A stretch of 64,000 nucleotides of DNA from Streptomyces sp. NBC_01353 (GTDB taxonomy: Bacteria; Actinomycetota; Actinomycetes; Streptomycetales; Streptomycetaceae), in NCBI RefSeq assembly GCF_036237275.1, contig NZ_CP108352.1:930001-994000 (forward strand), given 5' to 3'. The notes under the pieces were generated by a model, which did not search any database, was not told where the DNA came from, and saw nothing but the letters and a program-made list of their open reading frames with translations. The translations under genes were made by a program, and so were the position numbers. Below, one piece after another: positions 1 through 64,000 of this stretch (its first letter is position 1; each line of letters begins with the position of its first letter).

Positions 1-707
1 AGCAGTGCCCGTACGGCGTCCGTGACCCAGGTCACCGGGTTGATCTCGGCCCAGACACGGATCCAGTCCGGCATACGGTCGGTGGCCACCAGCGTCGAAC
101 TGCCGAAGGCCAGCGGGAACATGAGCACCGTGCCCAGGGTCTGGACCCCCATGGGTGTCCGGGCGCGCAGCCCGACCAGGACCCAGACCCAGCAGAGCGA
201 GAAGGAGAAAACGAGCGCGACCGCACCCGCGGACAGCACACCGATCGCCCCGCCGCCCGGCCGGAACCCGATGAGGAGGCCGACCACCATCATCACGGCG
301 AGCGACAGGGCGTAGCGCACCAGGTCGCCCAGCACGGTGCCCAGCAGCGGGGCGGAGCGTGAGATGGGCAGGGTGCGGAAGCGGTCGAAGATCCCCTTCT
401 GCAGGTCCGTGGAGAGGGTCAGCCCGGTGCCCAACGTGGTGAAGACGACCGACTGCACGGCGATGCCCGGCAGGGCGAAGTCGCGGTAGGTCCGCCAGTC
501 CCCGTCCACGGCCTGGCCCAGCACGAACACGAAGAGGACCACGAAGATCACCGGTTGCAGAGTGAACCCCGCGATCTCCTCCGGGCTGCTGCGCAGCCGG
601 AGAACGCTGCGCCACGCCACCGCCCTCGACTGCCGCACCGCCGCGGACAGCCCGCCCTGCCGTGCCCGCCCCGCCGTCTCGGCCCGGCTCCGTTCAACCG
701 TTCGCAC
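1..707 (-). CDS. ABC-2 type transporter permease, DrrB-like (3' end outside window)
   Basis: Membrane subunit of a two-component drug/lipid exporter, probably pumping the lipolanthine product across the cytoplasmic membrane. I translated this frame by hand. It opens with GTG at 707 behind AAGGAGG and overlaps the end of the ATPase gene by 14 nt, so the pair is translationally coupled. The protein begins VRTVERSRAETAGRAR and then has the typical ABC-2 layout: a hydrophobic segment (QPVIFVVLFVFVLGQ), an external loop with GDWRTYRDFALPGIAVQ, the LQKGIFDRFRTLPISRSAP cytoplasmic motif characteristic of DrrB-type permeases, and further hydrophobic segments. About 235 codons are visible and the C-terminus lies off the left edge. 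It is the last visible gene of the leftward operon. The family assignment is firm; the substrate is inferred from context. Confidence 0.85.
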   Translation of the reverse strand, partial: MRTVERSRAETAGRARQGGLSAAVRQSRAVAWRSVLRLRSSPEEIAGFTLQPVIFVVLFVFVLGQAVDGDWRTYRDFALPGIAVQSVVFTTLGTGLTLSTDLQKGIFDRFRTLPISRSAPLLGTVLGDLVRYALSLAVMMVVGLLIGFRPGGGAIGVLSAGAVALVFSFSLCWVWVLVGLRARTPMGVQTLGTVLMFPLAFGSSTLVATDRMPDWIRVWAEINPVTWVTDAVRAL

Positions 708-1656
708 GATCGGCCTCCTTCGGGGGTTGCTCGGCGCCTCCGGTGAGCGCGAGGAAGACCTCGTCGAGACTCGGGTGTCCCAGGGAGATCTGGTCACGGG
801 CCAGCCCGGATTCCAGAAGCCGCTGGGCCACCTCCGGGAACGACTGCGGATCGTCCAGGGGCAGACGTACCGTCCCTTGGCCGGACTCCGCAGGGGTGCC
901 CAGCAGGCGGGTGGTCGCGTCCGCGGCCTCCCGTACGGTCATCCGCTGCGGGGGCCGGAACTCGACCCGGTGCCCGCCGACTCGGCGCTTGAGCTCCATG
1001 GGCCGGCCCGTGGCGATCAGACGACCCTCGGCGAGCACCGCGACCGTGTCCGCGAGCCGGTCCGCCTCCTCCAGGTACTGCGTGGTGAGGAGCACCGTCG
1101 TGCCGTCCGCGACCAACTCCTCGACCAGGCTCCACAGTTCGCCCCGGCTGTGCGGATCGAGACCGGTCGTCGGCTCGTCCAGGAACAGCACCCGCGGCCG
1201 GTGCAGAAGGCTGGCGGCGAGGTCCAGCCGACGGCGCATCCCTCCGCTGTACGTCTTGACCGGCTTGCTCGCGGCCCGCGTCAGCCCCAGGCGTTCGAGC
1301 ATCTCGGCCGCCCTGGCGCGTGCCGCCGGCCAGGACAGTCCGGTCAGGCGCCCGAAGAGCGCGAGATTGCCGGTGCCCGTCAGTAGATCGTCCACGGCCG
1401 CGTACTGTCCGGTGACTCCGATCAGCTCACGCACCCGAGCCGCCTCGGCGACGACGTCCAGACCGGCGATCCGGGCGCTGCCGACGTCGGGTGGGAGGAG
1501 CGTGGCCAGGACCCGTACGACCGTCGTCTTCCCCGCGCCGTTGGGGCCGAGCAGACACAGCACGCTGCCCCGTTCCGCCCGGAGATCCACACCGTCCAGG
1601 ATCGTCTCGGTCCCGAACCGCTTGCCCAGGGACCGCACTTCGATGTCCGGCGTCAC
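694..1656 (-). CDS. ABC transporter ATP-binding protein, DrrA-like
   Basis: Nucleotide-binding subunit that powers export by the adjoining permease. The GTG start at 1656 follows GGGGAG and gives VTPDIEVRSLGKRFG. This is preferred to longer upstream frames, which run through the end of the enoyl reductase gene. Walker A is GPNGAGKTT, the signature is YSGGMRRRLDLA, Walker B is LFLDEPTTGLDP and the switch His is replaced by Gln (TTQYLEEA), which is usual in the DrrA family. The C-terminal part has the DrrA-type segment HPSLDEVFLALTG. It sits 61 nt after the FabI-like gene on the same strand and overlaps the permease. Export or self-resistance for the lipopeptide is the likely job; the substrate is not shown by the sequence. 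Confidence 0.9.
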   Translation of the reverse strand: MTPDIEVRSLGKRFGTETILDGVDLRAERGSVLCLLGPNGAGKTTVVRVLATLLPPDVGSARIAGLDVVAEAARVRELIGVTGQYAAVDDLLTGTGNLALFGRLTGLSWPAARARAAEMLERLGLTRAASKPVKTYSGGMRRRLDLAASLLHRPRVLFLDEPTTGLDPHSRGELWSLVEELVADGTTVLLTTQYLEEADRLADTVAVLAEGRLIATGRPMELKRRVGGHRVEFRPPQRMTVREAADATTRLLGTPAESGQGTVRLPLDDPQSFPEVAQRLLESGLARDQISLGHPSLDEVFLALTGGAEQPPKEADRANG

Positions 1657-1717
1657 GGCGCGACGCTCCCCACACTCGTTCTCCGCCTGCTCACGGGAGT
1701 ACCGTCCGCTCCTCGGC

Positions 1718-2476
1718 TCAAGCGCCCACGGCGTGGAAACCGCCGTCGACATGCACGATCTCCCCGGTCGTCGCGGGCAGCCAGTCCGACAGCAGCGCGA
1801 CACAGGCCCGCGCGGTCGGGTCCATGTCGTCGCCCTGCCACCCCAGCGGGGCGGTCCTGTCCCACTCCTGGGTGTCGAAGCCGGGCACGCTGCGCGCCGC
1901 CGTCGTCCGCAGCGGACCCGCGGCCACCAGATTGACCCGGACGCCCCGGGGGCCGAGATCCCGTGCCAAGTACCGGGCGCACGACTCGAGTCCGGCCTTG
2001 GCCACCCCCATCCAGTCGTATCCGGGCCAGGCCCGCGACGCGTCGTAGTCGAGACCGACGACCGCGCCACCCGGTCCCATCATCGGAAGCACCGCGGCCG
2101 TCAGTGCCTTCAGGGAGTACGTGGACACCTGAAGGGTCGTGGCGACGTCCTCCCACGGCGTGTGCAGGAAGTTGCCGCCCAGCGCCGACTGCGGTGCGAA
2201 CGCGATGGAGTGCAGGATCCCGTCCAAGCCGTCGACATGCTCACCCAACCGGTCGGCGAGCGTGCCGAGTTGTTCCTCGGACGTCACGTCGAGCTCCAGC
2301 ACGGGAGGAGGCTGCGGCAGCCGCTGCGCCACCCGTCTGACAAGGCTCATCCGCCCGTGACCGGTGAGGACGATCTGCGCGCCCTCTGCCTGGGCGACGC
2401 GTGCCACGTGGAAGGCGATGGAAGCGTCGGTCAGGACCCCCGTGACCAGAATGCGCTTCCCCTTGAGAAGTCCCAC
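1718..2476 (-). CDS. FabI/InhA-like enoyl-[acyl-carrier-protein] reductase
   Basis: Short-chain dehydrogenase of the enoyl-ACP reductase branch (252 aa), expected to reduce the trans-2 double bond of an acyl thioester with NAD(P)H. It starts MGLLKGKRILVTGVLTDASIAF, the divergent dinucleotide motif of FabI/InhA, then LHSIAFAP. The catalytic pair fits Tyr-x6-Lys (GYDWMGVAKAGLES), and it ends in the GEIVHVDGGFHAVGA motif. It is a cluster paralogue placed among PKS and RiPP genes. The cluster PKS has no ER domain, so the simplest reading is a trans-acting ER for the PKS or for the free KS/ACP chain elongation. A product-resistant duplicate of housekeeping FabI is an alternative. Confidence 0.85.
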   Translation of the reverse strand: MGLLKGKRILVTGVLTDASIAFHVARVAQAEGAQIVLTGHGRMSLVRRVAQRLPQPPPVLELDVTSEEQLGTLADRLGEHVDGLDGILHSIAFAPQSALGGNFLHTPWEDVATTLQVSTYSLKALTAAVLPMMGPGGAVVGLDYDASRAWPGYDWMGVAKAGLESCARYLARDLGPRGVRVNLVAAGPLRTTAARSVPGFDTQEWDRTAPLGWQGDDMDPTARACVALLSDWLPATTGEIVHVDGGFHAVGA

Positions 2477-2556
2477 CAGTTCTCCCTTGCGATGTGTTCG
2501 GTACCGTCCGGCCGTGACAGGGGCGACGCGGCCCGTGCCGGATGAGTTCAGTGCCG

Positions 2557-3261
2557 TCAGTGGCCCATGAGCGAGCCGCCGTCGACGGGTACGACGGCTC
2601 CGGTCACATAGGCCGCGTCCTCGCCGGCCAGGAAGCGCACGACGCGGGCGACCTCCTCGGGCGCGGCGCTGCGACCGAGCGGAATCTGCCGGATGTACTC
2701 GTCGCGCAGCGCGGAGGGCAGGGCGGCGGTCATGTCCGTCTCGATGAATCCGGGCGCCACGACGTTGACGGTGATGCCACGCGGGCCGAGCTCGCGGGCC
2801 ATGCTGCGGCCGAAGCCGACCAGACCGGCTTTGGACGCCGCGTAGTTGGCCTGTCCGGCCGCGCCCTGCAGGCCGACCACGGAGGAGATGAGCACGATGC
2901 GCCCCCGGCGCATCCGCAGCATCCCCCGCACCGCGCGCTTCACCGTGCGGTAGGCACCCGTCAGATTGGTGTCCAGGACGGCCGTGAAGTCCTCCTCCGG
3001 CATGGCCGCCAGGAGGCGGTCGCGGACGATGCCCGCATTGACCACGAGAACCTCGACGGGCCCCTGCTCCTCCTCGACCCGCTTGAACGCCAGATCCACC
3101 TGGGCCGTGTCGGTGACGTCACAGGCCACCCCGAACAGCCCCTCAGGGGGCTCGGCGCCACGGTGTGTCACCGCCACCCGCTCACCCGACGCCTGCAGTT
3201 CGCGCGCCACGGCGAGGCCGATTCCGCGGCTTCCGCCGACCACCAGACAAGACCGTTTCAT
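2557..3261 (-). CDS. FabG-like 3-oxoacyl-[ACP] reductase
   Basis: Classical SDR of 234 aa that should reduce 3-oxoacyl-ACP to 3-hydroxyacyl-ACP with NADPH. It shows the Rossmann motif GGSRGIG, the NAG strand (LVVNAGIVRD), catalytic Ser (LISSVVG), Tyr-x3-Lys (YAASKAG) and the C-terminal VDGGSLMGH. The start is ATG at 3261. It lies 35 nt downstream of the SET-domain gene and 80 nt upstream of the enoyl reductase, all leftward. Together with the free KS (11956-13218), free ACP (19048-19299) and FabI-like enzyme, it supplies a nearly complete dissociated elongation set inside the cluster; only a free dehydratase is missing. The PKS also carries its own KR, so this enzyme probably serves the dissociated chain. 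Confidence 0.88.
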   Translation of the reverse strand: MKRSCLVVGGSRGIGLAVARELQASGERVAVTHRGAEPPEGLFGVACDVTDTAQVDLAFKRVEEEQGPVEVLVVNAGIVRDRLLAAMPEEDFTAVLDTNLTGAYRTVKRAVRGMLRMRRGRIVLISSVVGLQGAAGQANYAASKAGLVGFGRSMARELGPRGITVNVVAPGFIETDMTAALPSALRDEYIRQIPLGRSAAPEEVARVVRFLAGEDAAYVTGAVVPVDGGSLMGH

Positions 3262-3296
3262 GCGTCGTCCCCTCCGATCTTCTCTTCCGCACCGGC

Positions 3297-3776
3297 TCAG
3301 CGAGTGCCGGCGGAGGAGGGGTTCGGCAGCGTCGCGGAGGCGTGCAGCCGGCCGGTGATGTGCTCGTTGAGCGCGTAACGGCTCAGCACCTCCGGCGGGA
3401 GGCTCCGTGCCCCGGAGACGACGCCGATGCAGTCGGGGGCCGCGCACAGGCAGTCGAACGGCCCGACCATCTCCCACTCGGTGGAGGGATAGAAGAAGGC
3501 GAGTTCCTCGCCCGCGGCGATCGGACGCAGCGCACGCACCTCCATACGTGCCGTGTCGACATGGACGTTGGGCGCGCAGGAGTGGTTGAGGTAGCGGACC
3601 TGCGGGCCGTCTATGTGCCGGTCGTCCCCGGTGTCGATCGTGTAGATGGAGGGCCATTCGGCCACGACGCACTCCGTCAGGTCGGCGAACGCCTCCCCTT
3701 CCGCGAGGGGTCGCGCGGCGACGACACCGGCGCCGTACGCGCGGTCCTGGACCAGCTTGAACGCTTGCGTCTGCAT
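3297..3776 (-). CDS. SET-domain protein, candidate N-methyltransferase of the cluster
   Basis: Small 159-aa protein built almost only of a SET domain. Visible motifs are the AYGAGVVAARPLAEGE N-terminal strand, the NHSC motif (YLNHSCAPNVHVD) and GEELAFFYPSTEWEMVGPFDCLC, which resembles the SET core plus a cysteine-containing post-SET tail (CLCAAPDC). SET enzymes normally transfer methyl groups from SAM to lysine side-chain amines. No other methyltransferase lies in the lipolanthine cluster. Goadvionin, a known lipolanthine, carries a trimethylammonium group on its acyl chain, so methylation of an amino group on the acyl starter or peptide is a reasonable hypothesis. It is in the same leftward gene string, 58 nt after the PKS. 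The family call is good; the role is inference. Confidence 0.75.
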   Translation of the reverse strand: MQTQAFKLVQDRAYGAGVVAARPLAEGEAFADLTECVVAEWPSIYTIDTGDDRHIDGPQVRYLNHSCAPNVHVDTARMEVRALRPIAAGEELAFFYPSTEWEMVGPFDCLCAAPDCIGVVSGARSLPPEVLSRYALNEHITGRLHASATLPNPSSAGTR

Positions 3777-3834
3777 GGAGCGGAATCCTTTTCCTTTGCC
3801 GGGCGTCCGGGGCCCGGATGAGATGGTTCGGTGG

Positions 3835-6800
3835 TCAGTTCCGTGCGGCGCCGTCGGGACGTTGCTCCAGCAGTTCGAGCAGGATCCCGGCCAGTGCGGC
3901 GGCCGTACGGTTCTCGTAGACGATCTGCGGCCGGAGCCCCGGCACCAGTGCCTTCAGCCGACGCAGGACGGTCATCGTCGTCAGGGAGTCCATGCCGAGG
4001 GCGAAGAAGTCGGCGTCGGGGGCCAGGGCGTCCGCGCCGGGCAGGCTCAGCGCTCGGGCGACCAGGTCCTGCACATGCCGCTGGACCAGCGTCAGGCGCT
4101 GTCCCTCCGGGGCGGTGGCCAGCAGCCCGCGCAGATCGCCGTCGGCCGGCGTCCGGCCGTCGGGTGGGGCGGGGGCGGCGGGTGCCGGAGCCGTGAGGTG
4201 GTCGAGCAGGGGGAGCGGGGTACGGGTGGCGTACGCGGCCGCTACCGCCGGCCAGTCGGCATCGGCCACGACCACCTGCGCCTCGGAGCCGGCCAGCATC
4301 TGATCCACGGCCGCGACGGCGCGCTCGCCCGGCATGAGGCGCAGCCCGGAGGCCAGGATCGCCGCGCGGGCCGCCGGGTCGTCCAGCCCGTCGTCCCACG
4401 GACCCCAGTTGATGACCTGCGCGGGCAGACCGGCGAGCCGACGGGCGTGCACCAGGGTGTCGAGGAAGCAGCCGGCGGCCGCGTAGTGGGCCAGTCCCTG
4501 GGAGCCGAGGAGCGCGGTGGTGGACGAGTAGCAGAGGAACTGCTCCACGTCGTGGCCTGCGGAGCAGCGGTGCAGCAGCGCAGTCCCGGTGATCTTCGGG
4601 TGGAGCACGGCTGCCAGCCGCTCCTCGGACATGTCGGCCAGCGTGGAGACGTCCTCCACGAACGCGGCCTGGTAGATGCCGCGCAGGGGCGGGAGGTCCG
4701 TGCCGAACCGCGTGAACAGCTCCCGTACGTCGGTCTCGTCCGTCACGTCCGCCGCGATCGGGGTGATCGTCACGCCCTGGGCCCGCAGCCGGTCCACGAC
4801 GCCGGTCGCCGCACCGGTCAGGCCGCGCCGGGACATCAGCACCAGATGGCGCGCGCCCAGCCGGACCAGTCGGTCGAGCAGGGCGGGGCCGAGCCGGCCC
4901 GTGGCGCCCACCACCAGATGGCTGCCCTGGTCGTCCAGGACCGCGGGGGCGGAGACCGGCCGCACGGCGTCCGTCAGGCGAGGGACGTACCGGGCTCCGG
5001 CACGGTGGGCGCTCTGCTCCCCGTACCGCTCCGAGAGGAGGTCGGCGACGAGCACCCGGGCGGACGACTCCGTGTCGGCCGTGTGGTCGAGGTCCACCAG
5101 ACCCCCCCACCGTTCGGGGTGCTCCAGGGCCGCACTGCGGCCGAGCCCCCACAGGACGGCCTGGGCGGGATGGAGCGTGGGCTCGTCCCTGACCGCCTGG
5201 GCCCCGCTGGTGACGAACCACAGCCTGGCCTCGGTGTCCGTGGCGGCCGCCACGGCCTGGATCAGCCGGGTGGCCCGGCCGGCGATCCGGAGCGCCTGCG
5301 CGGCGGTGTCCGGGTCCAGCCCGTCGGCCGGGCCGGCACCGGGGCCATGGACCAGGTGGCGTACGTCGTCGAGTCCGCCGAGCCGTGCGGCGAGCGCGGT
5401 CGGCGCGACACCGTCCAGGTCATCTGCGCTGACGGTCCGGCAGGCCATGCCGTGCGCCTCCAGCCGGCGGCCGACCGCCGCGGCCAGCGCGTCGTCGACT
5501 CCGACGAGCAGCACCTTCCCGTGGCGGACCGCGCCGTCGGCGGGTTCCCCCGTCGACGGCCGCTCAGTCCATTCCAGGGACCTCAGCCAGGATGCCGGGG
5601 CGTGGTCGGGGCGACCGCCGATCCGGCGCAGGCGTACGCCACGTGCCCGGCCGCGCAGCACTCCGTCCTGGTACCAGTCCAGCGCGGCGACCAGGCGGTC
5701 CCCTTCCTCCGCCACCCTGGCCGCCACCCGGAGCGGCCCGGCAACGGGGTCTGTCGGGGCGCGGAAGCTCAGGCTGTCGATACCCACGACCGTGTACATC
5801 CCGTCGTGCGGTCCCTCCTGCCGCCACAGGCAGGCGGGCAGGGCCTGGAACGCGGCGTCCAGGACGAGGTGGAGGTCGTCGGGCGGCGTGACTCCCCCGG
5901 CTCCCCCGTCGTCCGTGCGGGGCAGTGCCGGCTCGGCGAGAACGCCGTCGCCGAGCTCCCGTAGCCGCCGGATCACCCGCAGCGCCGGCCCGTACGCCAG
6001 ACCGGCCTGCTCCAGGCCCCCGTAGTACGCGTCCGCCTCGACCGGTTCCCCGGCCGACCCGTCCACCGGCACCGGCACCGGGCGGGGCGCCGGGATCTCG
6101 GCCGGATCCTCGTGCAGCCGGGCGGAGGCGCAATGGGTCCACTCCCCGTCCGCGGCCCGGCTGTGGAAGTCGAGCTCCGCGGTGGCGGAGCCGGACGCGG
6201 ACGGCCGCAGCAGGATCTGAAGCGCGACGGGGTCGCCATCGAGAACGACGGCGGCGTGCACGGTGAGGTCCCTGACCACGTGGTGGCCCGCGCCTGCCTC
6301 TGCGGCGGCGGCCAGGGCCAGCCGCAGATAGGCGGAGACGGGCAGCAACGCCTGTCCGCCCACCCGGTGTTGGTGCAGCGCCGCGAGGTGTGGGGCGGAC
6401 AGGTCGGTCTGCCACAGACGGGTTCCGGGCAGGGCGGCCAGCTCCGCGCCATGGCCCAGCACTCCCCGTCCCGGGGTGGCGACCGGGCCGACCGGGAGGG
6501 AGGCAGCGGCCGTTGCGGCGGGCCGGGCGGCGGTGGACCAGTACCGGCGGCGGAGCCACGACTGCCGTGGCAGATCGGCCAGTTCACCCGCGGGGGTCAG
6601 CTCCTCCCACGGCAGCGGAAGACCGTGACAGTGCAGCCGTCCCACCGCCGCGAGGAACGTCGTGTACGGCGCGAGATCCCGTACGAGTGTGGGGCCGACA
6701 AGCGCGTCCCGCACACCGCTGTCGCGCAGCGTGGCCCGCACGTCACGAACCAGGACCGGGTGCGGCGAGATCTCGACGAAGGCGCTGTGCCCCGCCATGG

Positions 6801-9462
6801 CCGCCGCACGCACCGCGTCGGCGAGCCGCACGGGTGCGCGCAGGTTGTCCGCCCAGTAGGCGGCGTCGCACACCGGTGTGTCCCCCACCCTGTCCCCGAC
6901 GGTCGAGAAGAACTCGATCTCCGGCTCTGCCGGGGACAGATCGTCCAGCAGCTCCAGGAGCGGCTCCAGGAGCGGATCCATCCGAGGGGAGTGCGAGGCC
7001 ACATCGACCTGCACCAGACGGGCGTTGACGCCCTCGTCCTCGTACGCCCGCGTCAACTTCCGTACGATGTCGGCGTCTCCTGAGATGACGGTGGATCCCG
7101 GGCTCGGGACGACCGCGACCTCCACCTCACCGCCCGGCGCGACCGTCGCGAGCCTCGCGGCGAGCACCTCGGCGGGCCGTTCGATCACGGCCATCGCCCC
7201 CTCGCCTGCCACCTTGGCGAGCAGCCGGGAGCGTCGGCAGATCACTCGTACGCCGTCCTCGGTGCTCAGCGCCCCGGAGACGACCGCGGCCGCCACCTCA
7301 CCCATGGAGTGGCCGATCACCGCGGCGGGGCGCACCCCGTGCTCCCGCCACATCGCACCGAGTCCGAGCTGCATCGCGAACAGCAGCGGCTGGACGACGG
7401 AGACGTCGGTCGGCAGCTGCTCGGCCGCCAGCATCTCTCGCAGGGAGAATGCGCCCTCGGCCAGCATCAGCGGTTCCAGCTCGTCGACGACCGTGCGGAA
7501 CGCCGGTTCGGAGCGCAGCAGTTCACGCCCCATGCCCGCCCACTGGGAGCCCTGCCCGGAGAACACCCACACGGGCCCGCCGGAGTGCCGGGCACGGCCC
7601 TGCACCACATCGGGCGACGCGGTGCCCCCGGCGAGGGCCCGCAGGGCGCCGCGCAGGGTGCTGTGGTCCGCGCCCACCACACAGGCCCGGTGGGTCTCGT
7701 GGGAGCGGCGCAGCGCGAGCGTGTGCACCAGGTCCTGGAAGGGCGTGGCCCCGTCGTCCGCCGCCAGCCAGTCGGCCAGCCGCTGCGCCTGTTCGCGCAG
7801 GGCGGTCGGGGAACCGGCGGACAGCGGTACGAGACACGGCGCGGCCTCATCCCCGGCCCGCCGCCTCGGGGTGCCGGCCGCCGGCGCCTCCTCCAGTACG
7901 ACATGCGCGTTGGTGCCGCTGAATCCGAAGCCGCTGACGCCGGCGCGCCGTATCCGCTCCCCGCGCGGCCAGGGGGTGGCGGCGGTGACCACACGCAGGG
8001 GGATGTCGTCGAAGGGGATGAGAGGGTTGGGCCGGTCGAAGTTCAGACTCGGCGGCAGCTCCTCATGGACGAGGCTCAGCACGACCTTGATGAGTCCGGC
8101 GATGCCGGCGGCCGCCTCCAGGTGACCGATGTTCGTCTTGGCCGAGCCGATCAGCAGATCCGCGGCGCGGGGCCCGGCTTCCTCCAGCAGAGCCGCGGTG
8201 ACGGCCCGTACCTCGATGGGGTCGCCGAGGGCGGTTCCGGTGCCGTGCGCTTCGATGTAGTCGATGTCCTCGGGGCGCAGCGCGGAGACCGCCCCTGCCG
8301 TGCGCAGCAACTCCTCCTGTGCCTGCGGGTTGGGTGCCATCAGTCCGTTGGACGCGCCGTCCTGGTTGACGGCGCTCCCCCGGATCACCGCCAGGACCCG
8401 GTCGCCGTCCCGCCGGGCGGCGGACAGCCGCTTGAGTACGACGACTCCGCAGCCCTCACCGCGGCCGTAGCCGTCCGCGTCGGCGGCGAACGTCTTGCAC
8501 CGGCCGTCGGCGGCCATCACGCCGGCTTCCTCGAAGTTCACGGTGACCGCGGGCGACAGCAGCAGGTTGACCCCGCCGGCCAGTGCCAGGTCGGTCTCAC
8601 CCGTGCGCAGGCTCTGCACGGCCTGGTGCACGGCGACCAGGGACGAGGAGCAGGCGGTGTCGACGACCAGACTCGGGCCGCGGAGCCCCAGCGTGTACGA
8701 GATCCGGTTCGCGATCACGCTGAGCGCGGAGCCGATACCGCTCCATGCGTCGATGCGGTCCAGATCGCTCATCTGCAGGGTGCCGTAGTCGGAGACCGAG
8801 GCCCCCACGAAGACACCCGTGCGCGTCCCGGCCAGCGAACGCGGCGGGACTCCCGCGTGTTCCAGGGCTTCCCAGGCCACTTCGAGCATGAGCCGCTGCT
8901 GGGGGTCGGCAGCCGAGGCCTCCCGTGCGGAGAGGCCGAAGAAGTCGGCGTCGAATGCCGCGAGGTCCTCGCTCAGGTACCCGCCCTTGGTGCCGGTGGC
9001 CGCCAGGACCGAGGCGCTCTCGGGGAACTGGCCGCGGTAGAGGTCGAGACGCTCGGGCGGAGCGGGCGCGATGGCGTCGCGGCCCTCGCTCAGCAGTCGC
9101 CAGTACGCCTCAGGGGTGGCCGCGCCGCCGGGCAGACGGCAGCCGAGGCCGATGACGGCCACCGGCTCGGATCCGCTCTCGGGGCCCACGGACGGGGCGG
9201 CAGGCCCCTGCCCCGGCGCCGGCTCCGTCGTCAGGAACCGCGCGAGCGAAGCGACCGTGGGCACCTCGTACGCCATGGTCGGGGGCAGCGAGCGGTCCAG
9301 CAGGTCCTCCAGCGCCCCGGACAGCTCCACCGCGGCCAGCGAGCTCAGCCCGAGGTTCGCGAGCGGCTCGTCCGGGTCGATCGCCTGCTCCGGTATGTCG
9401 AGCCGCCGGGCGAGCCAGTCGGTCAGCCAGCCGCGCAGCGCCTGTTCGGTCATCGGGTTCAC
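3835..9462 (-). CDS. Type I polyketide synthase, ACP-KS-AT-DH-KR-ACP, no ER and no TE
   Basis: A 1875-residue synthase. The order read from the protein is as follows. N-terminal ACP (about 1-80), pantetheine Ser in [10 protein letters not shown], Ser41. KS (about 98-525), with Cys271 in DTACSSS, His406 in EAHGTGT and His447 in TNIGHLE. AT (about 630-940), with Ser719 in GHSMGE and a VASH selectivity motif at 821-824, closer to the methylmalonyl than the malonyl pattern. DH with [10 protein letters not shown] (His1032) and DAAFQ. KR with GATGRLG and Tyr in HYAAAG. C-terminal ACP with ALGMDSL. There is no enoyl reductase and no thioesterase. The GTG start overlaps the end of the FAAL gene (GTGA). 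The leading ACP next to an FAAL gene means a ready-made fatty acid is probably loaded, extended, then released by the GNAT instead of a TE. The number of cycles cannot be read from the sequence. Confidence 0.95.
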
Positions 9463-11246
9463 CAGCTCGTCTCCAGATCACGCAGCACGCCCTTGCCGTA
9501 GTGGGCGGCGCATGCATGGCGCTGCACCTTGCCACTGCTGGTCTTCGGGATCGTGCCGCCGCGTACGAACAGCACCTCGTGGGGTTCGATGCCGTGGTGG
9601 CCGCTCAGGGCCCGGCGGACGGCGCGTACCGCGTCGCGCCGCGTGGGCAGCGAGCCCGGGGCCGGTGTGCGCCGTAGCTCCACGGCCACGACCAGGCGTT
9701 CACCGTCCGCGCTCTGCACGGGGAACGCGGCGGTGCCGGTGGGGGTGAGCCCGGCGAGCGCTTCCTCGACGGTCCCCTCGATGTCGGCCGGGTAGTGGTT
9801 GCGGCCGTCGATGACGATCAGGTCCTTGCGGCGGCCCGTCAGGAACAGCTCCTCGTCGTGGAGGAAGCCCAGGTCCCCCGTGCGCAGCCACTCCGGAGCG
9901 GTCCGCTCGCCCGACACGGTGGTCAGGGCGGTGCCGAAGAGCTCCGCGGAGTCCACGGGCCGCTTCCAGTAGCCGCGGGACACGTTGGGACCCGCCACGC
10001 AGATCTCACCGACCTGCCCCGGCGACCGCTCGACGCCGGTCAGGGGGTCGGCGATCATCAGCCGCACCTCCGGCAGGGGTGTCCCGCAGCCGACGAGCTG
10101 CCACGCTTCGGGATCGTCCGGTGGACAGATCCGTACCCGGCCCTCGGACAGCTGCGCCCGGTCGACGCCGAGCACCGTGGCCCCGTCGAGGGCGGAGGTG
10201 ACACCGAGCGTGGCCTCGGCGAGGCCGTATCCGGGAGCGTGTCCGGACAGCGCGAACCCGCAGCTCGCGAAGGTGTCGGCGAAGGCCCGTACGCTCTCGG
10301 GGCGGACCTGCTCGCTGCCGTTGCACAGGGTGTGCAGCGCGTCCAGGCGCAGGGACCGCTTCTGTTCCTCCGTCACCCGCCGGACGCACAGGTCGAGGGC
10401 GAAGTTGGGTGCTGCGGTCCAGCTTCCCCCGTAGTCGCTGATGAGCTTGAGCCAGCGGTGGGGCTGCTGGACGAACGCCATCGGCGTCAGATGCACCGCG
10501 TGCGCGCCCACGCTGAGGGGCATGGCCACTCCGGTGATGAGCCCCATGTCGTGGAAGTACGGAAGCCAGGACACGATCACGTCCTCGGCGACGAGTTGCG
10601 ACTGCTCGGCGCACTGGCGGGCGGCTGCCATCAGATTGGCGTTGCTGATGAGGACGCCGCGCGGGGCTCGGGTCGAGCCGGAGGTGTACTGGAGATAGGC
10701 GATGTCCGCCGGCGCGGACCCCGCCCGGTTCATGTCCGTGTCTTCGGGGTCCCGGGGCTCGCCGGGCAGGTCGTCGATGAGGACGAGCGGGCAGGGCGAG
10801 GCCGGGGCGGCCTCGGCCGTCAGCTGCGCGACCAGCTCATGGCCGGCGCCGGTGGTGAGGACGCACGCGGGCTCGGAGTCCCGGAGCACTCCGGTGATGC
10901 GGTCGTTGCTGCGGAACGGCTCCGGTGCGTGGAGCGGCACCGCGATCGTCCCGGCGTACAGACAGCCGAGGAAGCCGACGAGATAGTCGAGACCGTGCGG
11001 GGCGAGGAGTGCGACCCGGTCCCCGGTCCGGCAGCGCCGGCGCAGTTCCCCCGCCAACGCCGTCGCCCGCCGGTCCAGTTCGCGGTAGGTGAGCGTGTGA
11101 GCGATCCCTTGCCGGTCGGTTCCGTAGTCGACGAAGGTGAATGCGGGCGCGTCGCCGTCGTTCGCAGCCTTGTGCCGGACCGCGCGCGGAAGGTCGTGGA
11201 ACGCCGTGGCGTTCCTGGCAGAACGCTCCGGGGGTGCGGGAGACAT
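9459..11246 (-). CDS. Fatty acyl-AMP ligase (FAAL, FadD32-like)
   Basis: Adenylate-forming enzyme of 595 aa that activates a long-chain fatty acid as acyl-AMP and passes it to an acyl carrier protein instead of CoA. Diagnostic motifs are AYLQYTSGSTRAPRGV, SWLPYFHDMGLITG, the APNFALDLCVRR segment, GYGLAEATLGVTS and LRTGDLGFLHDEELFLTGRRKDLI, followed by a Lys near the C-terminus (GTIPKTSSGKVQRHAC). These match the FAAL/FadD32 branch and not ordinary acyl-CoA ligases. The stop codon overlaps the start of the PKS, whose first domain is an ACP, the natural acceptor. The start is ATG at 11246. Substrate length cannot be read from the sequence. Confidence 0.92.
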   Translation of the reverse strand: MSPAPPERSARNATAFHDLPRAVRHKAANDGDAPAFTFVDYGTDRQGIAHTLTYRELDRRATALAGELRRRCRTGDRVALLAPHGLDYLVGFLGCLYAGTIAVPLHAPEPFRSNDRITGVLRDSEPACVLTTGAGHELVAQLTAEAAPASPCPLVLIDDLPGEPRDPEDTDMNRAGSAPADIAYLQYTSGSTRAPRGVLISNANLMAAARQCAEQSQLVAEDVIVSWLPYFHDMGLITGVAMPLSVGAHAVHLTPMAFVQQPHRWLKLISDYGGSWTAAPNFALDLCVRRVTEEQKRSLRLDALHTLCNGSEQVRPESVRAFADTFASCGFALSGHAPGYGLAEATLGVTSALDGATVLGVDRAQLSEGRVRICPPDDPEAWQLVGCGTPLPEVRLMIADPLTGVERSPGQVGEICVAGPNVSRGYWKRPVDSAELFGTALTTVSGERTAPEWLRTGDLGFLHDEELFLTGRRKDLIVIDGRNHYPADIEGTVEEALAGLTPTGTAAFPVQSADGERLVVAVELRRTPAPGSLPTRRDAVRAVRRALSGHHGIEPHEVLFVRGGTIPKTSSGKVQRHACAAHYGKGVLRDLETSW

Positions 11247-11317
11247 GCGGGGTGGCCAGCCTTTCGTCGTTCGTGGTCGAGTGCCGCTGTGCGAGGGGTG
11301 AACGCGCCGGTACGGGC

Positions 11318-11956
11318 TCAGCCGCGCTCGAACACGTCACGCAGATATCCCGCCGAGACCCGGTCGAGGTGGTCCAGGAAAAGACGGCGGGCCTCCTCCT
11401 TCTCCTCGGTGGTGATCACATCGGCGGCCAGACCCAGTTCGGAGGAGCGCGCGAGCTCGTAGAACTCCTCGCGCAGCAGGGAACACACGACGGCGTCGAA
11501 GTACCGTCCGTCGAGGAAGAAGTAGTCCCGCAGGATCCCTTCCAGGGTGAATCCTCCGTGGGTGATGATCTGGACCATGTGGCGGTTGTGCATCCCCAGG
11601 GTGAGCTCCACGCGGTGCGCGTTCTTCGCGTGGAAGAGGTAGTTCAGCAGGAGGACGTTCGCCTCCACGCCGTATCCCTGCGCCCAGAGTCCCGGGGTGC
11701 CGATGGCCGAGCCGATGGTGTAGCTGCCCTCGTAGGCAAGGGGGCCCCAGTTGACCGCGCCGACCCGCTCGCCCTCGTGGGTGACGATCATCAGGTAGCG
11801 CATGCCGCCCTGCTGGGTCGCCTGCTTGAGAAGTTCGGCGGGCAGGAACTGCGGGGAACCCGAGGAGTAGGTGCTGACGGTGCTCGCCGACCAGTCCGAG
11901 ATCAGCTGGAAATCCTCGTCGGTACAGCCTTGCAGCGATACGAAGTCCCCGCGCAT
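11318..11956 (-). CDS. GNAT-family acyltransferase, candidate lipid-peptide coupling enzyme
   Basis: A 212-aa GNAT-fold protein. N-terminal residues fit the beta1-alpha1 region (DFVSLQGCTDEDFQLISDWS); the acetyl-CoA-type motif A is weakly kept (GTPGLWAQGYGVEANVLLLNYLF) and is followed by the usual NAHRVELTLGMHNRHMVQIITHGGFTLEGILRDYFFLDGRYFD motif B region, here spread over several strands. In goadvionin, a GNAT enzyme joins the polyketide acyl chain on its carrier protein to the peptide amino group. Its position between KS and FAAL genes in a cluster lacking a thioesterase supports the same role here. The ATG at 11956 shares one base with the stop of the KS gene. The fold call is firm; the coupling function follows from family and context. 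Confidence 0.82.
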   Translation of the reverse strand: MRGDFVSLQGCTDEDFQLISDWSASTVSTYSSGSPQFLPAELLKQATQQGGMRYLMIVTHEGERVGAVNWGPLAYEGSYTIGSAIGTPGLWAQGYGVEANVLLLNYLFHAKNAHRVELTLGMHNRHMVQIITHGGFTLEGILRDYFFLDGRYFDAVVCSLLREEFYELARSSELGLAADVITTEEKEEARRLFLDHLDRVSAGYLRDVFERG

Positions 11957-13218
11957 CACGGCTCCCAGCGGCGCAGAGCGAGCACCGCGTTGTGGCCGCC
12001 GAATCCGAACGAGTTGCTGAGTGCCGCCGTCACCTGGTGCTCCTGCGGGGTGTGGGGCACGAAGTTGAGCTCGGGGTCGATCGGGTTGTCGCAGTTCAGG
12101 GTCGGGGGGACCATGCCGGTTTCGATGGCCTTCAGCGTGGCGATGGCCTCGACGGTGCCGGCGCCCGCGATCAGATGCCCGATCATCGACTTCTGGGAGC
12201 TGATCGGCACGTGGGGCGCACGGTCTCCGAAGACGGCGCGGATGGCGGCGACCTCCGTGTCGTCGTTGAGGACGGTGCCGGTGCCGTGGGCGCTGATGTA
12301 GTCGATGTCCGCGGGTCCGACGCCCGCGTCCTCGAGCGCCATCCGGATCGCCCGCTGGGCGCCCCGGCCTTCGGGATGCGGTGCGGTCGAGTGGTAGGCG
12401 TCGGTGGTGGCGCCGTAGCCGATGAGCTCGCCCAGGATCGTGGCGCCGCGACGTATCGCGTGGTCGGCGGCCTCCACGACGACGACGCCCGCGCCGGCGC
12501 CGAACACGAACCCGTCCCGGTCGGTGTCGAACGGCCGACTGGCCTGCGTGGGAGCGTCGTTACGCCGTGACAGCGCCCGTACGTTGGACATGGCGGCCAC
12601 GTCGAGCCGGGTGATCGGGTCGTCGGAGCCACCGGCAATCATGGCGTCGGCGCGGCCTTCGCGGATCATGTGCATGGCTTCACCGATGCAGGTGGTGCCG
12701 GTGGCGCAGGCGGTGATGATCGCCCCGGTCGGGCCCTCGGCGCCGTAGCGCATCGCGACCTCCGCGGACGGGTTGTCCGGGGCGCCGCCGATGGCGTATC
12801 CGGCACTGATCCCTCGCGGACCACGCACCCGCAGCCGCTCCACGGCGTCGATGCAGGCGATGTTGGCGCCGTAGCCCGAGCCGATCAGCACGCCCACCCG
12901 GTGGCCGGTCTCCTCCGTGATGGTCAGCTTGGACTGTTCCATGGCCTGGACGGCGGCCGACACCGCGAACCAGCCGAAGCGGTCCATGCGTCGACTGGCC
13001 ACCCTGGACATGTACTTGGTGGGGTCGAAGTCGGTGATCTCGGCGGCGATGCGGGTCTGCAGGTCCGACGGGTCGAACGCGGTGATGGGGCCGACCCCGC
13101 TGCGTCCTTCGAGCAACGACGACCAGAAGTCCTCGACCGTCGTGCCGATCGCTGTCACGACACCGGTGCCGGTGACCACGACGCGGCGTCGGGTGCCGCT
13201 CTCATCATTTCGGGACAC
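11956..13218 (-). CDS. FabF-like beta-ketoacyl-ACP synthase, stand-alone
   Basis: Condensing enzyme of 420 aa performing decarboxylative Claisen condensation of acyl and malonyl-ACP. The triad is intact: Cys in TACATGTTC, His in SAHGTGTVLND and His in SMIGHLIAGAGTVE. The N-terminus reads RRRVVVTGTGVVTAIGTTVEDFW and the C-terminus LSNSFGFGGHNAVLAL. The chosen GTG at 13218 (VSRNDESG) overlaps the upstream ligase by 14 nt and has GAGAGG upstream. It is not an ageing KSbeta because the catalytic Cys is present. With the free ACP, FabG-like and FabI-like genes it forms a dissociated chain-building set within this cluster; it could make the fatty starter or extend the chain on the free ACP. Confidence 0.9.
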   Translation of the reverse strand: MSRNDESGTRRRVVVTGTGVVTAIGTTVEDFWSSLLEGRSGVGPITAFDPSDLQTRIAAEITDFDPTKYMSRVASRRMDRFGWFAVSAAVQAMEQSKLTITEETGHRVGVLIGSGYGANIACIDAVERLRVRGPRGISAGYAIGGAPDNPSAEVAMRYGAEGPTGAIITACATGTTCIGEAMHMIREGRADAMIAGGSDDPITRLDVAAMSNVRALSRRNDAPTQASRPFDTDRDGFVFGAGAGVVVVEAADHAIRRGATILGELIGYGATTDAYHSTAPHPEGRGAQRAIRMALEDAGVGPADIDYISAHGTGTVLNDDTEVAAIRAVFGDRAPHVPISSQKSMIGHLIAGAGTVEAIATLKAIETGMVPPTLNCDNPIDPELNFVPHTPQEHQVTAALSNSFGFGGHNAVLALRRWEP

Positions 13219-14764
13219 AGTGGTTCCGCCTCTCTTTCGTTCCGGTCTGCGGGGCCGTACCGGCCCTGCCCGGGTTCTTGCGTGCAAGGGCCCGGTGGAC
13301 GTGCTCGGTCAGCGCGGAGACATCCGTCTTGCCGCGGTGGTTGACCGGGAACCGGTTCATCACGAGCACGTGGTTGGGCTGTTCGTACGGAGGGAGGAGC
13401 GCGCAGATGCGCTGCCGCCACAACCGCGGTTCCTCTTCGGCCGGGTCCTCGACCACGAAGGTCAGCTCATGGCCGCGGCGGGCGTCCTCCAGCGAGACGA
13501 TCTTCACCGGGCGGCCGCAGGCCTCGGCCTTGCGCTCCAGTACCTCGGGGTAGAGCGTGTGGCCCAGGCGGTGGACGGCGAACTTGCGGCCGAGGACGTG
13601 GAGGTTGCCGGACTCGTCCCGGTAGCCCAGGTCACCGGTGCGGTAGTGCTCGGTCCTCGTCGGTGGGGCGACCGTCCCGATCTCGGTGAGGTACCCCTCC
13701 ATGAGGTCCGGGGTCCGTACCCACACCTCGCCGACCTCGGTGGGCGGCAGGCTCCGTCCGTCCTCGCCCACGATCCGTACGTCGACGCCGTCGAGGACCC
13801 GGCCGCAGCCGTGCGGATTGCCCGGGGTGGCGTAGGCGATGTTGCCGGCCTCGGTGCTGCCGTACCCGTCGAGCAGCGGGCTCCCGGTGGCCTCGGCGAA
13901 GTGGCGCCCCAGTTCGCGGTCCATCGGCGCACCACCCGTGCACCACAGCCGTACCCTGTCCAGGCCCGACAGCAGACGTGGTCTGCGCTGTCCGAGACTG
14001 ATCAGGCTCCGGTAGGTGGCCGGGGTCGCGTCCACGACGGTCGCACCGTGCAGGGCCCCGGCCGTCAGCGCCCGGTCGAGGCGGGTGTGCGGCACCACGA
14101 CGAGTGACGCGCCCGCCAGCCAGGCGAGGAAGATCATGGAGAGTCCGTACTGGTGCGAGAAGGGCAGCACCGGCAGCAGGACGTCGTCGGCGCGGTAACC
14201 CAGATAGCGGCGGGTGCGCTCCAGGTTCCGCAGGAACGCGGAGCCCGACTTCACGACGGCCTTGGGTTCTCCCGTGGTCCCCGAGGACCACAACACCAGC
14301 GCGTCGGCCCGCGCCCGCCAACGCTCCGCGGAGAATCGCTCGCCACTCTCGCGGTTCCCGGGTGTCGTGCCTTGCATCGGGGCCAGGTCGGCGACCCGCA
14401 GCTGCCGGACACCGTCCGGCAGTGGCCCGTGCTGCTCCACGAGCGCGAACCGCACGCCGGTGAACCGGGCGACACGGTGGGTCTCCTCGGCGGTCTGCTC
14501 CGCGTCCACGAGCACGATCGACGTGTCGAGATGGACCAGGGCGAGCAACGCCGCGACGAACTCGGGCGAGTTGCCGGCCTTGAGGAGGACGCGGTCTCCG
14601 CTTCCGACGCCCTGGTCACGCAGTATCCCCGCCGTCCTCAGGGCATCCGCCTCGGCGGCGGTCGGCGCAGCCGAGGGACCGGTGCCGATGACCCTCAGGG
14701 ACGGTCGGCCCCGCTGCGGGTCGGCGACCCGACCGATGCCGGGCGTGGAACGTACCTGCGCCAT
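13205..14764 (-). CDS. Class I adenylate-forming acyl ligase
   Basis: ANL-superfamily enzyme of 519 aa that forms an acyl adenylate and then a thioester. Motifs: LWSSGTTGEPKAVVKS (A3), LDGYGSTEAG (A5), EHYRTGDLGYRDESGNLHVLGRKF (A7-A8) and the catalytic Lys in NHRGKTDVS (A10). It lacks the FAAL sequence marks seen in the neighbouring ligase, so the cluster has two different activating enzymes. I place the start at ATG 14764 (MAQVRSTPG), which has GGAAGGA upstream; an in-frame ATG at 14806 lies close to the hairpin and has poor spacing. It is the first gene after the precursor genes and the hairpin at 14817-14853. It may load an unusual carboxylic acid onto the free ACP or CoA; the substrate is unknown. 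Confidence 0.85.
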   Translation of the reverse strand: MAQVRSTPGIGRVADPQRGRPSLRVIGTGPSAAPTAAEADALRTAGILRDQGVGSGDRVLLKAGNSPEFVAALLALVHLDTSIVLVDAEQTAEETHRVARFTGVRFALVEQHGPLPDGVRQLRVADLAPMQGTTPGNRESGERFSAERWRARADALVLWSSGTTGEPKAVVKSGSAFLRNLERTRRYLGYRADDVLLPVLPFSHQYGLSMIFLAWLAGASLVVVPHTRLDRALTAGALHGATVVDATPATYRSLISLGQRRPRLLSGLDRVRLWCTGGAPMDRELGRHFAEATGSPLLDGYGSTEAGNIAYATPGNPHGCGRVLDGVDVRIVGEDGRSLPPTEVGEVWVRTPDLMEGYLTEIGTVAPPTRTEHYRTGDLGYRDESGNLHVLGRKFAVHRLGHTLYPEVLERKAEACGRPVKIVSLEDARRGHELTFVVEDPAEEEPRLWRQRICALLPPYEQPNHVLVMNRFPVNHRGKTDVSALTEHVHRALARKNPGRAGTAPQTGTKERRNHCVPK

Positions 14765-14816
14765 CTGCTTGTTGCTTCCTTCCGGACCGGGGTACCGGTC
14801 GGGCATCCTGGGGACG

Positions 14817-14853
14817 GGTGGCGTGAGCCGTCATTGCCTCGGCTCACGCCACC
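14817..14853 (-). terminator. Perfect 14-bp hairpin between precursor genes and downstream biosynthetic genes
   Basis: Arms GGTGGCGTGAGCCG (14817-14830) and CGGCTCACGCCACC (14840-14853) pair without mismatch around a 9-nt loop. It sits 20 nt after the stop of the second precursor gene and before the ligase. No U-tract follows, which is common in GC-rich actinomycetes. Placement after small precursor genes suggests a partial terminator or 3' stabiliser that keeps precursor mRNA far more abundant than the long downstream biosynthetic message. Confidence 0.75.
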
Positions 14854-14873
14854 TCTTACTGCCGCGCCATGGC

Positions 14874-14966
14874 TCAGCAGTTCCAGCTGGTGGTGCTGGC
14901 CGCCATCAGAGCGGTCTCCTCCTCGGAGGTCTCAAGCTCCTGGAGGTCGAGGATCGCCTCGGTCAT
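14874..14966 (-). CDS. Lipolanthine precursor peptide, copy 2
   Basis: A 30-residue peptide gene. Leader MTEAILDLQELETSEEE carries the ILDLQ motif that class III lanthipeptide synthetases recognise. The C-terminus is S-T-T-S-W-N-C, an exact S-x2-S-x2-C pattern with a terminal Cys, as needed for avionin formation by two Ser dehydrations and decarboxylation of the Cys. The codons are identical to copy 1, 142 bp away. The SD is weaker than copy 1 (AGGAAGGGGGTGACACCC before ATG). It is followed by the hairpin at 14817-14853. The leader cleavage site is not certain; an eight-residue core A-S-T-T-S-W-N-C would fit known avionin lipopeptides. No protease gene was seen in the cluster. Confidence 0.9.
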   Translation of the reverse strand: MTEAILDLQELETSEEETALMAASTTSWNC

Positions 14967-15015
14967 GGGTGTCACCCCCTTCCTGCTGTGCGGGTTACGC
15001 GGGACGGTCGGCCAC

Positions 15016-15108
15016 TCAGCAGTTCCAGCTGGTGGTGCTGGCCGCCATCAGAGCGGTCTCCTCCTCGGAGGTCTCAAGCTCCTGGAGGTCGAGGATCGCC
15101 TCGGTCAT
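15016..15108 (-). CDS. Lipolanthine precursor peptide, copy 1
   Basis: Same 30 residues as copy 2: an acidic leader with ILDLQ, then ALMAA and the C-terminal S-T-T-S-W-N-C. It lies between the synthetase gene (stop at 15218) and copy 2. It has a strong ribosome site, GAGGAGGTGACACCC before the ATG, so it should be translated very efficiently. Ser and Cys spacing (S-x2-S-x2-C) distinguishes it from labyrinthopeptin-type precursors, in which the second Ser-Cys gap is longer. The product is expected to be dehydrated and cyclised by the LanKC and oxidatively decarboxylated by the LanD at 19357-20010. Confidence 0.92.
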   Translation of the reverse strand: MTEAILDLQELETSEEETALMAASTTSWNC

Positions 15109-15217
15109 GGGTGTCACCTCCTCTCTCTTCGCTCGTGGGAGGACCGGACCTGTCGGGCCGGCCACATCTGGGGGCGGCGGGCGCGGTGAGGGAACCTCAC
15201 GCGCTCCGGGCCGCGCG

Positions 15218-17839
15218 TCACTGGGGACGGGGGGTGAAGAACGGCAGGAACGTGCTGCCGTCCACCGCGGCGGTGATGCCGAGCAGCACGCCCGCGTTTC
15301 CCGTCGCGAGGTCCATCGAGAGCCGGTACGACTGGTCGCCGGGGAAGGCCAGATGTCCCTCGTAGGACAACTTGTGCCAGCTGAGTGCCCCGAGATGGCG
15401 GCGTACCGCCTCGCGAGCCTCGGTTCCGCCGTCGCGGTGGGCCAACCGGGCCACGACACTCATCAGTCCGCTGCGCCCGTTGAACAGGTGGGGCTCGGCG
15501 ACGTACTCCGATTGGCAGGCCCGGCGCAGCGCCGGGAGCACGGCCGCCAGGTCGGCGTCCGCACGTGCGGTCAGCAGCTCGTCGGCGACGAGGGCGATGC
15601 CCCCGCTGCCCACCTCGAGGTACGACAGAGTGCGGATCGAGTCGGCGACCTGGACGCTGCCGTTGCTCCGGGTCGTGCAGGCTTCCAGGTCGCGCTGGAG
15701 CGCCTCGACGGCCAGGTCCCAGAAGGTCTCGTCACCGCTGCTCTCGTACAGCCGCAGCAGGAACAGGGCGACTCCCGACCAGCCGCGCATCAGCCCGGCC
15801 TGGGCACGTCCGGGTGTCACGTCGGATCCGGGTTCGCGCAGCAACCGGCCCAGACGAAGACCCAGTTCATGGGCTTCCGTCCGGCAGCCTTCGTCGTCGT
15901 GACGGCCGGCGAAGTGCAGCAGGTTCAGTCCGGCGCCGGCGAGACCGCCGAACAGGCTGGGGTCGGTCAGTCCACGGGTGGCCTCACGGGCCCGCTCCAG
16001 CGTCTCGCGCGCCTCCTCGACGTGCCCGAGCTCGTCGAGCACGTACGCGATGCCGTGCAGTCCGCTGTAGAAGCCCGGACGCAGGTACGTGGTGGTGCGC
16101 ACCGCGTCGAGCAGCCACTTCTCATGTTCGGGGGCGGTGGTGACCGCGCCGGTGGTCCGCAGCGCCCACAGCACACCGGCCGCCCCGTGCGCGAAGCCAA
16201 GGGCGTCGTGCTGGAACTGCTGGATGTCGCCGGGGAAGAGACGGTCCGTACGGTCCGGGGTGGCGCTCCGTGCGATGGCCGACGCGAGCGAGACCCGTAC
16301 GGAGTCCCAGTCGACGCGGTCCGCGTCGAGATCCACATCGAGCGGGCGGCCGAGCTGCGCACGGCGGCGTTCCACCAGTTCCCGGGGGAAGGGCGACACC
16401 TGGGCGTCGCCGTCCGCGCCCGGTGGCGGCGTCGTGTCGGCGCGAATCCGGTCGCAGAACCCTTCGGGGAGGTCCGCGAAGCGGGCCTCGACGGCGGTGA
16501 GCGTCTCCGCCAGCTTGGTGGGCGAGAGCGGGAACAGTCGGTTGACCGGCAGGTGGAACCAGAGGCGCAGCATCGCCAGCGCATAGCGGTCCACCGAGGT
16601 CCCGGTGAATCCGGCGGGCGCCACGAAGCCCTGGGCGCCCAGCGCCGGCCGCTCGTCCTTGCCCCCGTCGGTGCTGAAGGCGGCTTCGAAGTCGACGAGC
16701 GAGAGCTGCCCGTCCGAGCGGATCAGGATGTTGCCCGGGTGCAGGTCGCCGAAGACGACACCCCGCTCGTGGACGTCGGCGATGAGCTTCTCCAGCCGGG
16801 CGGAGATGGCGGTGACCTTGTCCTCGTACTCCCGCTCGTCGGCTCGATCCGTTCCGAAGTGCACCAGGGGGTGGTACGTCGCGAGCCAGAGCCACAGCAC
16901 GTCGCCCTCCCGGTACTCCATGGCCAGGAAGTGATGTCCGCCCGCCACCAGGTACTCGTAGAACTCGGGAATGCCCTCCACGCCGGCCAGCCGCTCCAGC
17001 GCCCATCGCTCGCGGCCGAGCCGCTCCACGGCGTCGCGGCCGCTCATGTCGAGTCCGGCACCGGGCCGGGCCTCCTTGAGCACCACCGTCCTGTTGTCGG
17101 AGAGTCGTTCGGCGAGGTAGACACCGCCACCGTTGGAGAAGTGCAGCGCGCGCTTCACCTTGTACGGGAAGTTCTCGGTGCCTGCCTTGCGGCGGGCGAG
17201 ATGGGGAGCGAGGAATTCGGGGATCTCCACCCACGGCGGCGCGTAGTGACCGGGGCGGCGCTCGTCGGGTACGAGCGTGCCGTCGGGCGTCTCGACGGCG
17301 AGGACGCGATCGCCCTTCCCCGTGCGGCAGTACCGCCGGCGGAACCCGCCGTAGCGCACATGGAGAGGTCCTTCGCCCCACCGCAGATCGCTGAGGATGT
17401 AGGGACCGGGCGTCCCCTTCAGCTCCGCGCCGAGTTCGGTGAGCACGGTCTCGAGCTGCCGGTCGTCCCGTGGGTAGACGGTGACGAGCTTGCCGCTCGA
17501 CTGGCGCGGCATGTACTTGGAGTTGCAGAGCCTGAACAGCTGCTTGTCGCGCAGGAACTTGAAGGGGATGCCTCGCTCCGTGCAGTAGGCCCACACGGTG
17601 TCGACCACATGCTCGGCGTTCTCGGCGTCCGAGGAGACATGGATCTTCCACCCCTGCGCGGGATGGTCCGCCACGTCCGGGTTCATCGTCACCCAGACGT
17701 CGTGCGAGGAGCGCCGCCAGTCCGCGGGGATCTCCCGCGTCACCGCGGCGAAGCGGTCGTCCTCGTGGCCGCTCCATTCACCCAGCGACTCGTAGAAGAC
17801 CAGATCCGCCCAGCCGTAGAGCTGGCGCTGCTCGATCAC
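15218..17839 (-). CDS. Class III lanthipeptide synthetase (LanKC), avionin-forming type
   Basis: Trifunctional enzyme of 873 aa. The N-terminal lyase-like region begins VIEQRQLYGWADLVFYES. The central Ser/Thr kinase has FSNGGGVYLAERL, the ATP Lys in VVLKEARP, the catalytic loop VVFGDLHPGNILI and VDFEAAF (DFE). The C-terminal LanC-like cyclase keeps GLHGIAYVL and GWSGVALFL, but the zinc-ligand CHG is NGRSGL, so it is the zinc-free class III type. It phosphorylates precursor Ser residues, eliminates them and helps cyclise. I choose GTG at 17839, preceded by GGAGAGGAG at good spacing. An in-frame ATG at 17899 has no ribosome site. The gene is first in the leftward string and directly precedes the precursor genes. 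Confidence 0.95.
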   Translation of the reverse strand: MIEQRQLYGWADLVFYESLGEWSGHEDDRFAAVTREIPADWRRSSHDVWVTMNPDVADHPAQGWKIHVSSDAENAEHVVDTVWAYCTERGIPFKFLRDKQLFRLCNSKYMPRQSSGKLVTVYPRDDRQLETVLTELGAELKGTPGPYILSDLRWGEGPLHVRYGGFRRRYCRTGKGDRVLAVETPDGTLVPDERRPGHYAPPWVEIPEFLAPHLARRKAGTENFPYKVKRALHFSNGGGVYLAERLSDNRTVVLKEARPGAGLDMSGRDAVERLGRERWALERLAGVEGIPEFYEYLVAGGHHFLAMEYREGDVLWLWLATYHPLVHFGTDRADEREYEDKVTAISARLEKLIADVHERGVVFGDLHPGNILIRSDGQLSLVDFEAAFSTDGGKDERPALGAQGFVAPAGFTGTSVDRYALAMLRLWFHLPVNRLFPLSPTKLAETLTAVEARFADLPEGFCDRIRADTTPPPGADGDAQVSPFPRELVERRRAQLGRPLDVDLDADRVDWDSVRVSLASAIARSATPDRTDRLFPGDIQQFQHDALGFAHGAAGVLWALRTTGAVTTAPEHEKWLLDAVRTTTYLRPGFYSGLHGIAYVLDELGHVEEARETLERAREATRGLTDPSLFGGLAGAGLNLLHFAGRHDDEGCRTEAHELGLRLGRLLREPGSDVTPGRAQAGLMRGWSGVALFLLRLYESSGDETFWDLAVEALQRDLEACTTRSNGSVQVADSIRTLSYLEVGSGGIALVADELLTARADADLAAVLPALRRACQSEYVAEPHLFNGRSGLMSVVARLAHRDGGTEAREAVRRHLGALSWHKLSYEGHLAFPGDQSYRLSMDLATGNAGVLLGITAAVDGSTFLPFFTPRPQ

Positions 17840-18314
17840 TTCCGACTCCTCTCCCCCGTGTCCATGCCTGCGCAGCCGAAGCTCGTTTGCGCCACGCATG
17901 CATGATTTTCAGCCGCATTCGCGTCAGTCGTTCACGGCCACTCGTCGAGTGGCAATCCGCGCCGGAATTCCGTGCCGGAACACGGAGTCGTATCCCCCAT
18001 GGACCGGCCGGCCGCTGAATGGCGTGCGGCCGAACCGAGTTCGACCCTCGCGAGGCAGCGTGGTGCGGCTGTTCGGAGTCGCTTCCGGCTCCGTTCCGGC
18101 CGAGACACAGCTTGCTATTCGGAGGCCCGCTCGCGCGTCACTCCGGCCAGTGAATCCGACTAGTCCTTTGGGTTACGAAACCCCTCCTCCCAGAGGAGGA
18201 TCCCCACGCTCGGCGATCATGTTGGGATGGCCGCGGCGACGCACCGGACCTCCCACACGCGACTGACCATCGCGGACGGTGCGACGTCTCACGTAGAGGT
18301 AGGTTTAACGGGGC
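17840..18314. promoter_or_regulatory. Divergent control region between LanKC and the LuxR regulator
   Basis: This 475-bp gap separates leftward lanKC and rightward luxR and must hold both promoters. Two adjacent short dyads are visible: GGGTT-ACGA-AACCC (18170-18183) and CCTCCTC-CCA-GAGGAGG (18183-18199). They are candidate sites for the cluster regulator. I could not fix -35/-10 boxes with confidence. The stretch is less GC-rich than the flanking genes. Confidence 0.5.
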
Positions 18315-18977
18315 ATGACAATAGAATTACTCGTCGCACATGGCGAAGGGCTGGCACGTGCGGGGATCATCCAGATCCTCGAAGGCACGGGGGATCTCAC
18401 GGTAGTGAGCCAGACCGGAAGCAGTATCCAGGCGGTGCAGTTGAGCAGGACGCTGCGCCCCGACATCGTGGTGCTCGACGGAGGAAGCCACGAACTCGGG
18501 CATCCCGCGGTGATCCGGGCGATCACCGAACTCCCCTCCAGCGATGTTCTTCTGCTCACGCCGGCCAGATCGGACGGAGCCCTCCTGCGCGCGCTTTCGG
18601 CGGGTGCGGTCGGACTCCTCCCCATGGACGCCGGCGCGGACGAACTGCTTCATGCGGTCCAACTCATCGCTCAGGGCCAGGGGTTCATCGATCCCACGGT
18701 GATACGGACCCTTGTCCACTCCGCCGCACACCAGACACCCGACGAGACCGTGACTTCGGACGAACGATTCACGGGGCTCCTCACACCACGGGAGCAGCAG
18801 GTGCTCGCGTGCGTGGGCGAGGGGCTTTCGAACATCGACATCGCCAAACGACTGATGGTGTCGGAGAACACGGTCAAGACGCATGTGAGCCGCATGCTGG
18901 CCAAACTCGGGCTGCGCAGTCGGGTGGAGGCCGCACTCTCCATCCGAGATTCCTGGCATTCACGCGATGCCTGCTGA
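18315..18977 (+). CDS. LuxR-family regulator with degenerate receiver domain; contains a TTA codon
   Basis: NarL-like protein of 220 aa. The C-terminal HTH is textbook (LTPREQQVLACVGEGLSNIDIAKRLMVSENTVKTHVSRMLAKLGLRSRVEAA). The N-terminal receiver is altered: the acidic pair at the start is missing (LLVAHGEGLARAG), the phospho-acceptor-like Asp remains (IVVLDGG), and the conserved Lys near the end is Met (GLLPMDAGADE). Phosphorylation control is therefore doubtful and a ligand may act instead. Codon 5 is TTA (18327-18329), so translation should depend on the bldA leucyl-tRNA and be late in development. Divergent from lanKC, it is the likely cluster activator. No partner kinase gene is present in the window. 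Confidence 0.88.
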   Translation: MTIELLVAHGEGLARAGIIQILEGTGDLTVVSQTGSSIQAVQLSRTLRPDIVVLDGGSHELGHPAVIRAITELPSSDVLLLTPARSDGALLRALSAGAVGLLPMDAGADELLHAVQLIAQGQGFIDPTVIRTLVHSAAHQTPDETVTSDERFTGLLTPREQQVLACVGEGLSNIDIAKRLMVSENTVKTHVSRMLAKLGLRSRVEAALSIRDSWHSRDAC

Positions 18978-19047
18978 ACCCACCGGCACCACTGACATGC
19001 ACGTGCTGCCGGCCAACCCCAATCGATTCGAACAGGAGTCCCATCAC

Positions 19048-19299
19048 ATGACCACTTCCACCGACCAGGACCTGCTCGCCGCCGTCGCTGAGCTGCTGTA
19101 CGAGATCGCCGAGGTCCCTGTCGAGGACGTAAAGCCCGAAAGCTCCTTCAAGGACGACCTCGATGTCGACTCCCTCCTGATGGTGGAGTTCGGCATCGCC
19201 CTCGAGGACCGCTTCGGCGTGGCCATACCGGACGAGGACTTCTCCAAGGTCCGTACGGTCTCGGCGCTGCTCGAGCTCCTTCGGCCCGCATCGTCGTGA
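19048..19299 (+). CDS. Stand-alone acyl carrier protein of the lipolanthine cluster
   Basis: Discrete ACP of 83 aa that should carry the growing acyl chain or starter on a phosphopantetheine arm. The modified Ser lies in DDLDVDSLLMVEFG, and the rest is the acidic AcpP-like four-helix pattern (ALEDRFGVAIPDEDFSKVRTVSALLELL). The ATG at 19048 (MTTSTDQ) has AGGAG nine bases upstream; longer frames starting at 18967 have no site. It follows luxR on the same strand and ends at a strong hairpin terminator. It likely partners with the free KS, FabG-like and FabI-like enzymes and the second ligase. Confidence 0.92.
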   Translation: MTTSTDQDLLAAVAELLYEIAEVPVEDVKPESSFKDDLDVDSLLMVEFGIALEDRFGVAIPDEDFSKVRTVSALLELLRPASS

Positions 19300-19307
19300 C
19301 GACCGCC

Positions 19308-19351
19308 CCGGCCCGTCGTCCGTGCCGGCTTCGGCACGGACGACGGGCCGG
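19308..19351. terminator. Strong bidirectional terminator, 20-bp perfect stem
   Basis: Arms 19308-19327 and 19332-19351 (left arm CCGGCCCGTCGTCCGTGCCG) pair perfectly over a 4-nt loop. It lies between the rightward ACP gene and the leftward decarboxylase gene, which end only 8 and 5 nt away, so it can stop both transcripts. Confidence 0.85.
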
Positions 19352-19356
19352 GATCC

Positions 19357-20010
19357 TCACCCGGCAGGGGCCTGAGCGTTCCGCTCATGGAGGACCCGCG
19401 CCGTGAACCTCAGCGTCGCGTTGATGTCCGGCATCCCCGCGGCCACGCCCACCTGCGCCTTGTGCACCGACGTGCCGGGCTGCATGGGCGCCACGTGGTA
19501 GCCGTCCTCGGTCAGCGTCCGCAGGTTCCGCTGCACCGCGGGCCGGACCAGCGCACCCGCGGGCAGGCTCGGGGCGAGGACGACCGGGGCGGAGGTGGCA
19601 AGGACGGTGCTGAGCGCCAGGCTGTCGGGCATGCCTAGGGCGCACTTGGCGACGAAGTTGGTCGTCGCGGGCGCCACGATCACCAGATCCGGCCACTCAG
19701 CAAGTTCCTGATGCGGTGTCACACCGCGCTCGGTGTCCCAGTGCGGCCCCTCCACGGGAGCCTGGGTGGCCGCCGCCAGGGCCTGCCGGGAGACCAGCTG
19801 ATCGCCCGCGTGGGTGAGACACGCGCGAATCGACCAGCCGTACCACATGCGCATCAGCACCGCCCAACTGGGCAGTGCGGTCACCCCGAACGCCCCCGCA
19901 CCCACCAGGAGCACGCGTCCGCGGGGAAGTTCGATGTGGGGACGCCCCTGGGGCACTCCCTTGTCCACCGGAGGCTCACCGGAACCATTCTGGCTGAGCT
20001 CATTCGACAT
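19357..20010 (-). CDS. LanD-type flavoprotein cysteine decarboxylase (HFCD family)
   Basis: A 217-aa flavin enzyme expected to oxidatively decarboxylate the C-terminal Cys of the precursor to an enethiol, the step that allows avionin closure in lipolanthines. The FMN-binding region is RVLLVGAGAFGVTALPSW. The active-site His is His100 in HQELAEWPDL, matching the HxEL motif of EpiD. PATTN (114-118) corresponds to PASAN, and the substrate clamp is LAPSLPAGALV in place of PxMNxxMW. The start at 20010 (MSNELS) is preceded by GAAGGAAGAGG. It is on the opposite strand from the desaturase and 1.5 kb from lanKC, with luxR and ACP in between. It could also be an ordinary Dfp-like protein, but context argues against that. 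Confidence 0.9.
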   Translation of the reverse strand: MSNELSQNGSGEPPVDKGVPQGRPHIELPRGRVLLVGAGAFGVTALPSWAVLMRMWYGWSIRACLTHAGDQLVSRQALAAATQAPVEGPHWDTERGVTPHQELAEWPDLVIVAPATTNFVAKCALGMPDSLALSTVLATSAPVVLAPSLPAGALVRPAVQRNLRTLTEDGYHVAPMQPGTSVHKAQVGVAAGMPDINATLRFTARVLHERNAQAPAG

Positions 20011-20168
20011 GGCTGCCTCTTCCTTCGCGCAACAAATCATTGACCGAGCACCGCATTCGCAGTTCTGACCAGTGGATGGAATCAGAGAGGCCGAGCCCCG
20101 GAAATCATCCTGTCGAAGGATTCGACGTCACCTTTGGAACTAGCCCTCGAGGAAGGCGAAGAGAACCC

Positions 20169-21116
20169 ATGATGCCCAGCGACACGAAGATTCTGAAGGA
20201 ACTGGAAGAGGTGGTGGAGCGGGAGCTCAATCGCCATCTCTCCACGGCCAAGGAATGGTTTCCACACGAGTACGTCCCCTGGAGCCGCGGGCGTGACTTC
20301 GACGGCCCCCTCGAAGGCGAGCCGTGGGACGCACAGCAGTCGAAGGTGAGCGAGCTCGGCCGAATCGCGCTCACCGTGAATCTGCTCACCGAGGACAATC
20401 TGCCGACGTACCACCATGAATTCGCGACCCTCTTCGGCCGTGACGGCGCCTGGGGAACCTGGGTGCTGCGCTGGACGGCCGAGGAGGCGCGGCACTCCGT
20501 GGCCATTCGGGACTATCTCCTCACGACCCGCGCGGTCGATCCGGTGAAGCTGGAACGGGCCCGCATGTCCCACATGTCGGACCATGCGCCCGGCGACAAT
20601 TCAAGCCTGCTCGTCACCATGGCCTATGTCGCCTTCCAAGAGCTGGCCACCCGCATATCGCACCGGAACACCGGGCGTATATCCGGAGATCCGGACTGCG
20701 AACGCCTGCTGGCGCGTGTGGCGATGGACGAGAACCTCCACATGATCTTCTATCGCAATCTGCTCACCGCGGCGCTGGAGACGGCGCCCGATCGGACCAT
20801 GCGCGCCATTGCCGATGTCGTGGGCGGCTTCGCCATGCCCGGCGCGGAGATCCCGGGCTTCGAACGGGCCGCGGTGCACATCGCGCTCGGCGACATTTAC
20901 AACCTTCGCATCCACCACGACGAGGTGCTGCAACCCATCCTGCGGCATCTCGACGCGCTGGACCTGTCCGGCCTCGGCGCCCACGGTCTGCAGGCACAGG
21001 AGGAATTGGGCCTCCATCTGGAGGAACTGACGTCCCAGGCCACCCGCTTCGAGGAGCGACGCGCGGCCCTGCTCTCCCGTATGGAGTCACGGGAGACGAA
21101 GCGCCGCAACGACTGA
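20169..21116 (+). CDS. Acyl-ACP desaturase, soluble diiron type
   Basis: Ferritin-like diiron enzyme of about 315 aa, of the stearoyl-ACP desaturase family, which introduces a double bond into an acyl chain held on ACP using O2 and ferredoxin electrons. The iron ligands form two Glu + ExxH pairs: TEDNLPTYHHE with WTAEEARHSVAI, and AFQELATRISHRN with MDENLHMIFYRN. The start is at the ATG ATG pair (20169/20172), behind GGCGAAGAG. It is divergent from lanD and is the right border of the cluster. The free ACP nearby is a natural carrier. The lipid tail of the product is thus probably unsaturated; the bond position is unknown. Confidence 0.9.
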   Translation: MMPSDTKILKELEEVVERELNRHLSTAKEWFPHEYVPWSRGRDFDGPLEGEPWDAQQSKVSELGRIALTVNLLTEDNLPTYHHEFATLFGRDGAWGTWVLRWTAEEARHSVAIRDYLLTTRAVDPVKLERARMSHMSDHAPGDNSSLLVTMAYVAFQELATRISHRNTGRISGDPDCERLLARVAMDENLHMIFYRNLLTAALETAPDRTMRAIADVVGGFAMPGAEIPGFERAAVHIALGDIYNLRIHHDEVLQPILRHLDALDLSGLGAHGLQAQEELGLHLEELTSQATRFEERRAALLSRMESRETKRRND

Positions 21117-21153
21117 CCCGGGGAGCGCCCCCTACCGCAGCGCCCGCCCCGAC

Positions 21154-21726
21154 CTAACCACCCACGGATGTCAGCGCGTCGAGCGCGCGGTCGAGGGCGG
21201 CGAGAAGGGGCGCGTGCTCCTCGGGGGCGTACAGCATCCGTAGCGCCAGGCCGTCGGAGAGTGCGATGACGGCGTCGGCGGTCGCCGCCGGCTCGGGACA
21301 CGCGACGGTCTCCAGCCATGCCGCGAGTGCCTGCCGGATGTCGTGGTCGACCTGCCGCCGGATGGCGGCGAGGCGGGGATGGTGCGCCGCGTGGACGGCG
21401 AACGCGAGCTGCGCCGTTGCCTCGGCGCGGCGCTCCTCGTCGAGAGGAAGCGTGGTGAGGATCAGCTCACGCAGCGCCTGCCGAAGGGGCAGGTCCGTGT
21501 CCACCAGGGCCATCCGCTCCTCGATCCGCTCACCGGCCAGTTCGGCGGCGAGGACGAGCAGGTCCTCCTTCGTAGGGAAGTACTTCTGCACGGCACCGGC
21601 GGAACGGCCGCTGGCGGCGGCGACGGTCCGCACACTGACCTGGTCCAGGCCCTGTTCGGCGGCGAGTCGGAGCAGGGCTGCGCCGATCTGCCGGCGCTGC
21701 TCCTGCCGGTCGACGATCTTGGGCAT
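21154..21726 (-). CDS. TetR-family transcriptional regulator
   Basis: Repressor of 190 aa. The N-terminal HTH is clear (IGAALLRLAAEQGLDQVSVRTVAAASGRSAGAVQKYFPTKEDLLVLAAEL) and is followed by an all-helical ligand/dimer domain. The ATG at 21726 (MPKIVDRQ) has GGGAGAG at workable spacing; an in-frame GTG at 21735 sits too near that site. It is divergent from the DUF1707 gene, and a dyad at 21749-21762 lies between them. It converges on the desaturase. It probably controls itself and the divergent gene; a role in the lipolanthine cluster cannot be excluded. Confidence 0.9.
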   Translation of the reverse strand: MPKIVDRQEQRRQIGAALLRLAAEQGLDQVSVRTVAAASGRSAGAVQKYFPTKEDLLVLAAELAGERIEERMALVDTDLPLRQALRELILTTLPLDEERRAEATAQLAFAVHAAHHPRLAAIRRQVDHDIRQALAAWLETVACPEPAATADAVIALSDGLALRMLYAPEEHAPLLAALDRALDALTSVGG

Positions 21727-21748
21727 CGGACACACTCTCCCTCTTTGA

Positions 21749-21762
21749 GATACAGTCGTATC
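21749..21762. promoter_or_regulatory. Candidate TetR operator
   Basis: GATAC-AGTC-GTATC is a perfect 5-bp-arm dyad in the 56-bp space between the TetR start (21726) and the DUF1707 start (21783). It is AT-richer than its surroundings and placed where it can block both divergent promoters. Confidence 0.6.
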
Positions 21763-21782
21763 CTAAACGAAGGGGGAGAACG

Positions 21783-22211
21783 ATGATGAACGACCGGAGC
21801 CGTCCCGCCATACCTGACGTACGGATCTCGGACCAGGACCGCGACCGAACGCTCGCCGTCCTCGCGGCCGCCCTCACCGAGGGCCGGCTCGACCCGTCGG
21901 AACACGCGGCCCGCGCCGGAGCCGCCGTCGAGGCCCGGACCGCCACGGAACTCACCGCCCTGACGGCCGATCTGCCCGCCGTGCAGCCCACCCGCGCGGA
22001 GCGGGACCGCAAGGACCTCGCCGAATGGCTCGCGGAGTGGCGCTACTGGCTCGGCGGCCTGGTGATCATGTCGGGCATCTGGGGGGTGCGCTGCCTGCAG
22101 AAGGACGAGCTCACGTACTACTGGCCGGTCGCGCCCCTCGGTATCTGGGCGGCAGTCCTGATCGCCATCGCGATCTGGCCCAGCGACAGCGACACGAACG
22201 AGGAGCCGTAG
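21783..22211 (+). CDS. DUF1707 membrane protein (SHOCT-like N-terminus, two TM segments)
   Basis: Protein of 142 aa. The N-terminal DUF1707 region reads PDVRISDQDRDRTLAVLAAALTEGRLDPSEHAARAGAAVEARTATELTALTADLP, a very common actinobacterial cytoplasmic domain of unknown role. It is followed by two hydrophobic stretches (WLGGLVIMSGIWGVRCL and WPVAPLGIWAAVLIAIAIW). The ATG at 21783 follows GGGGGAG. It is divergent from the TetR gene and is its most obvious target. The function is unknown. Confidence 0.8.
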   Translation: MMNDRSRPAIPDVRISDQDRDRTLAVLAAALTEGRLDPSEHAARAGAAVEARTATELTALTADLPAVQPTRAERDRKDLAEWLAEWRYWLGGLVIMSGIWGVRCLQKDELTYYWPVAPLGIWAAVLIAIAIWPSDSDTNEEP

Positions 22212-22342
22212 CGGGCTTCCGCCGAAGGTACGGCGGTAGTTGGCGGAGCGCGCCGAGAAGCTCGGGGTCGCACTCCCTGAGTCCCTGGGGAAGGCGGCCT
22301 CGGGCTCAACTCGTCGACGGGCGGCGACCGGCCGGCGGTGAC

Positions 22343-22384
22343 GGACCGTCGATGAGGGACCGTCGGTGAGGGACCGTCGGTGAG
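22343..22384. repeat. Three tandem 14-bp repeats
   Basis: GGACCGTCGATGAG (22343-22356) is followed by two exact copies of GGACCGTCGGTGAG (22357-22370, 22371-22384). They lie in the gap between the DUF1707 gene and the sortase stop codon (22388). They could be slippage products; no function is evident. Confidence 0.85.
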
Positions 22385-22387
22385 GGG

Positions 22388-23062
22388 CTACTTCACCGCG
22401 TTCATCGTCGCGTAGACGACGGTGTTGGCCTGGTAGCCGGTGCTGCTGGACCAGCTGCCGCCGCAGGTGATCAAGCGCAGTTCGGGGCGGGCGGAGCCGC
22501 GGTAGACCCTGTCGTCGGGGAAGTCGTCCTTCGCGTGGACCTCCACCGCGTCGACCTTGAAGAGGGCGGTGCGGCCGTCCTGGCGGTCCACCGTGATCTC
22601 GGCCCCCTTCTTGAGGGCGCCGAGTCGGTGGAAGACGGCCGGGCCGGAGGGGGTGTCCACGTGTCCTGCGACGACGGCCGTCCCCGGCGAGCCGGGGGTG
22701 GTTCCGTCGGCGTACCAGCCCGCCAGGGCGGCGGCCGTCAGGGGTGGCGGTTGCAGGGTTCCCTCGGAGTCCAGCTCCAGGCGTGTCAGGAAGGCATCGA
22801 CCTTGATGGCCGGAATCCGGATCCTTACCGGGGGCGACGCCGGCAGCGGCTGAGCGCCGGGGCCGTTCGGGGTGGCTCGGGGAGCGGACTGTGCGCCGGG
22901 CGAGGAGCCTGCCTGCGTCGCCGTGGGCTGCGGAGGGTCGTTGTCACGCAGCGCGTCGGCCAGCAGCAGGGATCCGACGAGCGCGATCCAGGCGAGCGTA
23001 TTGAACGAAGGAGGGCGCCGCGGCGGCGTGCCGGTGGTCTCCGGCCTGGAGCCTTTCCTCAT
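22388..23062 (-). CDS. Class F-like sortase
   Basis: Membrane-anchored transpeptidase of 224 aa. It has a short cytoplasmic N-terminus (MRKGSRPETTGTPPRRPPS), one membrane segment (TLAWIALVGSLLLADAL), a Pro/Ala-rich linker and a sortase fold with the catalytic His in VAGHVDTPSG, Cys in LRLITCGGSW and the C-terminal strand NTVVYATM. Such enzymes cut secreted proteins at sorting motifs and attach them to the cell wall. The ATG at 23062 follows AAAGG; a longer frame to 23116 is less likely. It lies 95 nt after the gene for a secreted protein with a C-terminal membrane segment, a probable co-transcribed partner. Confidence 0.87.
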   Translation of the reverse strand: MRKGSRPETTGTPPRRPPSFNTLAWIALVGSLLLADALRDNDPPQPTATQAGSSPGAQSAPRATPNGPGAQPLPASPPVRIRIPAIKVDAFLTRLELDSEGTLQPPPLTAAALAGWYADGTTPGSPGTAVVAGHVDTPSGPAVFHRLGALKKGAEITVDRQDGRTALFKVDAVEVHAKDDFPDDRVYRGSARPELRLITCGGSWSSSTGYQANTVVYATMNAVK

Positions 23063-23157
23063 GGTCGTGATGCCTTTGCTCGGTGCCGGGAGCCCAGCGG
23101 CCCCCGGCCTCCTCACAGGGGCCGGGGGCCGGGGCTACGGGCCGGGCGGACGTATCG

Positions 23158-23757
23158 TCAGGCCGAGGTCCCCGCGCCCGCCGAACGCCGACGCATTCGG
23201 ACCACTCCGGCGGCAGCCGCTCCACCCAGCAGCAGGGCGCCCAGTGCGAGCTGGGTGCCGTTGCCGCCACCCCCTTCGGCCCCGGCGGCCCAGCCGAAGC
23301 CGGCGTCGACGGCACCGTTCGGGCGGCCGGAGATCTGGTACGTGACGGACTGCTTGATCCGCGGCGGGCACTTGAGGGTCACGGTGTCCGTGCCGGAGGC
23401 GGCCTCCTCGGGCACCTGGAACTCGCCCACCAGGACGCCCTTCCGGTCGCCCGGCAGGAGATGGAACTTTCCACCCACCTCCGACTCGCCCTTGCCGTAG
23501 GTCTCCTTGCCGCAGGCAGTCGTGGAGACGGTGACGGTGCTACCGGGGAACGCCTTCCGCGGGTTGATCCGGACGGTGCCGGCGGCTTCCCCGGCGGCGG
23601 CTCCCGCGGCGGGATCCCCGGCGGCGGCTCCCGCGGCGGGATCCCCGGCGGCGGCTCCCGCGGCGGGGTCCCATTCGGCGGCCAGGGCGGTCGGGGCGGA
23701 CAGGGTGAGGGCGACGACGATCAGGGCGACCGGCAGACCGCGACGTGCGAGACGCAT
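23158..23757 (-). CDS. Secreted protein with DPAAGAAAG repeats and C-terminal membrane anchor
   Basis: A 199-aa exported protein. The signal peptide is MRLARRGLPVALIVVALTLSAPTALAA. It is followed by three nine-residue repeats (DPAAGAAAG) and a compact domain with two Cys (STTACGKETYG, TVTLKCPP) that may form a disulfide. A glycine-rich stretch, a hydrophobic segment (LALGALLLGGAAAAGVV) and a basic tail (RMRRRS) complete it. This is the shape of a sortase-anchored protein, yet no LPxTG-like motif is obvious before the hydrophobic segment. It is upstream of the sortase and likely in the same transcript. Its function is unknown. Confidence 0.82.
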   Translation of the reverse strand: MRLARRGLPVALIVVALTLSAPTALAAEWDPAAGAAAGDPAAGAAAGDPAAGAAAGEAAGTVRINPRKAFPGSTVTVSTTACGKETYGKGESEVGGKFHLLPGDRKGVLVGEFQVPEEAASGTDTVTLKCPPRIKQSVTYQISGRPNGAVDAGFGWAAGAEGGGGNGTQLALGALLLGGAAAAGVVRMRRRSAGAGTSA

Positions 23758-24088
23758 GCTTCTCTCCTTCTAGGGAGCTTTCTCGGCCGGCCTGTCTGCG
23801 CGGCGCCTGTGCTGTGCTCCGTGCACGAGGCAAACGCCCGCCCGTGATCACCGCAACGCGAGAAGCGCGCGCAGGTGTCCTCCGGTCGGGTTGTCGTCCT
23901 CTCCTTCCGCCGTCGTCGTCGCAGGTCACAGCGGATCGGGTACCACACGAAAAGCGACGGCGCCCGGGCGGCGAACGGGCTAGCGTCCGTCCGGCGCGCG
24001 ATGCGCCGGGGGGACCTTCCGGGGGACATGCAGCCCACCCGGGGGATCAGCGGTGGCAGACCGGAACACCCCCTCATAGCTTCGGCAT
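23758..24088. other. Intergenic gap, divergent promoters presumed
   Basis: 331 bp between the leftward repeat-protein gene and the rightward beta-helix gene. It must hold two promoters, but I see no dyad or box that I would trust. Confidence 0.4.
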
Positions 24089-25153
24089 ATGACCAAACGA
24101 CAGATCGCCTACCTGGCCTGCACCGTGGCCCTCGTGGGCTCTGGACTGGGTGCCGCCGCCCCGGCGGCCGGCAACGCGACGGTGCATCGGGTGAAGCCCG
24201 GCGAATCGATCCAGAAGGCCGTGGACGCCGCGAAGCCGGGGGACACCGTCGTCCTCTCCCCCGGCACCTACCGTGAGAGCGTCCGCATCACCACATCGAA
24301 CCTGACCCTGCGGGGCTCGACCGTCTTCCCCACCGTCATCGTGCCCGGCAAGGCCGCTGCCGACGACACATGTGCCAAGGCCGGCCACGGCATCTGCGTG
24401 ACCGGCAAGGACGGCAGTCCCCTCAAGCGCGTCACCGTGCGCTCGCTGACGCTCCAGGGCTTCGCCAAGAACGGCCTGTGGGCGTCGCGGACCGACCGCC
24501 TGAAGGTCCATCGGGTGACGGCCGAGAAGAACGGCAACTGGGGCATCGCCCTGGAGAGGTCCGTCCACAGTGTGCTGACCCACAACGTCGCCCGGGACAA
24601 CGCGGACGCCGGACTGTTCGTGTCCAACACCACCGACACGGAGGCCGGGGCCGTCGACGCCGAGGGGACTCGGATCAGTCACAACCGTCTCTCCGGCAAC
24701 CGGATCGGCATCACGGTGCGGCGCCTGCGGAACCTGACCGTCGACCGCAACGAGGCGACCGGGAACTGCGCCGCCGTGTTCGTGGTGGGCGACGAGTCCA
24801 CGCCGCGCGCCGGGGCGATGAGCCTGCGCCGGAACCACATCCACTCCAACAACAAGCACTGCCCCAAGACGCCCCGACTGCCCTTCCTGCAGGGCTCGGG
24901 AATCGTCCTCACCGGCGCCGAGGAGACCCTGGTGGCGCAGAACCGGATCGAGGACAACGTGGGCACCTCGCCGCTGTCGGGCGGCATCGTGCTCTTCAAG
25001 AGCTTCGTCGGCGCCCTCAACGAACGCAACGAGATCCGCGACAACGTCGTACTTCGCAACGGCTCGGCCGACCTGGCCAACCGGGACACCGGCAAGGGCA
25101 ACACCTTCAGCGGCAACACCTGTGAGGTCTCGGAGCCCGCAGGCATGTGCTGA
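24089..25153 (+). CDS. Secreted right-handed parallel beta-helix (NosD/pectate-lyase-like) protein
   Basis: A 354-aa protein with signal peptide (MTKRQIAYLACTVALVGSGLGAAAPAAG) and a mature part dominated by short asparagine-rich turns (NLTLRG, HNVARDNADAGLFV, HNRLSGNRIGITV, RNHIHSNNKHC, QNRIEDNV, RDNVVLRNGS). These mark parallel beta-helix coils. The N-terminal QKAVDAAKPGDTVVLSPGTYRESV is the usual entry motif of this fold. Members bind or cleave extracellular polysaccharide. No catalytic set can be named, so the activity is open. It ends 53 nt before the O-methyltransferase on the same strand, probably by chance. Confidence 0.8.
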   Translation: MTKRQIAYLACTVALVGSGLGAAAPAAGNATVHRVKPGESIQKAVDAAKPGDTVVLSPGTYRESVRITTSNLTLRGSTVFPTVIVPGKAAADDTCAKAGHGICVTGKDGSPLKRVTVRSLTLQGFAKNGLWASRTDRLKVHRVTAEKNGNWGIALERSVHSVLTHNVARDNADAGLFVSNTTDTEAGAVDAEGTRISHNRLSGNRIGITVRRLRNLTVDRNEATGNCAAVFVVGDESTPRAGAMSLRRNHIHSNNKHCPKTPRLPFLQGSGIVLTGAEETLVAQNRIEDNVGTSPLSGGIVLFKSFVGALNERNEIRDNVVLRNGSADLANRDTGKGNTFSGNTCEVSEPAGMC

Positions 25154-25206
25154 ACGGTCGGCTCCACTCCCCCACCCACGGCACGACTGCACAGACAAGG
25201 CGACAG

Positions 25207-26235
25207 ATGACGACTGTTGATCCGGCTCCCCCGCCGCCCATGCGGTTGCGGGAACTCGTTTTCGGGGCGGCATGCGCCGCCGCCGTACGCGCGGCCGCCC
25301 GCCTGGGTGTGGCGGACGCCCTGGACGACACGCCCATGACCGTGGAGGACCTGGCGGCGGCGGTCAAGACCCAGCCGCGAACACTGCGGCGGCTGCTGCG
25401 CGCCCTGTCCTGCCAGGGGGTGTTCACCGAGCACGCCGACGGCACCTTCGCGCACACGGAGATGTCCCGGCTGCTGCGCGAGGACGATCCGCAGAGCCTT
25501 CGGTACATCGCGCTGTGGTGCACCGAGCCATGGACGTGGGACGTCTGGCCGAAGCTCGACGAGGCGGTGCGCTCCGGCCGTAACGTCTTCGAGGACGTCT
25601 ACGAAAGGGAGTTCTTCGCGTATCTCAACGAGGACGCGCCCGAGTCCGCGTACGTGTTCAACCGAGCCATGACGACGTCGAGCCGACAGTCGGCCCAGGA
25701 CGTCGCCGGCCTGCTGGATCTGCACGGCGTGTCGTCGGTCGTGGACATCGGCGGCGGTCAGGGGCACGTCCTGGCGAGTCTGCTGGAGAAGCACCCCGAC
25801 CTGCACGGCACTCTGCTCGATCTGCCGAGGGTGGTGGAGAACGCCGATCCGCGCCTGCGGGCGGACGGCCCGTTGGCCTCCCGGGTCCGTATCGTGCCCG
25901 GGGACTGCCGCGTGGACATCCCGGTCCAGGCGGACGTGTACATCATCAAGAACATTCTGGAGTGGGACGACGACAGCACCCGCAGGGCGCTGGCGAACGT
26001 CCGGAAGGCGGCGCTGCCCGGCGCCCGTGTCGTCGTGATCGAGAACCTCGTGGACGACACCCCGTCGATGAGGTTCACGACGGCCATGGACCTGCTGCTG
26101 CTCCTCAACGTCGGTGGTGCGAAGCACACCCGGCAGAGCATGGTCGACCGGCTCACGGACGCGGGTCTGGTCATCGGCGAGATCCGCCCGGTCAACGCGT
26201 ATCTCCACGCCTTCGAGTGCACCGTCCCCGCCTGA
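25207..26235 (+). CDS. SAM-dependent O-methyltransferase beside the spore-pigment cluster
   Basis: Enzyme of 342 aa of the plant-like/TcmN-type O-methyltransferase family. The N-terminal winged-helix dimerisation domain (LGVADALDDTPMTVEDLAAAVKTQPRTLRRLLRALSCQGVF) precedes the SAM-binding fold (VVDIGGGQGHVLASLL), GDCRVDIPVQADVYIIKNILEWDDD and VIENLVDD. The ATG at 25207 has AAGG seven bases upstream. It converges with the whiE-type genes across a strong terminator, so it is a separate transcript, but its fold and position suggest it methylates a hydroxyl of the pigment. Confidence 0.88.
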   Translation: MTTVDPAPPPPMRLRELVFGAACAAAVRAAARLGVADALDDTPMTVEDLAAAVKTQPRTLRRLLRALSCQGVFTEHADGTFAHTEMSRLLREDDPQSLRYIALWCTEPWTWDVWPKLDEAVRSGRNVFEDVYEREFFAYLNEDAPESAYVFNRAMTTSSRQSAQDVAGLLDLHGVSSVVDIGGGQGHVLASLLEKHPDLHGTLLDLPRVVENADPRLRADGPLASRVRIVPGDCRVDIPVQADVYIIKNILEWDDDSTRRALANVRKAALPGARVVVIENLVDDTPSMRFTTAMDLLLLLNVGGAKHTRQSMVDRLTDAGLVIGEIRPVNAYLHAFECTVPA

Positions 26236-26246
26236 CGGGAAGAGCG

Positions 26247-26299
26247 AAACCCGAGGCCGCCCGCTCCGCGTCTGTCGCGGGGCGGGCGGCCTCGGGTTT
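26247..26299. terminator. Bidirectional terminator, 24-bp stem
   Basis: Arms 26247-26270 and 26276-26299 pair over a 5-nt loop with a single G-U type exception; the left arm begins AAAC and the right arm ends GTTT, giving short A/U tails. It is placed between the convergent O-methyltransferase and cyclase genes. Confidence 0.9.
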
Positions 26300-26324
26300 C
26301 TCCGTCGTGCGTTCGCTCAGGAGC

Positions 26325-26657
26325 TCAGGAACCGGCGTCCCGCTCCCAGCGGTAGAAGCAGTGCGCCATGGCGTCCTTGGGGCTGCGCCATGTCTTCGGG
26401 TCGTAGGCGCTGACGTACGCGGACAGCTTCTCGCTGGTGTCCCGGAACTCCGGGTGCCCCGTCAGCTTCGCGATGGCGGGCGCCGGGTCCCGCTCGGACT
26501 CGATCAGGTGCAGATAGACGTCCCCGAACTGGAAGAGGCTGCGCCGGGTGACGCCGACCAGGTGCGGGAGTTCGCCGCGGTCGGAGGCGGCGAACACATC
26601 GGCGATCGCCGGCGCCGAATCGGGTGCCATGCGAGCGACGATCAGGGCGTGGTGCAT
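26325..26657 (-). CDS. TcmI-family polyketide cyclase (whiE ORFVII type)
   Basis: A 110-aa ferredoxin-like fold protein that guides late ring closure of the aromatic polyketide. The pattern is typical: MHHALIVARMAPDSAPAIADVFAASDRGELPHLVGVTRRSLFQFGDVYLHLIE, ending with DPKTWRSPKDAMAHCFYRWE. It is the last gene of the leftward spore-pigment string. Family and order match whiE ORFVII of Streptomyces coelicolor. Confidence 0.9.
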   Translation of the reverse strand: MHHALIVARMAPDSAPAIADVFAASDRGELPHLVGVTRRSLFQFGDVYLHLIESERDPAPAIAKLTGHPEFRDTSEKLSAYVSAYDPKTWRSPKDAMAHCFYRWERDAGS

Positions 26658-26697
26658 CGAGCGTCCTTCCTGGGTGTGCGGGTATGCGAGTGTGCGG

Positions 26698-27439
<742 letters not shown>

Positions 27440-27466
27440 GTGTGTGCTTCTCCTTCCCGCCCGGAC

Positions 27467-28714
27467 CTACCGGGCGGAGTCGTCGCCGCGGCGCACGACC
27501 AGCGCCGCGTTGGATCCCATGAGTCCCCTGCTGAGGACGAGGGCCGTGCGCAGCTCGGCGGGGCGAGCGCGGGACATCACCAGGTCGAGGTCGTGGCTGA
27601 TGTCGAACACGTTGGGGGTGGGGGGCACCAGGCCCTGCTCCATCGCGAAGACGGCGGCCGCGGTGTCGAGGACGGGCGCCCCGCAGTAGGCCCGGCCGAT
27701 CCCGGTCTTGGGCGCCGTGACGGGTACGCGGGTGGCGTGGGCTCCGAAGGCGTCGGCGATCGCCAGCGCTTCGGCGCGGTCCGCCTCCGGTACGCCCAGG
27801 GCGTCGGCGAAGACGACGTCGATCTCCTCCGGGGCGCACTCGGCCTCGTCGAGCGCGTCACGGATGGCGCGGGCGAGTCCCTCGCGGGACTCCTCCCAGC
27901 GGGAGGCGCCGGTGAACGTGGCGGCATGGCCGGCCACGACGGCCCGGACGGCCGCTCCCCGGTCGCGGGCGCGGGTCTCGTCCTCCACCACGAGCATGGC
28001 GCCGCCCTCCGCAGGGACGAAGCCGCAGGCGGCGGTGGTGAAGGGACGGTAGGCACGGTCCGGGTCCTCGACGGTGCTGAGCTCGGGGTATCCGAGCTGG
28101 CACACCATCGAGTACGGGGCGAGGGGCGCCTCGGCGGCGCCGACGACCACCGCGCCCGTGCCGCGCCGTACGGCCCGGGCCGCGTGGGCGAGGGCGTCCA
28201 GGCCGCCCGCCTCGTCGCTGGCGACCACTCCGCACGGCCCCTTGAAGCCGCTCCGGATGGAGATCTGGCCGGTGCTCGCGGCGTAGAACCAGGCGATGGA
28301 CTGGTACGGACCGACGAACTTGGAGCCCTGTCCCCAGAGCTTCTGCAGCTCACGCTGTCCGAACTCGCCGCCTCCGGAACCGGCGGCGGTGACCACCCCG
28401 ATGTCGAAGGGCTCCTCCGGGTCGTCCCGGGCGAGGCCGGCGTCGTCGAGGGCCATCGAGGCCGCGGCCATGGCGTAGTGGCTGAACCGGTCGGTCTGGA
28501 CGAGGAAGCGCTCCTCGATGAGGTCCGAGGCGTCGAAGCCCCGGACCTCCCCGGCGACCTTGAGAGGCAGGTGTTCGCACCCTTCGCGGGTGATCCGGTC
28601 CAGAACGCCGAGCCCTTCCCGGACCGACTTCCAGTAGGCCTCGGCGCTCAATCCGTTGGGGGCGATCACACCGATCCCGGTGACAACCGCTCGCCGTGGT
28701 CGCTGACTGCTCAT
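27467..28714 (-). CDS. KSbeta / chain length factor (whiE ORFIV type)
   Basis: A 415-aa partner of KSalpha that sets polyketide chain length and supplies starter decarboxylation. The active-site Cys of KSalpha is absent. The corresponding segment is [24 protein letters not shown], where most chain length factors have Gln just before AGGLD; here the residue is Glu. The N-terminus is [23 protein letters not shown]. The ATG at 28714 overlaps the KSalpha stop by four bases (ATGA), coupling the two subunits at near equal level. Confidence 0.94.
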
Positions 28715-29979
28715 CGTGACCTCCCACCCGGCCCGGTCAGGAGGACCGCGGACTGGAAGCCGCCGAATCCGCTGCCTACGGAGAGCACGTTCCTCAGCTT
28801 CCGCGGGCGGGCGGTGCGCGGCACGTAGTCCAGGTCGCACTCGGGGTCGGGGGTCTCGTAGTTCGCCGTCGGGGGTACCACCTGGTGCTTCAGGGCGAGA
28901 ACGCAGGCGACGACCTCTATCGCGCCGATCGCGCCCAGCGAGTGCCCCACCATGGACTTGATGGAGCTCATGGGCGTGTCGTAGGCGTGGGCGCCCAGGG
29001 AGCGCTTCACGGCGGCGGTCTCGTGCCGGTCGTTCTGCCGGGTGCCGGAGCCGTGCGCGTTGACGTAGTCGATCAGTGTGGGGTCGAGCCGGGCCTGGTC
29101 GAGCGTGGAGTCGATCGCCCGGGCCATCTCAAGCCCTTCACCGGTCAGACCGGTCATGTGGTAGGCGTTGCCGAAGGTGGCGTAGCCGCCGATCTCGCAG
29201 TAGATGTGGGCACCTCGGGCCCGGGCGTGTTCGTACTCCTCCAGGACGAGGACCGCCGCGCCTTCGCCCATGACGAAGCCGTTGCGGTGGTCGTCGAAGG
29301 GCCGGGAGGCGTGCTCGGGGTCGTCGTTGTCGGGCGACGTCGCCTTGATGGCGTCGAAGCAGGCCATGGTGATCGGTGATATCGGCGAGTCCGACGCGCC
29401 GGCGATGCAGACGTCCGCCCGGCCTTCCTCGATGGTGTGGAAGGCGTAGCCGACGGCGTCGAGGCCGGAGGTGCAGCCGGTGGAGACGGTCTGCACCGGG
29501 CCGCGGGCGCCGAACTGTTCGGCCACGACCGAGGCGAGCGTGCTCGGCGAGAACGCCATGTGCAGCTTCGGGTCGGCCGCGCGATGGTCCACGTCCCACC
29601 GCTGCCCGCCCTCGCTGACCAGGACGTAGTCGTGTTCAAGCCGGGTGGTGCCGCCGACGGCGCTGCCCAGGGACACGGCGACGCGCCAGGGGTCTTCCGT
29701 GTCGGTGTCGAGTCCGGAGTCGCGTACGGCTTCCCCCGCGGCGACCACGGCGAACTGGATGTACCGGTCGGCGTGTTGGCTCAGCTCCGGGTCCAGGCCG
29801 TGGGCCGTCGGGTCGAAGTCGCACTCGGCGGCTATGCGTGAGCGCAGGCCGGCCGGGTCGAACAGGGTGATGCCGCGGGTCGCCGTACGGCCGGCGGCGA
29901 GGAGGTCCCAGAACGCCTTCGCTCCGGTGCCGCCCGGAGCGACCACACCGATACCGGTGACGGCCACTCGCCGGGTCAC
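28711..29979 (-). CDS. KSalpha, type II ketosynthase (whiE ORFIII type)
   Basis: A 422-aa condensing subunit. The catalytic Cys is in [17 protein letters not shown], with His in [12 protein letters not shown] and in [14 protein letters not shown]. It begins with GTG overlapping the cupin stop (GTGA) and ends in a four-base overlap with KSbeta. With KSbeta and the ACP it forms the minimal PKS that builds the spore-pigment chain from malonyl-ACP. Confidence 0.95.
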
Positions 29980-30446
29980 TCGATGGCCCCGCTTCGCTCG
30001 GACACCTGTCCCGGGTCGTGCACGGTCAGGTGCGGCCCCGCCGCGGCGAGCTCGCCGTCCTCGGTGACCTCGGTGTCGACGTGGCCGAGGCTCGGACGCG
30101 GGGCGAGCGGGCCCAGGTGGAAGACCATGCGGGCCTCCACGTCACCGACGTTGCGGAAGCGGTGCCGCATGTCGATGGGGATCAGGAGGCCCTGGTCGGG
30201 CTGGAGCGCGTACGTGTCGCCGTCCAGGTCCACTTCGAGCGCGCCCGAGACGACGTACACGAACTCCTCGGAGTACGGGTGGTAGTGCTCACCGATGCGC
30301 TCGCCGGGCTGGACGATGGCCAGGCCCATGAAGCCGCTGGTGGAACCCACGGTGGCCGGCGTCAGCATGGCCCGCAGGTCACCTCCGCGCCTGCGGTTGG
30401 GTTCCGTCTCGCTCAGTTTCACGATGCGAGGACGCTGCTTGAGCAT
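29976..30446 (-). CDS. Cupin protein (whiE ORFII type)
   Basis: A 156-aa single-domain cupin. The metal motif is [24 protein letters not shown] with a second His in [10 protein letters not shown]. WhiE ORFII-like cupins occur in nearly all spore-pigment clusters and are thought to assist polyketide processing. The stop overlaps the KSalpha start. It lies between ORFI (upstream) and KSalpha. Confidence 0.9.
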
Positions 30447-30514
30447 GGTTGTTACCTCCGAGTGTGGAAGTGGCGTGCGGAGTGAACGGCCGCGGCCGGG
30501 GCCGCGGCCGCACG

Positions 30515-31639
30515 TCAGGAATCCGCCGAGCTGCGGTCGGTGATGGGCAGCATGTCGGCGTGCGACAGGAGGCGGTTGATGTTGCGCTCCGTCTCCAGGG
30601 AGCCCTCGACGCCGATCGCGGCACCGTCGAGAAGTCGTTCCAGCTCAGCGGCGCTCCCGGGGCCCTTGAGGCCCAGCGAGGCGACGGGGTCGACGTCGAG
30701 CTCGCCGGTGAGGTCGACGAGGCGCACCACGATGTCGTCGCGCTGGAAGACGGTGCTGCCGTACACCGGGCTCTTCGGGTCGTCCGCCGCGGCCGCGTCC
30801 TGATGGGCGAGCAGCCGGGCCAGCTCCATCCCGCAGCCTTCCTTGGCCGGGTAGTACAGCGCGTGACGCCGCACGTCGCCCGCTGCCGGCCGACCGGACA
30901 CCACATGGTGCACGGCCGGGAGCGCCGCCCGGGTGAAGAAGACCCGGGCCGATTGGGGGTCGGTCAGGTCCCGGTCCTGTTCCAGGTACGGGTTGATGGC
31001 CTCCTCGACGGCTCGCACCTCGGGCTGACGGGCGACATGGCGCAGTGCCGCGAGGAGGTCGCCCTCCACTTCCACGGCCCGTACGACCCGGTTGCCGTGC
31101 ATGAAGAGCGAGGTGCGGCGCAGCCGGGTGTTCTCGTCGACCTGGGCCTTGGGCGACTCGTACCCGGCGAGGAGCTCCGCGACCTTCGATTCGGAGCCCG
31201 GCTTGACGGTGAAGGTGAGGGCGTGGCGTGCCACACCGTCGCCGACACGGGCCGCCACCTGCTGGCGCGTCGATGCCCGATCGGGCGTGAGCGGCTGACG
31301 GGGACCGGTCTCCCTGAGGATGCTGTAGCGCATCGACCGGGTGTCCCGGACACAGCTGTGCATCGGCTTGACGGTTTCGACGTGCTCCTCGCTGTTCACC
31401 CAGGCGAGGAACGGCGGAGCGCTCTCCCACTCACTGGTGATGAGCCACTGCGAGGGGTTCTCGATGGACTGGCAGAGCTGGTCACTGATGTGACCGGGCA
31501 CGGAGGCGACCTGCTTGCACATGAGTTCGTACGCGTCCAGGAACTGCTGTTGAGCTCCTTCGTACAGATCGAGCAGCAGGATCACCCGCAGCCTTGAGCC
31601 GTCGAACGCCGACTGCGAAATGCGTCCCGAGATGGACAT
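30515..31639 (-). CDS. Antibiotic-biosynthesis-monooxygenase-like protein (whiE ORFI type)
   Basis: A 374-aa protein made of ABM/ferredoxin-like segments. The first is visible at [58 protein letters not shown]; later parts repeat the [22 protein letters not shown] and [19 protein letters not shown] patterns, suggesting three related repeats. The ATG at 31639 has AGAGGTG upstream; longer frames to 31873 run into the divergent promoter. It is the first gene of the leftward pigment operon. The exact role of WhiE ORFI proteins is unsettled. Confidence 0.85.
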
Positions 31640-31872
31640 CCAGCGCACCTCTTTCTCTTCCGCGAGGAGGGTCGGGGAGGACCGCCGTGCCCGAAAGCCC
31701 GGAGTCGTCATGTGCCGATCGTTGGCGGACGCCGCGATCCGCGCGAGCCCCACGGTGCGGATGAGTGAACTGCGCGTCATTCGGGTGCCCCGAACGCGCG
31801 AATCGGTCCTCACAGGGCATGAATCTGCATTCCACCCCTGGCTTGCGTCGCAGGCGACGCTGGAGGCGATCA
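31640..31872. promoter_or_regulatory. Divergent promoter region of the spore-pigment cluster
   Basis: 233 bp between ORFI-type (leftward) and ORFVIII-type (rightward) genes, the same place where the whiE promoters lie in S. coelicolor. I do not identify the boxes. By analogy these promoters should be sporulation-specific. Confidence 0.6.
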
Positions 31873-33531
31873 ATGAACCGAATCGAAGAAGCCGGCGAAG
31901 TCGGTCACCGCACGCCCGTCCTCATCGTCGGCGGCTCGCTGGTAGGCCTTTCCACCTCGCTGTTCCTGGGGCGCCTCGGTGTGCCACACACCCTTGTCGA
32001 ACGGCACCGGGGCACCTCGTTCCACCCGCGCGGGCGCGGCAACAACGTGCGCACGATGGAGGTGTTCCGTGGCGCCGGTGTCGAGCAGCGCATCCGCGAT
32101 GCCGCGTCCGTCCTGGCGCGGAACAACGGCATCCTGCAGACACCGAGTCTGGCGGGCGATGTCGGCGAGTGGCTGTTCAAGGAGATCGATCCCGGTGGCG
32201 GGGTCGCCCGTTTCAGCCCCGCCGGATGGTGCCTCTGCAGCCAGAACGACCTCGAGCCGGTGCTCCTCGAGAGCGCTCGGGAGCTCGGCGCGGATCTGCG
32301 CTACTCCACCGAGCTGATGTCGTTCGAGCAGGACTCCGAGGGGGTGACCGCCCAGGTGAAGAGCCGTGACACGGGCGAACACCTCACGATCCACGCGGAC
32401 TATCTCGTCGCGGCGGACGGCCCGCGCAGCCCCATTCGCGAAGGGCTCGGCATCGGGCACAACGGCCCGGGCGACCTGTTCCACAACGTCAGCATCACCT
32501 TCGTCTCCCGCGGCCTCGCGGACATCGTCGGCGACCGGCGCTTCGTCGTCTGCTACCTGACGAACCCGGAGGCCGACGGGGCCCTGCTGCCGGTCGACAA
32601 CCAGGAGCGCTGGGTGTTCCACGCGCCCTGGCACCCCGAGAAGGGCGAGACGGAGGAAGAGTTCACCGACGAGCGATGCAGGGAGCACATCCGACGGGCC
32701 GTGGGAGTACCGGATCTCGATGTGGAGATCACGGGCAGAGCGCCCTGGCACGCCGCCGAGAGGGTCGCCGAACGGTACGCGGAGGGCCGGGTGTTCCTCG
32801 CCGGTGACTCCGCCCACGAGATGTCGCCCACGGGCGCGTTCGGCTCCAACACCGGCATCCAGGACGCGCACAACCTGGCCTGGAAGCTGGCCGCCGTCCT
32901 GGGCGGTTGGGCCGGCCCCGGTCTGCTGGAGTCCTACGACGCGGAGCGCAGGCCTGTCGCCGAGGCGACGAGTTCGCGGGCCTCGTCACGGTCGGTCGAG
33001 CACAGCCACCCCGGTTACGCCCCCTCCCCCGGAGCCGGCGGCCCCGGGGGAAAGAAGGGCGGGATCCTCAACGTGGCGCTGGGCTACCGCTACCCCCAGG
33101 GCGCGGTCCACGGTGCCGACCGGGAGCTTCCGGTCGTCCCCGACGGGCTGCGGTTGACGGGCGAGCCCGGCAGCCGGGCGCCCCACATGTGGCTGAGCCG
33201 CGCCGGCAGCCGGGTCTCCACCCTCGACCTGTACGAGCGGTCCCTGGTGCTCCTGAGTGCCGCGGGCGGCGCCGGCAGGTGGCACACCGCGGCGAAGCGC
33301 GTCGCGGAGCAGCTGTCGGTGCCGGTCGACTCGTACCGTATCGGCGACGGGGCCGACGCGGAGCTGTCCCCGGAGGGCGACATGGACTGGGCGGAGCTCC
33401 ACGGCGTCACCACGGACGGTGCGGTCCTCGTCCGCCCCGACGGGTTCGTCGCCTGGCGGTCCGAAGGGGCGGTCGCGGATCCCGGAAAGGCGTTGCGGCA
33501 GGTCCTCACGGCGATCCTGGGCCGGGAGTGA
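31873..33531 (+). CDS. FAD-dependent aromatic polyketide hydroxylase (whiE ORFVIII type)
   Basis: A 552-aa class A flavoprotein monooxygenase that hydroxylates the aromatic pigment late in assembly. FAD motif LIVGGSLVGLSTSLFLGRLGV, the DG motif VAADGPRSPIREGLGIG and the GD motif RVFLAGDSAHEMSPTGAFGSNTGIQDAHNLAWKLAAVL are all present. A C-terminal thioredoxin-like region ends GAVLVRPDGFVAWRSEG. The ATG at 31873 has GGAGG seven bases before. It is divergent from the other pigment genes, as in whiE, and is followed by a perfect hairpin. Confidence 0.93.
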   Translation: MNRIEEAGEVGHRTPVLIVGGSLVGLSTSLFLGRLGVPHTLVERHRGTSFHPRGRGNNVRTMEVFRGAGVEQRIRDAASVLARNNGILQTPSLAGDVGEWLFKEIDPGGGVARFSPAGWCLCSQNDLEPVLLESARELGADLRYSTELMSFEQDSEGVTAQVKSRDTGEHLTIHADYLVAADGPRSPIREGLGIGHNGPGDLFHNVSITFVSRGLADIVGDRRFVVCYLTNPEADGALLPVDNQERWVFHAPWHPEKGETEEEFTDERCREHIRRAVGVPDLDVEITGRAPWHAAERVAERYAEGRVFLAGDSAHEMSPTGAFGSNTGIQDAHNLAWKLAAVLGGWAGPGLLESYDAERRPVAEATSSRASSRSVEHSHPGYAPSPGAGGPGGKKGGILNVALGYRYPQGAVHGADRELPVVPDGLRLTGEPGSRAPHMWLSRAGSRVSTLDLYERSLVLLSAAGGAGRWHTAAKRVAEQLSVPVDSYRIGDGADAELSPEGDMDWAELHGVTTDGAVLVRPDGFVAWRSEGAVADPGKALRQVLTAILGRE

Positions 33532-33557
33532 CCACCTCCTCGTCCCCGCCCGACGGC

Positions 33558-33595
33558 CGTCCGGGGCGTCCCTGATCTCAGGGACGCCCCGGACG
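33558..33595 (+). terminator. Terminator, 18-bp perfect inverted repeat
   Basis: CGTCCGGGGCGTCCCTGA (33558-33575) pairs with 33578-33595. The central CTGATCTCAG opens to a practical loop of about eight bases. It lies 27 nt after the hydroxylase stop. Confidence 0.88.
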
Positions 33596-33777
33596 ACCGG
33601 AGTGTTCCGACCGCCGAGTCACGTCCCTCCGGGGGTACGGGGTGAGCGGATGTATGAGAAAACACCGGCGGGCCGACCGCACGGGCCTGTACGGGTGAAC
33701 TGATTCGTGAGCTCTGTCGACCGGAGCACGGTCGGCCGAAGACAAGGAGGGAGCCGCACACCGACCACGGAGGCATC

Positions 33778-35691
33778 ATGGGCCGAGTCACCGCCGACAC
33801 CACTCCCGATTACCTCAAGCGAACGGCCCCTCCGGTCCGTGAGCGCCTGGCCGCCGCCACGCAACTCGAGACCTTCCTGGCCAGTGCCGGCGCGCTCACC
33901 CTGGAGCAGCGGATGCTCCTCGTCGATCAGGCCCTGGTGCTGATCGAGCAGAACTACGTGCACCTGCCTCTGAAGATGGCGATGCACGCGGTCAATCCCG
34001 TGCAGCGGCTGCGTCTCGTCCGGCGGCAGCTGGAGCAGCAGACGGCGGACACGATGCCGCCCGAGTGGGTCTTCCACGCGGAGATGGCCACGGTCTTCCA
34101 CTCGGTCCGGGACCTGCACACCAACTACCAGCTGCCGGCGCCGTTCGCCAACAAGATCGCCTTCCTCCCCTTCCGGGTCGAGGAGTGCGCCGACGGATCG
34201 AAGCCGCGCTTCCTGGTCACCCGCATCACACAGGGGTTCTCCGCCCCGGGCTTCGCGCCGGGCGTCGAGATCACCCACTGGAGCGGCATCCCCATCGAGC
34301 AGGCCGTCGAGCTCAACGCCGCCCGGTTCGCCGGGAGCAACACCGCGGCGCGCCGTAGCCGGGGGGTGCAGTCGCTGACGGTGCGCTCGCTCTCGGCGCA
34401 TCTGCCCCCGTTCGAGGAGTGGGTGACCGTCAGCTACACGGGCTCCGACGGCACGGCGCGCGAGCTGCGCGAGAACTGGCAGATCGTGGAGAACCTCCCG
34501 CCGATGGCCGGCCCGACCGGTGAGGCGGCGCTCGTCATGGGCGTGGACTACGAGGCCGACGAGATCAGCCGGGCCAACCTCATGCTCTTCGCCCCGCACA
34601 TCATCGAGCAGCAGCATGCCGTGGATTCGGGAGAATCCCCCGCCGCCGCGGCGGGCGAGATCGTGAGCATGATGCCGAAGGTCTTCACGGCACGCACCGT
34701 CCAGACCCCGTCGGGCACCTTCGGCCACATCCGGATCCACACCTTCAGCGTCGACGACGCCGGCGCCTTCGTCGGGGAGTTCGTCCGGCTCCTCGGTCAG
34801 CTGCCGCAGAACGGTCTGATCGTCGACGTGCGCGACAACGGCGGCGGCTTGGTCTGGGCGTCGGAGCTCGCCCTGCAGACCCTGACGCCGCGCCGGATCA
34901 CGCCGGAGCCGTTCCAGTTCATCAACACCCCCCTCAATCTGCGCATCTGCCGCAGCAGCCCCAGCCTCAGCCCCTGGGTGAGGTCGATGGAACAGGCGAT
35001 CGAGATCGGGGCCGCCTTCTCCGCCGCCCTGCCCCTCACTCCGGAGTCCCTCGCCAACGACATCGGCCAGCAGTACTTCGGCCCGGTCGTCCTCATCACC
35101 AATGCCCGCTGCTACTCCGCCACCGACATGTTCGCCGCCGGTTTCCAGGACCACCGGATCGGCACCGTGCTCGGCACCGACGACAACACCGGAGCGGGCG
35201 GCGCGAACGTCTGGGCGCAGGGCGACATCATGACGTTCTTCCCGATCAGCGCCTCGCCGTACCGCCCCCTGCCGAACGGGGCGGGGATGCGCGTGGCGAT
35301 CCGAAGGTCCCTGCGGGTCGGCGACCGAGCCGGTACGCCCCTGGAGGACCTCGGTGTCGTACCGGACGTACGCCATCGCATGACCCGTCGCGACCTCCTG
35401 GAGGCCAACGCCGATCTCATGGCACGCGCCGGGGAACTCCTCGAGGCACAGCCCGTACGAGAGTTGACGATCACCGACGCCATCCGCGCCGACGGCTCGC
35501 TCCGCCTCATGCTCAGGACCGCCAACGTCGACCGCGTGGACGTCTTCCTCGACCGGCGCCCCCGCACCTCCGTGGACATCCCCGACGGCCAGGCCGAGGT
35601 GAACGTGCCGGGGGCCACGACGGCCGAGACGGTGCGCGTGGACGGTTTCGCCGGCGGCGAGCTCGTCGCCAGCCGCACCAAGCGGCTGTAG
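33778..35691 (+). CDS. S41-family peptidase-like protein (TSP protease fold)
   Basis: A 637-aa protein. The central-to-C-terminal tail-specific-protease core is recognisable: FGHIRIHTFSVDDAGAFVGEFVRLLGQLPQNGLIVDVRDNGGG, then VVLITNARCYSATDMFAAGFQDHRIGTVLGTDDNTGAGGANVW, where the Ser in YSATD sits at the nucleophile position. The Lys expected four residues later in classic S41 enzymes is not obvious (DMFAAG). An N-terminal helical domain of about 110 residues contains VFHSVRDLHTNYQLP. No signal peptide is seen, so a cytoplasmic location is likely. Peptidase activity remains a family-based guess. Is it part of the next operon? A 140-nt gap with a small hairpin suggests not. Confidence 0.75.
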   Translation: MGRVTADTTPDYLKRTAPPVRERLAAATQLETFLASAGALTLEQRMLLVDQALVLIEQNYVHLPLKMAMHAVNPVQRLRLVRRQLEQQTADTMPPEWVFHAEMATVFHSVRDLHTNYQLPAPFANKIAFLPFRVEECADGSKPRFLVTRITQGFSAPGFAPGVEITHWSGIPIEQAVELNAARFAGSNTAARRSRGVQSLTVRSLSAHLPPFEEWVTVSYTGSDGTARELRENWQIVENLPPMAGPTGEAALVMGVDYEADEISRANLMLFAPHIIEQQHAVDSGESPAAAAGEIVSMMPKVFTARTVQTPSGTFGHIRIHTFSVDDAGAFVGEFVRLLGQLPQNGLIVDVRDNGGGLVWASELALQTLTPRRITPEPFQFINTPLNLRICRSSPSLSPWVRSMEQAIEIGAAFSAALPLTPESLANDIGQQYFGPVVLITNARCYSATDMFAAGFQDHRIGTVLGTDDNTGAGGANVWAQGDIMTFFPISASPYRPLPNGAGMRVAIRRSLRVGDRAGTPLEDLGVVPDVRHRMTRRDLLEANADLMARAGELLEAQPVRELTITDAIRADGSLRLMLRTANVDRVDVFLDRRPRTSVDIPDGQAEVNVPGATTAETVRVDGFAGGELVASRTKRL

Positions 35692-35702
35692 GAGGCCTCA
35701 GG

Positions 35703-35718
35703 GGCCCGAGAGCGGGCC
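35703..35718. terminator. Short hairpin after the S41 peptidase gene
   Basis: GGCCCG-AGAG-CGGGCC, a 6-bp perfect stem 12 nt after the stop codon. It is weak, but correctly placed to separate this gene from the GMC operon. Confidence 0.4.
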
Positions 35719-35831
35719 GTACGACCCCGCGCTTCCCCCGGACGCGCCGTCTGCCTCGTGCGGCGGCGCAACGGGCATTAGCGTCTCCTTACGGGGCGGG
35801 ATGATCACCATCACCCGTAAGGGGATCGCCG

Positions 35832-38246
35832 ATGACGCACGAAGCCCCGTTCCCAGCCGGACCGGAGAACGACGCCCGAGTCGAGGGCGAAGTCGACGTC
35901 GTCGTGGTCGGCTCGGGCTTCGGCGGCTCGGTCGCCGCGTACCGGCTCGCCGACGGTGGGCTGTCCGTCGTGGTTCTGGAGCGCGGCAAGCCGTACCCGC
36001 CCGGCAGCTTCCCCCGTACGCCGGCCGGCATGGCCCGCAACTTCTGGGATCCCAGCGAAGGCCTGCACGGGCTGTTCGACATCTGGTCGTTCCGCGGACT
36101 GGAGGGGATCGTCTCCAGCGGCCTCGGCGGCGGGTCGCTGATCTACGCCAACGTGCTGCTGCGCAAGGACGAGAAGTGGTTCGTCCATGAATCGCCGCTG
36201 CCCGGAGGAGGGTACGAGAACTGGCCGATCGGCCGCCGCGACCTCGATCCGCACTACGACGACGTCGAGAGGATGCTCGGCGCCACGCCGTACCCCTACG
36301 AGGACACGCCGAAGACCGCCGCGATGCGGGAGGCCGCGGAGCGGCTGAAGCTGCAGGTGTCCCGGCCGCCGCTGGCCGTCTCGTTCGCCTCCGGGCCCGA
36401 CGAGGCACCCGTCCCCGGTGCTCCCCTCCCCGAGCCGGAGTACGGCAACATCCACGGCCTGCCTCGGGAGACCTGCCGGCTGACCGGCGAATGCGACGTC
36501 GGCTGCAACCTCGGCGCCAAGAACACCCTCGACCACACCTATCTGTCGGCCGCGCGCCACCGCGGCGCCGACATCCGCACCCGCTGCGAGGTACGCGGTC
36601 TCACGCCCCGGCCCGGTGGCGGATACGAGGTCAGTTACGTCGTCCACGACCCGGCACGCGAGGGACACCGCACCCCCACCGGTCGGCTGCCGCTGCGCCG
36701 GATCCACTGCAAGCGGCTGGTCCTCGCGGCCGGTGCGTTCGGATCGACGTACCTGCTCCTGCGCAACCGCTCCGCGCTGCGCGGCATCAGCCCGACGCTC
36801 GGCAACCGGTTCTGCGGCAACGGCGACCTGCTCGGCCTGGTCCTCAAGGCGACCCGTGGCTCCGCGGGAAGCGGGCCACGGAAGCTGGCGAGCAGCACGG
36901 GACCGGTGATCACCAGTGCCATCCGCGTCGGCGACGCACTCGACGAGGACGGCTCCACGGGACGCGGCCACTACGTCGAGGACGCCGGCTACCCGGCCTT
37001 CGTGGACTGGCTCGCCGAAGTGGCGCAGGTGCCGGGAAGTGTCCGCCGTACCGCGGGATTCGGCCTCCACCGGCTGCGTTCCCGGCTCGGTCTCACCCCG
37101 CAGAGCAACATCAGCGGCCGGCTCGCGCTCCTCCTCGGACCGGGGGTCTTCTCCGACTCGGCGCTGCCGCTGCTCGGCATGGGACGGGACGTCCCGGACG
37201 GCCGGATGAGCCTGCGCCGGGGTCATCTCGACATCGACTGGACCACGCTCACCTCGCGCCGCTACTTCGAGCGTGTACGGCGGACGATGAGCGACGTCGC
37301 CGACGCGCTCGGTGGCGAGTTCCACGACAACCCGCTGTGGTGGACCCGCCGGGTGATCACCGTGCACCCGCTCGGTGGCGCGCCGATGGGCCGTCACCCC
37401 GCCGAAGGCGTCTGCGACTCGTACGGCGAGGTCTTCGGACATCCGGGGCTGTACGTGCTCGACGGCGCCGCCCTGCCCGGACCGGTCGGCGCGAACCCGT
37501 CGCTCACCATCGCCGCCTTCGCCGACCGCGCCTGCCACCGCATCCTCGAGCAGCCCCTCGCACCGCGGGCCGCGTCGGCGTCGGCGCCGACGGTGGCGGG
37601 AGCCGCGACGACGGACGGCGAGCGGCCCACCAGCCTCTCCTTCACCGAGGAGATGAAGGGACACATCGCGCTCGACGTCGCCGACCCCCACGAGGGGCAG
37701 GCGCTCGGCCGGGCGCGGAACCAGCGGCTGATGTTCCGTCTCACGATCACCGCCGACGACGTCGACCGGTTCGTCGCGGATCCCCTCCACCAGGCCGGAG
37801 CGACCGGGCACGTCGAGTGCGATGTCCTCGGCGGCCGACTGCCCGTCGAGAAGGGCTGGTTCAACCTGTTCACCCGCGACGACGATCCGAGCCGGCGCCG
37901 GATGCTGTACCGCCTGCACCTGCGCGACCCGGGCGGGAATCCGCTCACGCTGGTCGGGCACAAGGAGGTGCACGACGACCCCGGGTTCGACATCTGGAGC
38001 GACACCTCGACCCTGTACGTCCGCATGGTGGCCGGACACGTGACGGCGGACGGCGACGAGCACGCCCCGCTGCTCGGCACGGGCATCATCGTCATCCTCG
38101 CCGGGGACTTCGCCCAGCAGCTGACGACGTTCCGCGCCTCGGGGCCCCATCCCGCACGGGCGCTGCAGAGCTTCGGCCGCCTCTTCCTCGGCGAGCTGTG
38201 GGACGTCTACGGCTCCCACTTCACGCCGACCGGGGAGCGCGCGTGA
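35832..38246 (+). CDS. GMC-family FAD oxidoreductase (cholesterol-oxidase-like) with extra C-terminal domain
   Basis: An 804-aa flavoenzyme, likely oxidising a hydroxyl on a sterol-like or other lipid substrate. FAD-binding VDVVVVGSGFGGSVAAYRLADGG near residue 22, GLGGGSLIYANVLLR, and the GMC active-site region ITVHPLGGAPMGRH with GANPSLTIAAFADRA are clear. No Tat or Sec signal is evident. About 200 residues follow the catalytic part, from SFTEEMKGHIAL (near 604) through LVGHKEVHDDPGFDIWSD, forming a separate domain that also appears at the end of the patatin-like protein of this operon. Its stop overlaps the next start (GTGA). It is the first gene of seven. Confidence 0.9.
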   Translation: MTHEAPFPAGPENDARVEGEVDVVVVGSGFGGSVAAYRLADGGLSVVVLERGKPYPPGSFPRTPAGMARNFWDPSEGLHGLFDIWSFRGLEGIVSSGLGGGSLIYANVLLRKDEKWFVHESPLPGGGYENWPIGRRDLDPHYDDVERMLGATPYPYEDTPKTAAMREAAERLKLQVSRPPLAVSFASGPDEAPVPGAPLPEPEYGNIHGLPRETCRLTGECDVGCNLGAKNTLDHTYLSAARHRGADIRTRCEVRGLTPRPGGGYEVSYVVHDPAREGHRTPTGRLPLRRIHCKRLVLAAGAFGSTYLLLRNRSALRGISPTLGNRFCGNGDLLGLVLKATRGSAGSGPRKLASSTGPVITSAIRVGDALDEDGSTGRGHYVEDAGYPAFVDWLAEVAQVPGSVRRTAGFGLHRLRSRLGLTPQSNISGRLALLLGPGVFSDSALPLLGMGRDVPDGRMSLRRGHLDIDWTTLTSRRYFERVRRTMSDVADALGGEFHDNPLWWTRRVITVHPLGGAPMGRHPAEGVCDSYGEVFGHPGLYVLDGAALPGPVGANPSLTIAAFADRACHRILEQPLAPRAASASAPTVAGAATTDGERPTSLSFTEEMKGHIALDVADPHEGQALGRARNQRLMFRLTITADDVDRFVADPLHQAGATGHVECDVLGGRLPVEKGWFNLFTRDDDPSRRRMLYRLHLRDPGGNPLTLVGHKEVHDDPGFDIWSDTSTLYVRMVAGHVTADGDEHAPLLGTGIIVILAGDFAQQLTTFRASGPHPARALQSFGRLFLGELWDVYGSHFTPTGERA

Positions 38247-40096
38247 AGGTACGAGAGCTGCGGGACCACGCCAGGGAACTCGACTTCACCCCCCAGGACC
38301 AGGTGCGGTGGCTTGCGCCCAGGCAACTGGCCCGTACGGCGGTCAAGGCCGTGCTGGCGGCCGTCTTCGCCGACTACTCGGACAAGCGCGAGGTCCAGGA
38401 GGTGCTCGACGCGGGCCTCCTGGAGGCCCCGCTCGGGAGGCCCGACGCGCGGGAGATCTGGATCGACTACGTGGCCGACGTCGGCGACGGCTTCGACGCG
38501 ACGAGTTCGGTGGCGTGGACACTCGCGGAGGAGGAGCTCGTCGTCCCGCCGGCCGTCCAGGAGGACGGTCTCTCCCCGTCACCGGGCGACCTGCGGCTGA
38601 GCCGTGGCTCCCTGCTCGTCCTCGGCGGCGACGAGGTGTACCCGGCGGCCTCGGCGATGGCGTACGAGGACCGTATGAAGGGCCCCTACCGCGCCGCCCT
38701 GCCCGAAGCGGCGGATCCGCCGCTGATGGTCGCGCTGCCGGGGAACCACGACTGGTACGACGGTCTGACCGCCTTCCTGCGGATGTTCACGCAACAGCGG
38801 TCGATCGGCGCCTGGCAGACCCGGCAGACCCGCAGCTACTTCTGTGTGCGCCTGCCCGAACGCTGGTGGCTCGTGGGCCTGGACAGCCAGCTGGGTTCGT
38901 ATTTCGACGACCCCCAGCTGCGCTACTTCGAGAAGCACCTGTCGGCGAACCTGGAACCCGGCGACGGTGTGATCGTGTGCTCCGCCGAGCCGACCTGGCT
39001 GGAGAGCGTGGAGACGAACGCCGACGCCTTCAACGCCCTGCACTGGTTCGACCGCAACATCATCCGCACCCGCGTCGTTCCCGGCTCCAAGAACCGCGTT
39101 CCGACGAACGCGTCCGTCCGGCTGTGGCTGACCGGCGACCACCACCATTACGCCCGGTACGCCGAACGCCTTCCCGGTGACGCACCCGGCACCGGGGTCC
39201 CGGCACCGGACCCGCGGCGGCGCCAGATGGTGACCTGCGGGATGGGCGGCGCGTATCTGGCGGCGACCCACCGGCTGCCCGCGGTGCTGCCGTTGCCGCC
39301 CCGCGGGGCGCGGCTGCGCGACAAGGACGACCCGCCGGTGGAGTTCGCCCGGATGGGGAAGACGTACCCGGACGCAGCGGAGTCCCGCCGCCTCGCGCGG
39401 GGCATCGCCGTGCCGTGGTCGGGGCGCTGGCTGCCGTGGCGCAACCTCGGCTTCGCCAAGCTGGCCGCCGGCCTGCACGCCGGTCTCTTCCTCCTGCTGT
39501 GCTTCCTGTTCGCCCTGGCGGAGGGGGTGCTGCGGCCCGTCGACGCCGTCCGCCGGTCCGGTCTCGGCGACTTCTGGGGCTTCGGTGCGGTGTGCCTGGG
39601 CGTGACCGCGGCGCTGCTCGTGCTCGGGTTCCTCGGCCGTCTGCTCCGCCGACGGAAGGCGGCCCCGCCCTCCGGCCCGGCGGTCGCGACGCTGTCCCAG
39701 GCCCTGGTCGCTCTCGCCGCGCTCGCCGTCACCGTGGCGATCCCGTTCCCGGCCTCCTGGGACGGATGGCTCGTCCTTTTCCTGTGCCTGGCCGTCGCCG
39801 CCGTCCTGGGCGCGGTCGTGGGCTCGGGGGTCTTCGCCCTGTGGGTGCTGTCCGCGAAGGGCGGCCAGGTCGCGGAGTGGCAGATGTCCGGCCAGTCCAT
39901 CGAGGACCACAAGGGGTTCCTCCGCCTGCGCATCGCGCCGGGCGGCGACCTCACCCTCTATCCGCTGGTCCTGGAGACGATCTGCCGCGACTGGGACCTT
40001 CGCGACGAACCCTCCGGCGGGAAACGGCCCGTGCCCGCGGGCAGGCCGGCCGTGCGGCTGATCGAGGATCCCGTCGTGATCTCCCGGGGAGCGTGA
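38243..40096 (+). CDS. Membrane-bound calcineurin-like metallophosphoesterase
   Basis: A 617-aa protein starting at a GTG that overlaps the GMC stop. The catalytic half has metal-binding motifs in order: VADVGDGFD, LVLGGDEVYP, ALPGNHDWYDG and LTGDHHHYARY. The second half holds four hydrophobic segments (LAAGLHAGLFLLLCFLFALA, FGAVCLGVTAALLVLGFLG, LVALAALAVTVAIPF, LVLFLCLAVAAVLGAVVGSGVFALW). Combined phosphoesterase and membrane domain suggests a lipid phosphate or membrane-linked substrate. It is the second gene in the operon and six bases before the hydrolase start. Confidence 0.85.
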   Translation: MKVRELRDHARELDFTPQDQVRWLAPRQLARTAVKAVLAAVFADYSDKREVQEVLDAGLLEAPLGRPDAREIWIDYVADVGDGFDATSSVAWTLAEEELVVPPAVQEDGLSPSPGDLRLSRGSLLVLGGDEVYPAASAMAYEDRMKGPYRAALPEAADPPLMVALPGNHDWYDGLTAFLRMFTQQRSIGAWQTRQTRSYFCVRLPERWWLVGLDSQLGSYFDDPQLRYFEKHLSANLEPGDGVIVCSAEPTWLESVETNADAFNALHWFDRNIIRTRVVPGSKNRVPTNASVRLWLTGDHHHYARYAERLPGDAPGTGVPAPDPRRRQMVTCGMGGAYLAATHRLPAVLPLPPRGARLRDKDDPPVEFARMGKTYPDAAESRRLARGIAVPWSGRWLPWRNLGFAKLAAGLHAGLFLLLCFLFALAEGVLRPVDAVRRSGLGDFWGFGAVCLGVTAALLVLGFLGRLLRRRKAAPPSGPAVATLSQALVALAALAVTVAIPFPASWDGWLVLFLCLAVAAVLGAVVGSGVFALWVLSAKGGQVAEWQMSGQSIEDHKGFLRLRIAPGGDLTLYPLVLETICRDWDLRDEPSGGKRPVPAGRPAVRLIEDPVVISRGA

Positions 40097-40101
40097 ACGC
40101 C

Positions 40102-41172
40102 ATGACCGGCACACCCGAGCCGAGCGCGCCGTCCCGGCCGACGACCCGTCGTGACCACATCACCGAGGTGCGGCCGCTGACCGCGCTCGACGGACGTCCG
40201 CTGACGCTGGTGCATGTACGGGGCAGCCGCCCGCCCACCCGCGGTCCCGTCCTCGTCGTGCACGGTGCCGGGGTACGGGCCGAGTTGTTCCGGCCGCCGC
40301 TGCGGCGCACCTTCGTCGACGCCCTGATCGACGAAGGCTGGGACGTGTGGCTGCTGAACTGGCGTGCGTCGATCGACCTCGATCCGGTGCCCTGGACGCT
40401 GGACCAGGCGGCGGCGTACGACCATCCCGCGGCGGTGGCGCATGTGCTGAAGGCGACGGGCACGGACCGGCTCAGGGCCGTCGTGCACTGCCAGGGGTCG
40501 ACGTCGTTCATGATGGCCCTGTCGGCCGGGCTGCTCCCCGAGGTGGAGACGGTGGTCAGCAACGCGGTGTCGCTGCACCCGGTCGTCCCCGGCTTCTCGA
40601 CGTTCAAGATCGCCCGCCTCGCGCCGGTCATCAGACCGATGATGCCCTTCATCTCGCCGGCCTGGGGAGACCGGCCGGCGGGCCCGCTCTCCTGGCTGAT
40701 GGTGCGGTTGGTGTGCGCGGCGCACTGGGAGTGCCGGAACTCGGTCTGCCGCATGGTCAGCCACACCTACGGCAGCGGGTGGCCGGCCCTCTGGTCCCAC
40801 GCGAATCTCGACGAGGAGACACACGACTGGATCCGCGGCGAGTTCGCCGACGTACCCATGACGTTCTTCACCCAGATGAACCGGTGCATCCGCGCCGGGC
40901 AGCTGGTGTCGACGGAGGGCATCGAGGGACTCCCGCGGACCTTCGCCGACCAGGCGCCGCGGACCGACGCGCGGATCGCGCTCTTCGCGGGCGAGGACAA
41001 CCGGTGCTTCCTCGCCGAGAGCCAGCAGCGCACGTACGACTTCCTGAACAGACACCGACCCGGCCGCGACAGCCTGCACATGCTGCCCGGCTACGGCCAC
41101 CTCGACGTGTTCCTGGGTTGCCGTGCGGCGACCGACACGTACCCGCTGATCCTTGAGGAGCTCGCCCGATGA
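40102..41172 (+). CDS. Alpha/beta hydrolase with Cys-type nucleophile elbow
   Basis: A 356-aa hydrolase. The oxyanion segment is LVVHGAGVRAELFRPPLRRTF. The nucleophile elbow reads VVHCQGSTSFMMAL, where Cys130 holds the position normally taken by Ser, as in PHA synthases and dienelactone hydrolases. The C-terminal His is in LPGYGHLDVFLG and an Asp lies in LFAGEDNRCFL. The ATG at 40102 has GGGGAG ten bases upstream; an overlapping GTG at 40093 is possible. The stop overlaps the next start (ATGA). It probably acts on an ester or thioester of the pathway substrate. Confidence 0.82.
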   Translation: MTGTPEPSAPSRPTTRRDHITEVRPLTALDGRPLTLVHVRGSRPPTRGPVLVVHGAGVRAELFRPPLRRTFVDALIDEGWDVWLLNWRASIDLDPVPWTLDQAAAYDHPAAVAHVLKATGTDRLRAVVHCQGSTSFMMALSAGLLPEVETVVSNAVSLHPVVPGFSTFKIARLAPVIRPMMPFISPAWGDRPAGPLSWLMVRLVCAAHWECRNSVCRMVSHTYGSGWPALWSHANLDEETHDWIRGEFADVPMTFFTQMNRCIRAGQLVSTEGIEGLPRTFADQAPRTDARIALFAGEDNRCFLAESQQRTYDFLNRHRPGRDSLHMLPGYGHLDVFLGCRAATDTYPLILEELAR

Positions 41173-42098
41173 ATCGGATTCTGCACCTTGCCCGGCTGGG
41201 ATTGTCGGCCCTACCGTCACCGGTACCCCGCCGGCAGCGCCTGCTCACCGGACGTCATGCCCTGGTCGACGGCATCCCTTTCGAGCTGCCCGTCGACTCG
41301 ATCGACACGCCCGCCCTGATGGCCGCGTTCACCATCGACCGCGCGGCGGCCGCCCGGATGCTGCCGGGCGACGAGCTGCACCCCGTGGCGCTGCCCGGCG
41401 GCAAGGGGCTGCTCCTCATCACGGTCGTCAACTACCTGCGTACGGACATCGGCCGGTACATCGAGTACTCGATCGCGATCGCGTGCACGCACGGGGCGCG
41501 ACCGGCTCCACCGCTGCTGCCGGGGCTGCTGCGCGGCACGTTCGGCACCGGACAGTACGTCGTGGACCTGCCCGTGAGCAGCGAGATCTCGGTCAAGGGC
41601 GGCAAGGGCATCTGGGGGATGCCCAAGCACCAGGCCCAGCTCGACTTCAAGGTCGGCGACTCCGCGGTGTCGAGTCAGTACGAGGTCGACGGGCGGCTCG
41701 GGATGTACATCGAGATCGAACGCCCGCCGGCGACCGCGCTGCCGCTGAAGGCGGGGGCGGTGAACTACTGCGCGTTCCGCGGGATGCTCATGAAGTCGTT
41801 CATCTACCTCGACGGACCGGCCGACATCGCGTTCGGCAGGCGGGCCCGCGCCCGTCTCGTCGTGGGCGACGCGCCGCAGGTCGCCGGGCTGCATGGCCTG
41901 GGGATCGCCGAGGACCCGCTGTTCACCGTCTTTCTGCCGTCGGCCCAGGGCGTGCTCGACGACCACTTCGAGTGCTGGTTCCTCACGAGCGAGGACCCGG
42001 GGCGGACCTACGGGGAGCCGCTGGACAGCGTCGTCGGGCTCGGACTGTCGGAGGACTGGCCCGCTCCTCCACGTATCGACGTGGGAGCGGACTCGTGA
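41169..42098 (+). CDS. Acetoacetate-decarboxylase-family protein
   Basis: A 309-aa protein with the ADC-like barrel pattern: VDGIPFELPVDSIDTPALMAAFTIDRAAAARMLPG at the start, LITVVNYLRTDIGRYIEYSIAIAC, and VSSEISVKGGKGIWGMPKHQAQLDF in the core. The last block resembles the ADC core; whether one of its Lys residues is the Schiff-base Lys must be tested. Related proteins bind or decarboxylate beta-keto acids or simply bind acyl ligands. It has four-base overlaps at both ends of the operon position. Confidence 0.75.
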   Translation: MNRILHLARLGLSALPSPVPRRQRLLTGRHALVDGIPFELPVDSIDTPALMAAFTIDRAAAARMLPGDELHPVALPGGKGLLLITVVNYLRTDIGRYIEYSIAIACTHGARPAPPLLPGLLRGTFGTGQYVVDLPVSSEISVKGGKGIWGMPKHQAQLDFKVGDSAVSSQYEVDGRLGMYIEIERPPATALPLKAGAVNYCAFRGMLMKSFIYLDGPADIAFGRRARARLVVGDAPQVAGLHGLGIAEDPLFTVFLPSAQGVLDDHFECWFLTSEDPGRTYGEPLDSVVGLGLSEDWPAPPRIDVGADS

Positions 42099-42580
42099 AG
42101 GAGACCATGCTGTTGATCAACGCGCTGTACTTCCTGTTCGGCGCGACGATGTACATGGGCACCATGTGGGTGCTCCGGTTCTTCCTCTATCCGACCTGGC
42201 ACACCCTGACCCCGGAGAACGTCGACGACCACTTCGGTGTGCCCACGACCGAGGCGACCAAGTTCTTCACCGTCGTCGTGCCCCTGATGTTCGTCTCCGG
42301 GATCGTGCTGGTGTGGAGCGAGTGGGGCGAGTGGTACGTCGTCCTGTCGGCGGTCTGCCTGGCCGGCATCCTCCTGCTCACCTGGGTGGGCCAGGGGATC
42401 ATCATCCCGGTCAACAAGAAGATCCGGGGCGGGGAGTTCGACGGACCGGCCGGGCTGACGACTCTGCTGGTGCGCTGGATGAAGCTGAACGACATCCGAT
42501 TCGTCGGCGCGACGATCACCTGGGCGGCGATCGTCTGGTACATCGTCGCCAAGGGCGACCTGCTGGGAGCGCTCGAGTGA
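42095..42580 (+). CDS. Small integral membrane protein, about four TM segments (operon member)
   Basis: 161 aa from the GTG at 42095, which overlaps the ADC stop. Hydrophobic segments: LINALYFLFGATMYMGTMWVLRFFL, FFTVVVPLMFVSGIVLVW, WYVVLSAVCLAGILLLTWVGQGII and IRFVGATITWAAIVWYIV. I do not recognise a characterised family. An ATG at 42107 is a possible alternative start, but the overlap rule and spacing favour GTG. Confidence 0.78.
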   Translation: MKETMLLINALYFLFGATMYMGTMWVLRFFLYPTWHTLTPENVDDHFGVPTTEATKFFTVVVPLMFVSGIVLVWSEWGEWYVVLSAVCLAGILLLTWVGQGIIIPVNKKIRGGEFDGPAGLTTLLVRWMKLNDIRFVGATITWAAIVWYIVAKGDLLGALE

Positions 42581-43011
42581 GCGTGCTGCCGGCCCATGTC
42601 ACGCGTGACCCGCTGCGTCTTGTGCTCGTGCTCATCGGCGTGGTGACGGTCCTGACCGGCGCGTGCCAGCTGTTCGCGCCGGGGTTCGTGCTGGACCAGC
42701 TGTCGGCGGACTCGACAGGGATCAGCAGGCATCTGTTCGCGACCGTCGGCATGTTCATGGTCGTCGTGGGCGGACTCCTGGTCCAGGGACTGCTGACCCC
42801 GGCCCCGCCTCCGTACCTGCTGTTCTGGGCGGGGCTGCAGAAGTTCGGCGCGTTCGTGCTGGTGGGCATCGGGGTCCTCCGGGACCTCTTCGCTACGCTC
42901 GCCCTCCTCGTCGCGTTCTTCGACCTGGCGACCGCCCTGCTCTGCTGGCTGATGGCGCGCCGGCTGGCGTCCCGGTCCGGGGACCTGCACACCGCGGGGG
43001 CCGCGAGATGA
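42577..43011 (+). CDS. Small integral membrane protein, about four TM segments (operon member)
   Basis: 144 aa from the GTG at 42577, which overlaps the previous stop. Segments: LRLVLVLIGVVTVLTGACQLFAPGFVL, HLFATVGMFMVVVGGLLVQGLL, YLLFWAGLQKFGAFVLVGIGVL and LFATLALLVAFFDLATALLCWLMA. It is unlike its neighbour in sequence. The stop overlaps the patatin start (ATGA). No function can be assigned. Confidence 0.78.
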   Translation: MSVLPAHVTRDPLRLVLVLIGVVTVLTGACQLFAPGFVLDQLSADSTGISRHLFATVGMFMVVVGGLLVQGLLTPAPPPYLLFWAGLQKFGAFVLVGIGVLRDLFATLALLVAFFDLATALLCWLMARRLASRSGDLHTAGAAR

Positions 43012-44348
43012 GGCGGTCCCTGGTGCTCGCGGGTGGCGGGATGCGTGTGGCCTGGCAGACCGGCGTGGTGCGGGCGCTGCGGGAGCACGGCCTCGCCTTC
43101 GACCATGTCGACGGGACCTCGGGCGGGATCATGACCACCGGGATGCTGCTGTCGGGACAGGATCCGGCGGAGATGGGCCGGCGCTGGTCCGCGCTCCGTG
43201 TACGGGACTTCAGCTCGCTGCTGCCGCTCACCGACTATCTCAAGGGGCCCTGGGCGCTGCCCGCACTCGGCGACGCCGACGGAGTGGTCCGCAAGGTCCT
43301 GCCCGCGCTCGGCGTCGATGTCGACGCCGTCCGGTCCTCGGCGGTGGCGGGGACCTTCAACGTGGCCGACTTCGCCACGAAGACGTGCGTGGCGGTCCCG
43401 CACACGGACATCGACCTGGAGTTGATGGCCGCGGGCATGTCACTGCCGCTGTTCATCCCGCCGCTGCGCCGGGGAGCACGAGTCTGGACCGACGCGGTGT
43501 GGATCAAGGACGCCAACGTGGCGGAGGCGCTCCGCCGCGGCGCCGACGAGGTGTGGCTGGTGTGGTGCATCGGGAACTCCTCGTACTGGGGCGACGGTCC
43601 CCTGGAGCAGTACGTGCACATGATCGAGCTGAGCGCCAACGGGGCGCTGTTCGCCGAACTGGAGGCCGCCGAGGGTGCGGGCCGGCCGTTCACCCTGCAT
43701 GTGATCAAGCCGCGGTATCCGCTGCCGCTCGACTCGGAGTTCCTGGCCGGCCGGATCTCCGCCGACACCCTGATGGCGATGGGCTACCGGGATGCATGGG
43801 ACTACCTCGGCTCCGCCGAACCGTCGGGCGTACGGAAGGACACCACGTGCACGGTGATGCAGGACCCGCCGCGCGGGGTGCGGTTCCGGGAACGGATGCG
43901 CGGTGAGGCGGGCGGTGCCGAACTCGTCCTCGACGTCACCGTCGAGTTGCCGCTGCCCGCCGACGGAGCGCCCTCGCCCGGCGTGCGCCTGGTGGGACAC
44001 GTCGACCACGAGCCGTGGGGTGGCCGGGTGCTGCTGGCCGACGGCAGGGTCGAGGCCGACGGTGCCGGGGTCGAGTACGTGGCGCGGGCGCGGCTGGACG
44101 GTGGCTGGCAGGAGGTGCGCGCACGGCGCGACCTGGCGGACGACGCGGGCCTGGACCTGCGGTCCGACGCCCGCCGCGTGGCCTTCCGGACGGGCGACGG
44201 GCACGCGACGGAGCTGGAACTCGGCCTGCGCGACGCGGCCCGGGCGCTCGCGTCGGTGGAGCCGTACGGCGCCCACGGCTTCCGCGACCGCGCCGAGGCC
44301 CTGACGGAACTGGCCCGGGTGGGCCTACGGCGCGCGATGACGAGGTAG
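43008..44348 (+). CDS. Patatin-like phospholipase with extra C-terminal domain
   Basis: A 446-aa protein. The N-terminal patatin domain has the oxyanion loop LAGGGMR, the nucleophile in DGTSGGIM (GxSxG) and a catalytic-dyad Asp likely in VWTDAVWIKDAN. Residues from about 293 (FRERMRG) to 395 form a second domain resembling the last domain of the GMC oxidoreductase: GHVDHEPWGG and RRDLADDAGLDLRSD line up with its GHVECDVLGG and EVHDDPGFDIWSD. It is the seventh and last gene of the operon. A lipid esterase role fits, but no substrate is shown. Confidence 0.85.
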   Translation: MRRSLVLAGGGMRVAWQTGVVRALREHGLAFDHVDGTSGGIMTTGMLLSGQDPAEMGRRWSALRVRDFSSLLPLTDYLKGPWALPALGDADGVVRKVLPALGVDVDAVRSSAVAGTFNVADFATKTCVAVPHTDIDLELMAAGMSLPLFIPPLRRGARVWTDAVWIKDANVAEALRRGADEVWLVWCIGNSSYWGDGPLEQYVHMIELSANGALFAELEAAEGAGRPFTLHVIKPRYPLPLDSEFLAGRISADTLMAMGYRDAWDYLGSAEPSGVRKDTTCTVMQDPPRGVRFRERMRGEAGGAELVLDVTVELPLPADGAPSPGVRLVGHVDHEPWGGRVLLADGRVEADGAGVEYVARARLDGGWQEVRARRDLADDAGLDLRSDARRVAFRTGDGHATELELGLRDAARALASVEPYGAHGFRDRAEALTELARVGLRRAMTR

Positions 44349-44362
44349 GGACCTCGGCCCGC

Positions 44363-46342
<1,980 letters not shown>

Positions 46343-46451
46343 TCCTGAAGCCTAGCCGCGTCCGCCGACACCCCCGGCCCCACCGAGCGAACCTGTGGAC
46401 AACCTGCGCCGGCGTACGGACCCCTCGACGGCTTGTAGAATCTTCAACCGT

Positions 46452-46490
46452 GGCCCGGTGCCGGGTATCCCCCGTGTCCGGCACCGGGCC
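46452..46490 (-). terminator. Terminator hairpin after the aminopeptidase gene
   Basis: GGCCCGGTGCCGG (46452-46464) pairs perfectly with 46478-46490 over a 13-nt loop, 14 nt beyond the aminopeptidase stop codon (46505). Confidence 0.8.
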
Positions 46491-46504
46491 TTCTCACGTC
46501 CTGA

Positions 46505-47932
46505 TCAGCCCGCGATGCGGGCCATCCACGCCTCGACGTCGTCCGCGGACCGCGGCAGACCCGCCGACAGGTTCTCGTGGCCCCCGTCGGTGACGACCAG
46601 ATCGTCCTCGATCCGAACGCCGATGCCGCGCCATTCCTCGGGCACGGTGAGATCGTCCGGCTGGAAGTAGAGGCCCGGCTCGACGGTGAGCACCATGCCC
46701 GGCTCGAGCACCCCGTCGACATAGTCGTCGTTCCTGGCCTGCGCGCAGTCGTGGACGTCCAGGCCGAGCATGTGACCGGTGCCGGCCATCGTGAAACGGC
46801 GCTGAAGGCCGAGTTCGTACGCGCGGTCGGCGGGGCCCTCGATGAACCCCCAGTCGACCAGCCGCTCCGCCAGGTGACGCTGGGACGCCTCGTGGAAGTC
46901 CCGGTACTGGGCGCCCGGCTTCACAGCGGCCATGCCCGCCTCCTGCGCCTCGTACACCGCGTCGTAGACCTTGCGCTGCACAGGAGTGAAAGTGCCGCTG
47001 ATCGGAAGCGTGCGCGTGACGTCGGCCGTGTAGAGCGTGCGTGTCTCCACCCCGGCGTCGAACAGGAGCAGCTCCCCCGGGCGCACCGGGCCGTCGTTGT
47101 CCGTCCAGTGCATGATCGTGGCGTGCTCGCCGGCGGCGCAGATCGAACCGTAGCCGACGGAGTTGCCTTCGAGGCGCGCCCGGCGGAAGAAGGTGCCCTC
47201 GATCCAGCGCTCGGACGAGGCGACCGCCCGGGACAGCTCGCCGATCGCGTCCGTGAAGCCGCGCACGGTGGAGTCCACGGCCTTCCGCATCTCGGCCAGC
47301 TCCCACGTGTCCTTGACGAGCCGGAGATCGCTGAGCGCCTCTTCCAGCTCGTCGTCGCGCTCCGCGTCGGTGGTGACGGCGGCCTCGAGCGAGGGGTCGA
47401 CGCCGCGCACGATCCGGGTGGGCACCCCCGTGGCGGCGGCCAGGTCGCCGGCCGCGGTACGGACGTCACGGCAGGACAGACCGAGTACCCGCTCCGACTC
47501 GGCGAGGGAGCGGCGGCGGCCCATCCACAGCTCCGCCGTGGGGCCGGTCCAGAACTCGTCGTTGTCCCGGCCGTCCCGCGGCAGCTGGTAGCAGTAGGCG
47601 TCGTGGCTCCCGTCCGCGCGGGGTTCGAGGACGAGCGCGCCGTCCCGGGTCTGGTCCCCGGTCATGTGCACATAGCCGGAGTACGGCCGGAAGGGGTAGG
47701 TGTCGTCGTTCGAGCGGACCTTGAGGTTCCCCGAGGGGATCACGAGGCGCTCGCCGGGGAAGCGAGCGGAGAGCGCGGCCCGGCGGCGGGCGGCGTACGG
47801 AGCCTGCTCGTCGAGCTGCAGATCGTGCCGCTCAGTGTCCGCCCAGCCCGTTCGCATCAGCGCGGAGAGTTCGTCGGAGATCCCTGCGTACAGACCGTTC
47901 TTTCGGCCCTTGGCCACGGCGTGCCCCTTCAT
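46505..47932 (-). CDS. pepP: Xaa-Pro aminopeptidase (M24B)
   Basis: A 475-aa cytoplasmic enzyme releasing an N-terminal residue before proline. The pita-bread metal ligands are all visible: Asp in LLLFDAGVE, Asp in TADVTRTLP, His in GTGHMLGLDVHD, Glu in VLTVEPGLYF and Glu in GVRIEDDLVV. An N-terminal creatinase-like domain precedes them. I place the start at ATG 47932 (MKGHAVAKG). Longer frames to 48325 cross the promoter of the divergent regulator. An internal GTG at 47917 is possible. Confidence 0.92.
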   Translation of the reverse strand: MKGHAVAKGRKNGLYAGISDELSALMRTGWADTERHDLQLDEQAPYAARRRAALSARFPGERLVIPSGNLKVRSNDDTYPFRPYSGYVHMTGDQTRDGALVLEPRADGSHDAYCYQLPRDGRDNDEFWTGPTAELWMGRRRSLAESERVLGLSCRDVRTAAGDLAAATGVPTRIVRGVDPSLEAAVTTDAERDDELEEALSDLRLVKDTWELAEMRKAVDSTVRGFTDAIGELSRAVASSERWIEGTFFRRARLEGNSVGYGSICAAGEHATIMHWTDNDGPVRPGELLLFDAGVETRTLYTADVTRTLPISGTFTPVQRKVYDAVYEAQEAGMAAVKPGAQYRDFHEASQRHLAERLVDWGFIEGPADRAYELGLQRRFTMAGTGHMLGLDVHDCAQARNDDYVDGVLEPGMVLTVEPGLYFQPDDLTVPEEWRGIGVRIEDDLVVTDGGHENLSAGLPRSADDVEAWMARIAG

Positions 47933-48058
47933 CCCGGTGGGTTCCTCGCGGCCGCCCGTCCTGGGCGGCGCCTGGACAGTAGCCCCCACGGCGCTCGCCG
48001 GGGGCCGAGAAGTGCCACTGGCACAGATCGGCCACATCCGGCCTGAGGGGCGTCGATA

Positions 48059-49051
48059 ATGCGACGCATGACGAACGCGAAACTCGGCGAGGCCCTTCGG
48101 CTTCTGGGCATCGACGAGGCCGCGGGCCGGGTCTATCTGGCACTGCTCGAGCTGGCGCCCGCTCCGCTCAGCGCGATCGGGGCAGCCGCCCGTCTGGGCG
48201 ACGCGGAGCTCGCCGCGGCGTACGGAACTCTGGTCGAAGCCGGTCTGGCCAGTGCCGCGGAGGAGGGCGGGGACATGGTGGCCCCTGTTCCGCCCGCGGC
48301 GGGTCTGGAGATCCTCGCCCGGCATCGGGCGGCCGAGCTGGAGGAGTCACGCATCGCCGTCGGCGGCGCGTTCGAGTCGTTCCGGCGTCAACGGCTGGCC
48401 GCGTACAACGACCATCTCGTCGAGGTCGTCACCGGGGACGCCGTCGGCCCGAGGATGCGTCACGCGTGGGCCAGCGCCCGCGAGGAGATCCGTCAGTTCG
48501 AGTCGCCTCCGTACTTCCCCCTGCCCGGCGCGACGGAGGACGCGCTGGCCACGCTCGCCCGCGGCGTGCGGCAGCGCGTCGTGTACTCGCGGGAGTCGCT
48601 GGAGCATCCAGGCCATCTGAAGGAGGCCATCGAACCGTGTATCGAGGCCGGCGAGCAGGCGAGGGTGCTGCCGTCGCTGCCGGTCAAGCTCGTGATCATC
48701 GACGAGGCGTACGCGCTCGTGTCGCTGTCGATCAAGGAAGCCGACGTCCACAACACCATGCTGGTCGTCCAGCCGTGTGGGCTGCTGTCCGCGCTCATCG
48801 CGCTCTTCGAGCAGTCCTGGCAGAACGCCCTGCCGTTCCACGGCGGCACGAGCCTCCCGGGCGGCCTGCCGCCGGCCGACCGCCGCCTGCTGTGGCTGCT
48901 CGCGGGCGGCGCGAGTGACGACGTCATCGCCCGCGAGCTGGGCATCAGCCGCCGCACGCTCTTCCGCCGCCTGCAGATCCTGATGGCCCGACTGGGCGCG
49001 GCGAATCGCTTCCAGATGGCCTTGCAGGCGCAGCGCTGCGGATGGCTGTGA
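48059..49051 (+). CDS. Transcriptional regulator, TrmB-like N-terminus plus LuxR-type HTH
   Basis: A 330-aa protein. The N-terminal winged helix (ALRLLGIDEAAGRVYLALLELAPAPLSAIGAAARLGDAELAAAYGTLVEAGLASAAEE) is of the TrmB type. A central ligand domain contains RVVYSRESLEHPGHLKEAI. The C-terminus ends in a LuxR-like HTH (LLWLLAGGASDDVIARELGISRRTLFRRLQILMARLGAANRFQMALQAQRCGWL). Such two-HTH regulators are common in streptomycetes. It is divergent from pepP, with 126 bp between starts. The ATG at 48059 follows GAGGGG. The target is unknown. Confidence 0.85.
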   Translation: MRRMTNAKLGEALRLLGIDEAAGRVYLALLELAPAPLSAIGAAARLGDAELAAAYGTLVEAGLASAAEEGGDMVAPVPPAAGLEILARHRAAELEESRIAVGGAFESFRRQRLAAYNDHLVEVVTGDAVGPRMRHAWASAREEIRQFESPPYFPLPGATEDALATLARGVRQRVVYSRESLEHPGHLKEAIEPCIEAGEQARVLPSLPVKLVIIDEAYALVSLSIKEADVHNTMLVVQPCGLLSALIALFEQSWQNALPFHGGTSLPGGLPPADRRLLWLLAGGASDDVIARELGISRRTLFRRLQILMARLGAANRFQMALQAQRCGWL

Positions 49052-49109
49052 CCGGGCGATGCCCGCCGGGTTCACCGGTTCGGGGTCGAGAACAGGGCGC
49101 CGCCGGCTG

Positions 49110-50855
49110 TCAGCGCGCTCCGAAGACCTGCGTCCAGTAGGGGCCGCCGTCGGTGTGGATGCCGATCCCGATCTCCTTGAAGGAGCAGTTCAGGATGTTC
49201 GCGCGGTGACCGGGGCTGTTCATCCAGGACTCCATCACCTGCGCCGGGGTGCGCTGGCCCATCGCGATGTTCTCGCCGTACGTCGACCAGCGGTAGCCGG
49301 TGGCCGTGACGCGCTCGCCCGGGCCGTCTCCGTCCGGGTTGGTGTGGTCGAAGAAGTCCCGTGCCGCCATGTCGACGGAATGGCCCTGAGCGGCCTGGGT
49401 CAGCAGGGAGTTCTCGGTCACTGGACCGCACCCCGCCTTGCCGCGCTCGGAGTTGACGAGGGCGACCACCTCGCCGGCGGTGGAGTCGGAGCCCGAACCG
49501 CCCGTCGTCTTCGTGGACTTCGGCTTGGGCGCGGGTGAGGTGGTGCGCGTGGGGGCCGGTTTCGTGGGCCGGGGCGTGGCGGTCCGGCTCGGGGACGGAG
49601 AGGCGCTCTTGCTCGGGCTCGGCGTCGTGGACTTCGACGCGGTGGCCGAGGCGGAGGCGGTGGTCGGCGACGGCGAGATGGACAGGGCGTTCCCGGGAGC
49701 CCCCGCCTGTGTCGCGTCCACGGCGTCCAGGGCCTCGACGTCGTCCTGGGGGCCGGTGATCAGGTAGAAGGACCCACCGGTGACGGCGACCACGGCGATA
49801 CCCGCGGCGACGACGGCACGGCGACGACCGCGCTTCCTCTGCTGCTCCTGCCTACGGCGGTCGCCGCGGGTGCCCTGCGCTCCACGCGAACCGTTGGCCT
49901 TGTGCCGCCCACCCGTCGCGGCGGGCCGGTGCGCTCCCTCCGACACGGCGGGCATGTGCGCCGTCTCCGTCACGGCGGGCATGTACGGCCCCTCCGGTGC
50001 GGCCGGACCCCCGCCCGCGTACGGCACCGCCGACAGCGGCCCGGTCGCGGCGGCGAGCCCGAAGCCGGCGCTCTCGCGGACGCTCGCGAGCACCAGCCCC
50101 GTCGGGGGCACCAGCAGCAGTCCGGCGAGCAGACCCTCGGCCGGGACGAGGCCGCTCCACAGGCCCGCGCAGTGCGCGCAGGCGCGGGCGTGCCGGGCTA
50201 TGCGCTTGCGCCAGAGCGCGGACGGGCGGCCGTCCCACCCGCCGAGCTCGGACCGCAGGGTGGCGCAGAGCGGCTGTGCCGACAGGGCCCGTACGACGAC
50301 GCGGGCGGCCTCCAGCTGCGCCTTCATCCGCTGCACCCGGACCGCGGTGTGCTCCGTGGTCAGTTCGAGCGCCGCCGCCACCTCGTGCCGGGTCAGCTCA
50401 CCCGCGCACTCCAGCCACCACAGCGACAGCAGGGCTCTGTCGTCCGGCTCCATCCAGCGGGTCGCCTCGGCGGTCTCGCGCCGCTGACCGGAGAGGTTCA
50501 GCCGGACCACGGTCAGGTCGACGAAGTCGGCACCCGGGTGGGCGAGGTCGCGGGCGTCGTCGAGGACATCGGCATGGAGGCCGGACTGCTGCGCGCGCCA
50601 GTGGTTGCGTATGCCGTTCATGGCGATGGCCACGAGCCAGGACCGGAAGCTGTCCGGCGAGCGCAGGCCGCCGAGCCCGTCGAGCGCCCGCAGCATGGTC
50701 TCCTGCACGACGTCGTCGACATCGTGGTGGCCGTTCATCGCCCGGCCCACGATGTTGTAGACCAAGGGCAGGTAGGCGGCGATGAGCCGGTCCTGTGCCC
50801 ACAGATCCCCGCTCTGCGCCGCCCTGACCAGCTCCGTACCGTGCTGTGCGCCCAT
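49110..50855 (-). CDS. ECF-type sigma factor fused through a TM segment to an extracellular CAP/SCP domain
   Basis: A single 581-aa chain. Residues about 1-180 are sigma regions 2 and 4 (RLIAAYLPLVYNIVGRAMNGHHDVDDVVQETMLRALDGLGGL and TRHEVAAALELTTEHTAVRVQRMKAQLE). A zinc-finger-like HARACAHC segment follows and a linker leads to a membrane segment (RRAVVAAGIAVVAVTGGSFYLI). A Ser/Thr/Pro-rich wall-spanning stretch comes next. The CAP domain at the C-terminus has VVALVNSERGKAGCGPVTENSLLTQAAQGHSVDMAARDFFDHTNPDG and YGENIAMG. The ATG at 50855 has GGTGG nine bases before. Longer frames upstream are shadow. The outer domain may sense the envelope and control the tethered sigma. Fusions of this kind occur in other streptomycetes. 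Confidence 0.9.
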   Translation of the reverse strand: MGAQHGTELVRAAQSGDLWAQDRLIAAYLPLVYNIVGRAMNGHHDVDDVVQETMLRALDGLGGLRSPDSFRSWLVAIAMNGIRNHWRAQQSGLHADVLDDARDLAHPGADFVDLTVVRLNLSGQRRETAEATRWMEPDDRALLSLWWLECAGELTRHEVAAALELTTEHTAVRVQRMKAQLEAARVVVRALSAQPLCATLRSELGGWDGRPSALWRKRIARHARACAHCAGLWSGLVPAEGLLAGLLLVPPTGLVLASVRESAGFGLAAATGPLSAVPYAGGGPAAPEGPYMPAVTETAHMPAVSEGAHRPAATGGRHKANGSRGAQGTRGDRRRQEQQRKRGRRRAVVAAGIAVVAVTGGSFYLITGPQDDVEALDAVDATQAGAPGNALSISPSPTTASASATASKSTTPSPSKSASPSPSRTATPRPTKPAPTRTTSPAPKPKSTKTTGGSGSDSTAGEVVALVNSERGKAGCGPVTENSLLTQAAQGHSVDMAARDFFDHTNPDGDGPGERVTATGYRWSTYGENIAMGQRTPAQVMESWMNSPGHRANILNCSFKEIGIGIHTDGGPYWTQVFGAR

Positions 50856-51025
50856 GCCCTGATCCACCCTGTCCGTCCTGCCTGTTGTCGATGCCCAACA
50901 CCTGGGAGACCGCGAGGCGTGTGCTCGATAACGGAAAGTACGAAGAATTCTGCGGGGAATGCTCAATGAGTGCTCGAACGCGGTGCGGCCGGCTCCGCCC
51001 GGGAGATCGAGGCGCCCTGGGCAGC

Positions 51026-51490
51026 CTACCGTTCGACGACGGTGCACTCCTTCGGCGCCCGCTGACGCGAGCGAAGCGCGAGGGCGCACCAGACGGCCGC
51101 CGCGATCAGCGCGACCGCGGCCATCCCGCCGAGGAAGGGTGCCTCCGGGCGCCAGCCCAGGGAGAGCCGGGTGCCCCCGTAGGTGAGCGCGGCCGCGATC
51201 CGTCCGGGTGCGTAGACGGGAACCTTCGCGGCGGCGGTCCGCAGGACGCCCGCCACGACGAGGCCGATCGCGGCCCAGGCGGCCAGGTACGGCCACAGCG
51301 CACCGGGAGCGGCGGGCGGAAGTCCGTACTGCTCGGGCCCGATCCGGAACAGAGAGGTGGCCCAACCCGCCGCCACCGCGGCGGCGGTGATGCCCAGCAC
51401 CCAGAGCGCGTGGCGCCAGAACGGGCCCGGGCGCACGGTCTCTTCGTCGGTGTCGGGGCCGGGAGAGTCGGAGTCAGAGAGCTCGATCAC
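51026..51490 (-). CDS. Hypothetical membrane protein, three TM segments
   Basis: A 154-aa protein with an acidic N-terminus (MIELSDSDSPGPDTDEETV), hydrophobic segments (HALWVLGITAAAVAAGWATSLF, LWPYLAAWAAIGLVVAGVL, FLGGMAAVALIAAAVWCALAL) and a short basic tail. It lies 170 nt upstream of the sigma-CAP gene on the same strand. No family is recognised. Confidence 0.7.
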   Translation of the reverse strand: MIELSDSDSPGPDTDEETVRPGPFWRHALWVLGITAAAVAAGWATSLFRIGPEQYGLPPAAPGALWPYLAAWAAIGLVVAGVLRTAAAKVPVYAPGRIAAALTYGGTRLSLGWRPEAPFLGGMAAVALIAAAVWCALALRSRQRAPKECTVVER

Positions 51491-51552
51491 GTTCCCTAGG
51501 ACGTGACCTCGCGGTCGGAGGTTGCCTCGACGCGATCAAGATCGTCGGGGTG

Positions 51553-52785
51553 TCAGCCGGCCCACCGCCCTGTCAGATAGGTGAGGGCGAACAGCGTCGA
51601 CAGAGGCGCGGCGAGGCAGAAGTAGGCGGTTCTGAAGCGCGGTGAGCGCAGGCTCCAGGCGGCGAGCGTGATCCACAGCGGCCACCACAGGAGGGTGGCT
51701 CGGGGGATGGAGGTGTACCAGTACGAGGTGCCGAGCGCCCATAGGCTGAGGCCGATGTAGGCGGCCTCGGGCCAGCGGCGGCGTCGGATCAGGACGCCCG
51801 CCAGGGCCAGTCCGACGACCATGGCGAGGAGTTCGGCCTGGAACATGAAGGCGTAACCGGTGGTCTGGACGTGGTCGAACGCGGACTCCCAGGTGTTGCT
51901 CCAGGCTTCCCAGGGTGGGTGGAACTGGCGGTACCACCCGCGTTCCTGTGCGTGTTTCCACGCCATCCAGTCGCCGGTGTGGGAGTGCAGGTACCAGGCG
52001 TAGAGGACGGCGGGAAGGGCCGGCAGGGCGAGCCAGGGCAGCGGTCGCCGGTCGGCGCGGGTGCGGGCGGTCAGGACGAAGTGCAGGGCGAGGGCGGCGG
52101 CGAGGAAGAGACCGCTGATGCGTACGGTCGTGGCCAGGGCGGCCAGTGTGGCGGCGAGGGGCCAGTTGCGGCGATGGGCGGCGAGCCAGGCCGGCAGGGC
52201 GAGGGCGAGGAAGAGCGACTCGCTGTAGCCGGTGGCGAGGAAGATCGCGCACGGCGAGAGCAGCAGGAGCTGTACGGTCCGCCGGTCGGCGCCGGCGTCG
52301 GGCAGGTACAGGCGCGCGACCCGCGCGAGCGCCAGTACGGCGATGGCGCCGGCGACGAACGAGATCAGCAGCCCGGCCGCGGTCCAGCTCGGGACGACGG
52401 TGTGTACGGCCCGTAGGGCGAGGGGGAAGCCGGGAAAGAACGCCTCGCGGTTGTCCCAGTCGGCGTCCCATGGGCCGCTTTCCGCGGGGAAGTAGCCGTC
52501 GCGCGCCACGTTCAGGAAGTGCCCCCAGTCCCATCGCTCGAAGGGTGCGAGGACGGAGCCCGGGTCGCGTGCGTCGGCATCGGTGGGGAAGAGCCATCGC
52601 GCGCAGTAGGCGGTGGTCCATATGGCTGCGCGGGTGAGCAGATACAGCCACAGTACGTCCCGGTCCTCGGCGCTCAGCCGCGGGCGGACGGAGCGACGGA
52701 CGACCGGGTCCGGGCGGGAGGAGGGTGGGGAGACGGCCGTCGTCCCTTCCCGCGATCGGGGGGACCGGGGGGATATCACAGACAT
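51553..52785 (-). CDS. PIG-V-like polytopic mannosyltransferase
   Basis: A 410-aa membrane protein with about ten hydrophobic segments. LAPFERWDWGHFLNVARDGYF and REAFFPGFPLALRAVHTVVPSW are the luminal/extracytoplasmic acid-and-Trp motif and FFPxxP motif of GPI mannosyltransferase II-like (PIG-V) proteins; LSPCAIFLATGYSESLFLALALPAWL follows. It likely uses polyprenyl-phosphate mannose to glycosylate a lipid or secreted protein. ATG at 52785. The linked sigma pair upstream is 75 nt away on the same strand, so co-transcription is possible. Confidence 0.82.
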   Translation of the reverse strand: MSVISPRSPRSREGTTAVSPPSSRPDPVVRRSVRPRLSAEDRDVLWLYLLTRAAIWTTAYCARWLFPTDADARDPGSVLAPFERWDWGHFLNVARDGYFPAESGPWDADWDNREAFFPGFPLALRAVHTVVPSWTAAGLLISFVAGAIAVLALARVARLYLPDAGADRRTVQLLLLSPCAIFLATGYSESLFLALALPAWLAAHRRNWPLAATLAALATTVRISGLFLAAALALHFVLTARTRADRRPLPWLALPALPAVLYAWYLHSHTGDWMAWKHAQERGWYRQFHPPWEAWSNTWESAFDHVQTTGYAFMFQAELLAMVVGLALAGVLIRRRRWPEAAYIGLSLWALGTSYWYTSIPRATLLWWPLWITLAAWSLRSPRFRTAYFCLAAPLSTLFALTYLTGRWAG

Positions 52786-52860
52786 AGGGGACTCTCGTGA
52801 GTGCGGGAAGGCAGGGCGGATCGCGCGACGACGGCGCGTCGCGTCGAACGGCGGCGGACG

Positions 52861-53250
52861 TCAGGGAGCCGTGGTGGTCGCCCGCCCCGACGGGTGCGTC
52901 GCGGTGGCCGACGGAGTGCTGGAGGGGCCCTCGCCGGTGGGTGGCGGCGATGTCGTGCTGCTCAGCGGCGGCCGGGTGGTCTCCGAGGGAGACGGCGCAT
53001 CGGGCGAGGGGCTGGTGGCCGGGACGACGGGCGTCGGTGCGTCCGACAGGAGAGCCGCCACGGTCACACCCCCGCCGGCGAAGAGCAGGCACGCGGCCCC
53101 CGCGGCGACGGCGACACGGCGCCGGTGCGCGCGTCTGGCGCGTTCGGCGATCCGCGCGACCGGTACGGCACGGGCGCGGGACTGTCCGGAGGCGGCCGCC
53201 TGCCGGAACATCTCGCGCAGAGGGTCCTGTGGTTCCTGGGGTTCAAGCAC
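52861..53250 (-). CDS. Single-pass membrane protein, partner of the ECF sigma factor
   Basis: A 129-aa protein. The GTG at 53250, preceded by GAGGAGG, overlaps the end of the sigma gene by 8 nt. The N-terminus (VLEPQEPQDPLREMFRQAAASGQSRARAVPVARIAERARRAHRRR) is cytoplasmic and basic. One TM segment follows (VAVAAGAACLLFAGGGVTVAALL) and then a Ser/Thr/Pro-rich outer tail. It has no zinc anti-sigma motif, but position and topology suggest it binds and controls the sigma factor. Confidence 0.75.
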   Translation of the reverse strand: MLEPQEPQDPLREMFRQAAASGQSRARAVPVARIAERARRAHRRRVAVAAGAACLLFAGGGVTVAALLSDAPTPVVPATSPSPDAPSPSETTRPPLSSTTSPPPTGEGPSSTPSATATHPSGRATTTAP

Positions 53251-53743
53251 CGGGGTCCTCCTCGATGTGCCGGGGCCGCAGACGATCGGCGAGGGCGACC
53301 CGGCCGCGGACGAGGTGTGTCTTGACGGTGCTGGCGGACTGCCCCGTCTCGCCGGCGATCTGTTCCACACTCAGATCGCACAGATAGTGCAGAGTCACCG
53401 TGCGGCGCTGCTGAGCGGGCAGGTCACGGAGCGCGTCGATGAGCACGACATGCTCGGGGCCGGGACCCTCGACGGGCGGCGGGGCGCCCGCGCGATCCCA
53501 GGCGTCCGACGCGCGCCTCCGGAAACGCCAACGGCTCACCGCGAGGCGCCAGGCGACCGTGCGGATCCACGCTTCCGGCTGCCCGTCGCGGTCGAGCTGC
53601 CGTCGTCGGCTCCACCCCTTGACGAACGCTTCCTGTACGACGTCCTGAGCCTCGTGCAGATCGCCCAGCATCACGTACAGCTGCCCTGTGAGTCGCGCGA
53701 CCGCCTGCTCGTAGAACGCCTCGAACTCCTCAACGGTCAACAC
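53243..53743 (-). CDS. SigE-family ECF sigma factor
   Basis: A 166-aa sigma of the small SigE-family type. Region 2 is EEFEAFYEQAVARLTGQLYVMLGDLHEAQDVVQEAFVKGWSRR and QPEAWIRTVAWRLAVSRWRFRRR; region 4 is RDLPAQQRRTVTLHYLCDLSVEQIAGETGQSASTVKTHLVRGRVAL. The GTG at 53743 is chosen because the protein then begins at the usual family position. A perfect palindrome with ECF-like boxes lies just upstream. Confidence 0.88.
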   Translation of the reverse strand: MLTVEEFEAFYEQAVARLTGQLYVMLGDLHEAQDVVQEAFVKGWSRRRQLDRDGQPEAWIRTVAWRLAVSRWRFRRRASDAWDRAGAPPPVEGPGPEHVVLIDALRDLPAQQRRTVTLHYLCDLSVEQIAGETGQSASTVKTHLVRGRVALADRLRPRHIEEDPGA

Positions 53744-53774
53744 TCACTCCCGGATCTTTCGCTTCACCACGCAT

Positions 53775-53792
53775 ACGCCTGGCACCAGGCGT
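53775..53792 (-). promoter_or_regulatory. Palindrome in candidate ECF promoter of the sigma gene
   Basis: ACGCCTGG-CA-CCAGGCGT is a perfect 8-bp-arm palindrome 32 nt before the sigma start. On the minus strand TCAACC and CGTATG boxes are 17 bp apart and the palindrome fills the spacer, so it may be an autoregulated promoter with an operator. Confidence 0.5.
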
Positions 53793-53912
53793 CCGGTTGA
53801 CACAGACCACGAGTCAACAGAGTGATGGTGATCACGGAACCGATCACGCCGGACACGCGTCGCGGCCGGGCCGGTCAGCTTGACCTCACCCCGATCCATC
53901 CAGAGATATTCC

Positions 53913-53945
53913 TTGACACGAATATTCTCGACAGAGAATACTCGT
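53913..53945 (+). promoter_or_regulatory. Promoter and ArsR operator, leaderless start
   Basis: TTGACA (53913-53918) is a perfect -35 box. The dyad ACGAATATTCTC (53918-53929), 4-bp spacer, then 53934-53945 matches at 11 of 12 positions and overlaps the expected -10 region. The ATG lies at 53950, so transcription should begin at or near the start codon, giving a leaderless message. An ArsR protein bound to this AT-rich dyad would block its own promoter. Confidence 0.75.
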
Positions 53946-53949
53946 CTCC

Positions 53950-54813
53950 ATGGACGCACTCCTCGCCGCACTGGCCGACCCGGCCCGCCGGCGGCTCGTC
54001 ACCCTGCTGGCCGAGCGGCCCCGCCCGGTCGGTGTCCTCGCCCAGCTCGCCGAGGCGCGCCAGCCGCAGACGACCAAGCACCTGCAGACCCTCGAGCGCG
54101 CGGGCCTCGTGACCTCCCAGCGCACCGGCCGGCGCCGCATCTACGCACTCCGGTCCGCTCCCCTACGGGACCTGGCGGCCGCACTCGACCGGCTCGCGGA
54201 CACCGCGGACCGGGCCGGCGGTCCGCGCGAGACCTACGACCGCTACGGGCTCAGCCTCGACACGGAGCGGCTCGCCGCGGAGGAGCCGGGGTGGGCCGAC
54301 GGCCGCTCGTTCACGTTCCACCGGTCGCTGACCGGGAGCCCCGAGCTGGTCTGGCGCCACCTGTCCGAGCCCTCCCTGCTCACCCGCTGGTGGACTCCCG
54401 ACGACCTCCGCGTCTCCGAGCTCGTCTTCGAGGCGCGCCCGGGCGGGCGGATCGTCCTGGGGTATCGCGACGCCGAAGACATCGACGGCTCCGACCTGGA
54501 GGCCGGGCACGGGGAAGGCGTCATCGACGAGGCACGCCCCGGGGAGCGCCTCGCCTACCGGCTCTCCCCTCGGCTTCCCGACGGCAGCCCCGCCTTCACC
54601 GCCCACGTCGGCATCGACCTCCGGCCCACCGACACCGGTACGGAGCTCGACGTCGACTTCCGCGTCACCGACAGCACGGTCGACTCCGCGGACTTCATCG
54701 CGGGCATCGAGATCGGCTTCGGCCAGAGCCTCGACAAGCTCGCCGACGCCCTCGGCACCTCTCGGAGCACGACCGAGGCAGTCCACACCGAGGACAAGGG
54801 AGTACAGCCATGA
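53950..54813 (+). CDS. ArsR-family regulator fused to an SRPBCC (AHSA1-type) domain
   Basis: A 287-aa fusion. Residues 1-95 are an ArsR winged helix ([67 protein letters not shown]). From about 115 there is an SRPBCC fold (FTFHRSLTGSPELVWRHLSEPSLLTRWWTPDDL, then GSPAFTAHVGIDLRPTDTGTELDVDFRV), which could bind a small hydrophobic ligand and act as effector site. The stop overlaps the start of a reductase-like gene (ATGA). The promoter carries a dyad operator. No conserved metal Cys set is seen, so metal sensing is unlikely. Confidence 0.88.
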   Translation: MDALLAALADPARRRLVTLLAERPRPVGVLAQLAEARQPQTTKHLQTLERAGLVTSQRTGRRRIYALRSAPLRDLAAALDRLADTADRAGGPRETYDRYGLSLDTERLAAEEPGWADGRSFTFHRSLTGSPELVWRHLSEPSLLTRWWTPDDLRVSELVFEARPGGRIVLGYRDAEDIDGSDLEAGHGEGVIDEARPGERLAYRLSPRLPDGSPAFTAHVGIDLRPTDTGTELDVDFRVTDSTVDSADFIAGIEIGFGQSLDKLADALGTSRSTTEAVHTEDKGVQP

Positions 54814-55409
54814 CCAGCCCGACCGGACGCAAGGTCACCGCGAACATCGCACTCACCCTCGACGGGCGCTACAACGGCCCCGGCGGGCCCGGCGACATCG
54901 GCTCGATCGTCCGCTACGCGACCACCGAGGTCGCGCGCGACCACCTCACCCGCATCTGGGAAGGCGCGACGACGGCGCTGCTCGGTCGGCTCAACTCCGA
55001 AGGATTCCTGGGGTACTGGCCGACGGTCGCCGAGGACGAGAACGCCGATCCGCGCGATCGTGGATACGCGAAGTGGCTGGTCGACACGGAGAAGGTGGTC
55101 TTCTCGACCACCTTGACCGAAGCACCGTGGGAACGCACCCGCATGGTGAACGCCCCGGTCGCCGACGTGGTCACCGAGCTCAAGGCCACCGGCGAGGGGG
55201 ACATCCTGGTCAACACCAGCCCGAGCATCCTCAAGGCGCTGCTCGCCGCGGACCTGGTGGACCGGCTGTACCTCTTGATCTGCCCCGAGATCGTCGGGGG
55301 TGGGCAGCGGCTGTTCGACGACGGCCTGCCCGGATCGCAGTGGAAGCTCACGCACCAGGAGACCGGCGAGCTGGGCGAGATGGCCATGGTCTACGACCGA
55401 GTCCGCTGA
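54810..55409 (+). CDS. RibD C-terminal / dihydrofolate-reductase-like protein
   Basis: A 199-aa protein of the DHFR-like RibD_C family. MTSPTGRKVTANIALTLDGRYNGPGG is the N-terminal nucleotide strand, followed by TTALLGRLNSEGFLGYWP, WLVDTEKVVFSTTL, GEGDILVNTSPSILKALLAADLVDRLYLLICPEIVGGGQRLF. The family reduces varied small molecules with NADPH. It is the target of the ArsR-SRPBCC protein in a two-gene operon, so it may modify the compound that protein senses. Confidence 0.85.
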   Translation: MTSPTGRKVTANIALTLDGRYNGPGGPGDIGSIVRYATTEVARDHLTRIWEGATTALLGRLNSEGFLGYWPTVAEDENADPRDRGYAKWLVDTEKVVFSTTLTEAPWERTRMVNAPVADVVTELKATGEGDILVNTSPSILKALLAADLVDRLYLLICPEIVGGGQRLFDDGLPGSQWKLTHQETGELGEMAMVYDRVR

Positions 55410-55520
55410 AGCCGACCAACCAGCACATGCGTCCCCGACGGCTCGCGCCACGGACCGGGCGTGGTCGGGATGTGTGCGCGGACGTTGTCCCGGGCGACGC
55501 GCAGGGGTTGACCGGACCGC

Positions 55521-55574
55521 CGATCAGCGGGCGGAGAGGCTGGAGCCCCGATCAGCGGGCGGAGAGGCTGGAGC
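55521..55574. repeat. 26-bp direct repeat duplicating the 3' end of the LacI gene
   Basis: 55521-55546 and 55549-55574 are identical, 28 bp apart. The right copy covers the last codons and stop of the LacI gene (stop at 55552-55554). The left copy is a non-coding echo just downstream. Confidence 0.88.
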
Positions 55575-56577
55575 GCCGTACGACCAGTTCGGGCTGGAGG
55601 ACGACCCGACGGTGCTCGTGCTCTCCCTTTCCGGCCTGCGCCTCCGACTCCTCCAGAAGGAGTTCCGCGGCCATGCCTCCCATGGTGACTGCGGGCTGCC
55701 GTACGGAGGTGAGCGGGACGGCCGCGGCGGCCGCGAACTCGATGTCGTCGTAGCCGACGATCGCGAGGTCGTCGGGGACGCGGACGCCGGCGTCGTACAT
55801 GGCCTGCAGGACCCCGAGGGCGAGCAGGTCGTTGGCGCAGAAGACGGCGGTCGGACGGTCGGCGAGCCCGAGCAGGCGGGCACCGGCGTCACGGCCGGCG
55901 GCGGCGTCGAGTCGCTCGGTGGGCAGCTCGCGCAGGGCGTCGGGGCCGAGGCCGGCCTCGGCGAGCGCGTTCAGGGCGCCGGTGCGCCGGTCGCGTACCT
56001 GGGTGAGGCCGGGCGGACCGCTGACGTACGCGATGGAGCGGTGCCCCGCGTCCACGAGGTGGCGTACGGCCAGCGCACCTCCCGCCACGTCGTCGACGGA
56101 GACCGAGCACTCGGCGGCATCCTCGGCGACCCGGTCGACGAGGACGAAGGGGATCTTGTGGCGGCGGAACGCCTTGATGTTGCGGCCGGTGGCGTCGGCC
56201 GGAGTCAGGAGCACGCCCCGGACCCGCTGCTCGGCGAAGAGCGACAGGTACTCGGCCTCCTCGCTCGGGCTCTGCGCGCTGTTGCAGACCATCACGCCGA
56301 GGCCGGCCTCGCGCGCGGCCCGCTCCGCGCCCCTCGCGACGTCGACGAAGAACGGGTTGCCCATGTCGAGGACGAGCAGCCCCATGATCCGGCTGCGGCC
56401 GGCGCGCAGCTGGCGCGCGGACTCACTGCGGACGTAGCCGAGCCGGTCGATCGCCGAAAGGACCCGTTCCCGGGTCTCGGGCGCGACGGTGTCGGGACGG
56501 TTGATGACGTTCGAGACCGTGCCCACGGCGACTCCGGCGGCGCGTGCGACGTCCTTGATACCCACCGGCTGGGCCAT
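55552..56577 (-). CDS. LacI-family regulator, probably of rhamnose use
   Basis: A 341-aa repressor. The N-terminal HTH and hinge are KDVARAAGVAVGTVSNVINRPDTVAPETRERVLSAIDRLGYVRSESARQLRAG. The periplasmic-binding-like core includes IMGLLVLDMGNPFFVDVARGAERAAREAG, RGVLLTPADATGRNIKAF, HRSIAYVSGP, VFCANDLLALGVLQAMYDAGVRVPDDLAIVGYDDIEFAAAAAVPLTSVRQP. It lies downstream of the mutarotase gene on the same strand. Candidate operators GTGAAT-N2-TTCAC-like occur at 57014 and 57112. The sugar is inferred from the neighbour. Confidence 0.88.
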   Translation of the reverse strand: MAQPVGIKDVARAAGVAVGTVSNVINRPDTVAPETRERVLSAIDRLGYVRSESARQLRAGRSRIMGLLVLDMGNPFFVDVARGAERAAREAGLGVMVCNSAQSPSEEAEYLSLFAEQRVRGVLLTPADATGRNIKAFRRHKIPFVLVDRVAEDAAECSVSVDDVAGGALAVRHLVDAGHRSIAYVSGPPGLTQVRDRRTGALNALAEAGLGPDALRELPTERLDAAAGRDAGARLLGLADRPTAVFCANDLLALGVLQAMYDAGVRVPDDLAIVGYDDIEFAAAAAVPLTSVRQPAVTMGGMAAELLLEESEAQAGKGEHEHRRVVLQPELVVRRSSLSAR

Positions 56578-56675
56578 CGGACAGGGACCTCCTGGGAGAC
56601 GGGGCGGCGGGGTTGCCTTCACAGTATCGTCGGGCCGCCGGCGGGCAGCGTACGTCGTTCCGACGCGAGGGGACG

Positions 56676-56996
56676 TCACGCGAGGTGGAACACCTCGGTG
56701 AGCGGCTTCATCGCCTCGTCGGGTCGCGCGCCGTCGAGGGATTCGAAGAACGGCGCCATCTCGGCCTGCCAGCGGGCGTTGACCTCGGTGGCCTCCATGC
56801 CGGCCAGGGCGGCCTCGAAGTCCTCGGTCTCCAGACAGCCGACGAGCAGGCCGTCGTCGCTCAGGAAGAGGGAGTAGTTCCGCCAGCCGGTGGCCGAGAG
56901 CGCCTGGAGCATCTCGGGCCACACGGCGGCGTGGCGTTCGCGGTACTCCTCCAGCCGGTCCTGACGGACCTTGAGGAGGAAACAGACGCGTTGCAT
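56676..56996 (-). CDS. rhaM: L-rhamnose mutarotase (RhaM)
   Basis: A 106-aa ferredoxin-like protein that interconverts alpha- and beta-L-rhamnose. Family motifs are MQRVCFLLKVRQDRLEEYRERHAAVWPEMLQALSATGWRNYSLFLSDDGLLVGCLETEDFEAALAGMEATEVNARWQAEMAPFFE. His in ERHAAVWPEM and the Trp-rich patch match RhaM. ATG at 56996. A LacI-type operator lies 18 nt upstream and the LacI gene is downstream. Other rhamnose catabolic genes are not in the window. Confidence 0.9.
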   Translation of the reverse strand: MQRVCFLLKVRQDRLEEYRERHAAVWPEMLQALSATGWRNYSLFLSDDGLLVGCLETEDFEAALAGMEATEVNARWQAEMAPFFESLDGARPDEAMKPLTEVFHLA

Positions 56997-57013
56997 GGCG
57001 TACCGCCCCGGGA

Positions 57014-57027
57014 GTGAATGGTTTCAC
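57014..57027. promoter_or_regulatory. LacI-type operator O1 upstream of rhaM
   Basis: GTGAATGGTTTCAC is a near-perfect dyad (arms GTGAA / TTCAC) 17 nt before the rhaM start, where a repressor would block transcription. Confidence 0.7.
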
Positions 57028-57075
57028 TTGGTCGGTCGGGACGTTATGCATGGAGCACAGGTCACGTCAAGGGTT

Positions 57076-57993
57076 TCAGGTCGAGAGCCCCTGAATCTCG
57101 ACCTGGGCGGCGTGAATCGATTCACCTCCTCCTCTGGTGAGGAAGGTCGTGACGGTCCGGGTGAAGGTGACCGGGTCGTCGAGCCATGGGAAGTGACCGG
57201 CGCCCGGCTGGACGGTGAGTTCGGCACGGGGGAACAAGTTCGCGATGGCGGCGGCGACATGAGGGCGCGGGCCGCCGTCCAGTTCCCCCGCGAGTACCAG
57301 TACCGGCGCGGCCAAGCGAGCGATCGCGGCGCGCGCAGCGGCAGGGTCGAACGCGCCGGACGACGCATAGATGTCCGCCGCCGACTCATTGGTCTGTTCG
57401 ACGTCGGCTGCGGCATGGGCCTGGGCGGCGGTGTCCCAACGGCCGTAGAAGAACGGGACGGCGGCGTCGAAGTCGGCGTCGGTCGCGGATCCGGACCAGA
57501 TGGCTTCGTAGGCATCGCGGGCCGTCTCGAACCACGACTCGGTCGCGCGCAAGGCGACGACCTCGCGCCGAGCGTCGACGGTGAAGTCGACGCCGAGGGC
57601 GCGGGCGCGGGCCGCGATCAGGCTGAGGGTACGGACACGGTGCGGGTACCGGGCCGCGTAGAGGATGGCCAGATCGCCGCTCGCCGAGTGCGCGAGGACA
57701 TCGACGCTGTCCCACCCGAAGTGTTCCCGCAGTGCCTCGACGTCGTCGACCTGCCGGTCACAGCGGTAGGTGGCCGGATCGGCGGGGATGCCGGAGTCGC
57801 CCGTGCCACGCAGGTCGAGCATGACCAGCTGCCGCCCCTTCGACAGCCCACCGAGATCTCCGAGGTACGCGGACGCGCGCATCGGCCCCCCGGGCAGGCA
57901 CAGCAGCGGCTCGCCTTCACCTAGGACGTGGTAGGCGAGTTCCGTCCCGTCGGCCGCGGTGAGCGTCGAAACGGCACCGTCCTCGCAGCTCAT
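57076..57993 (-). CDS. Alpha/beta hydrolase
   Basis: A 305-aa hydrolase of unknown substrate. The oxyanion region is LLCLPGGPMRASAYLGDLG, the acidic arm VMLDLRGTGDSGIP, the nucleophile elbow VLAHSASGDLAILYAARYP, and the final His in PGAGHFPWLDDP. The ATG at 57993 overlaps the stop of the YciI-like gene (ATGA). The 3' end carries a LacI-type palindrome. Confidence 0.85.
   Translation of the reverse strand: MSCEDGAVSTLTAADGTELAYHVLGEGEPLLCLPGGPMRASAYLGDLGGLSKGRQLVMLDLRGTGDSGIPADPATYRCDRQVDDVEALREHFGWDSVDVLAHSASGDLAILYAARYPHRVRTLSLIAARARALGVDFTVDARREVVALRATESWFETARDAYEAIWSGSATDADFDAAVPFFYGRWDTAAQAHAAADVEQTNESAADIYASSGAFDPAAARAAIARLAAPVLVLAGELDGGPRPHVAAAIANLFPRAELTVQPGAGHFPWLDDPVTFTRTVTTFLTRGGGESIHAAQVEIQGLST
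57112..57125. promoter_or_regulatory. LacI-type operator O2 in the end of the hydrolase gene
   Basis: GTGAATCGATTCAC is a perfect 14-bp palindrome with the central CG typical of LacI-family sites, 98 bp upstream of O1 and inside the 3' end of the alpha/beta hydrolase gene. The two sites may bind two dimers and form a small loop. Confidence 0.75.
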
Positions 57994-58541
57994 GACGGAC
58001 GCCCGCCGAACTGCCAGTTGTGGACCTCGATGTCGGCGTACCGGTCCGGGGTCAGGACGGCGCGGGCCGTGTCCGCGTCCGGGGCGCGGACCAGCGCCGC
58101 CGTACCCAGCCAGGTGTTGCCGTCGTCGGACAGCAGCGGCCCGTAGGCGACCAGTTCGTCCCGGTCGGGCGGCAGCGCGAGGTCGGCGGCCGGCCCCGAG
58201 CCGAGGCCGAGCACCAAGTACCGATCGTCACCCTCCCGGCCGCCGGGGAATTCCCACATGGTGCGCCCCAGCAGGTTGCGCCATCGGCGCACCATCACGT
58301 CCCGGTACATCCCGGCCTGGTAGCCCGGCTCGTCGAAGGCGAACGCGCGGGCGGCAGCCGGATCCGGCAGATCGACGATGTGCACGCTGCCGGTGGGCAG
58401 CTCCCGATCGCCGGTGAGGGTCGGGCCGCGGGCGATCATCTCCTTCGCGTACTCGTCCATGTAGGACCAGTGGTCTTCCAGCAACTCACGCCTCAACACC
58501 TCGGAGGCGGTCCGGTCTCGGTGGTAACAGAAGAACTCCAT
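57990..58541 (-). CDS. YciI-family protein
   Basis: A 183-aa protein of two YciI-like ferredoxin folds. First: MEFFCYHRDRTASEVLRRELLEDHWSYMDEYAKEMIARGPTLTGDRELPTGSVHIVDLPDPAAARAFAFDEPGYQAGMYRDVMVRRW. Second: DELVAYGPLLSDDGNTWLGTAALVRAPDADTARAVL. ATG at 58541; the longer frame to 58610 is not needed. It overlaps the hydrolase start. The role of these dimeric proteins is unknown. Confidence 0.82.
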   Translation of the reverse strand: MEFFCYHRDRTASEVLRRELLEDHWSYMDEYAKEMIARGPTLTGDRELPTGSVHIVDLPDPAAARAFAFDEPGYQAGMYRDVMVRRWRNLLGRTMWEFPGGREGDDRYLVLGLGSGPAADLALPPDRDELVAYGPLLSDDGNTWLGTAALVRAPDADTARAVLTPDRYADIEVHNWQFGGRPS

Positions 58542-58610
58542 GTCGACAGTCTCCAGCACCATGCAGCCATGTGGAGCGACAGACCTTTCGAGCCGCCCGT
58601 CCCCCACCAC

Positions 58611-59315
58611 TCACAGCGGGGGTCCGGCGTCGTGGCCGACGAGGTGGAGGAACCGGTCCGTCAGGTTGTGCAGCCAACCGGCCCGCTCCGTGGCGATCTC
58701 CCGCAGCCGTGCGTTGTCGTTGCGGGCGACGAGATGGCCCATGTAGCGCTCGTTGAAGCCGGCGTACTCCTGGTGCAGGGTCCGCAGCGCTTGCGCCACC
58801 CGGTGCTCGGGTGCGCCGGCGAGCCGCGCGAGCGGGGTGGTGTGCTGCTTCCAGCGGCCTTCGACGGCCTGGCGGAGCAGGCCGTCGAGGTCGCCCGCCC
58901 GACGGATGACGCTCAGCAGTTCGTCCGGCTCGAGCCCCAGGGCGTCCGCAAGGCACAGGGTCTGCCGGTCGGTTCCGCCCCAGCGGTGGTCCTTCTCGGC
59001 GCGTGCGTACTCGTCCGCGTCCATGCCGATGCGCTGGGCCAGCCTCACCGCGGTGAACTTCCTGGCCAGACGGTGCTCGCGCAGGGACCTCGGTCGCAAC
59101 GCCATGAGTTCCGGGACGGCACACCACAACGCGTCGGCCAGCGCGAAGAGTTCGGCCTCCGAAGGCGCTACCACCCCGGCCTCCCAGGAGAGGACCGCGG
59201 CCACCGGGCGCTGCACCCCCAGCTGTCCCATGGCGGCGACGACCTGTTCGGGGGCCAGGCCGATGCGCAGACGGGCGGCCCGGGCATGGTCGGGAGAGAA
59301 CGGAGGGTGAGACAT
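58611..59315 (-). CDS. XRE-family regulator with two HTH segments
   Basis: A 234-aa protein. HTH-like segments at AARLRIGLAPEQVVAAMGQLGVQRPVAAVLSWEAGVVAPSEAELFALADALWCAVPELM and KFTAVRLAQRIGMDADEYARAEKDHRWGGTDRQTLCLADALGLEPDELL. The C-terminal helical part ends ATERAGWLHNLTDRFLHLVGHDAG. ATG at 59315 follows GGTGA in the other strand context (weak site). It lies 69 nt upstream of the YciI gene on the same strand. The target is unknown. Confidence 0.85.
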   Translation of the reverse strand: MSHPPFSPDHARAARLRIGLAPEQVVAAMGQLGVQRPVAAVLSWEAGVVAPSEAELFALADALWCAVPELMALRPRSLREHRLARKFTAVRLAQRIGMDADEYARAEKDHRWGGTDRQTLCLADALGLEPDELLSVIRRAGDLDGLLRQAVEGRWKQHTTPLARLAGAPEHRVAQALRTLHQEYAGFNERYMGHLVARNDNARLREIATERAGWLHNLTDRFLHLVGHDAGPPL

Positions 59316-59412
59316 GTACGGATCACCTCGGGTGACGGCTCGGCGGAGCAGCGAGCTTCCACGGAGATACGGGCTCCGCCGACTTGCGGGCTCCGCCGAG
59401 CACAGGACGTTG

Positions 59413-60837
59413 TCAGCGGGCCGTGCCGGTCTGCGGACCTGCCCCGTCCTCGTACGCGGCCAGTCCGTCCCAGTCGATGTCCTCCCGTTCACGGCGGCTC
59501 TCGAACACGTGGAAGAAGAGGTTCAGGAGGACCGCCGAGAGTGTGCCGAGGGTGATCCCGCTGCCCAGGACGGCCCGCACCTCGGTCGGCATCCGCTCGA
59601 AGAACGGTGCGACGGCGGTCGGGAGCATCGCGGCGCCGAGACTGACGGCCAGGATGAGGGCGTTGCGTTCCTGCCTGAGGTCGACCTTGGCGAGGATCTG
59701 GATGCCGACGGTGGCGACCATGCCGAACATCACGACGGCCGCGGCGCCGAGCACCGGGTGGGGTACGGAGGCCACCACCGCGCCGGCCTTCGGCACAAGG
59801 CCGAGAAGGATCATGAAGACGCCGGCTGCCACCACGACGAACCGGCTGGTGACGCGGGATATCCGGACCAGACCGATGTTCTCCGCGAACGCCACGTACG
59901 GGAAGGAGTTGAACACTCCGCCCAGCACCGTGGCGACGCCGTCGGCCCGCAGCGCGCGGCTGACCGTCTCGCCGTCGACGTGCCGGTCGGTGATCTCGCC
60001 CATGGCGTACACGTCTCCGGTCGTCTCCACCATGGTGATGAGCATGACGACGACCATCGCGAGCATGGGGAAGACCGAGAAGTGCGGCAGCCCGTAGTGG
60101 AAGGGGGTGCTGACGCCGAGCCACTCGGCCTGCTCGACCGCCCCGAGGTCGGCGTCTCCGAGCAGCCAGGCGACGGCCGTTCCGCCGACCAGTCCGAGCA
60201 GCACGGCGACGCTGCGCAGGAAGGGGCCGCCGAACCGCACCACCAGCAGGATGAACAGGAGCGTCCCTCCCGCGTACGCGAGGCTGACGTGGTCCCCGTA
60301 GCGGGGCCCGCCGCTCAGCGCCGCACCACCGCCGACGTCCTGGAGTGCCACCGGTATGAGGACGATGCCGATGACCGTGAGGAGGGTGCCGGTGACGATC
60401 GGGGGGAAGTACGCCGTCAGCCTGCCCGCGAACGGGGCGAGGAGGAAGGTCGCGACACCGCCGGTGATGACGGCGCCGTACACCACCAGCAGCCCGGCGG
60501 TGCCGCCACCGGCTCCCTGCCCGATGGCGATCATGGGCGAGACGGCCGTGAAGGTCGCGCCCTGGACGAGCGGCAGCCGTGCGCCGATCCGCCAGAAGCC
60601 CCATGCCTGGATGATGGTGGCGATCCCGGCGGTGACCAGGTCGGCGTTGATGAGGTAGACGAGCTCCTGCCGGGAGAGCCCGAGGCTGTTGCCCAGGATC
60701 ACCGGCACGAGCACGGCACCGGCGTAGAACGCCAGAACGTGCTGGAAACCGTAGAGCGAGAGGGTGGGGAGCGGGAGGACCTCGTCCACCGGATGCGTGG
60801 TGGTGCGGGGTCGTCTCCGCGGGGCCAGTGGTGCCAT
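59413..60837 (-). CDS. NCS2-family uracil/xanthine permease
   Basis: A 474-aa polytopic transporter for nucleobases driven by proton symport. Motifs: LPLPTLSLYGFQHVLAFYAGAVLVPVILGNSLGLS, PLVQGATFTAVSPMIAIG, FPPIVTGTLLTVIGIVLIPVAL, the NCS2 signature region METTGDVYAMGEITDRHV (here MVETTGDVYAMG), FNSFPYVAFAENIGLV and VPHPVLGAAAVVMFGMVATVGIQIL. ATG at 60837; longer frames upstream are shadow. It is probably a xanthine/uric acid or uracil carrier; the exact base is not readable. Confidence 0.9.
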   Translation of the reverse strand: MAPLAPRRRPRTTTHPVDEVLPLPTLSLYGFQHVLAFYAGAVLVPVILGNSLGLSRQELVYLINADLVTAGIATIIQAWGFWRIGARLPLVQGATFTAVSPMIAIGQGAGGGTAGLLVVYGAVITGGVATFLLAPFAGRLTAYFPPIVTGTLLTVIGIVLIPVALQDVGGGAALSGGPRYGDHVSLAYAGGTLLFILLVVRFGGPFLRSVAVLLGLVGGTAVAWLLGDADLGAVEQAEWLGVSTPFHYGLPHFSVFPMLAMVVVMLITMVETTGDVYAMGEITDRHVDGETVSRALRADGVATVLGGVFNSFPYVAFAENIGLVRISRVTSRFVVVAAGVFMILLGLVPKAGAVVASVPHPVLGAAAVVMFGMVATVGIQILAKVDLRQERNALILAVSLGAAMLPTAVAPFFERMPTEVRAVLGSGITLGTLSAVLLNLFFHVFESRREREDIDWDGLAAYEDGAGPQTGTAR

Positions 60838-61423
60838 CTCTGCCTTGCCTGAGGGTAGGTGAATGAGAGGCGCGACGCCGGGTCGCGCGGGAGAGCCTCG
60901 AAGGGGCATCCGGGCGGCCGCGCGGATCAGGCGGTTCACCGGCTGGCGGCACGGGGTTACCGGTGCGCGGCCAGGCATCCAGACATGGAGGCGTGCGGGA
61001 CCGGGGCCATGGAGGCCCGGGCCGGACACAGATCCTTGCGGACAGGTACGGCAGCACGCAAGACAGCAGGCCATGCTTTTTTAAGCAAAACCCTGAAGTA
61101 ACTTACGAATCAGTGGCCATGAGCTACTTCAGGTGCGGATTTCGTCGCCTCCCTCCGATACTGACCGGGAAGGTCGCATCAGGCCGGGAAGGAGGCGCCG
61201 AACGGCCGCGGCGCGAGGAAGGCGGCGAACACAGAGGAGCGTCAGCGCGAGCGGGGCGGATGGCGGGCATCGGCCGCATGGACGGGCCGAACCCGCCTCC
61301 GCCAGGGCCGCGCGGCTACCGCCCGCCGGGACCCTGCGGGGAGTTCATGTCCGTCGACGGGAGAACTCTACGGATCACACCCACAGGTCATACGTCTCAC
61401 GAAACCTTGCTGCGGCAACAGAC
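60838..61423. other. 586-bp intergenic stretch
   Basis: It lies between the permease start and the I36-like gene stop. An AT-richer patch around 61075-61135 (with TTTTTTAAGC) could be the permease promoter. I found no gene with coding features here. Confidence 0.5.
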
Positions 61424-61867
61424 TCAGCAGTTGACGAACTTGTGCGATGCGTTGTTGTTCTTCAACGTGGCATTCAGATTGGCCCAGCTGAAGCGTGGAA
61501 TGAGCTGAGAAGGGCCGCGCTGGCCGGTGTTGTAGTAGATGACCACGTCGCAACGGCTCTTGTTGCGCACGGAGGCCGCGTTGTTCCAGACACTGCTGCC
61601 GGATCCGTTACAGATGTCCAGCCCGCCGCTGCCGTCAAGCGAACACTTGAAGTCTTCGGTGACGTAAGTGAGCAAGTTGTAGGTGACGTCGAGCATGCCG
61701 CCCCCGAGGTTCGAGTTGTAATAGAGGCAGACCTCCTCCGTGTCGCACCAACCATCCTTGGCGATCGTCGCCGTCGGTGATGCCGCCGCTCCGGTCGCCG
61801 CCACAACGTTCGCGCCGAGAACGGCGAGAGTGACGGCTCCGACTACGGTCATGCGCTTGAGTGACAC
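61424..61867 (-). CDS. Secreted peptidase inhibitor I36-like protein
   Basis: A 147-aa exported protein. Signal peptide VSLKRMTVVGAVTLAVLGANVVAATGAAA. The mature part has KDGWCDTEEVCLYYNSNLGGGMLDV, then WNNAASVRNKSRCDVVIYYNTGQRGP and six Cys in all, ending KFVNC. The CLYYN and NNAASVRN patterns are those of beta/gamma-crystallin-like I36 inhibitors (SMI type). The GTG at 61867 has AAGGGAAAC upstream; ATG at 61852 is an alternative. It may inhibit secreted metalloproteases. Confidence 0.8.
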   Translation of the reverse strand: MSLKRMTVVGAVTLAVLGANVVAATGAAASPTATIAKDGWCDTEEVCLYYNSNLGGGMLDVTYNLLTYVTEDFKCSLDGSGGLDICNGSGSSVWNNAASVRNKSRCDVVIYYNTGQRGPSQLIPRFSWANLNATLKNNNASHKFVNC

Positions 61868-62095
61868 AGCGTTTCCCTTGATTCTCTCAGTTGGCTGCCG
61901 ACCGCACCACGAACGAGACCAAAGGGCAGGCGCGTTGGGCTCAGCGGCCATCGGGGATCTCCCCGAAGCAGCGATGTAGCTTCCTCGAACGCAGTACCGA
62001 GTGTCAATGCATTCCGAGGGGGGAGATGATCTTGACACGTTGGCGGTAGGGCTCCGTGACGGCTGCGCACCGTGAGGCGCGGTCCCCGCCCGCCG

Positions 62096-62743
62096 TCAGC
62101 CCACGCCACGGGGGCGGAACTGGACGCTGATGCGCGGCCCGACCGCGCGGGTCGTCTTCGGGATCGCGTGTTCCCAGGTGCGTTGGCAGGAGCCGCCCAT
62201 CACCACGAGGTCGCCGTGGCCCAGGGGGAGCCGGAGGGCGACGGGACCGCCGCCGCGGGGGCGGAGGGCGAGGTCACGGGGGTCGCCCAGGGAGAGGATG
62301 GCGATCATGGTGTCCTGCGTGGCGGAGCGCCCCATGCGGTCACCGTGCCAGGCCACGCTGTCGCGGCCGTCGCGGTACAGGCAGAGGCCGGCGGTGACGA
62401 AGGATTCGCCGAGCTCGGATGCGTAGTGGGCGCTCAGAGCCTCGCGAGCTTCGACGAGAGCGGGGTGCGGGAGGGGGGCGCCCTCGCGGTAGTAGGCGAG
62501 GAGGCGGGGTACGGCGACCACGTTGTCGTACATCTTGCGCTCCTCGGCCTGCCACGGGACGCCCTCGGCCAGCTCCTCGAACAGCGCGTCGGCCCCGTGG
62601 AACCACCCGGGCAGGTGGTCGACCCAGGCCCCGCCGTCGAGCGCGACCCGCCGGACGCTGCCCAGTGGGCCGGGCCGGATGTCGGCGCCCTGATCGAAGA
62701 GCGAGCCCTGCAAGCCGGGCATCTGTGGTCGCGGTGCGGTCAT
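62096..62743 (-). CDS. AlkB-like 2-oxoglutarate/Fe(II) dioxygenase
   Basis: A 215-aa enzyme of the AlkB DNA/RNA demethylase type. The metal motif HxD is in SVAWHGDRMG, the second His in WEHAIPKTTR, and the 2OG-binding Arg in PRISVQFRP. N-terminal MTAPRPQMPGLQGSLFDQG and ERKMYDNVVAVPRLLAYY are typical. Substrate nucleic acid repair is the family role; no ada or other repair gene is adjacent. Confidence 0.88.
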   Translation of the reverse strand: MTAPRPQMPGLQGSLFDQGADIRPGPLGSVRRVALDGGAWVDHLPGWFHGADALFEELAEGVPWQAEERKMYDNVVAVPRLLAYYREGAPLPHPALVEAREALSAHYASELGESFVTAGLCLYRDGRDSVAWHGDRMGRSATQDTMIAILSLGDPRDLALRPRGGGPVALRLPLGHGDLVVMGGSCQRTWEHAIPKTTRAVGPRISVQFRPRGVG

Positions 62744-62799
62744 GGTCCCAGCGTAAACGACGATTCGAATGCATGAGCGAATCAGGAGCGCGGCCCCTC

Positions 62800-63180
62800 C
62801 GTCACGCGTCGAGGCCTCCGCGCTTCACGAGCTGGCTCGCGATGACGTTGCGCTACGCGGCTCTGGCCCACGCCCGCTCCCGACTGGTCGTCGCCTCGCC
62901 GCCGCGGGCATCTGCCCGCCGATCGGCGGCGACACCACGGACGTACGGGACACGGAGGTGCTGCGGGCCGACGTCGCCCACGTGCGCCGCCTGCGCTTCA
63001 CCGGCAAGCTCTGCGTCCATCCGGCACAACTTCCGTCGGTGGCGGAAGGGTTCGCGCCGTCGGCGCAGGAACTTCGGCGGGCCCGTGCCGTCTTCGACGC
63101 CGGCGACTCGGTCACCACGGTCGACGGCCAGATGGTCGACAAGCCGGTACTGGACCGCGCCCGACACCTCCTGGCCTCGG
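62800..63180 (+). pseudogene. Decayed C-terminal fragment of a CitE/HpcH-HpaI aldolase-type gene
   Basis: Pieces of the C-terminal part of a citrate lyase beta-like protein are found in two frames. One frame gives ALAHARSRLVVAS; the other gives GGDTTDVRDTEVLRADVAHVRRLRFTGKLCVHPAQLPSVAEGF and then DGQMVDKPVLDRARHLLA. HELARDDVALR also lies in the second frame. At least two frameshifts, plus absence of the N-terminal half, make an active enzyme impossible. Confidence 0.8.
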
Positions 63181-63238
63181 GACCCGGCCCCGCGGTTCAC
63201 GGGTGCCGCCGCTCAACGAGAGTGAGGATCCGCCCCGG

Positions 63239-63838
63239 TCACTCCGCGGAAGTGTCGTTCTCGCGATGGAGGAGGCAGGACGCGACGACCACGAAAGGCC
63301 ACACGGACTGCACACAGGTCACGAGGCGTTCGGCGACACCGGCGGGGCCGTGGCGGTTGATCTCGACCAGGAACCAGGCCGCGCCGAGGCCCATCAGGGC
63401 GGTCGCCGCGAGGGCGGGCGCGGGTCGTAGGCCCCACGGTGCGGCTCCGCCGCGGACGGCGGCCAGAACCGGCCACACGGCCAGGAGGACGAAGCCGACC
63501 GCGGCGACCGAACCGTGGCGCAGGGAACCCCCGCTGCTCGGCACCGGCAGCAACGCCACCACGAACGCCGTGACTCCGCCGGCGGCCAGCGTCAGCCGTC
63601 CGGCGAGCGCGGCGGGGCGCAGCCCCCAGGCGGTCAACAGATGGCAGGCGCCCAACGCGAGCAGGGCGCCGGTCATCACCCAGAATCCCGCGGCTCCGTA
63701 GGCGGCCAGGACGCTGATCGTCTGGGTGAAGGGATCGTAGGCGGACCCCTCCATGTCCGCCGCGATCATCCAGCCTCCGGCCAACAGGACGGGGGCACAC
63801 CCCGACGAAAGAAGGGACCACCTGGGAACGGATCGCAT
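63239..63838 (-). CDS. DUF998 family membrane protein
   Basis: A 199-aa protein with about six hydrophobic segments. The N-terminal pattern LLSSGCAPVLLAGGWMIAADMEGSAYDPFTQTISVLAAYGAAGFWVMT is typical for DUF998, followed by RHGSVAAVGFVLLAVWPVLAAV. ATG at 63838 (MRSVPRW). It converges on the decayed CitE-like fragment. The function of the family is unknown. Confidence 0.85.
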   Translation of the reverse strand: MRSVPRWSLLSSGCAPVLLAGGWMIAADMEGSAYDPFTQTISVLAAYGAAGFWVMTGALLALGACHLLTAWGLRPAALAGRLTLAAGGVTAFVVALLPVPSSGGSLRHGSVAAVGFVLLAVWPVLAAVRGGAAPWGLRPAPALAATALMGLGAAWFLVEINRHGPAGVAERLVTCVQSVWPFVVVASCLLHRENDTSAE

Positions 63839-64000
63839 CAGCCCACGGTAAGGCGTGGTCCTGCCGCCTTCCGGCATCGACGGGCTTCCCGGGGCGTCGG
63901 GGCATTTCGATCGCCCCGTTCCCGGCAATTGGCGAGGCATTCCCGTGCGATAAGCACCACCTATCGACTCATCGAAAAGCCCTCTTTGACACCCACCAGG

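Follow-up and report, generated by a model that had tools for sequence, protein, structure and literature searches.

A probable lipolanthine-type gene cluster with a variant set of lipid genes in Streptomyces sp. NBC_01353

The stretch of 64,000 nucleotides analyzed here (the window) very probably contains, at its left end, a lipolanthine-type cluster in which LanKC and a decarboxylase would form an avionin octapeptide, a fatty acid synthase (FAS) line leading into a fatty acyl-AMP ligase (FAAL) and a polyketide synthase (PKS) would build an acyl chain, a GNAT enzyme would N-acylate the peptide, and an ABC exporter would carry out the product. Judged from its genes, this is most likely a known kind of cluster in which the lipid-making genes form a variant. 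Few lanthipeptides with a fatty tail are known, and the clade to which this locus belongs offers a compact lipid enzyme set around one GNAT along with natural core-peptide variation across five species.

Extent and conservation of the locus

The cluster spans G000:C1 927870-951116, that is, the window from its start to position 21116 and approximately 2.1 kb upstream of it (Table 1). The same 16 gene types occur in all five species of the clade, the other four being S. bicolor, S. sp. A3M-1-3, S. bambusae, and S. amritsarensis. Because the gene order recurs in 4 other Streptomyces, the locus is not a chance arrangement.

Table 1. Genes of the cluster. Positions are those of the window unless marked G000:C1.
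Feature	Position	Strand	Basis
Conserved 172-aa protein	G000:C1 927870-928388, left of window		
PhyH oxygenase	G000:C1 928503-929432, left of window		
FAS1-type dehydratase	G000:C1 929440-929958, immediately upstream of window		
ABC-2 type permease of exporter	1..797, continues to G000:C1:929892 left of window	-	ORF, codon use
ABC exporter ATPase, DrrA-like	694..1656, start inferred	-	PF00005 96 bits
Enoyl-ACP reductase, FabI/InhA type	1718..2476	-	NCBIfam FabI 415 bits, cut-off 299
3-oxoacyl-ACP reductase, FabG1-like	2557..3261	-	mycolic FabG1 model 343 bits, cut-off 420
SET-domain methyltransferase, 159 aa, NHSC motif intact	3297..3776	-	PF00856 48 bits
Type I PKS, ACP-KS-AT-DH-KR-ACP	3835..9462	-	Pfam; active-site motifs intact
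Fatty acyl-AMP ligase (FAAL)	9459..11246	-	NCBIfam PRK05850 525 bits, below cut-off 775
GNAT acyltransferase, proposed N-acylation and chain release	11318..11959	-	PF13302 36 bits
Ketosynthase, FabF type	11956..13218, start inferred	-	TIGR03150 fabF 517 bits, cut-off 494
Second AMP-dependent acyl ligase, proposed starter loading	13205..14806, start uncertain	-	PF00501 200 bits
Precursor copy 2	14874..14966	-	core ASTTSWNC
Precursor copy 1	15016..15108	-	core ASTTSWNC
LanKC, class III lanthionine synthetase	15218..17839, GTG start	-	NCBIfam NF038151 987 bits, cut-off 575
LuxR-type regulator, NarL-like	18315..18977	+	GerE 70 bits; NCBIfam
Free ACP	19048..19299	+	PF00550; NCBIfam ACP and AcpM both below cut-offs
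LanD-type flavin-dependent cysteine decarboxylase (HFCD)	19357..20010	-	PF02441 57.7 bits
Acyl-ACP desaturase	20169..21116, start inferred	+	PF03405 209 bits

The right border is the desaturase gene, as five genes tested past position 21116 had no match beside the S. bicolor or A3M-1-3 clusters. A TetR gene (21154-21729) was left out, being absent from both of these flanks; homologs of it are found in the GNAT loci L056, L061, and L063 (45-47%) and L071 (33%), and also in G443 (33%). On the left, the 172-aa gene, for which Pfam has no family, was rejected as marking a border common to this locus and that of S. bicolor. It sits between the LuxR and LanKC genes in A3M-1-3, S. amritsarensis, and S. 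bambusae, which marks it as a cluster gene that has moved. The dehydratase, PhyH, and 172-aa genes all lie left of the window and were out of view of the preliminary description of this DNA.

Among the accessory genes, the exporter permease takes its name from the neighboring gene and its sequence, and a homolog (65%) stands at the equivalent place in S. bambusae. The ATPase matches the DrrA C-terminal domain with 25 bits, slightly below the cut-off of 27. The receiver domain of the LuxR regulator (44-63% in relatives) scores 27.5 bits, below its cut-off of 30.2. The gene set is not fixed, since a PhyH match is missing from the entire S. bicolor genome and an ABC pair from its cluster. This variability would fit a degenerate or silent relic, a reading to which we give almost no credence, as it is at odds with reading frames that are open throughout the cluster, with two intact precursors, and with conservation across species. 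It is also at odds with dN/dS values against S. bicolor of 0.11-0.48, by which the 14 genes measured are under purifying selection.

Peptide genes and the acyltransferase

The peptide side is much as the preliminary description had it. The LanKC at 15218-17839 scores above the cut-off of its family model and has RamC_N, kinase, and LANC_like domains. The LanKCs of the five species form one clade with support of 100/100 in a tree from which G042 was excluded, its LanKC being truncated in the region retrieved. The two precursors ending in STTSWNC are both there, identical across all 93 bases (MTEAILDLQELETSEEETALMAASTTSWNC), each with a purine-rich, ribosome-binding-like site ahead of it, and their C-terminal octapeptide has the form S-x2-S-x2-C. 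Homologous precursors and cores are found in 4/4 relatives, and the core varies naturally across the five species. The assignment of the decarboxylase as an HFCD enzyme with catalytic His100 likewise holds: it belongs to PF02441, its PDB matches are 7cfu, 6jls, MrsD, and EpiD, and His100, in a TPH stretch, aligns with a His in both best matches, 7cfu and 6jls.

The decarboxylase is kept with its catalytic His in all five species and has the lowest dN/dS (0.11) of the 14 genes measured. This argues against a reading of the same hybrid in which the ring is labionin or lanthionine, the acyl group is a plain fatty acid from primary metabolism brought in by the FAAL, and SET and PhyH act elsewhere. 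We consider that reading unlikely.

GNAT matches were found in 14 of 392 same-genus genomes, its own included (E<=1e-30), and 12 of the 13 other GNAT regions fetched contained a LanKC match. We examined 42 of 71 GNAT loci, leaving out the weak hits L081-L109 (29/71). GNAT occurs together with LanKC in 24 of these 42 named loci, 23 of which also encode the kind of precursor expected, and a homolog of the second AMP ligase is found in 25/42. Most related LanKC-GNAT loci showed no decarboxylase gene nearby, within the limited flanks searched, so LanKC and GNAT alone are no proof of avionin. The predicted model of the GNAT has a mean pLDDT of 73. One locus, G443, was rejected as a microvionin-type cluster, as GNAT, KS, and AMP ligase are present with no LanKC match in 40 kb.

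Another Streptomyces (G034) carries a related SET gene with an acyl cassette, FabG-FabI-ACP-AMP ligase-KS-SET, and lacks matches to LanKC, LanD, and GNAT across the 20 kb retrieved. That such a cassette can live alone would fit two neighboring but separate clusters here, one for a class III lanthipeptide and one for a lipid, giving two products. We hold this to be very improbable, since peptide and lipid genes are interleaved in 5/5 clade species, with the GNAT amid the lipid genes and the ACP and desaturase past LanKC, and since GNAT, LanKC, and FAS genes remain together in other actinobacterial genera. The single hybrid pathway, and with it the N-acylated avionin octapeptide-like product proposed before, is favored by the conservation of LanKC, decarboxylase, the S-x2-S-x2-C motif, and GNAT alongside lipid genes in five species, although the product itself is read from the genes.

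Lipid genes and the proposed acyl chain

The FAAL, GNAT, free KS, ACP, FabG, FabI, desaturase, and ABC exporter listed in the preliminary description are all present; the SET-domain gene and the second AMP ligase were absent from it. FabI is 80-82% identical in 4 relatives, shares 61% identity with the one other copy detected in this genome, and scores 338 bits against the InhA model (cut-off 430). For FabG (76-81% in relatives), the mycolic FabG1 model is the best in NCBIfam. The PKS (55-59% over its full length in 4 relatives) has no thioesterase domain found by Pfam, as described before, but its domain makeup has to be corrected to include a DH and an ACP at both ends. An unsaturated lipid is plausible from this DH domain together with the acyl-ACP desaturase (62-71% in relatives). 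The methyl branching also suggested earlier has no support beyond the AT motifs, GHSMGE with VASH, which allow no choice between malonyl and methylmalonyl and do not exclude branching.

The second AMP ligase and the complete FAS would be superfluous if the chain were a plain fatty acid. In favor of a plain acid, FAALs usually take free fatty acids, and no gene for starter-acid supply was recognised in the cluster in the window. For this genome, we rejected a dedicated route from arginine to the starter: the guanidino-oxopentanoate decarboxylase model matches five of its TPP enzymes, the best at 357 bits against a cut-off of 500, with none above 358. The known lipolanthines have chains with a cationic end. 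Of genes that may bear on such an end, this cluster has the SET gene; an AruI-like TPP enzyme with an amino-acid dehydrogenase was found in just two of the five species compared, S. bambusae and S. amritsarensis, at 474 and 483 bits, neither reaching the cut-off of 500.

The SET protein (63-67% in 4 relatives) has BurB as its best PDB match (E 3.4e-18) and also as its best match by fold, the latter being supporting only since the model has a mean pLDDT of 61. We propose that it may be an onium-forming methyltransferase acting on the cationic end of the acyl chain; the substrate of a SET enzyme cannot be read from sequence, a point on the side of SET acting elsewhere. Clusters of the S. rimosus type contain a class I methyltransferase, and we tentatively suggest, as a possibility we do not favor, that SET takes the slot of these enzymes as a tail methyltransferase on the far-end N or S of an amino-acid-derived starter or acyl-ACP, the tail passing from the dedicated FAS-II to the FAAL to the one-module PKS. 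A histone-methyltransferase-like fold would then give a fixed-charge or methylated guanidinium tail. SET could join BurB and its relatives as an instance of this fold modifying a small molecule rather than a protein; if so, the cluster would offer a direct test of the function of small bacterial SET proteins and a starting point for engineering peptides with charged lipid tails.

From the gene content, motifs, conservation, and precursor sequences, we infer the reactions, the order of FAS before FAAL-PKS, and the product as follows. LanKC would dehydrate Ser2 and Ser5 of A-S-T-T-S-W-N-C, the flavin decarboxylase would convert Cys8 to an enethiol, and the avionin ring would be closed by double addition, Cys8 to Ser5 to Ser2. 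The calculated mass of this peptide part, ASTTSWNC less 2 H2O, CO2, and 2 H, is 786.312 Da before the acyl part is added; skipping the decarboxylation would make it 46.005 Da heavier. A dedicated FAS chain would run from the AMP ligase to the ACP, FabF, FabG, the FAS1-type dehydratase, and the InhA-like reductase. The FAAL would activate this chain and load it onto the PKS at its N-terminal ACP, and the PKS would extend it by at least one unit as a 2-enoyl group, and the desaturase would put in one further double bond. The split of chain-building between FAS and FAAL-PKS is a guess; we know of no such two-engine lipid line in another RiPP. An unclustered peptidase would remove the leader before acylation. 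No protease family was found among the cluster genes scanned. The GNAT would move the chain from the C-terminal ACP of the PKS to the peptide N-terminus, release by this enzyme being proposed because no thioesterase was found, and the lipopeptide would leave through the DrrAB-type ABC exporter.

Comparison with known systems

Kinship to the microvionin, nocavionin, and goadvionin clusters was judged from descriptions rather than cluster sequences. None of the loci found was recognised as one of these clusters, so the comparison rests on related loci; the GdvG sequence was likewise not identified in the collections searched. On this footing, the earlier claim that the lipid part is unlike that of known members is likely right, as judged from related loci and from the characterised clusters by description only.

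The lipolanthine features present here are a class III LanKC, an S-x2-S-x2-C precursor, a clustered decarboxylase, and a GNAT with polyketide or fatty acid genes. In published descriptions, LanKC acts with a decarboxylase in microvionin (MicKC-MicD), nocavionin, and nocaviogua, as would be the case here, and the lipolanthine N-acyl chain is of fatty acid or polyketide origin (PMC10435860, PMC10373908). For nocaviogua, the avionin octapeptide is given as Ala1-Avi2-x-x-Avi5-x-x-Avi8, sharing with our precursors the S-x2-S-x2-C spacing and the one residue ahead of the first Ser (PMC10435860). The chain of these three compounds is described as ending in a bis-methylated guanidino group (PMC10435860, PMC10373908), whereas no guanidine-making gene was recognised in our cluster. 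By description, the lipid side here, with FAAL, PKS, SET, and desaturase, also differs from theirs.

Goadvionins are described as N-terminally lipidated class III lanthipeptides with a GNAT, and are alike in this. Their acyltransferase reportedly joins polyketide and peptide. The goadvionin chain is a C32 polyhydroxy trimethylammonio chain, which the single PKS module here could not build alone. Lipoavitides, described as N-terminally lipidated RiPPs with non-modular fatty acid enzymes, are alike as well, but their acyl chain is short and started by KAS III, whereas the free KS here is of the FabF type and the Pfam hits obtained for the scanned cluster genes include no KAS III family.

In mycobacterial FadD26-PpsA, a FAAL feeds a PKS whose first domain is an ACP, and the FAAL and ACP-first PKS here resemble this pair. 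There is a likeness to mycolic FAS-II too, FabG1 being the best NCBIfam model for our FabG, and InhA and AcpM the second-best for FabI and the ACP; the mycobacterial models score below their cut-offs here, a resemblance of toolkit and not membership.

BurB is described as the SET-domain S-methyltransferase of sulfonium acid biosynthesis that makes S-methylmethionine (PMC12542666, PMC7496086). It differs from the SET protein here, with approximately 30% identity and LHSC in place of NHSC in the aligned stretch, but both are small stand-alone SET proteins in thiotemplate clusters.

Extent and conservation of the cluster

The cluster runs from the gene for a 172-aa protein through a PhyH-type oxygenase gene to the end of the desaturase gene at window position 21116, in an 8.57 Mb genome on two contigs; the window spans G000:C1:930001-994000, its G+C content is 70.8%, and its nearest relatives in our searches were Streptomyces. 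Sixteen gene types are common to the window genome, S. bicolor, S. sp. A3M-1-3, S. bambusae, and S. amritsarensis: precursor, LanKC, decarboxylase, GNAT, AMP ligase, KS, FabG, dehydratase, FabI, ACP, FAAL, PKS, SET, desaturase, LuxR, and the 172-aa gene. PhyH and ABC genes are not common to all five, with PhyH lacking a match in S. bicolor and A3M-1-3 at E<=1e-20 and the ABC pair absent in S. bicolor at the site where other clade species have one. The block from desaturase to FabI is in one piece in S. bicolor, A3M-1-3, and S. amritsarensis, and spread across two contigs in S. bambusae. These five species form one clade in the LanKC tree (100/100; 37 rows, 33 different), and a simple counting method gave dN/dS of 0.11-0.48 and dS of 0.55-1.29 for 14 genes compared with S. 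bicolor.

The 172-aa protein, which had no family in a Pfam search, reads as a membrane protein by its sequence. Its gene is present in 5/5 clade species at two different positions: A3M-1-3, S. amritsarensis, and S. bambusae (61-64%) have it between LuxR and LanKC, and in the window genome and S. bicolor (70%) it lies at the dehydratase end. Beyond the clade a single other locus, L076, matched among the 64 sources searched (39%). On the right border, matches for TetR and the four genes past it were absent from the flanks retrieved from S. bicolor and A3M-1-3.

The GNAT was found in 14/392 genomes of the same-genus sample at E<=1e-30 and in 4/396 of the phylum sample at E<=1e-25, the window genome counted in both. 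An alignment of 14 GNATs used as query returned 71 loci in named genomes, and LanKC was matched in 24 of the 42 examined (L039-L080). All of these 24 except L054 had a precursor of the expected form, defined as Ser/Thr-x2-Ser/Thr, 1-6 residues, Cys, and <=3 residues after Cys. Six Firmicutes loci (L043-L045, L047, L050, and L052; Fictibacillus, Brevibacillus, Bacillus, Rossellomorea) carry GNATs 42-44% identical to that of the cluster. Next to them lie genes for FabG, an AMP ligase, an aldehyde dehydrogenase, and a TPP enzyme, and the stretch fetched gave no LanKC match. A set of GNAT, KS, AMP ligase, TPP, and aldehyde dehydrogenase genes in the 3.4 Mb genome G443, from the same phylum, likewise had no LanKC match in the joined 40 kb.

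A type II polyketide set adjoins the cluster and resembles a spore-pigment locus; it comprises two KS, cyclase, cupin, SchA/CurD-like protein, FAD hydroxylase, and O-methyltransferase. Genes to the left of the window presumably encode a [NiFe]-hydrogenase with maturation proteins and a terpene synthase, P450, and conservon-type regulator set.

Locations of features in the window genome (G000) and in stretches from other genomes (L handles)
Feature	Position	Length	Remark
SET-domain protein	window 3297-3776	159 aa	family match; absent from the preliminary description
172-aa protein gene	G000:C1:927870-928388; L136 2736-3239; L041 3179-3688; L042 3537-4031; L038 2958-3455	172 aa	all five clade clusters
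Type II polyketide set	window 25147-33531
Presumed hydrogenase and terpene genes	L004/L003, ~11-33 kb left of window
GNAT-TPP set of G443	L120/L121, 2517-22204 of joined 40 kb
Acyl cassette of G034	L122 2184-12544
LanKC-GNAT-KS cluster	L030 9062-16194		15 similar rows, some genomes twice

The peptide half and the decarboxylase

LanKC scored 987 bits on the NCBI class III model. The two precursors of the preliminary description were both recovered downstream of LanKC and are identical, 30 residues each (MTEAILDLQELETSEEETALMA-ASTTSWNC); we infer that the leader/core border lies before ASTTSWNC. His100, which that description had assigned to the decarboxylase, aligns with a His in both best solved matches. 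Two dehydrations and an oxidative decarboxylation give a computed mass of 786.312 Da for the predicted unacylated peptide. No protease family was found among the cluster genes scanned.

The decarboxylase is less widespread than the other cluster genes. A profile was built from six proteins (the five clade species and S. neyagawaensis), five of which were in the sources searched and match by construction; there was one further strong match, in the genome G094, and a 19.8-bit match in one more genome, present under two handles (G194, L073). The LanKC of G094 forms one clade (98/96) with those of the six source species. When 14 whole genomes were searched with Pfam, local decarboxylase matches above 50 bits appeared in the window genome, G094, and G309, where the match is on the same contig as LanKC, and a 26.5-bit match ~4.5 kb from LanKC in G194. 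Flanks of named loci reached at most ~10 kb per side, and more distant decarboxylase genes would escape detection. The avionin reading therefore depends on a feature held by this clade and apparently missing from most related loci.

Sixteen rows, L030 and 15 like it (S. lydicus, S. albospinus, and S. rhizoryzae among them; some genomes appear twice), hold LanKC-GNAT-KS clusters, in most cases with three near-identical S-x2-S-x2-C precursors; an FAD/NAD-binding protein (PF13454) adjoins the precursors, and the search gave no clear local flavin decarboxylase in them.

The lipid half and the SET protein

The lipid half has two engines, a type II FAS and a FAAL with a PKS. The former comprises AMP ligase, FabF, FabG, InhA-like reductase, ACP, and a FAS1-type dehydratase (PF13452, 80.6 bits) just left of the window, whose conservation in all four relatives (45-56% identity) drew attention to it. 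At E<=1e-20 the window genome has a single further FabI copy, which shares 61% identity with that of the cluster. The PKS has the order ACP-KS-AT-DH-KR-ACP, with motifs intact in KS, AT, DH, and the second ACP. As previously described, a search found no thioesterase, which would fit GNAT-mediated release. An acyl-ACP desaturase is the last gene of the cluster. The most likely working order would be FAS, FAAL, PKS, and GNAT.

The best solved match of the SET protein by sequence is BurB (E 3.4e-18), which is also top by fold for a predicted model with a pLDDT of only 61. Two papers describe BurB as a SET enzyme methylating methionine en route to a sulfonium acid building block (PMC12542666, PMC7496086). 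SET genes of the cluster type occur in 5/384 same-genus genomes at E<=1e-12, window genome included. In one of these genomes, G034, SET closes a FabG-FabI-ACP-AMP ligase-KS-SET cassette followed by a TPP enzyme scoring 542 bits on the 5-guanidino-2-oxopentanoate decarboxylase model (cut-off 500), with an aminotransferase nearby; LanKC, LanD, and GNAT all lacked a match within the fetched 20 kb. This cassette with its AruI-like TPP enzyme may be a lipid pathway sharing enzymes with the cluster. The TPP enzymes of S. bambusae, for which this is the best model, and S. amritsarensis score 474 and 483 bits, just below the cut-off, and in both species an amino-acid dehydrogenase adjoins PhyH. S. rimosus-type clusters, seen in four different genomes (G048, G036, G042, and L072), carry instead a NodS-like methyltransferase of class I together with an enzyme of the agmatinase family.

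Taken together, the BurB likeness, G034 cassette, TPP enzymes, and S. rimosus-type counterparts suggest that SET may methylate a cationic chain end. Against this role, the window genome, S. bicolor, and A3M-1-3 gave no match of this TPP type above 358 bits, the SET genes of genomes G146 and G300 sit in other surroundings without a FabG-FabI-ACP-AMP ligase-KS cassette, and the substrate of SET cannot be deduced from sequence. The SET gene is worth a bench test.

Comparison with known lipolanthines

Among the matches listed in our literature search, screened by the opening of each abstract, there was no description of a FAAL-PKS-SET lipolanthine cluster; one may nevertheless be in print. According to a survey, polyketide or fatty acid machinery is encoded by a number of clusters from each of the four lanthipeptide classes (PMC7268733). 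The observation behind the earlier proposal of an N-acylated avionin peptide holds, and its interpretation was mostly right: the cluster fits the lipolanthine kind in every defining feature that could be settled, and its lipid-making half is a variant of that kind. The characterised lipolanthine nocaviogua reads Ala1-Avi2-Val3-Ser4-Avi5-Asp6/Asn6-Gly7-Avi8 (PMC10435860), and its eight positions match those of the core ASTTSWNC.
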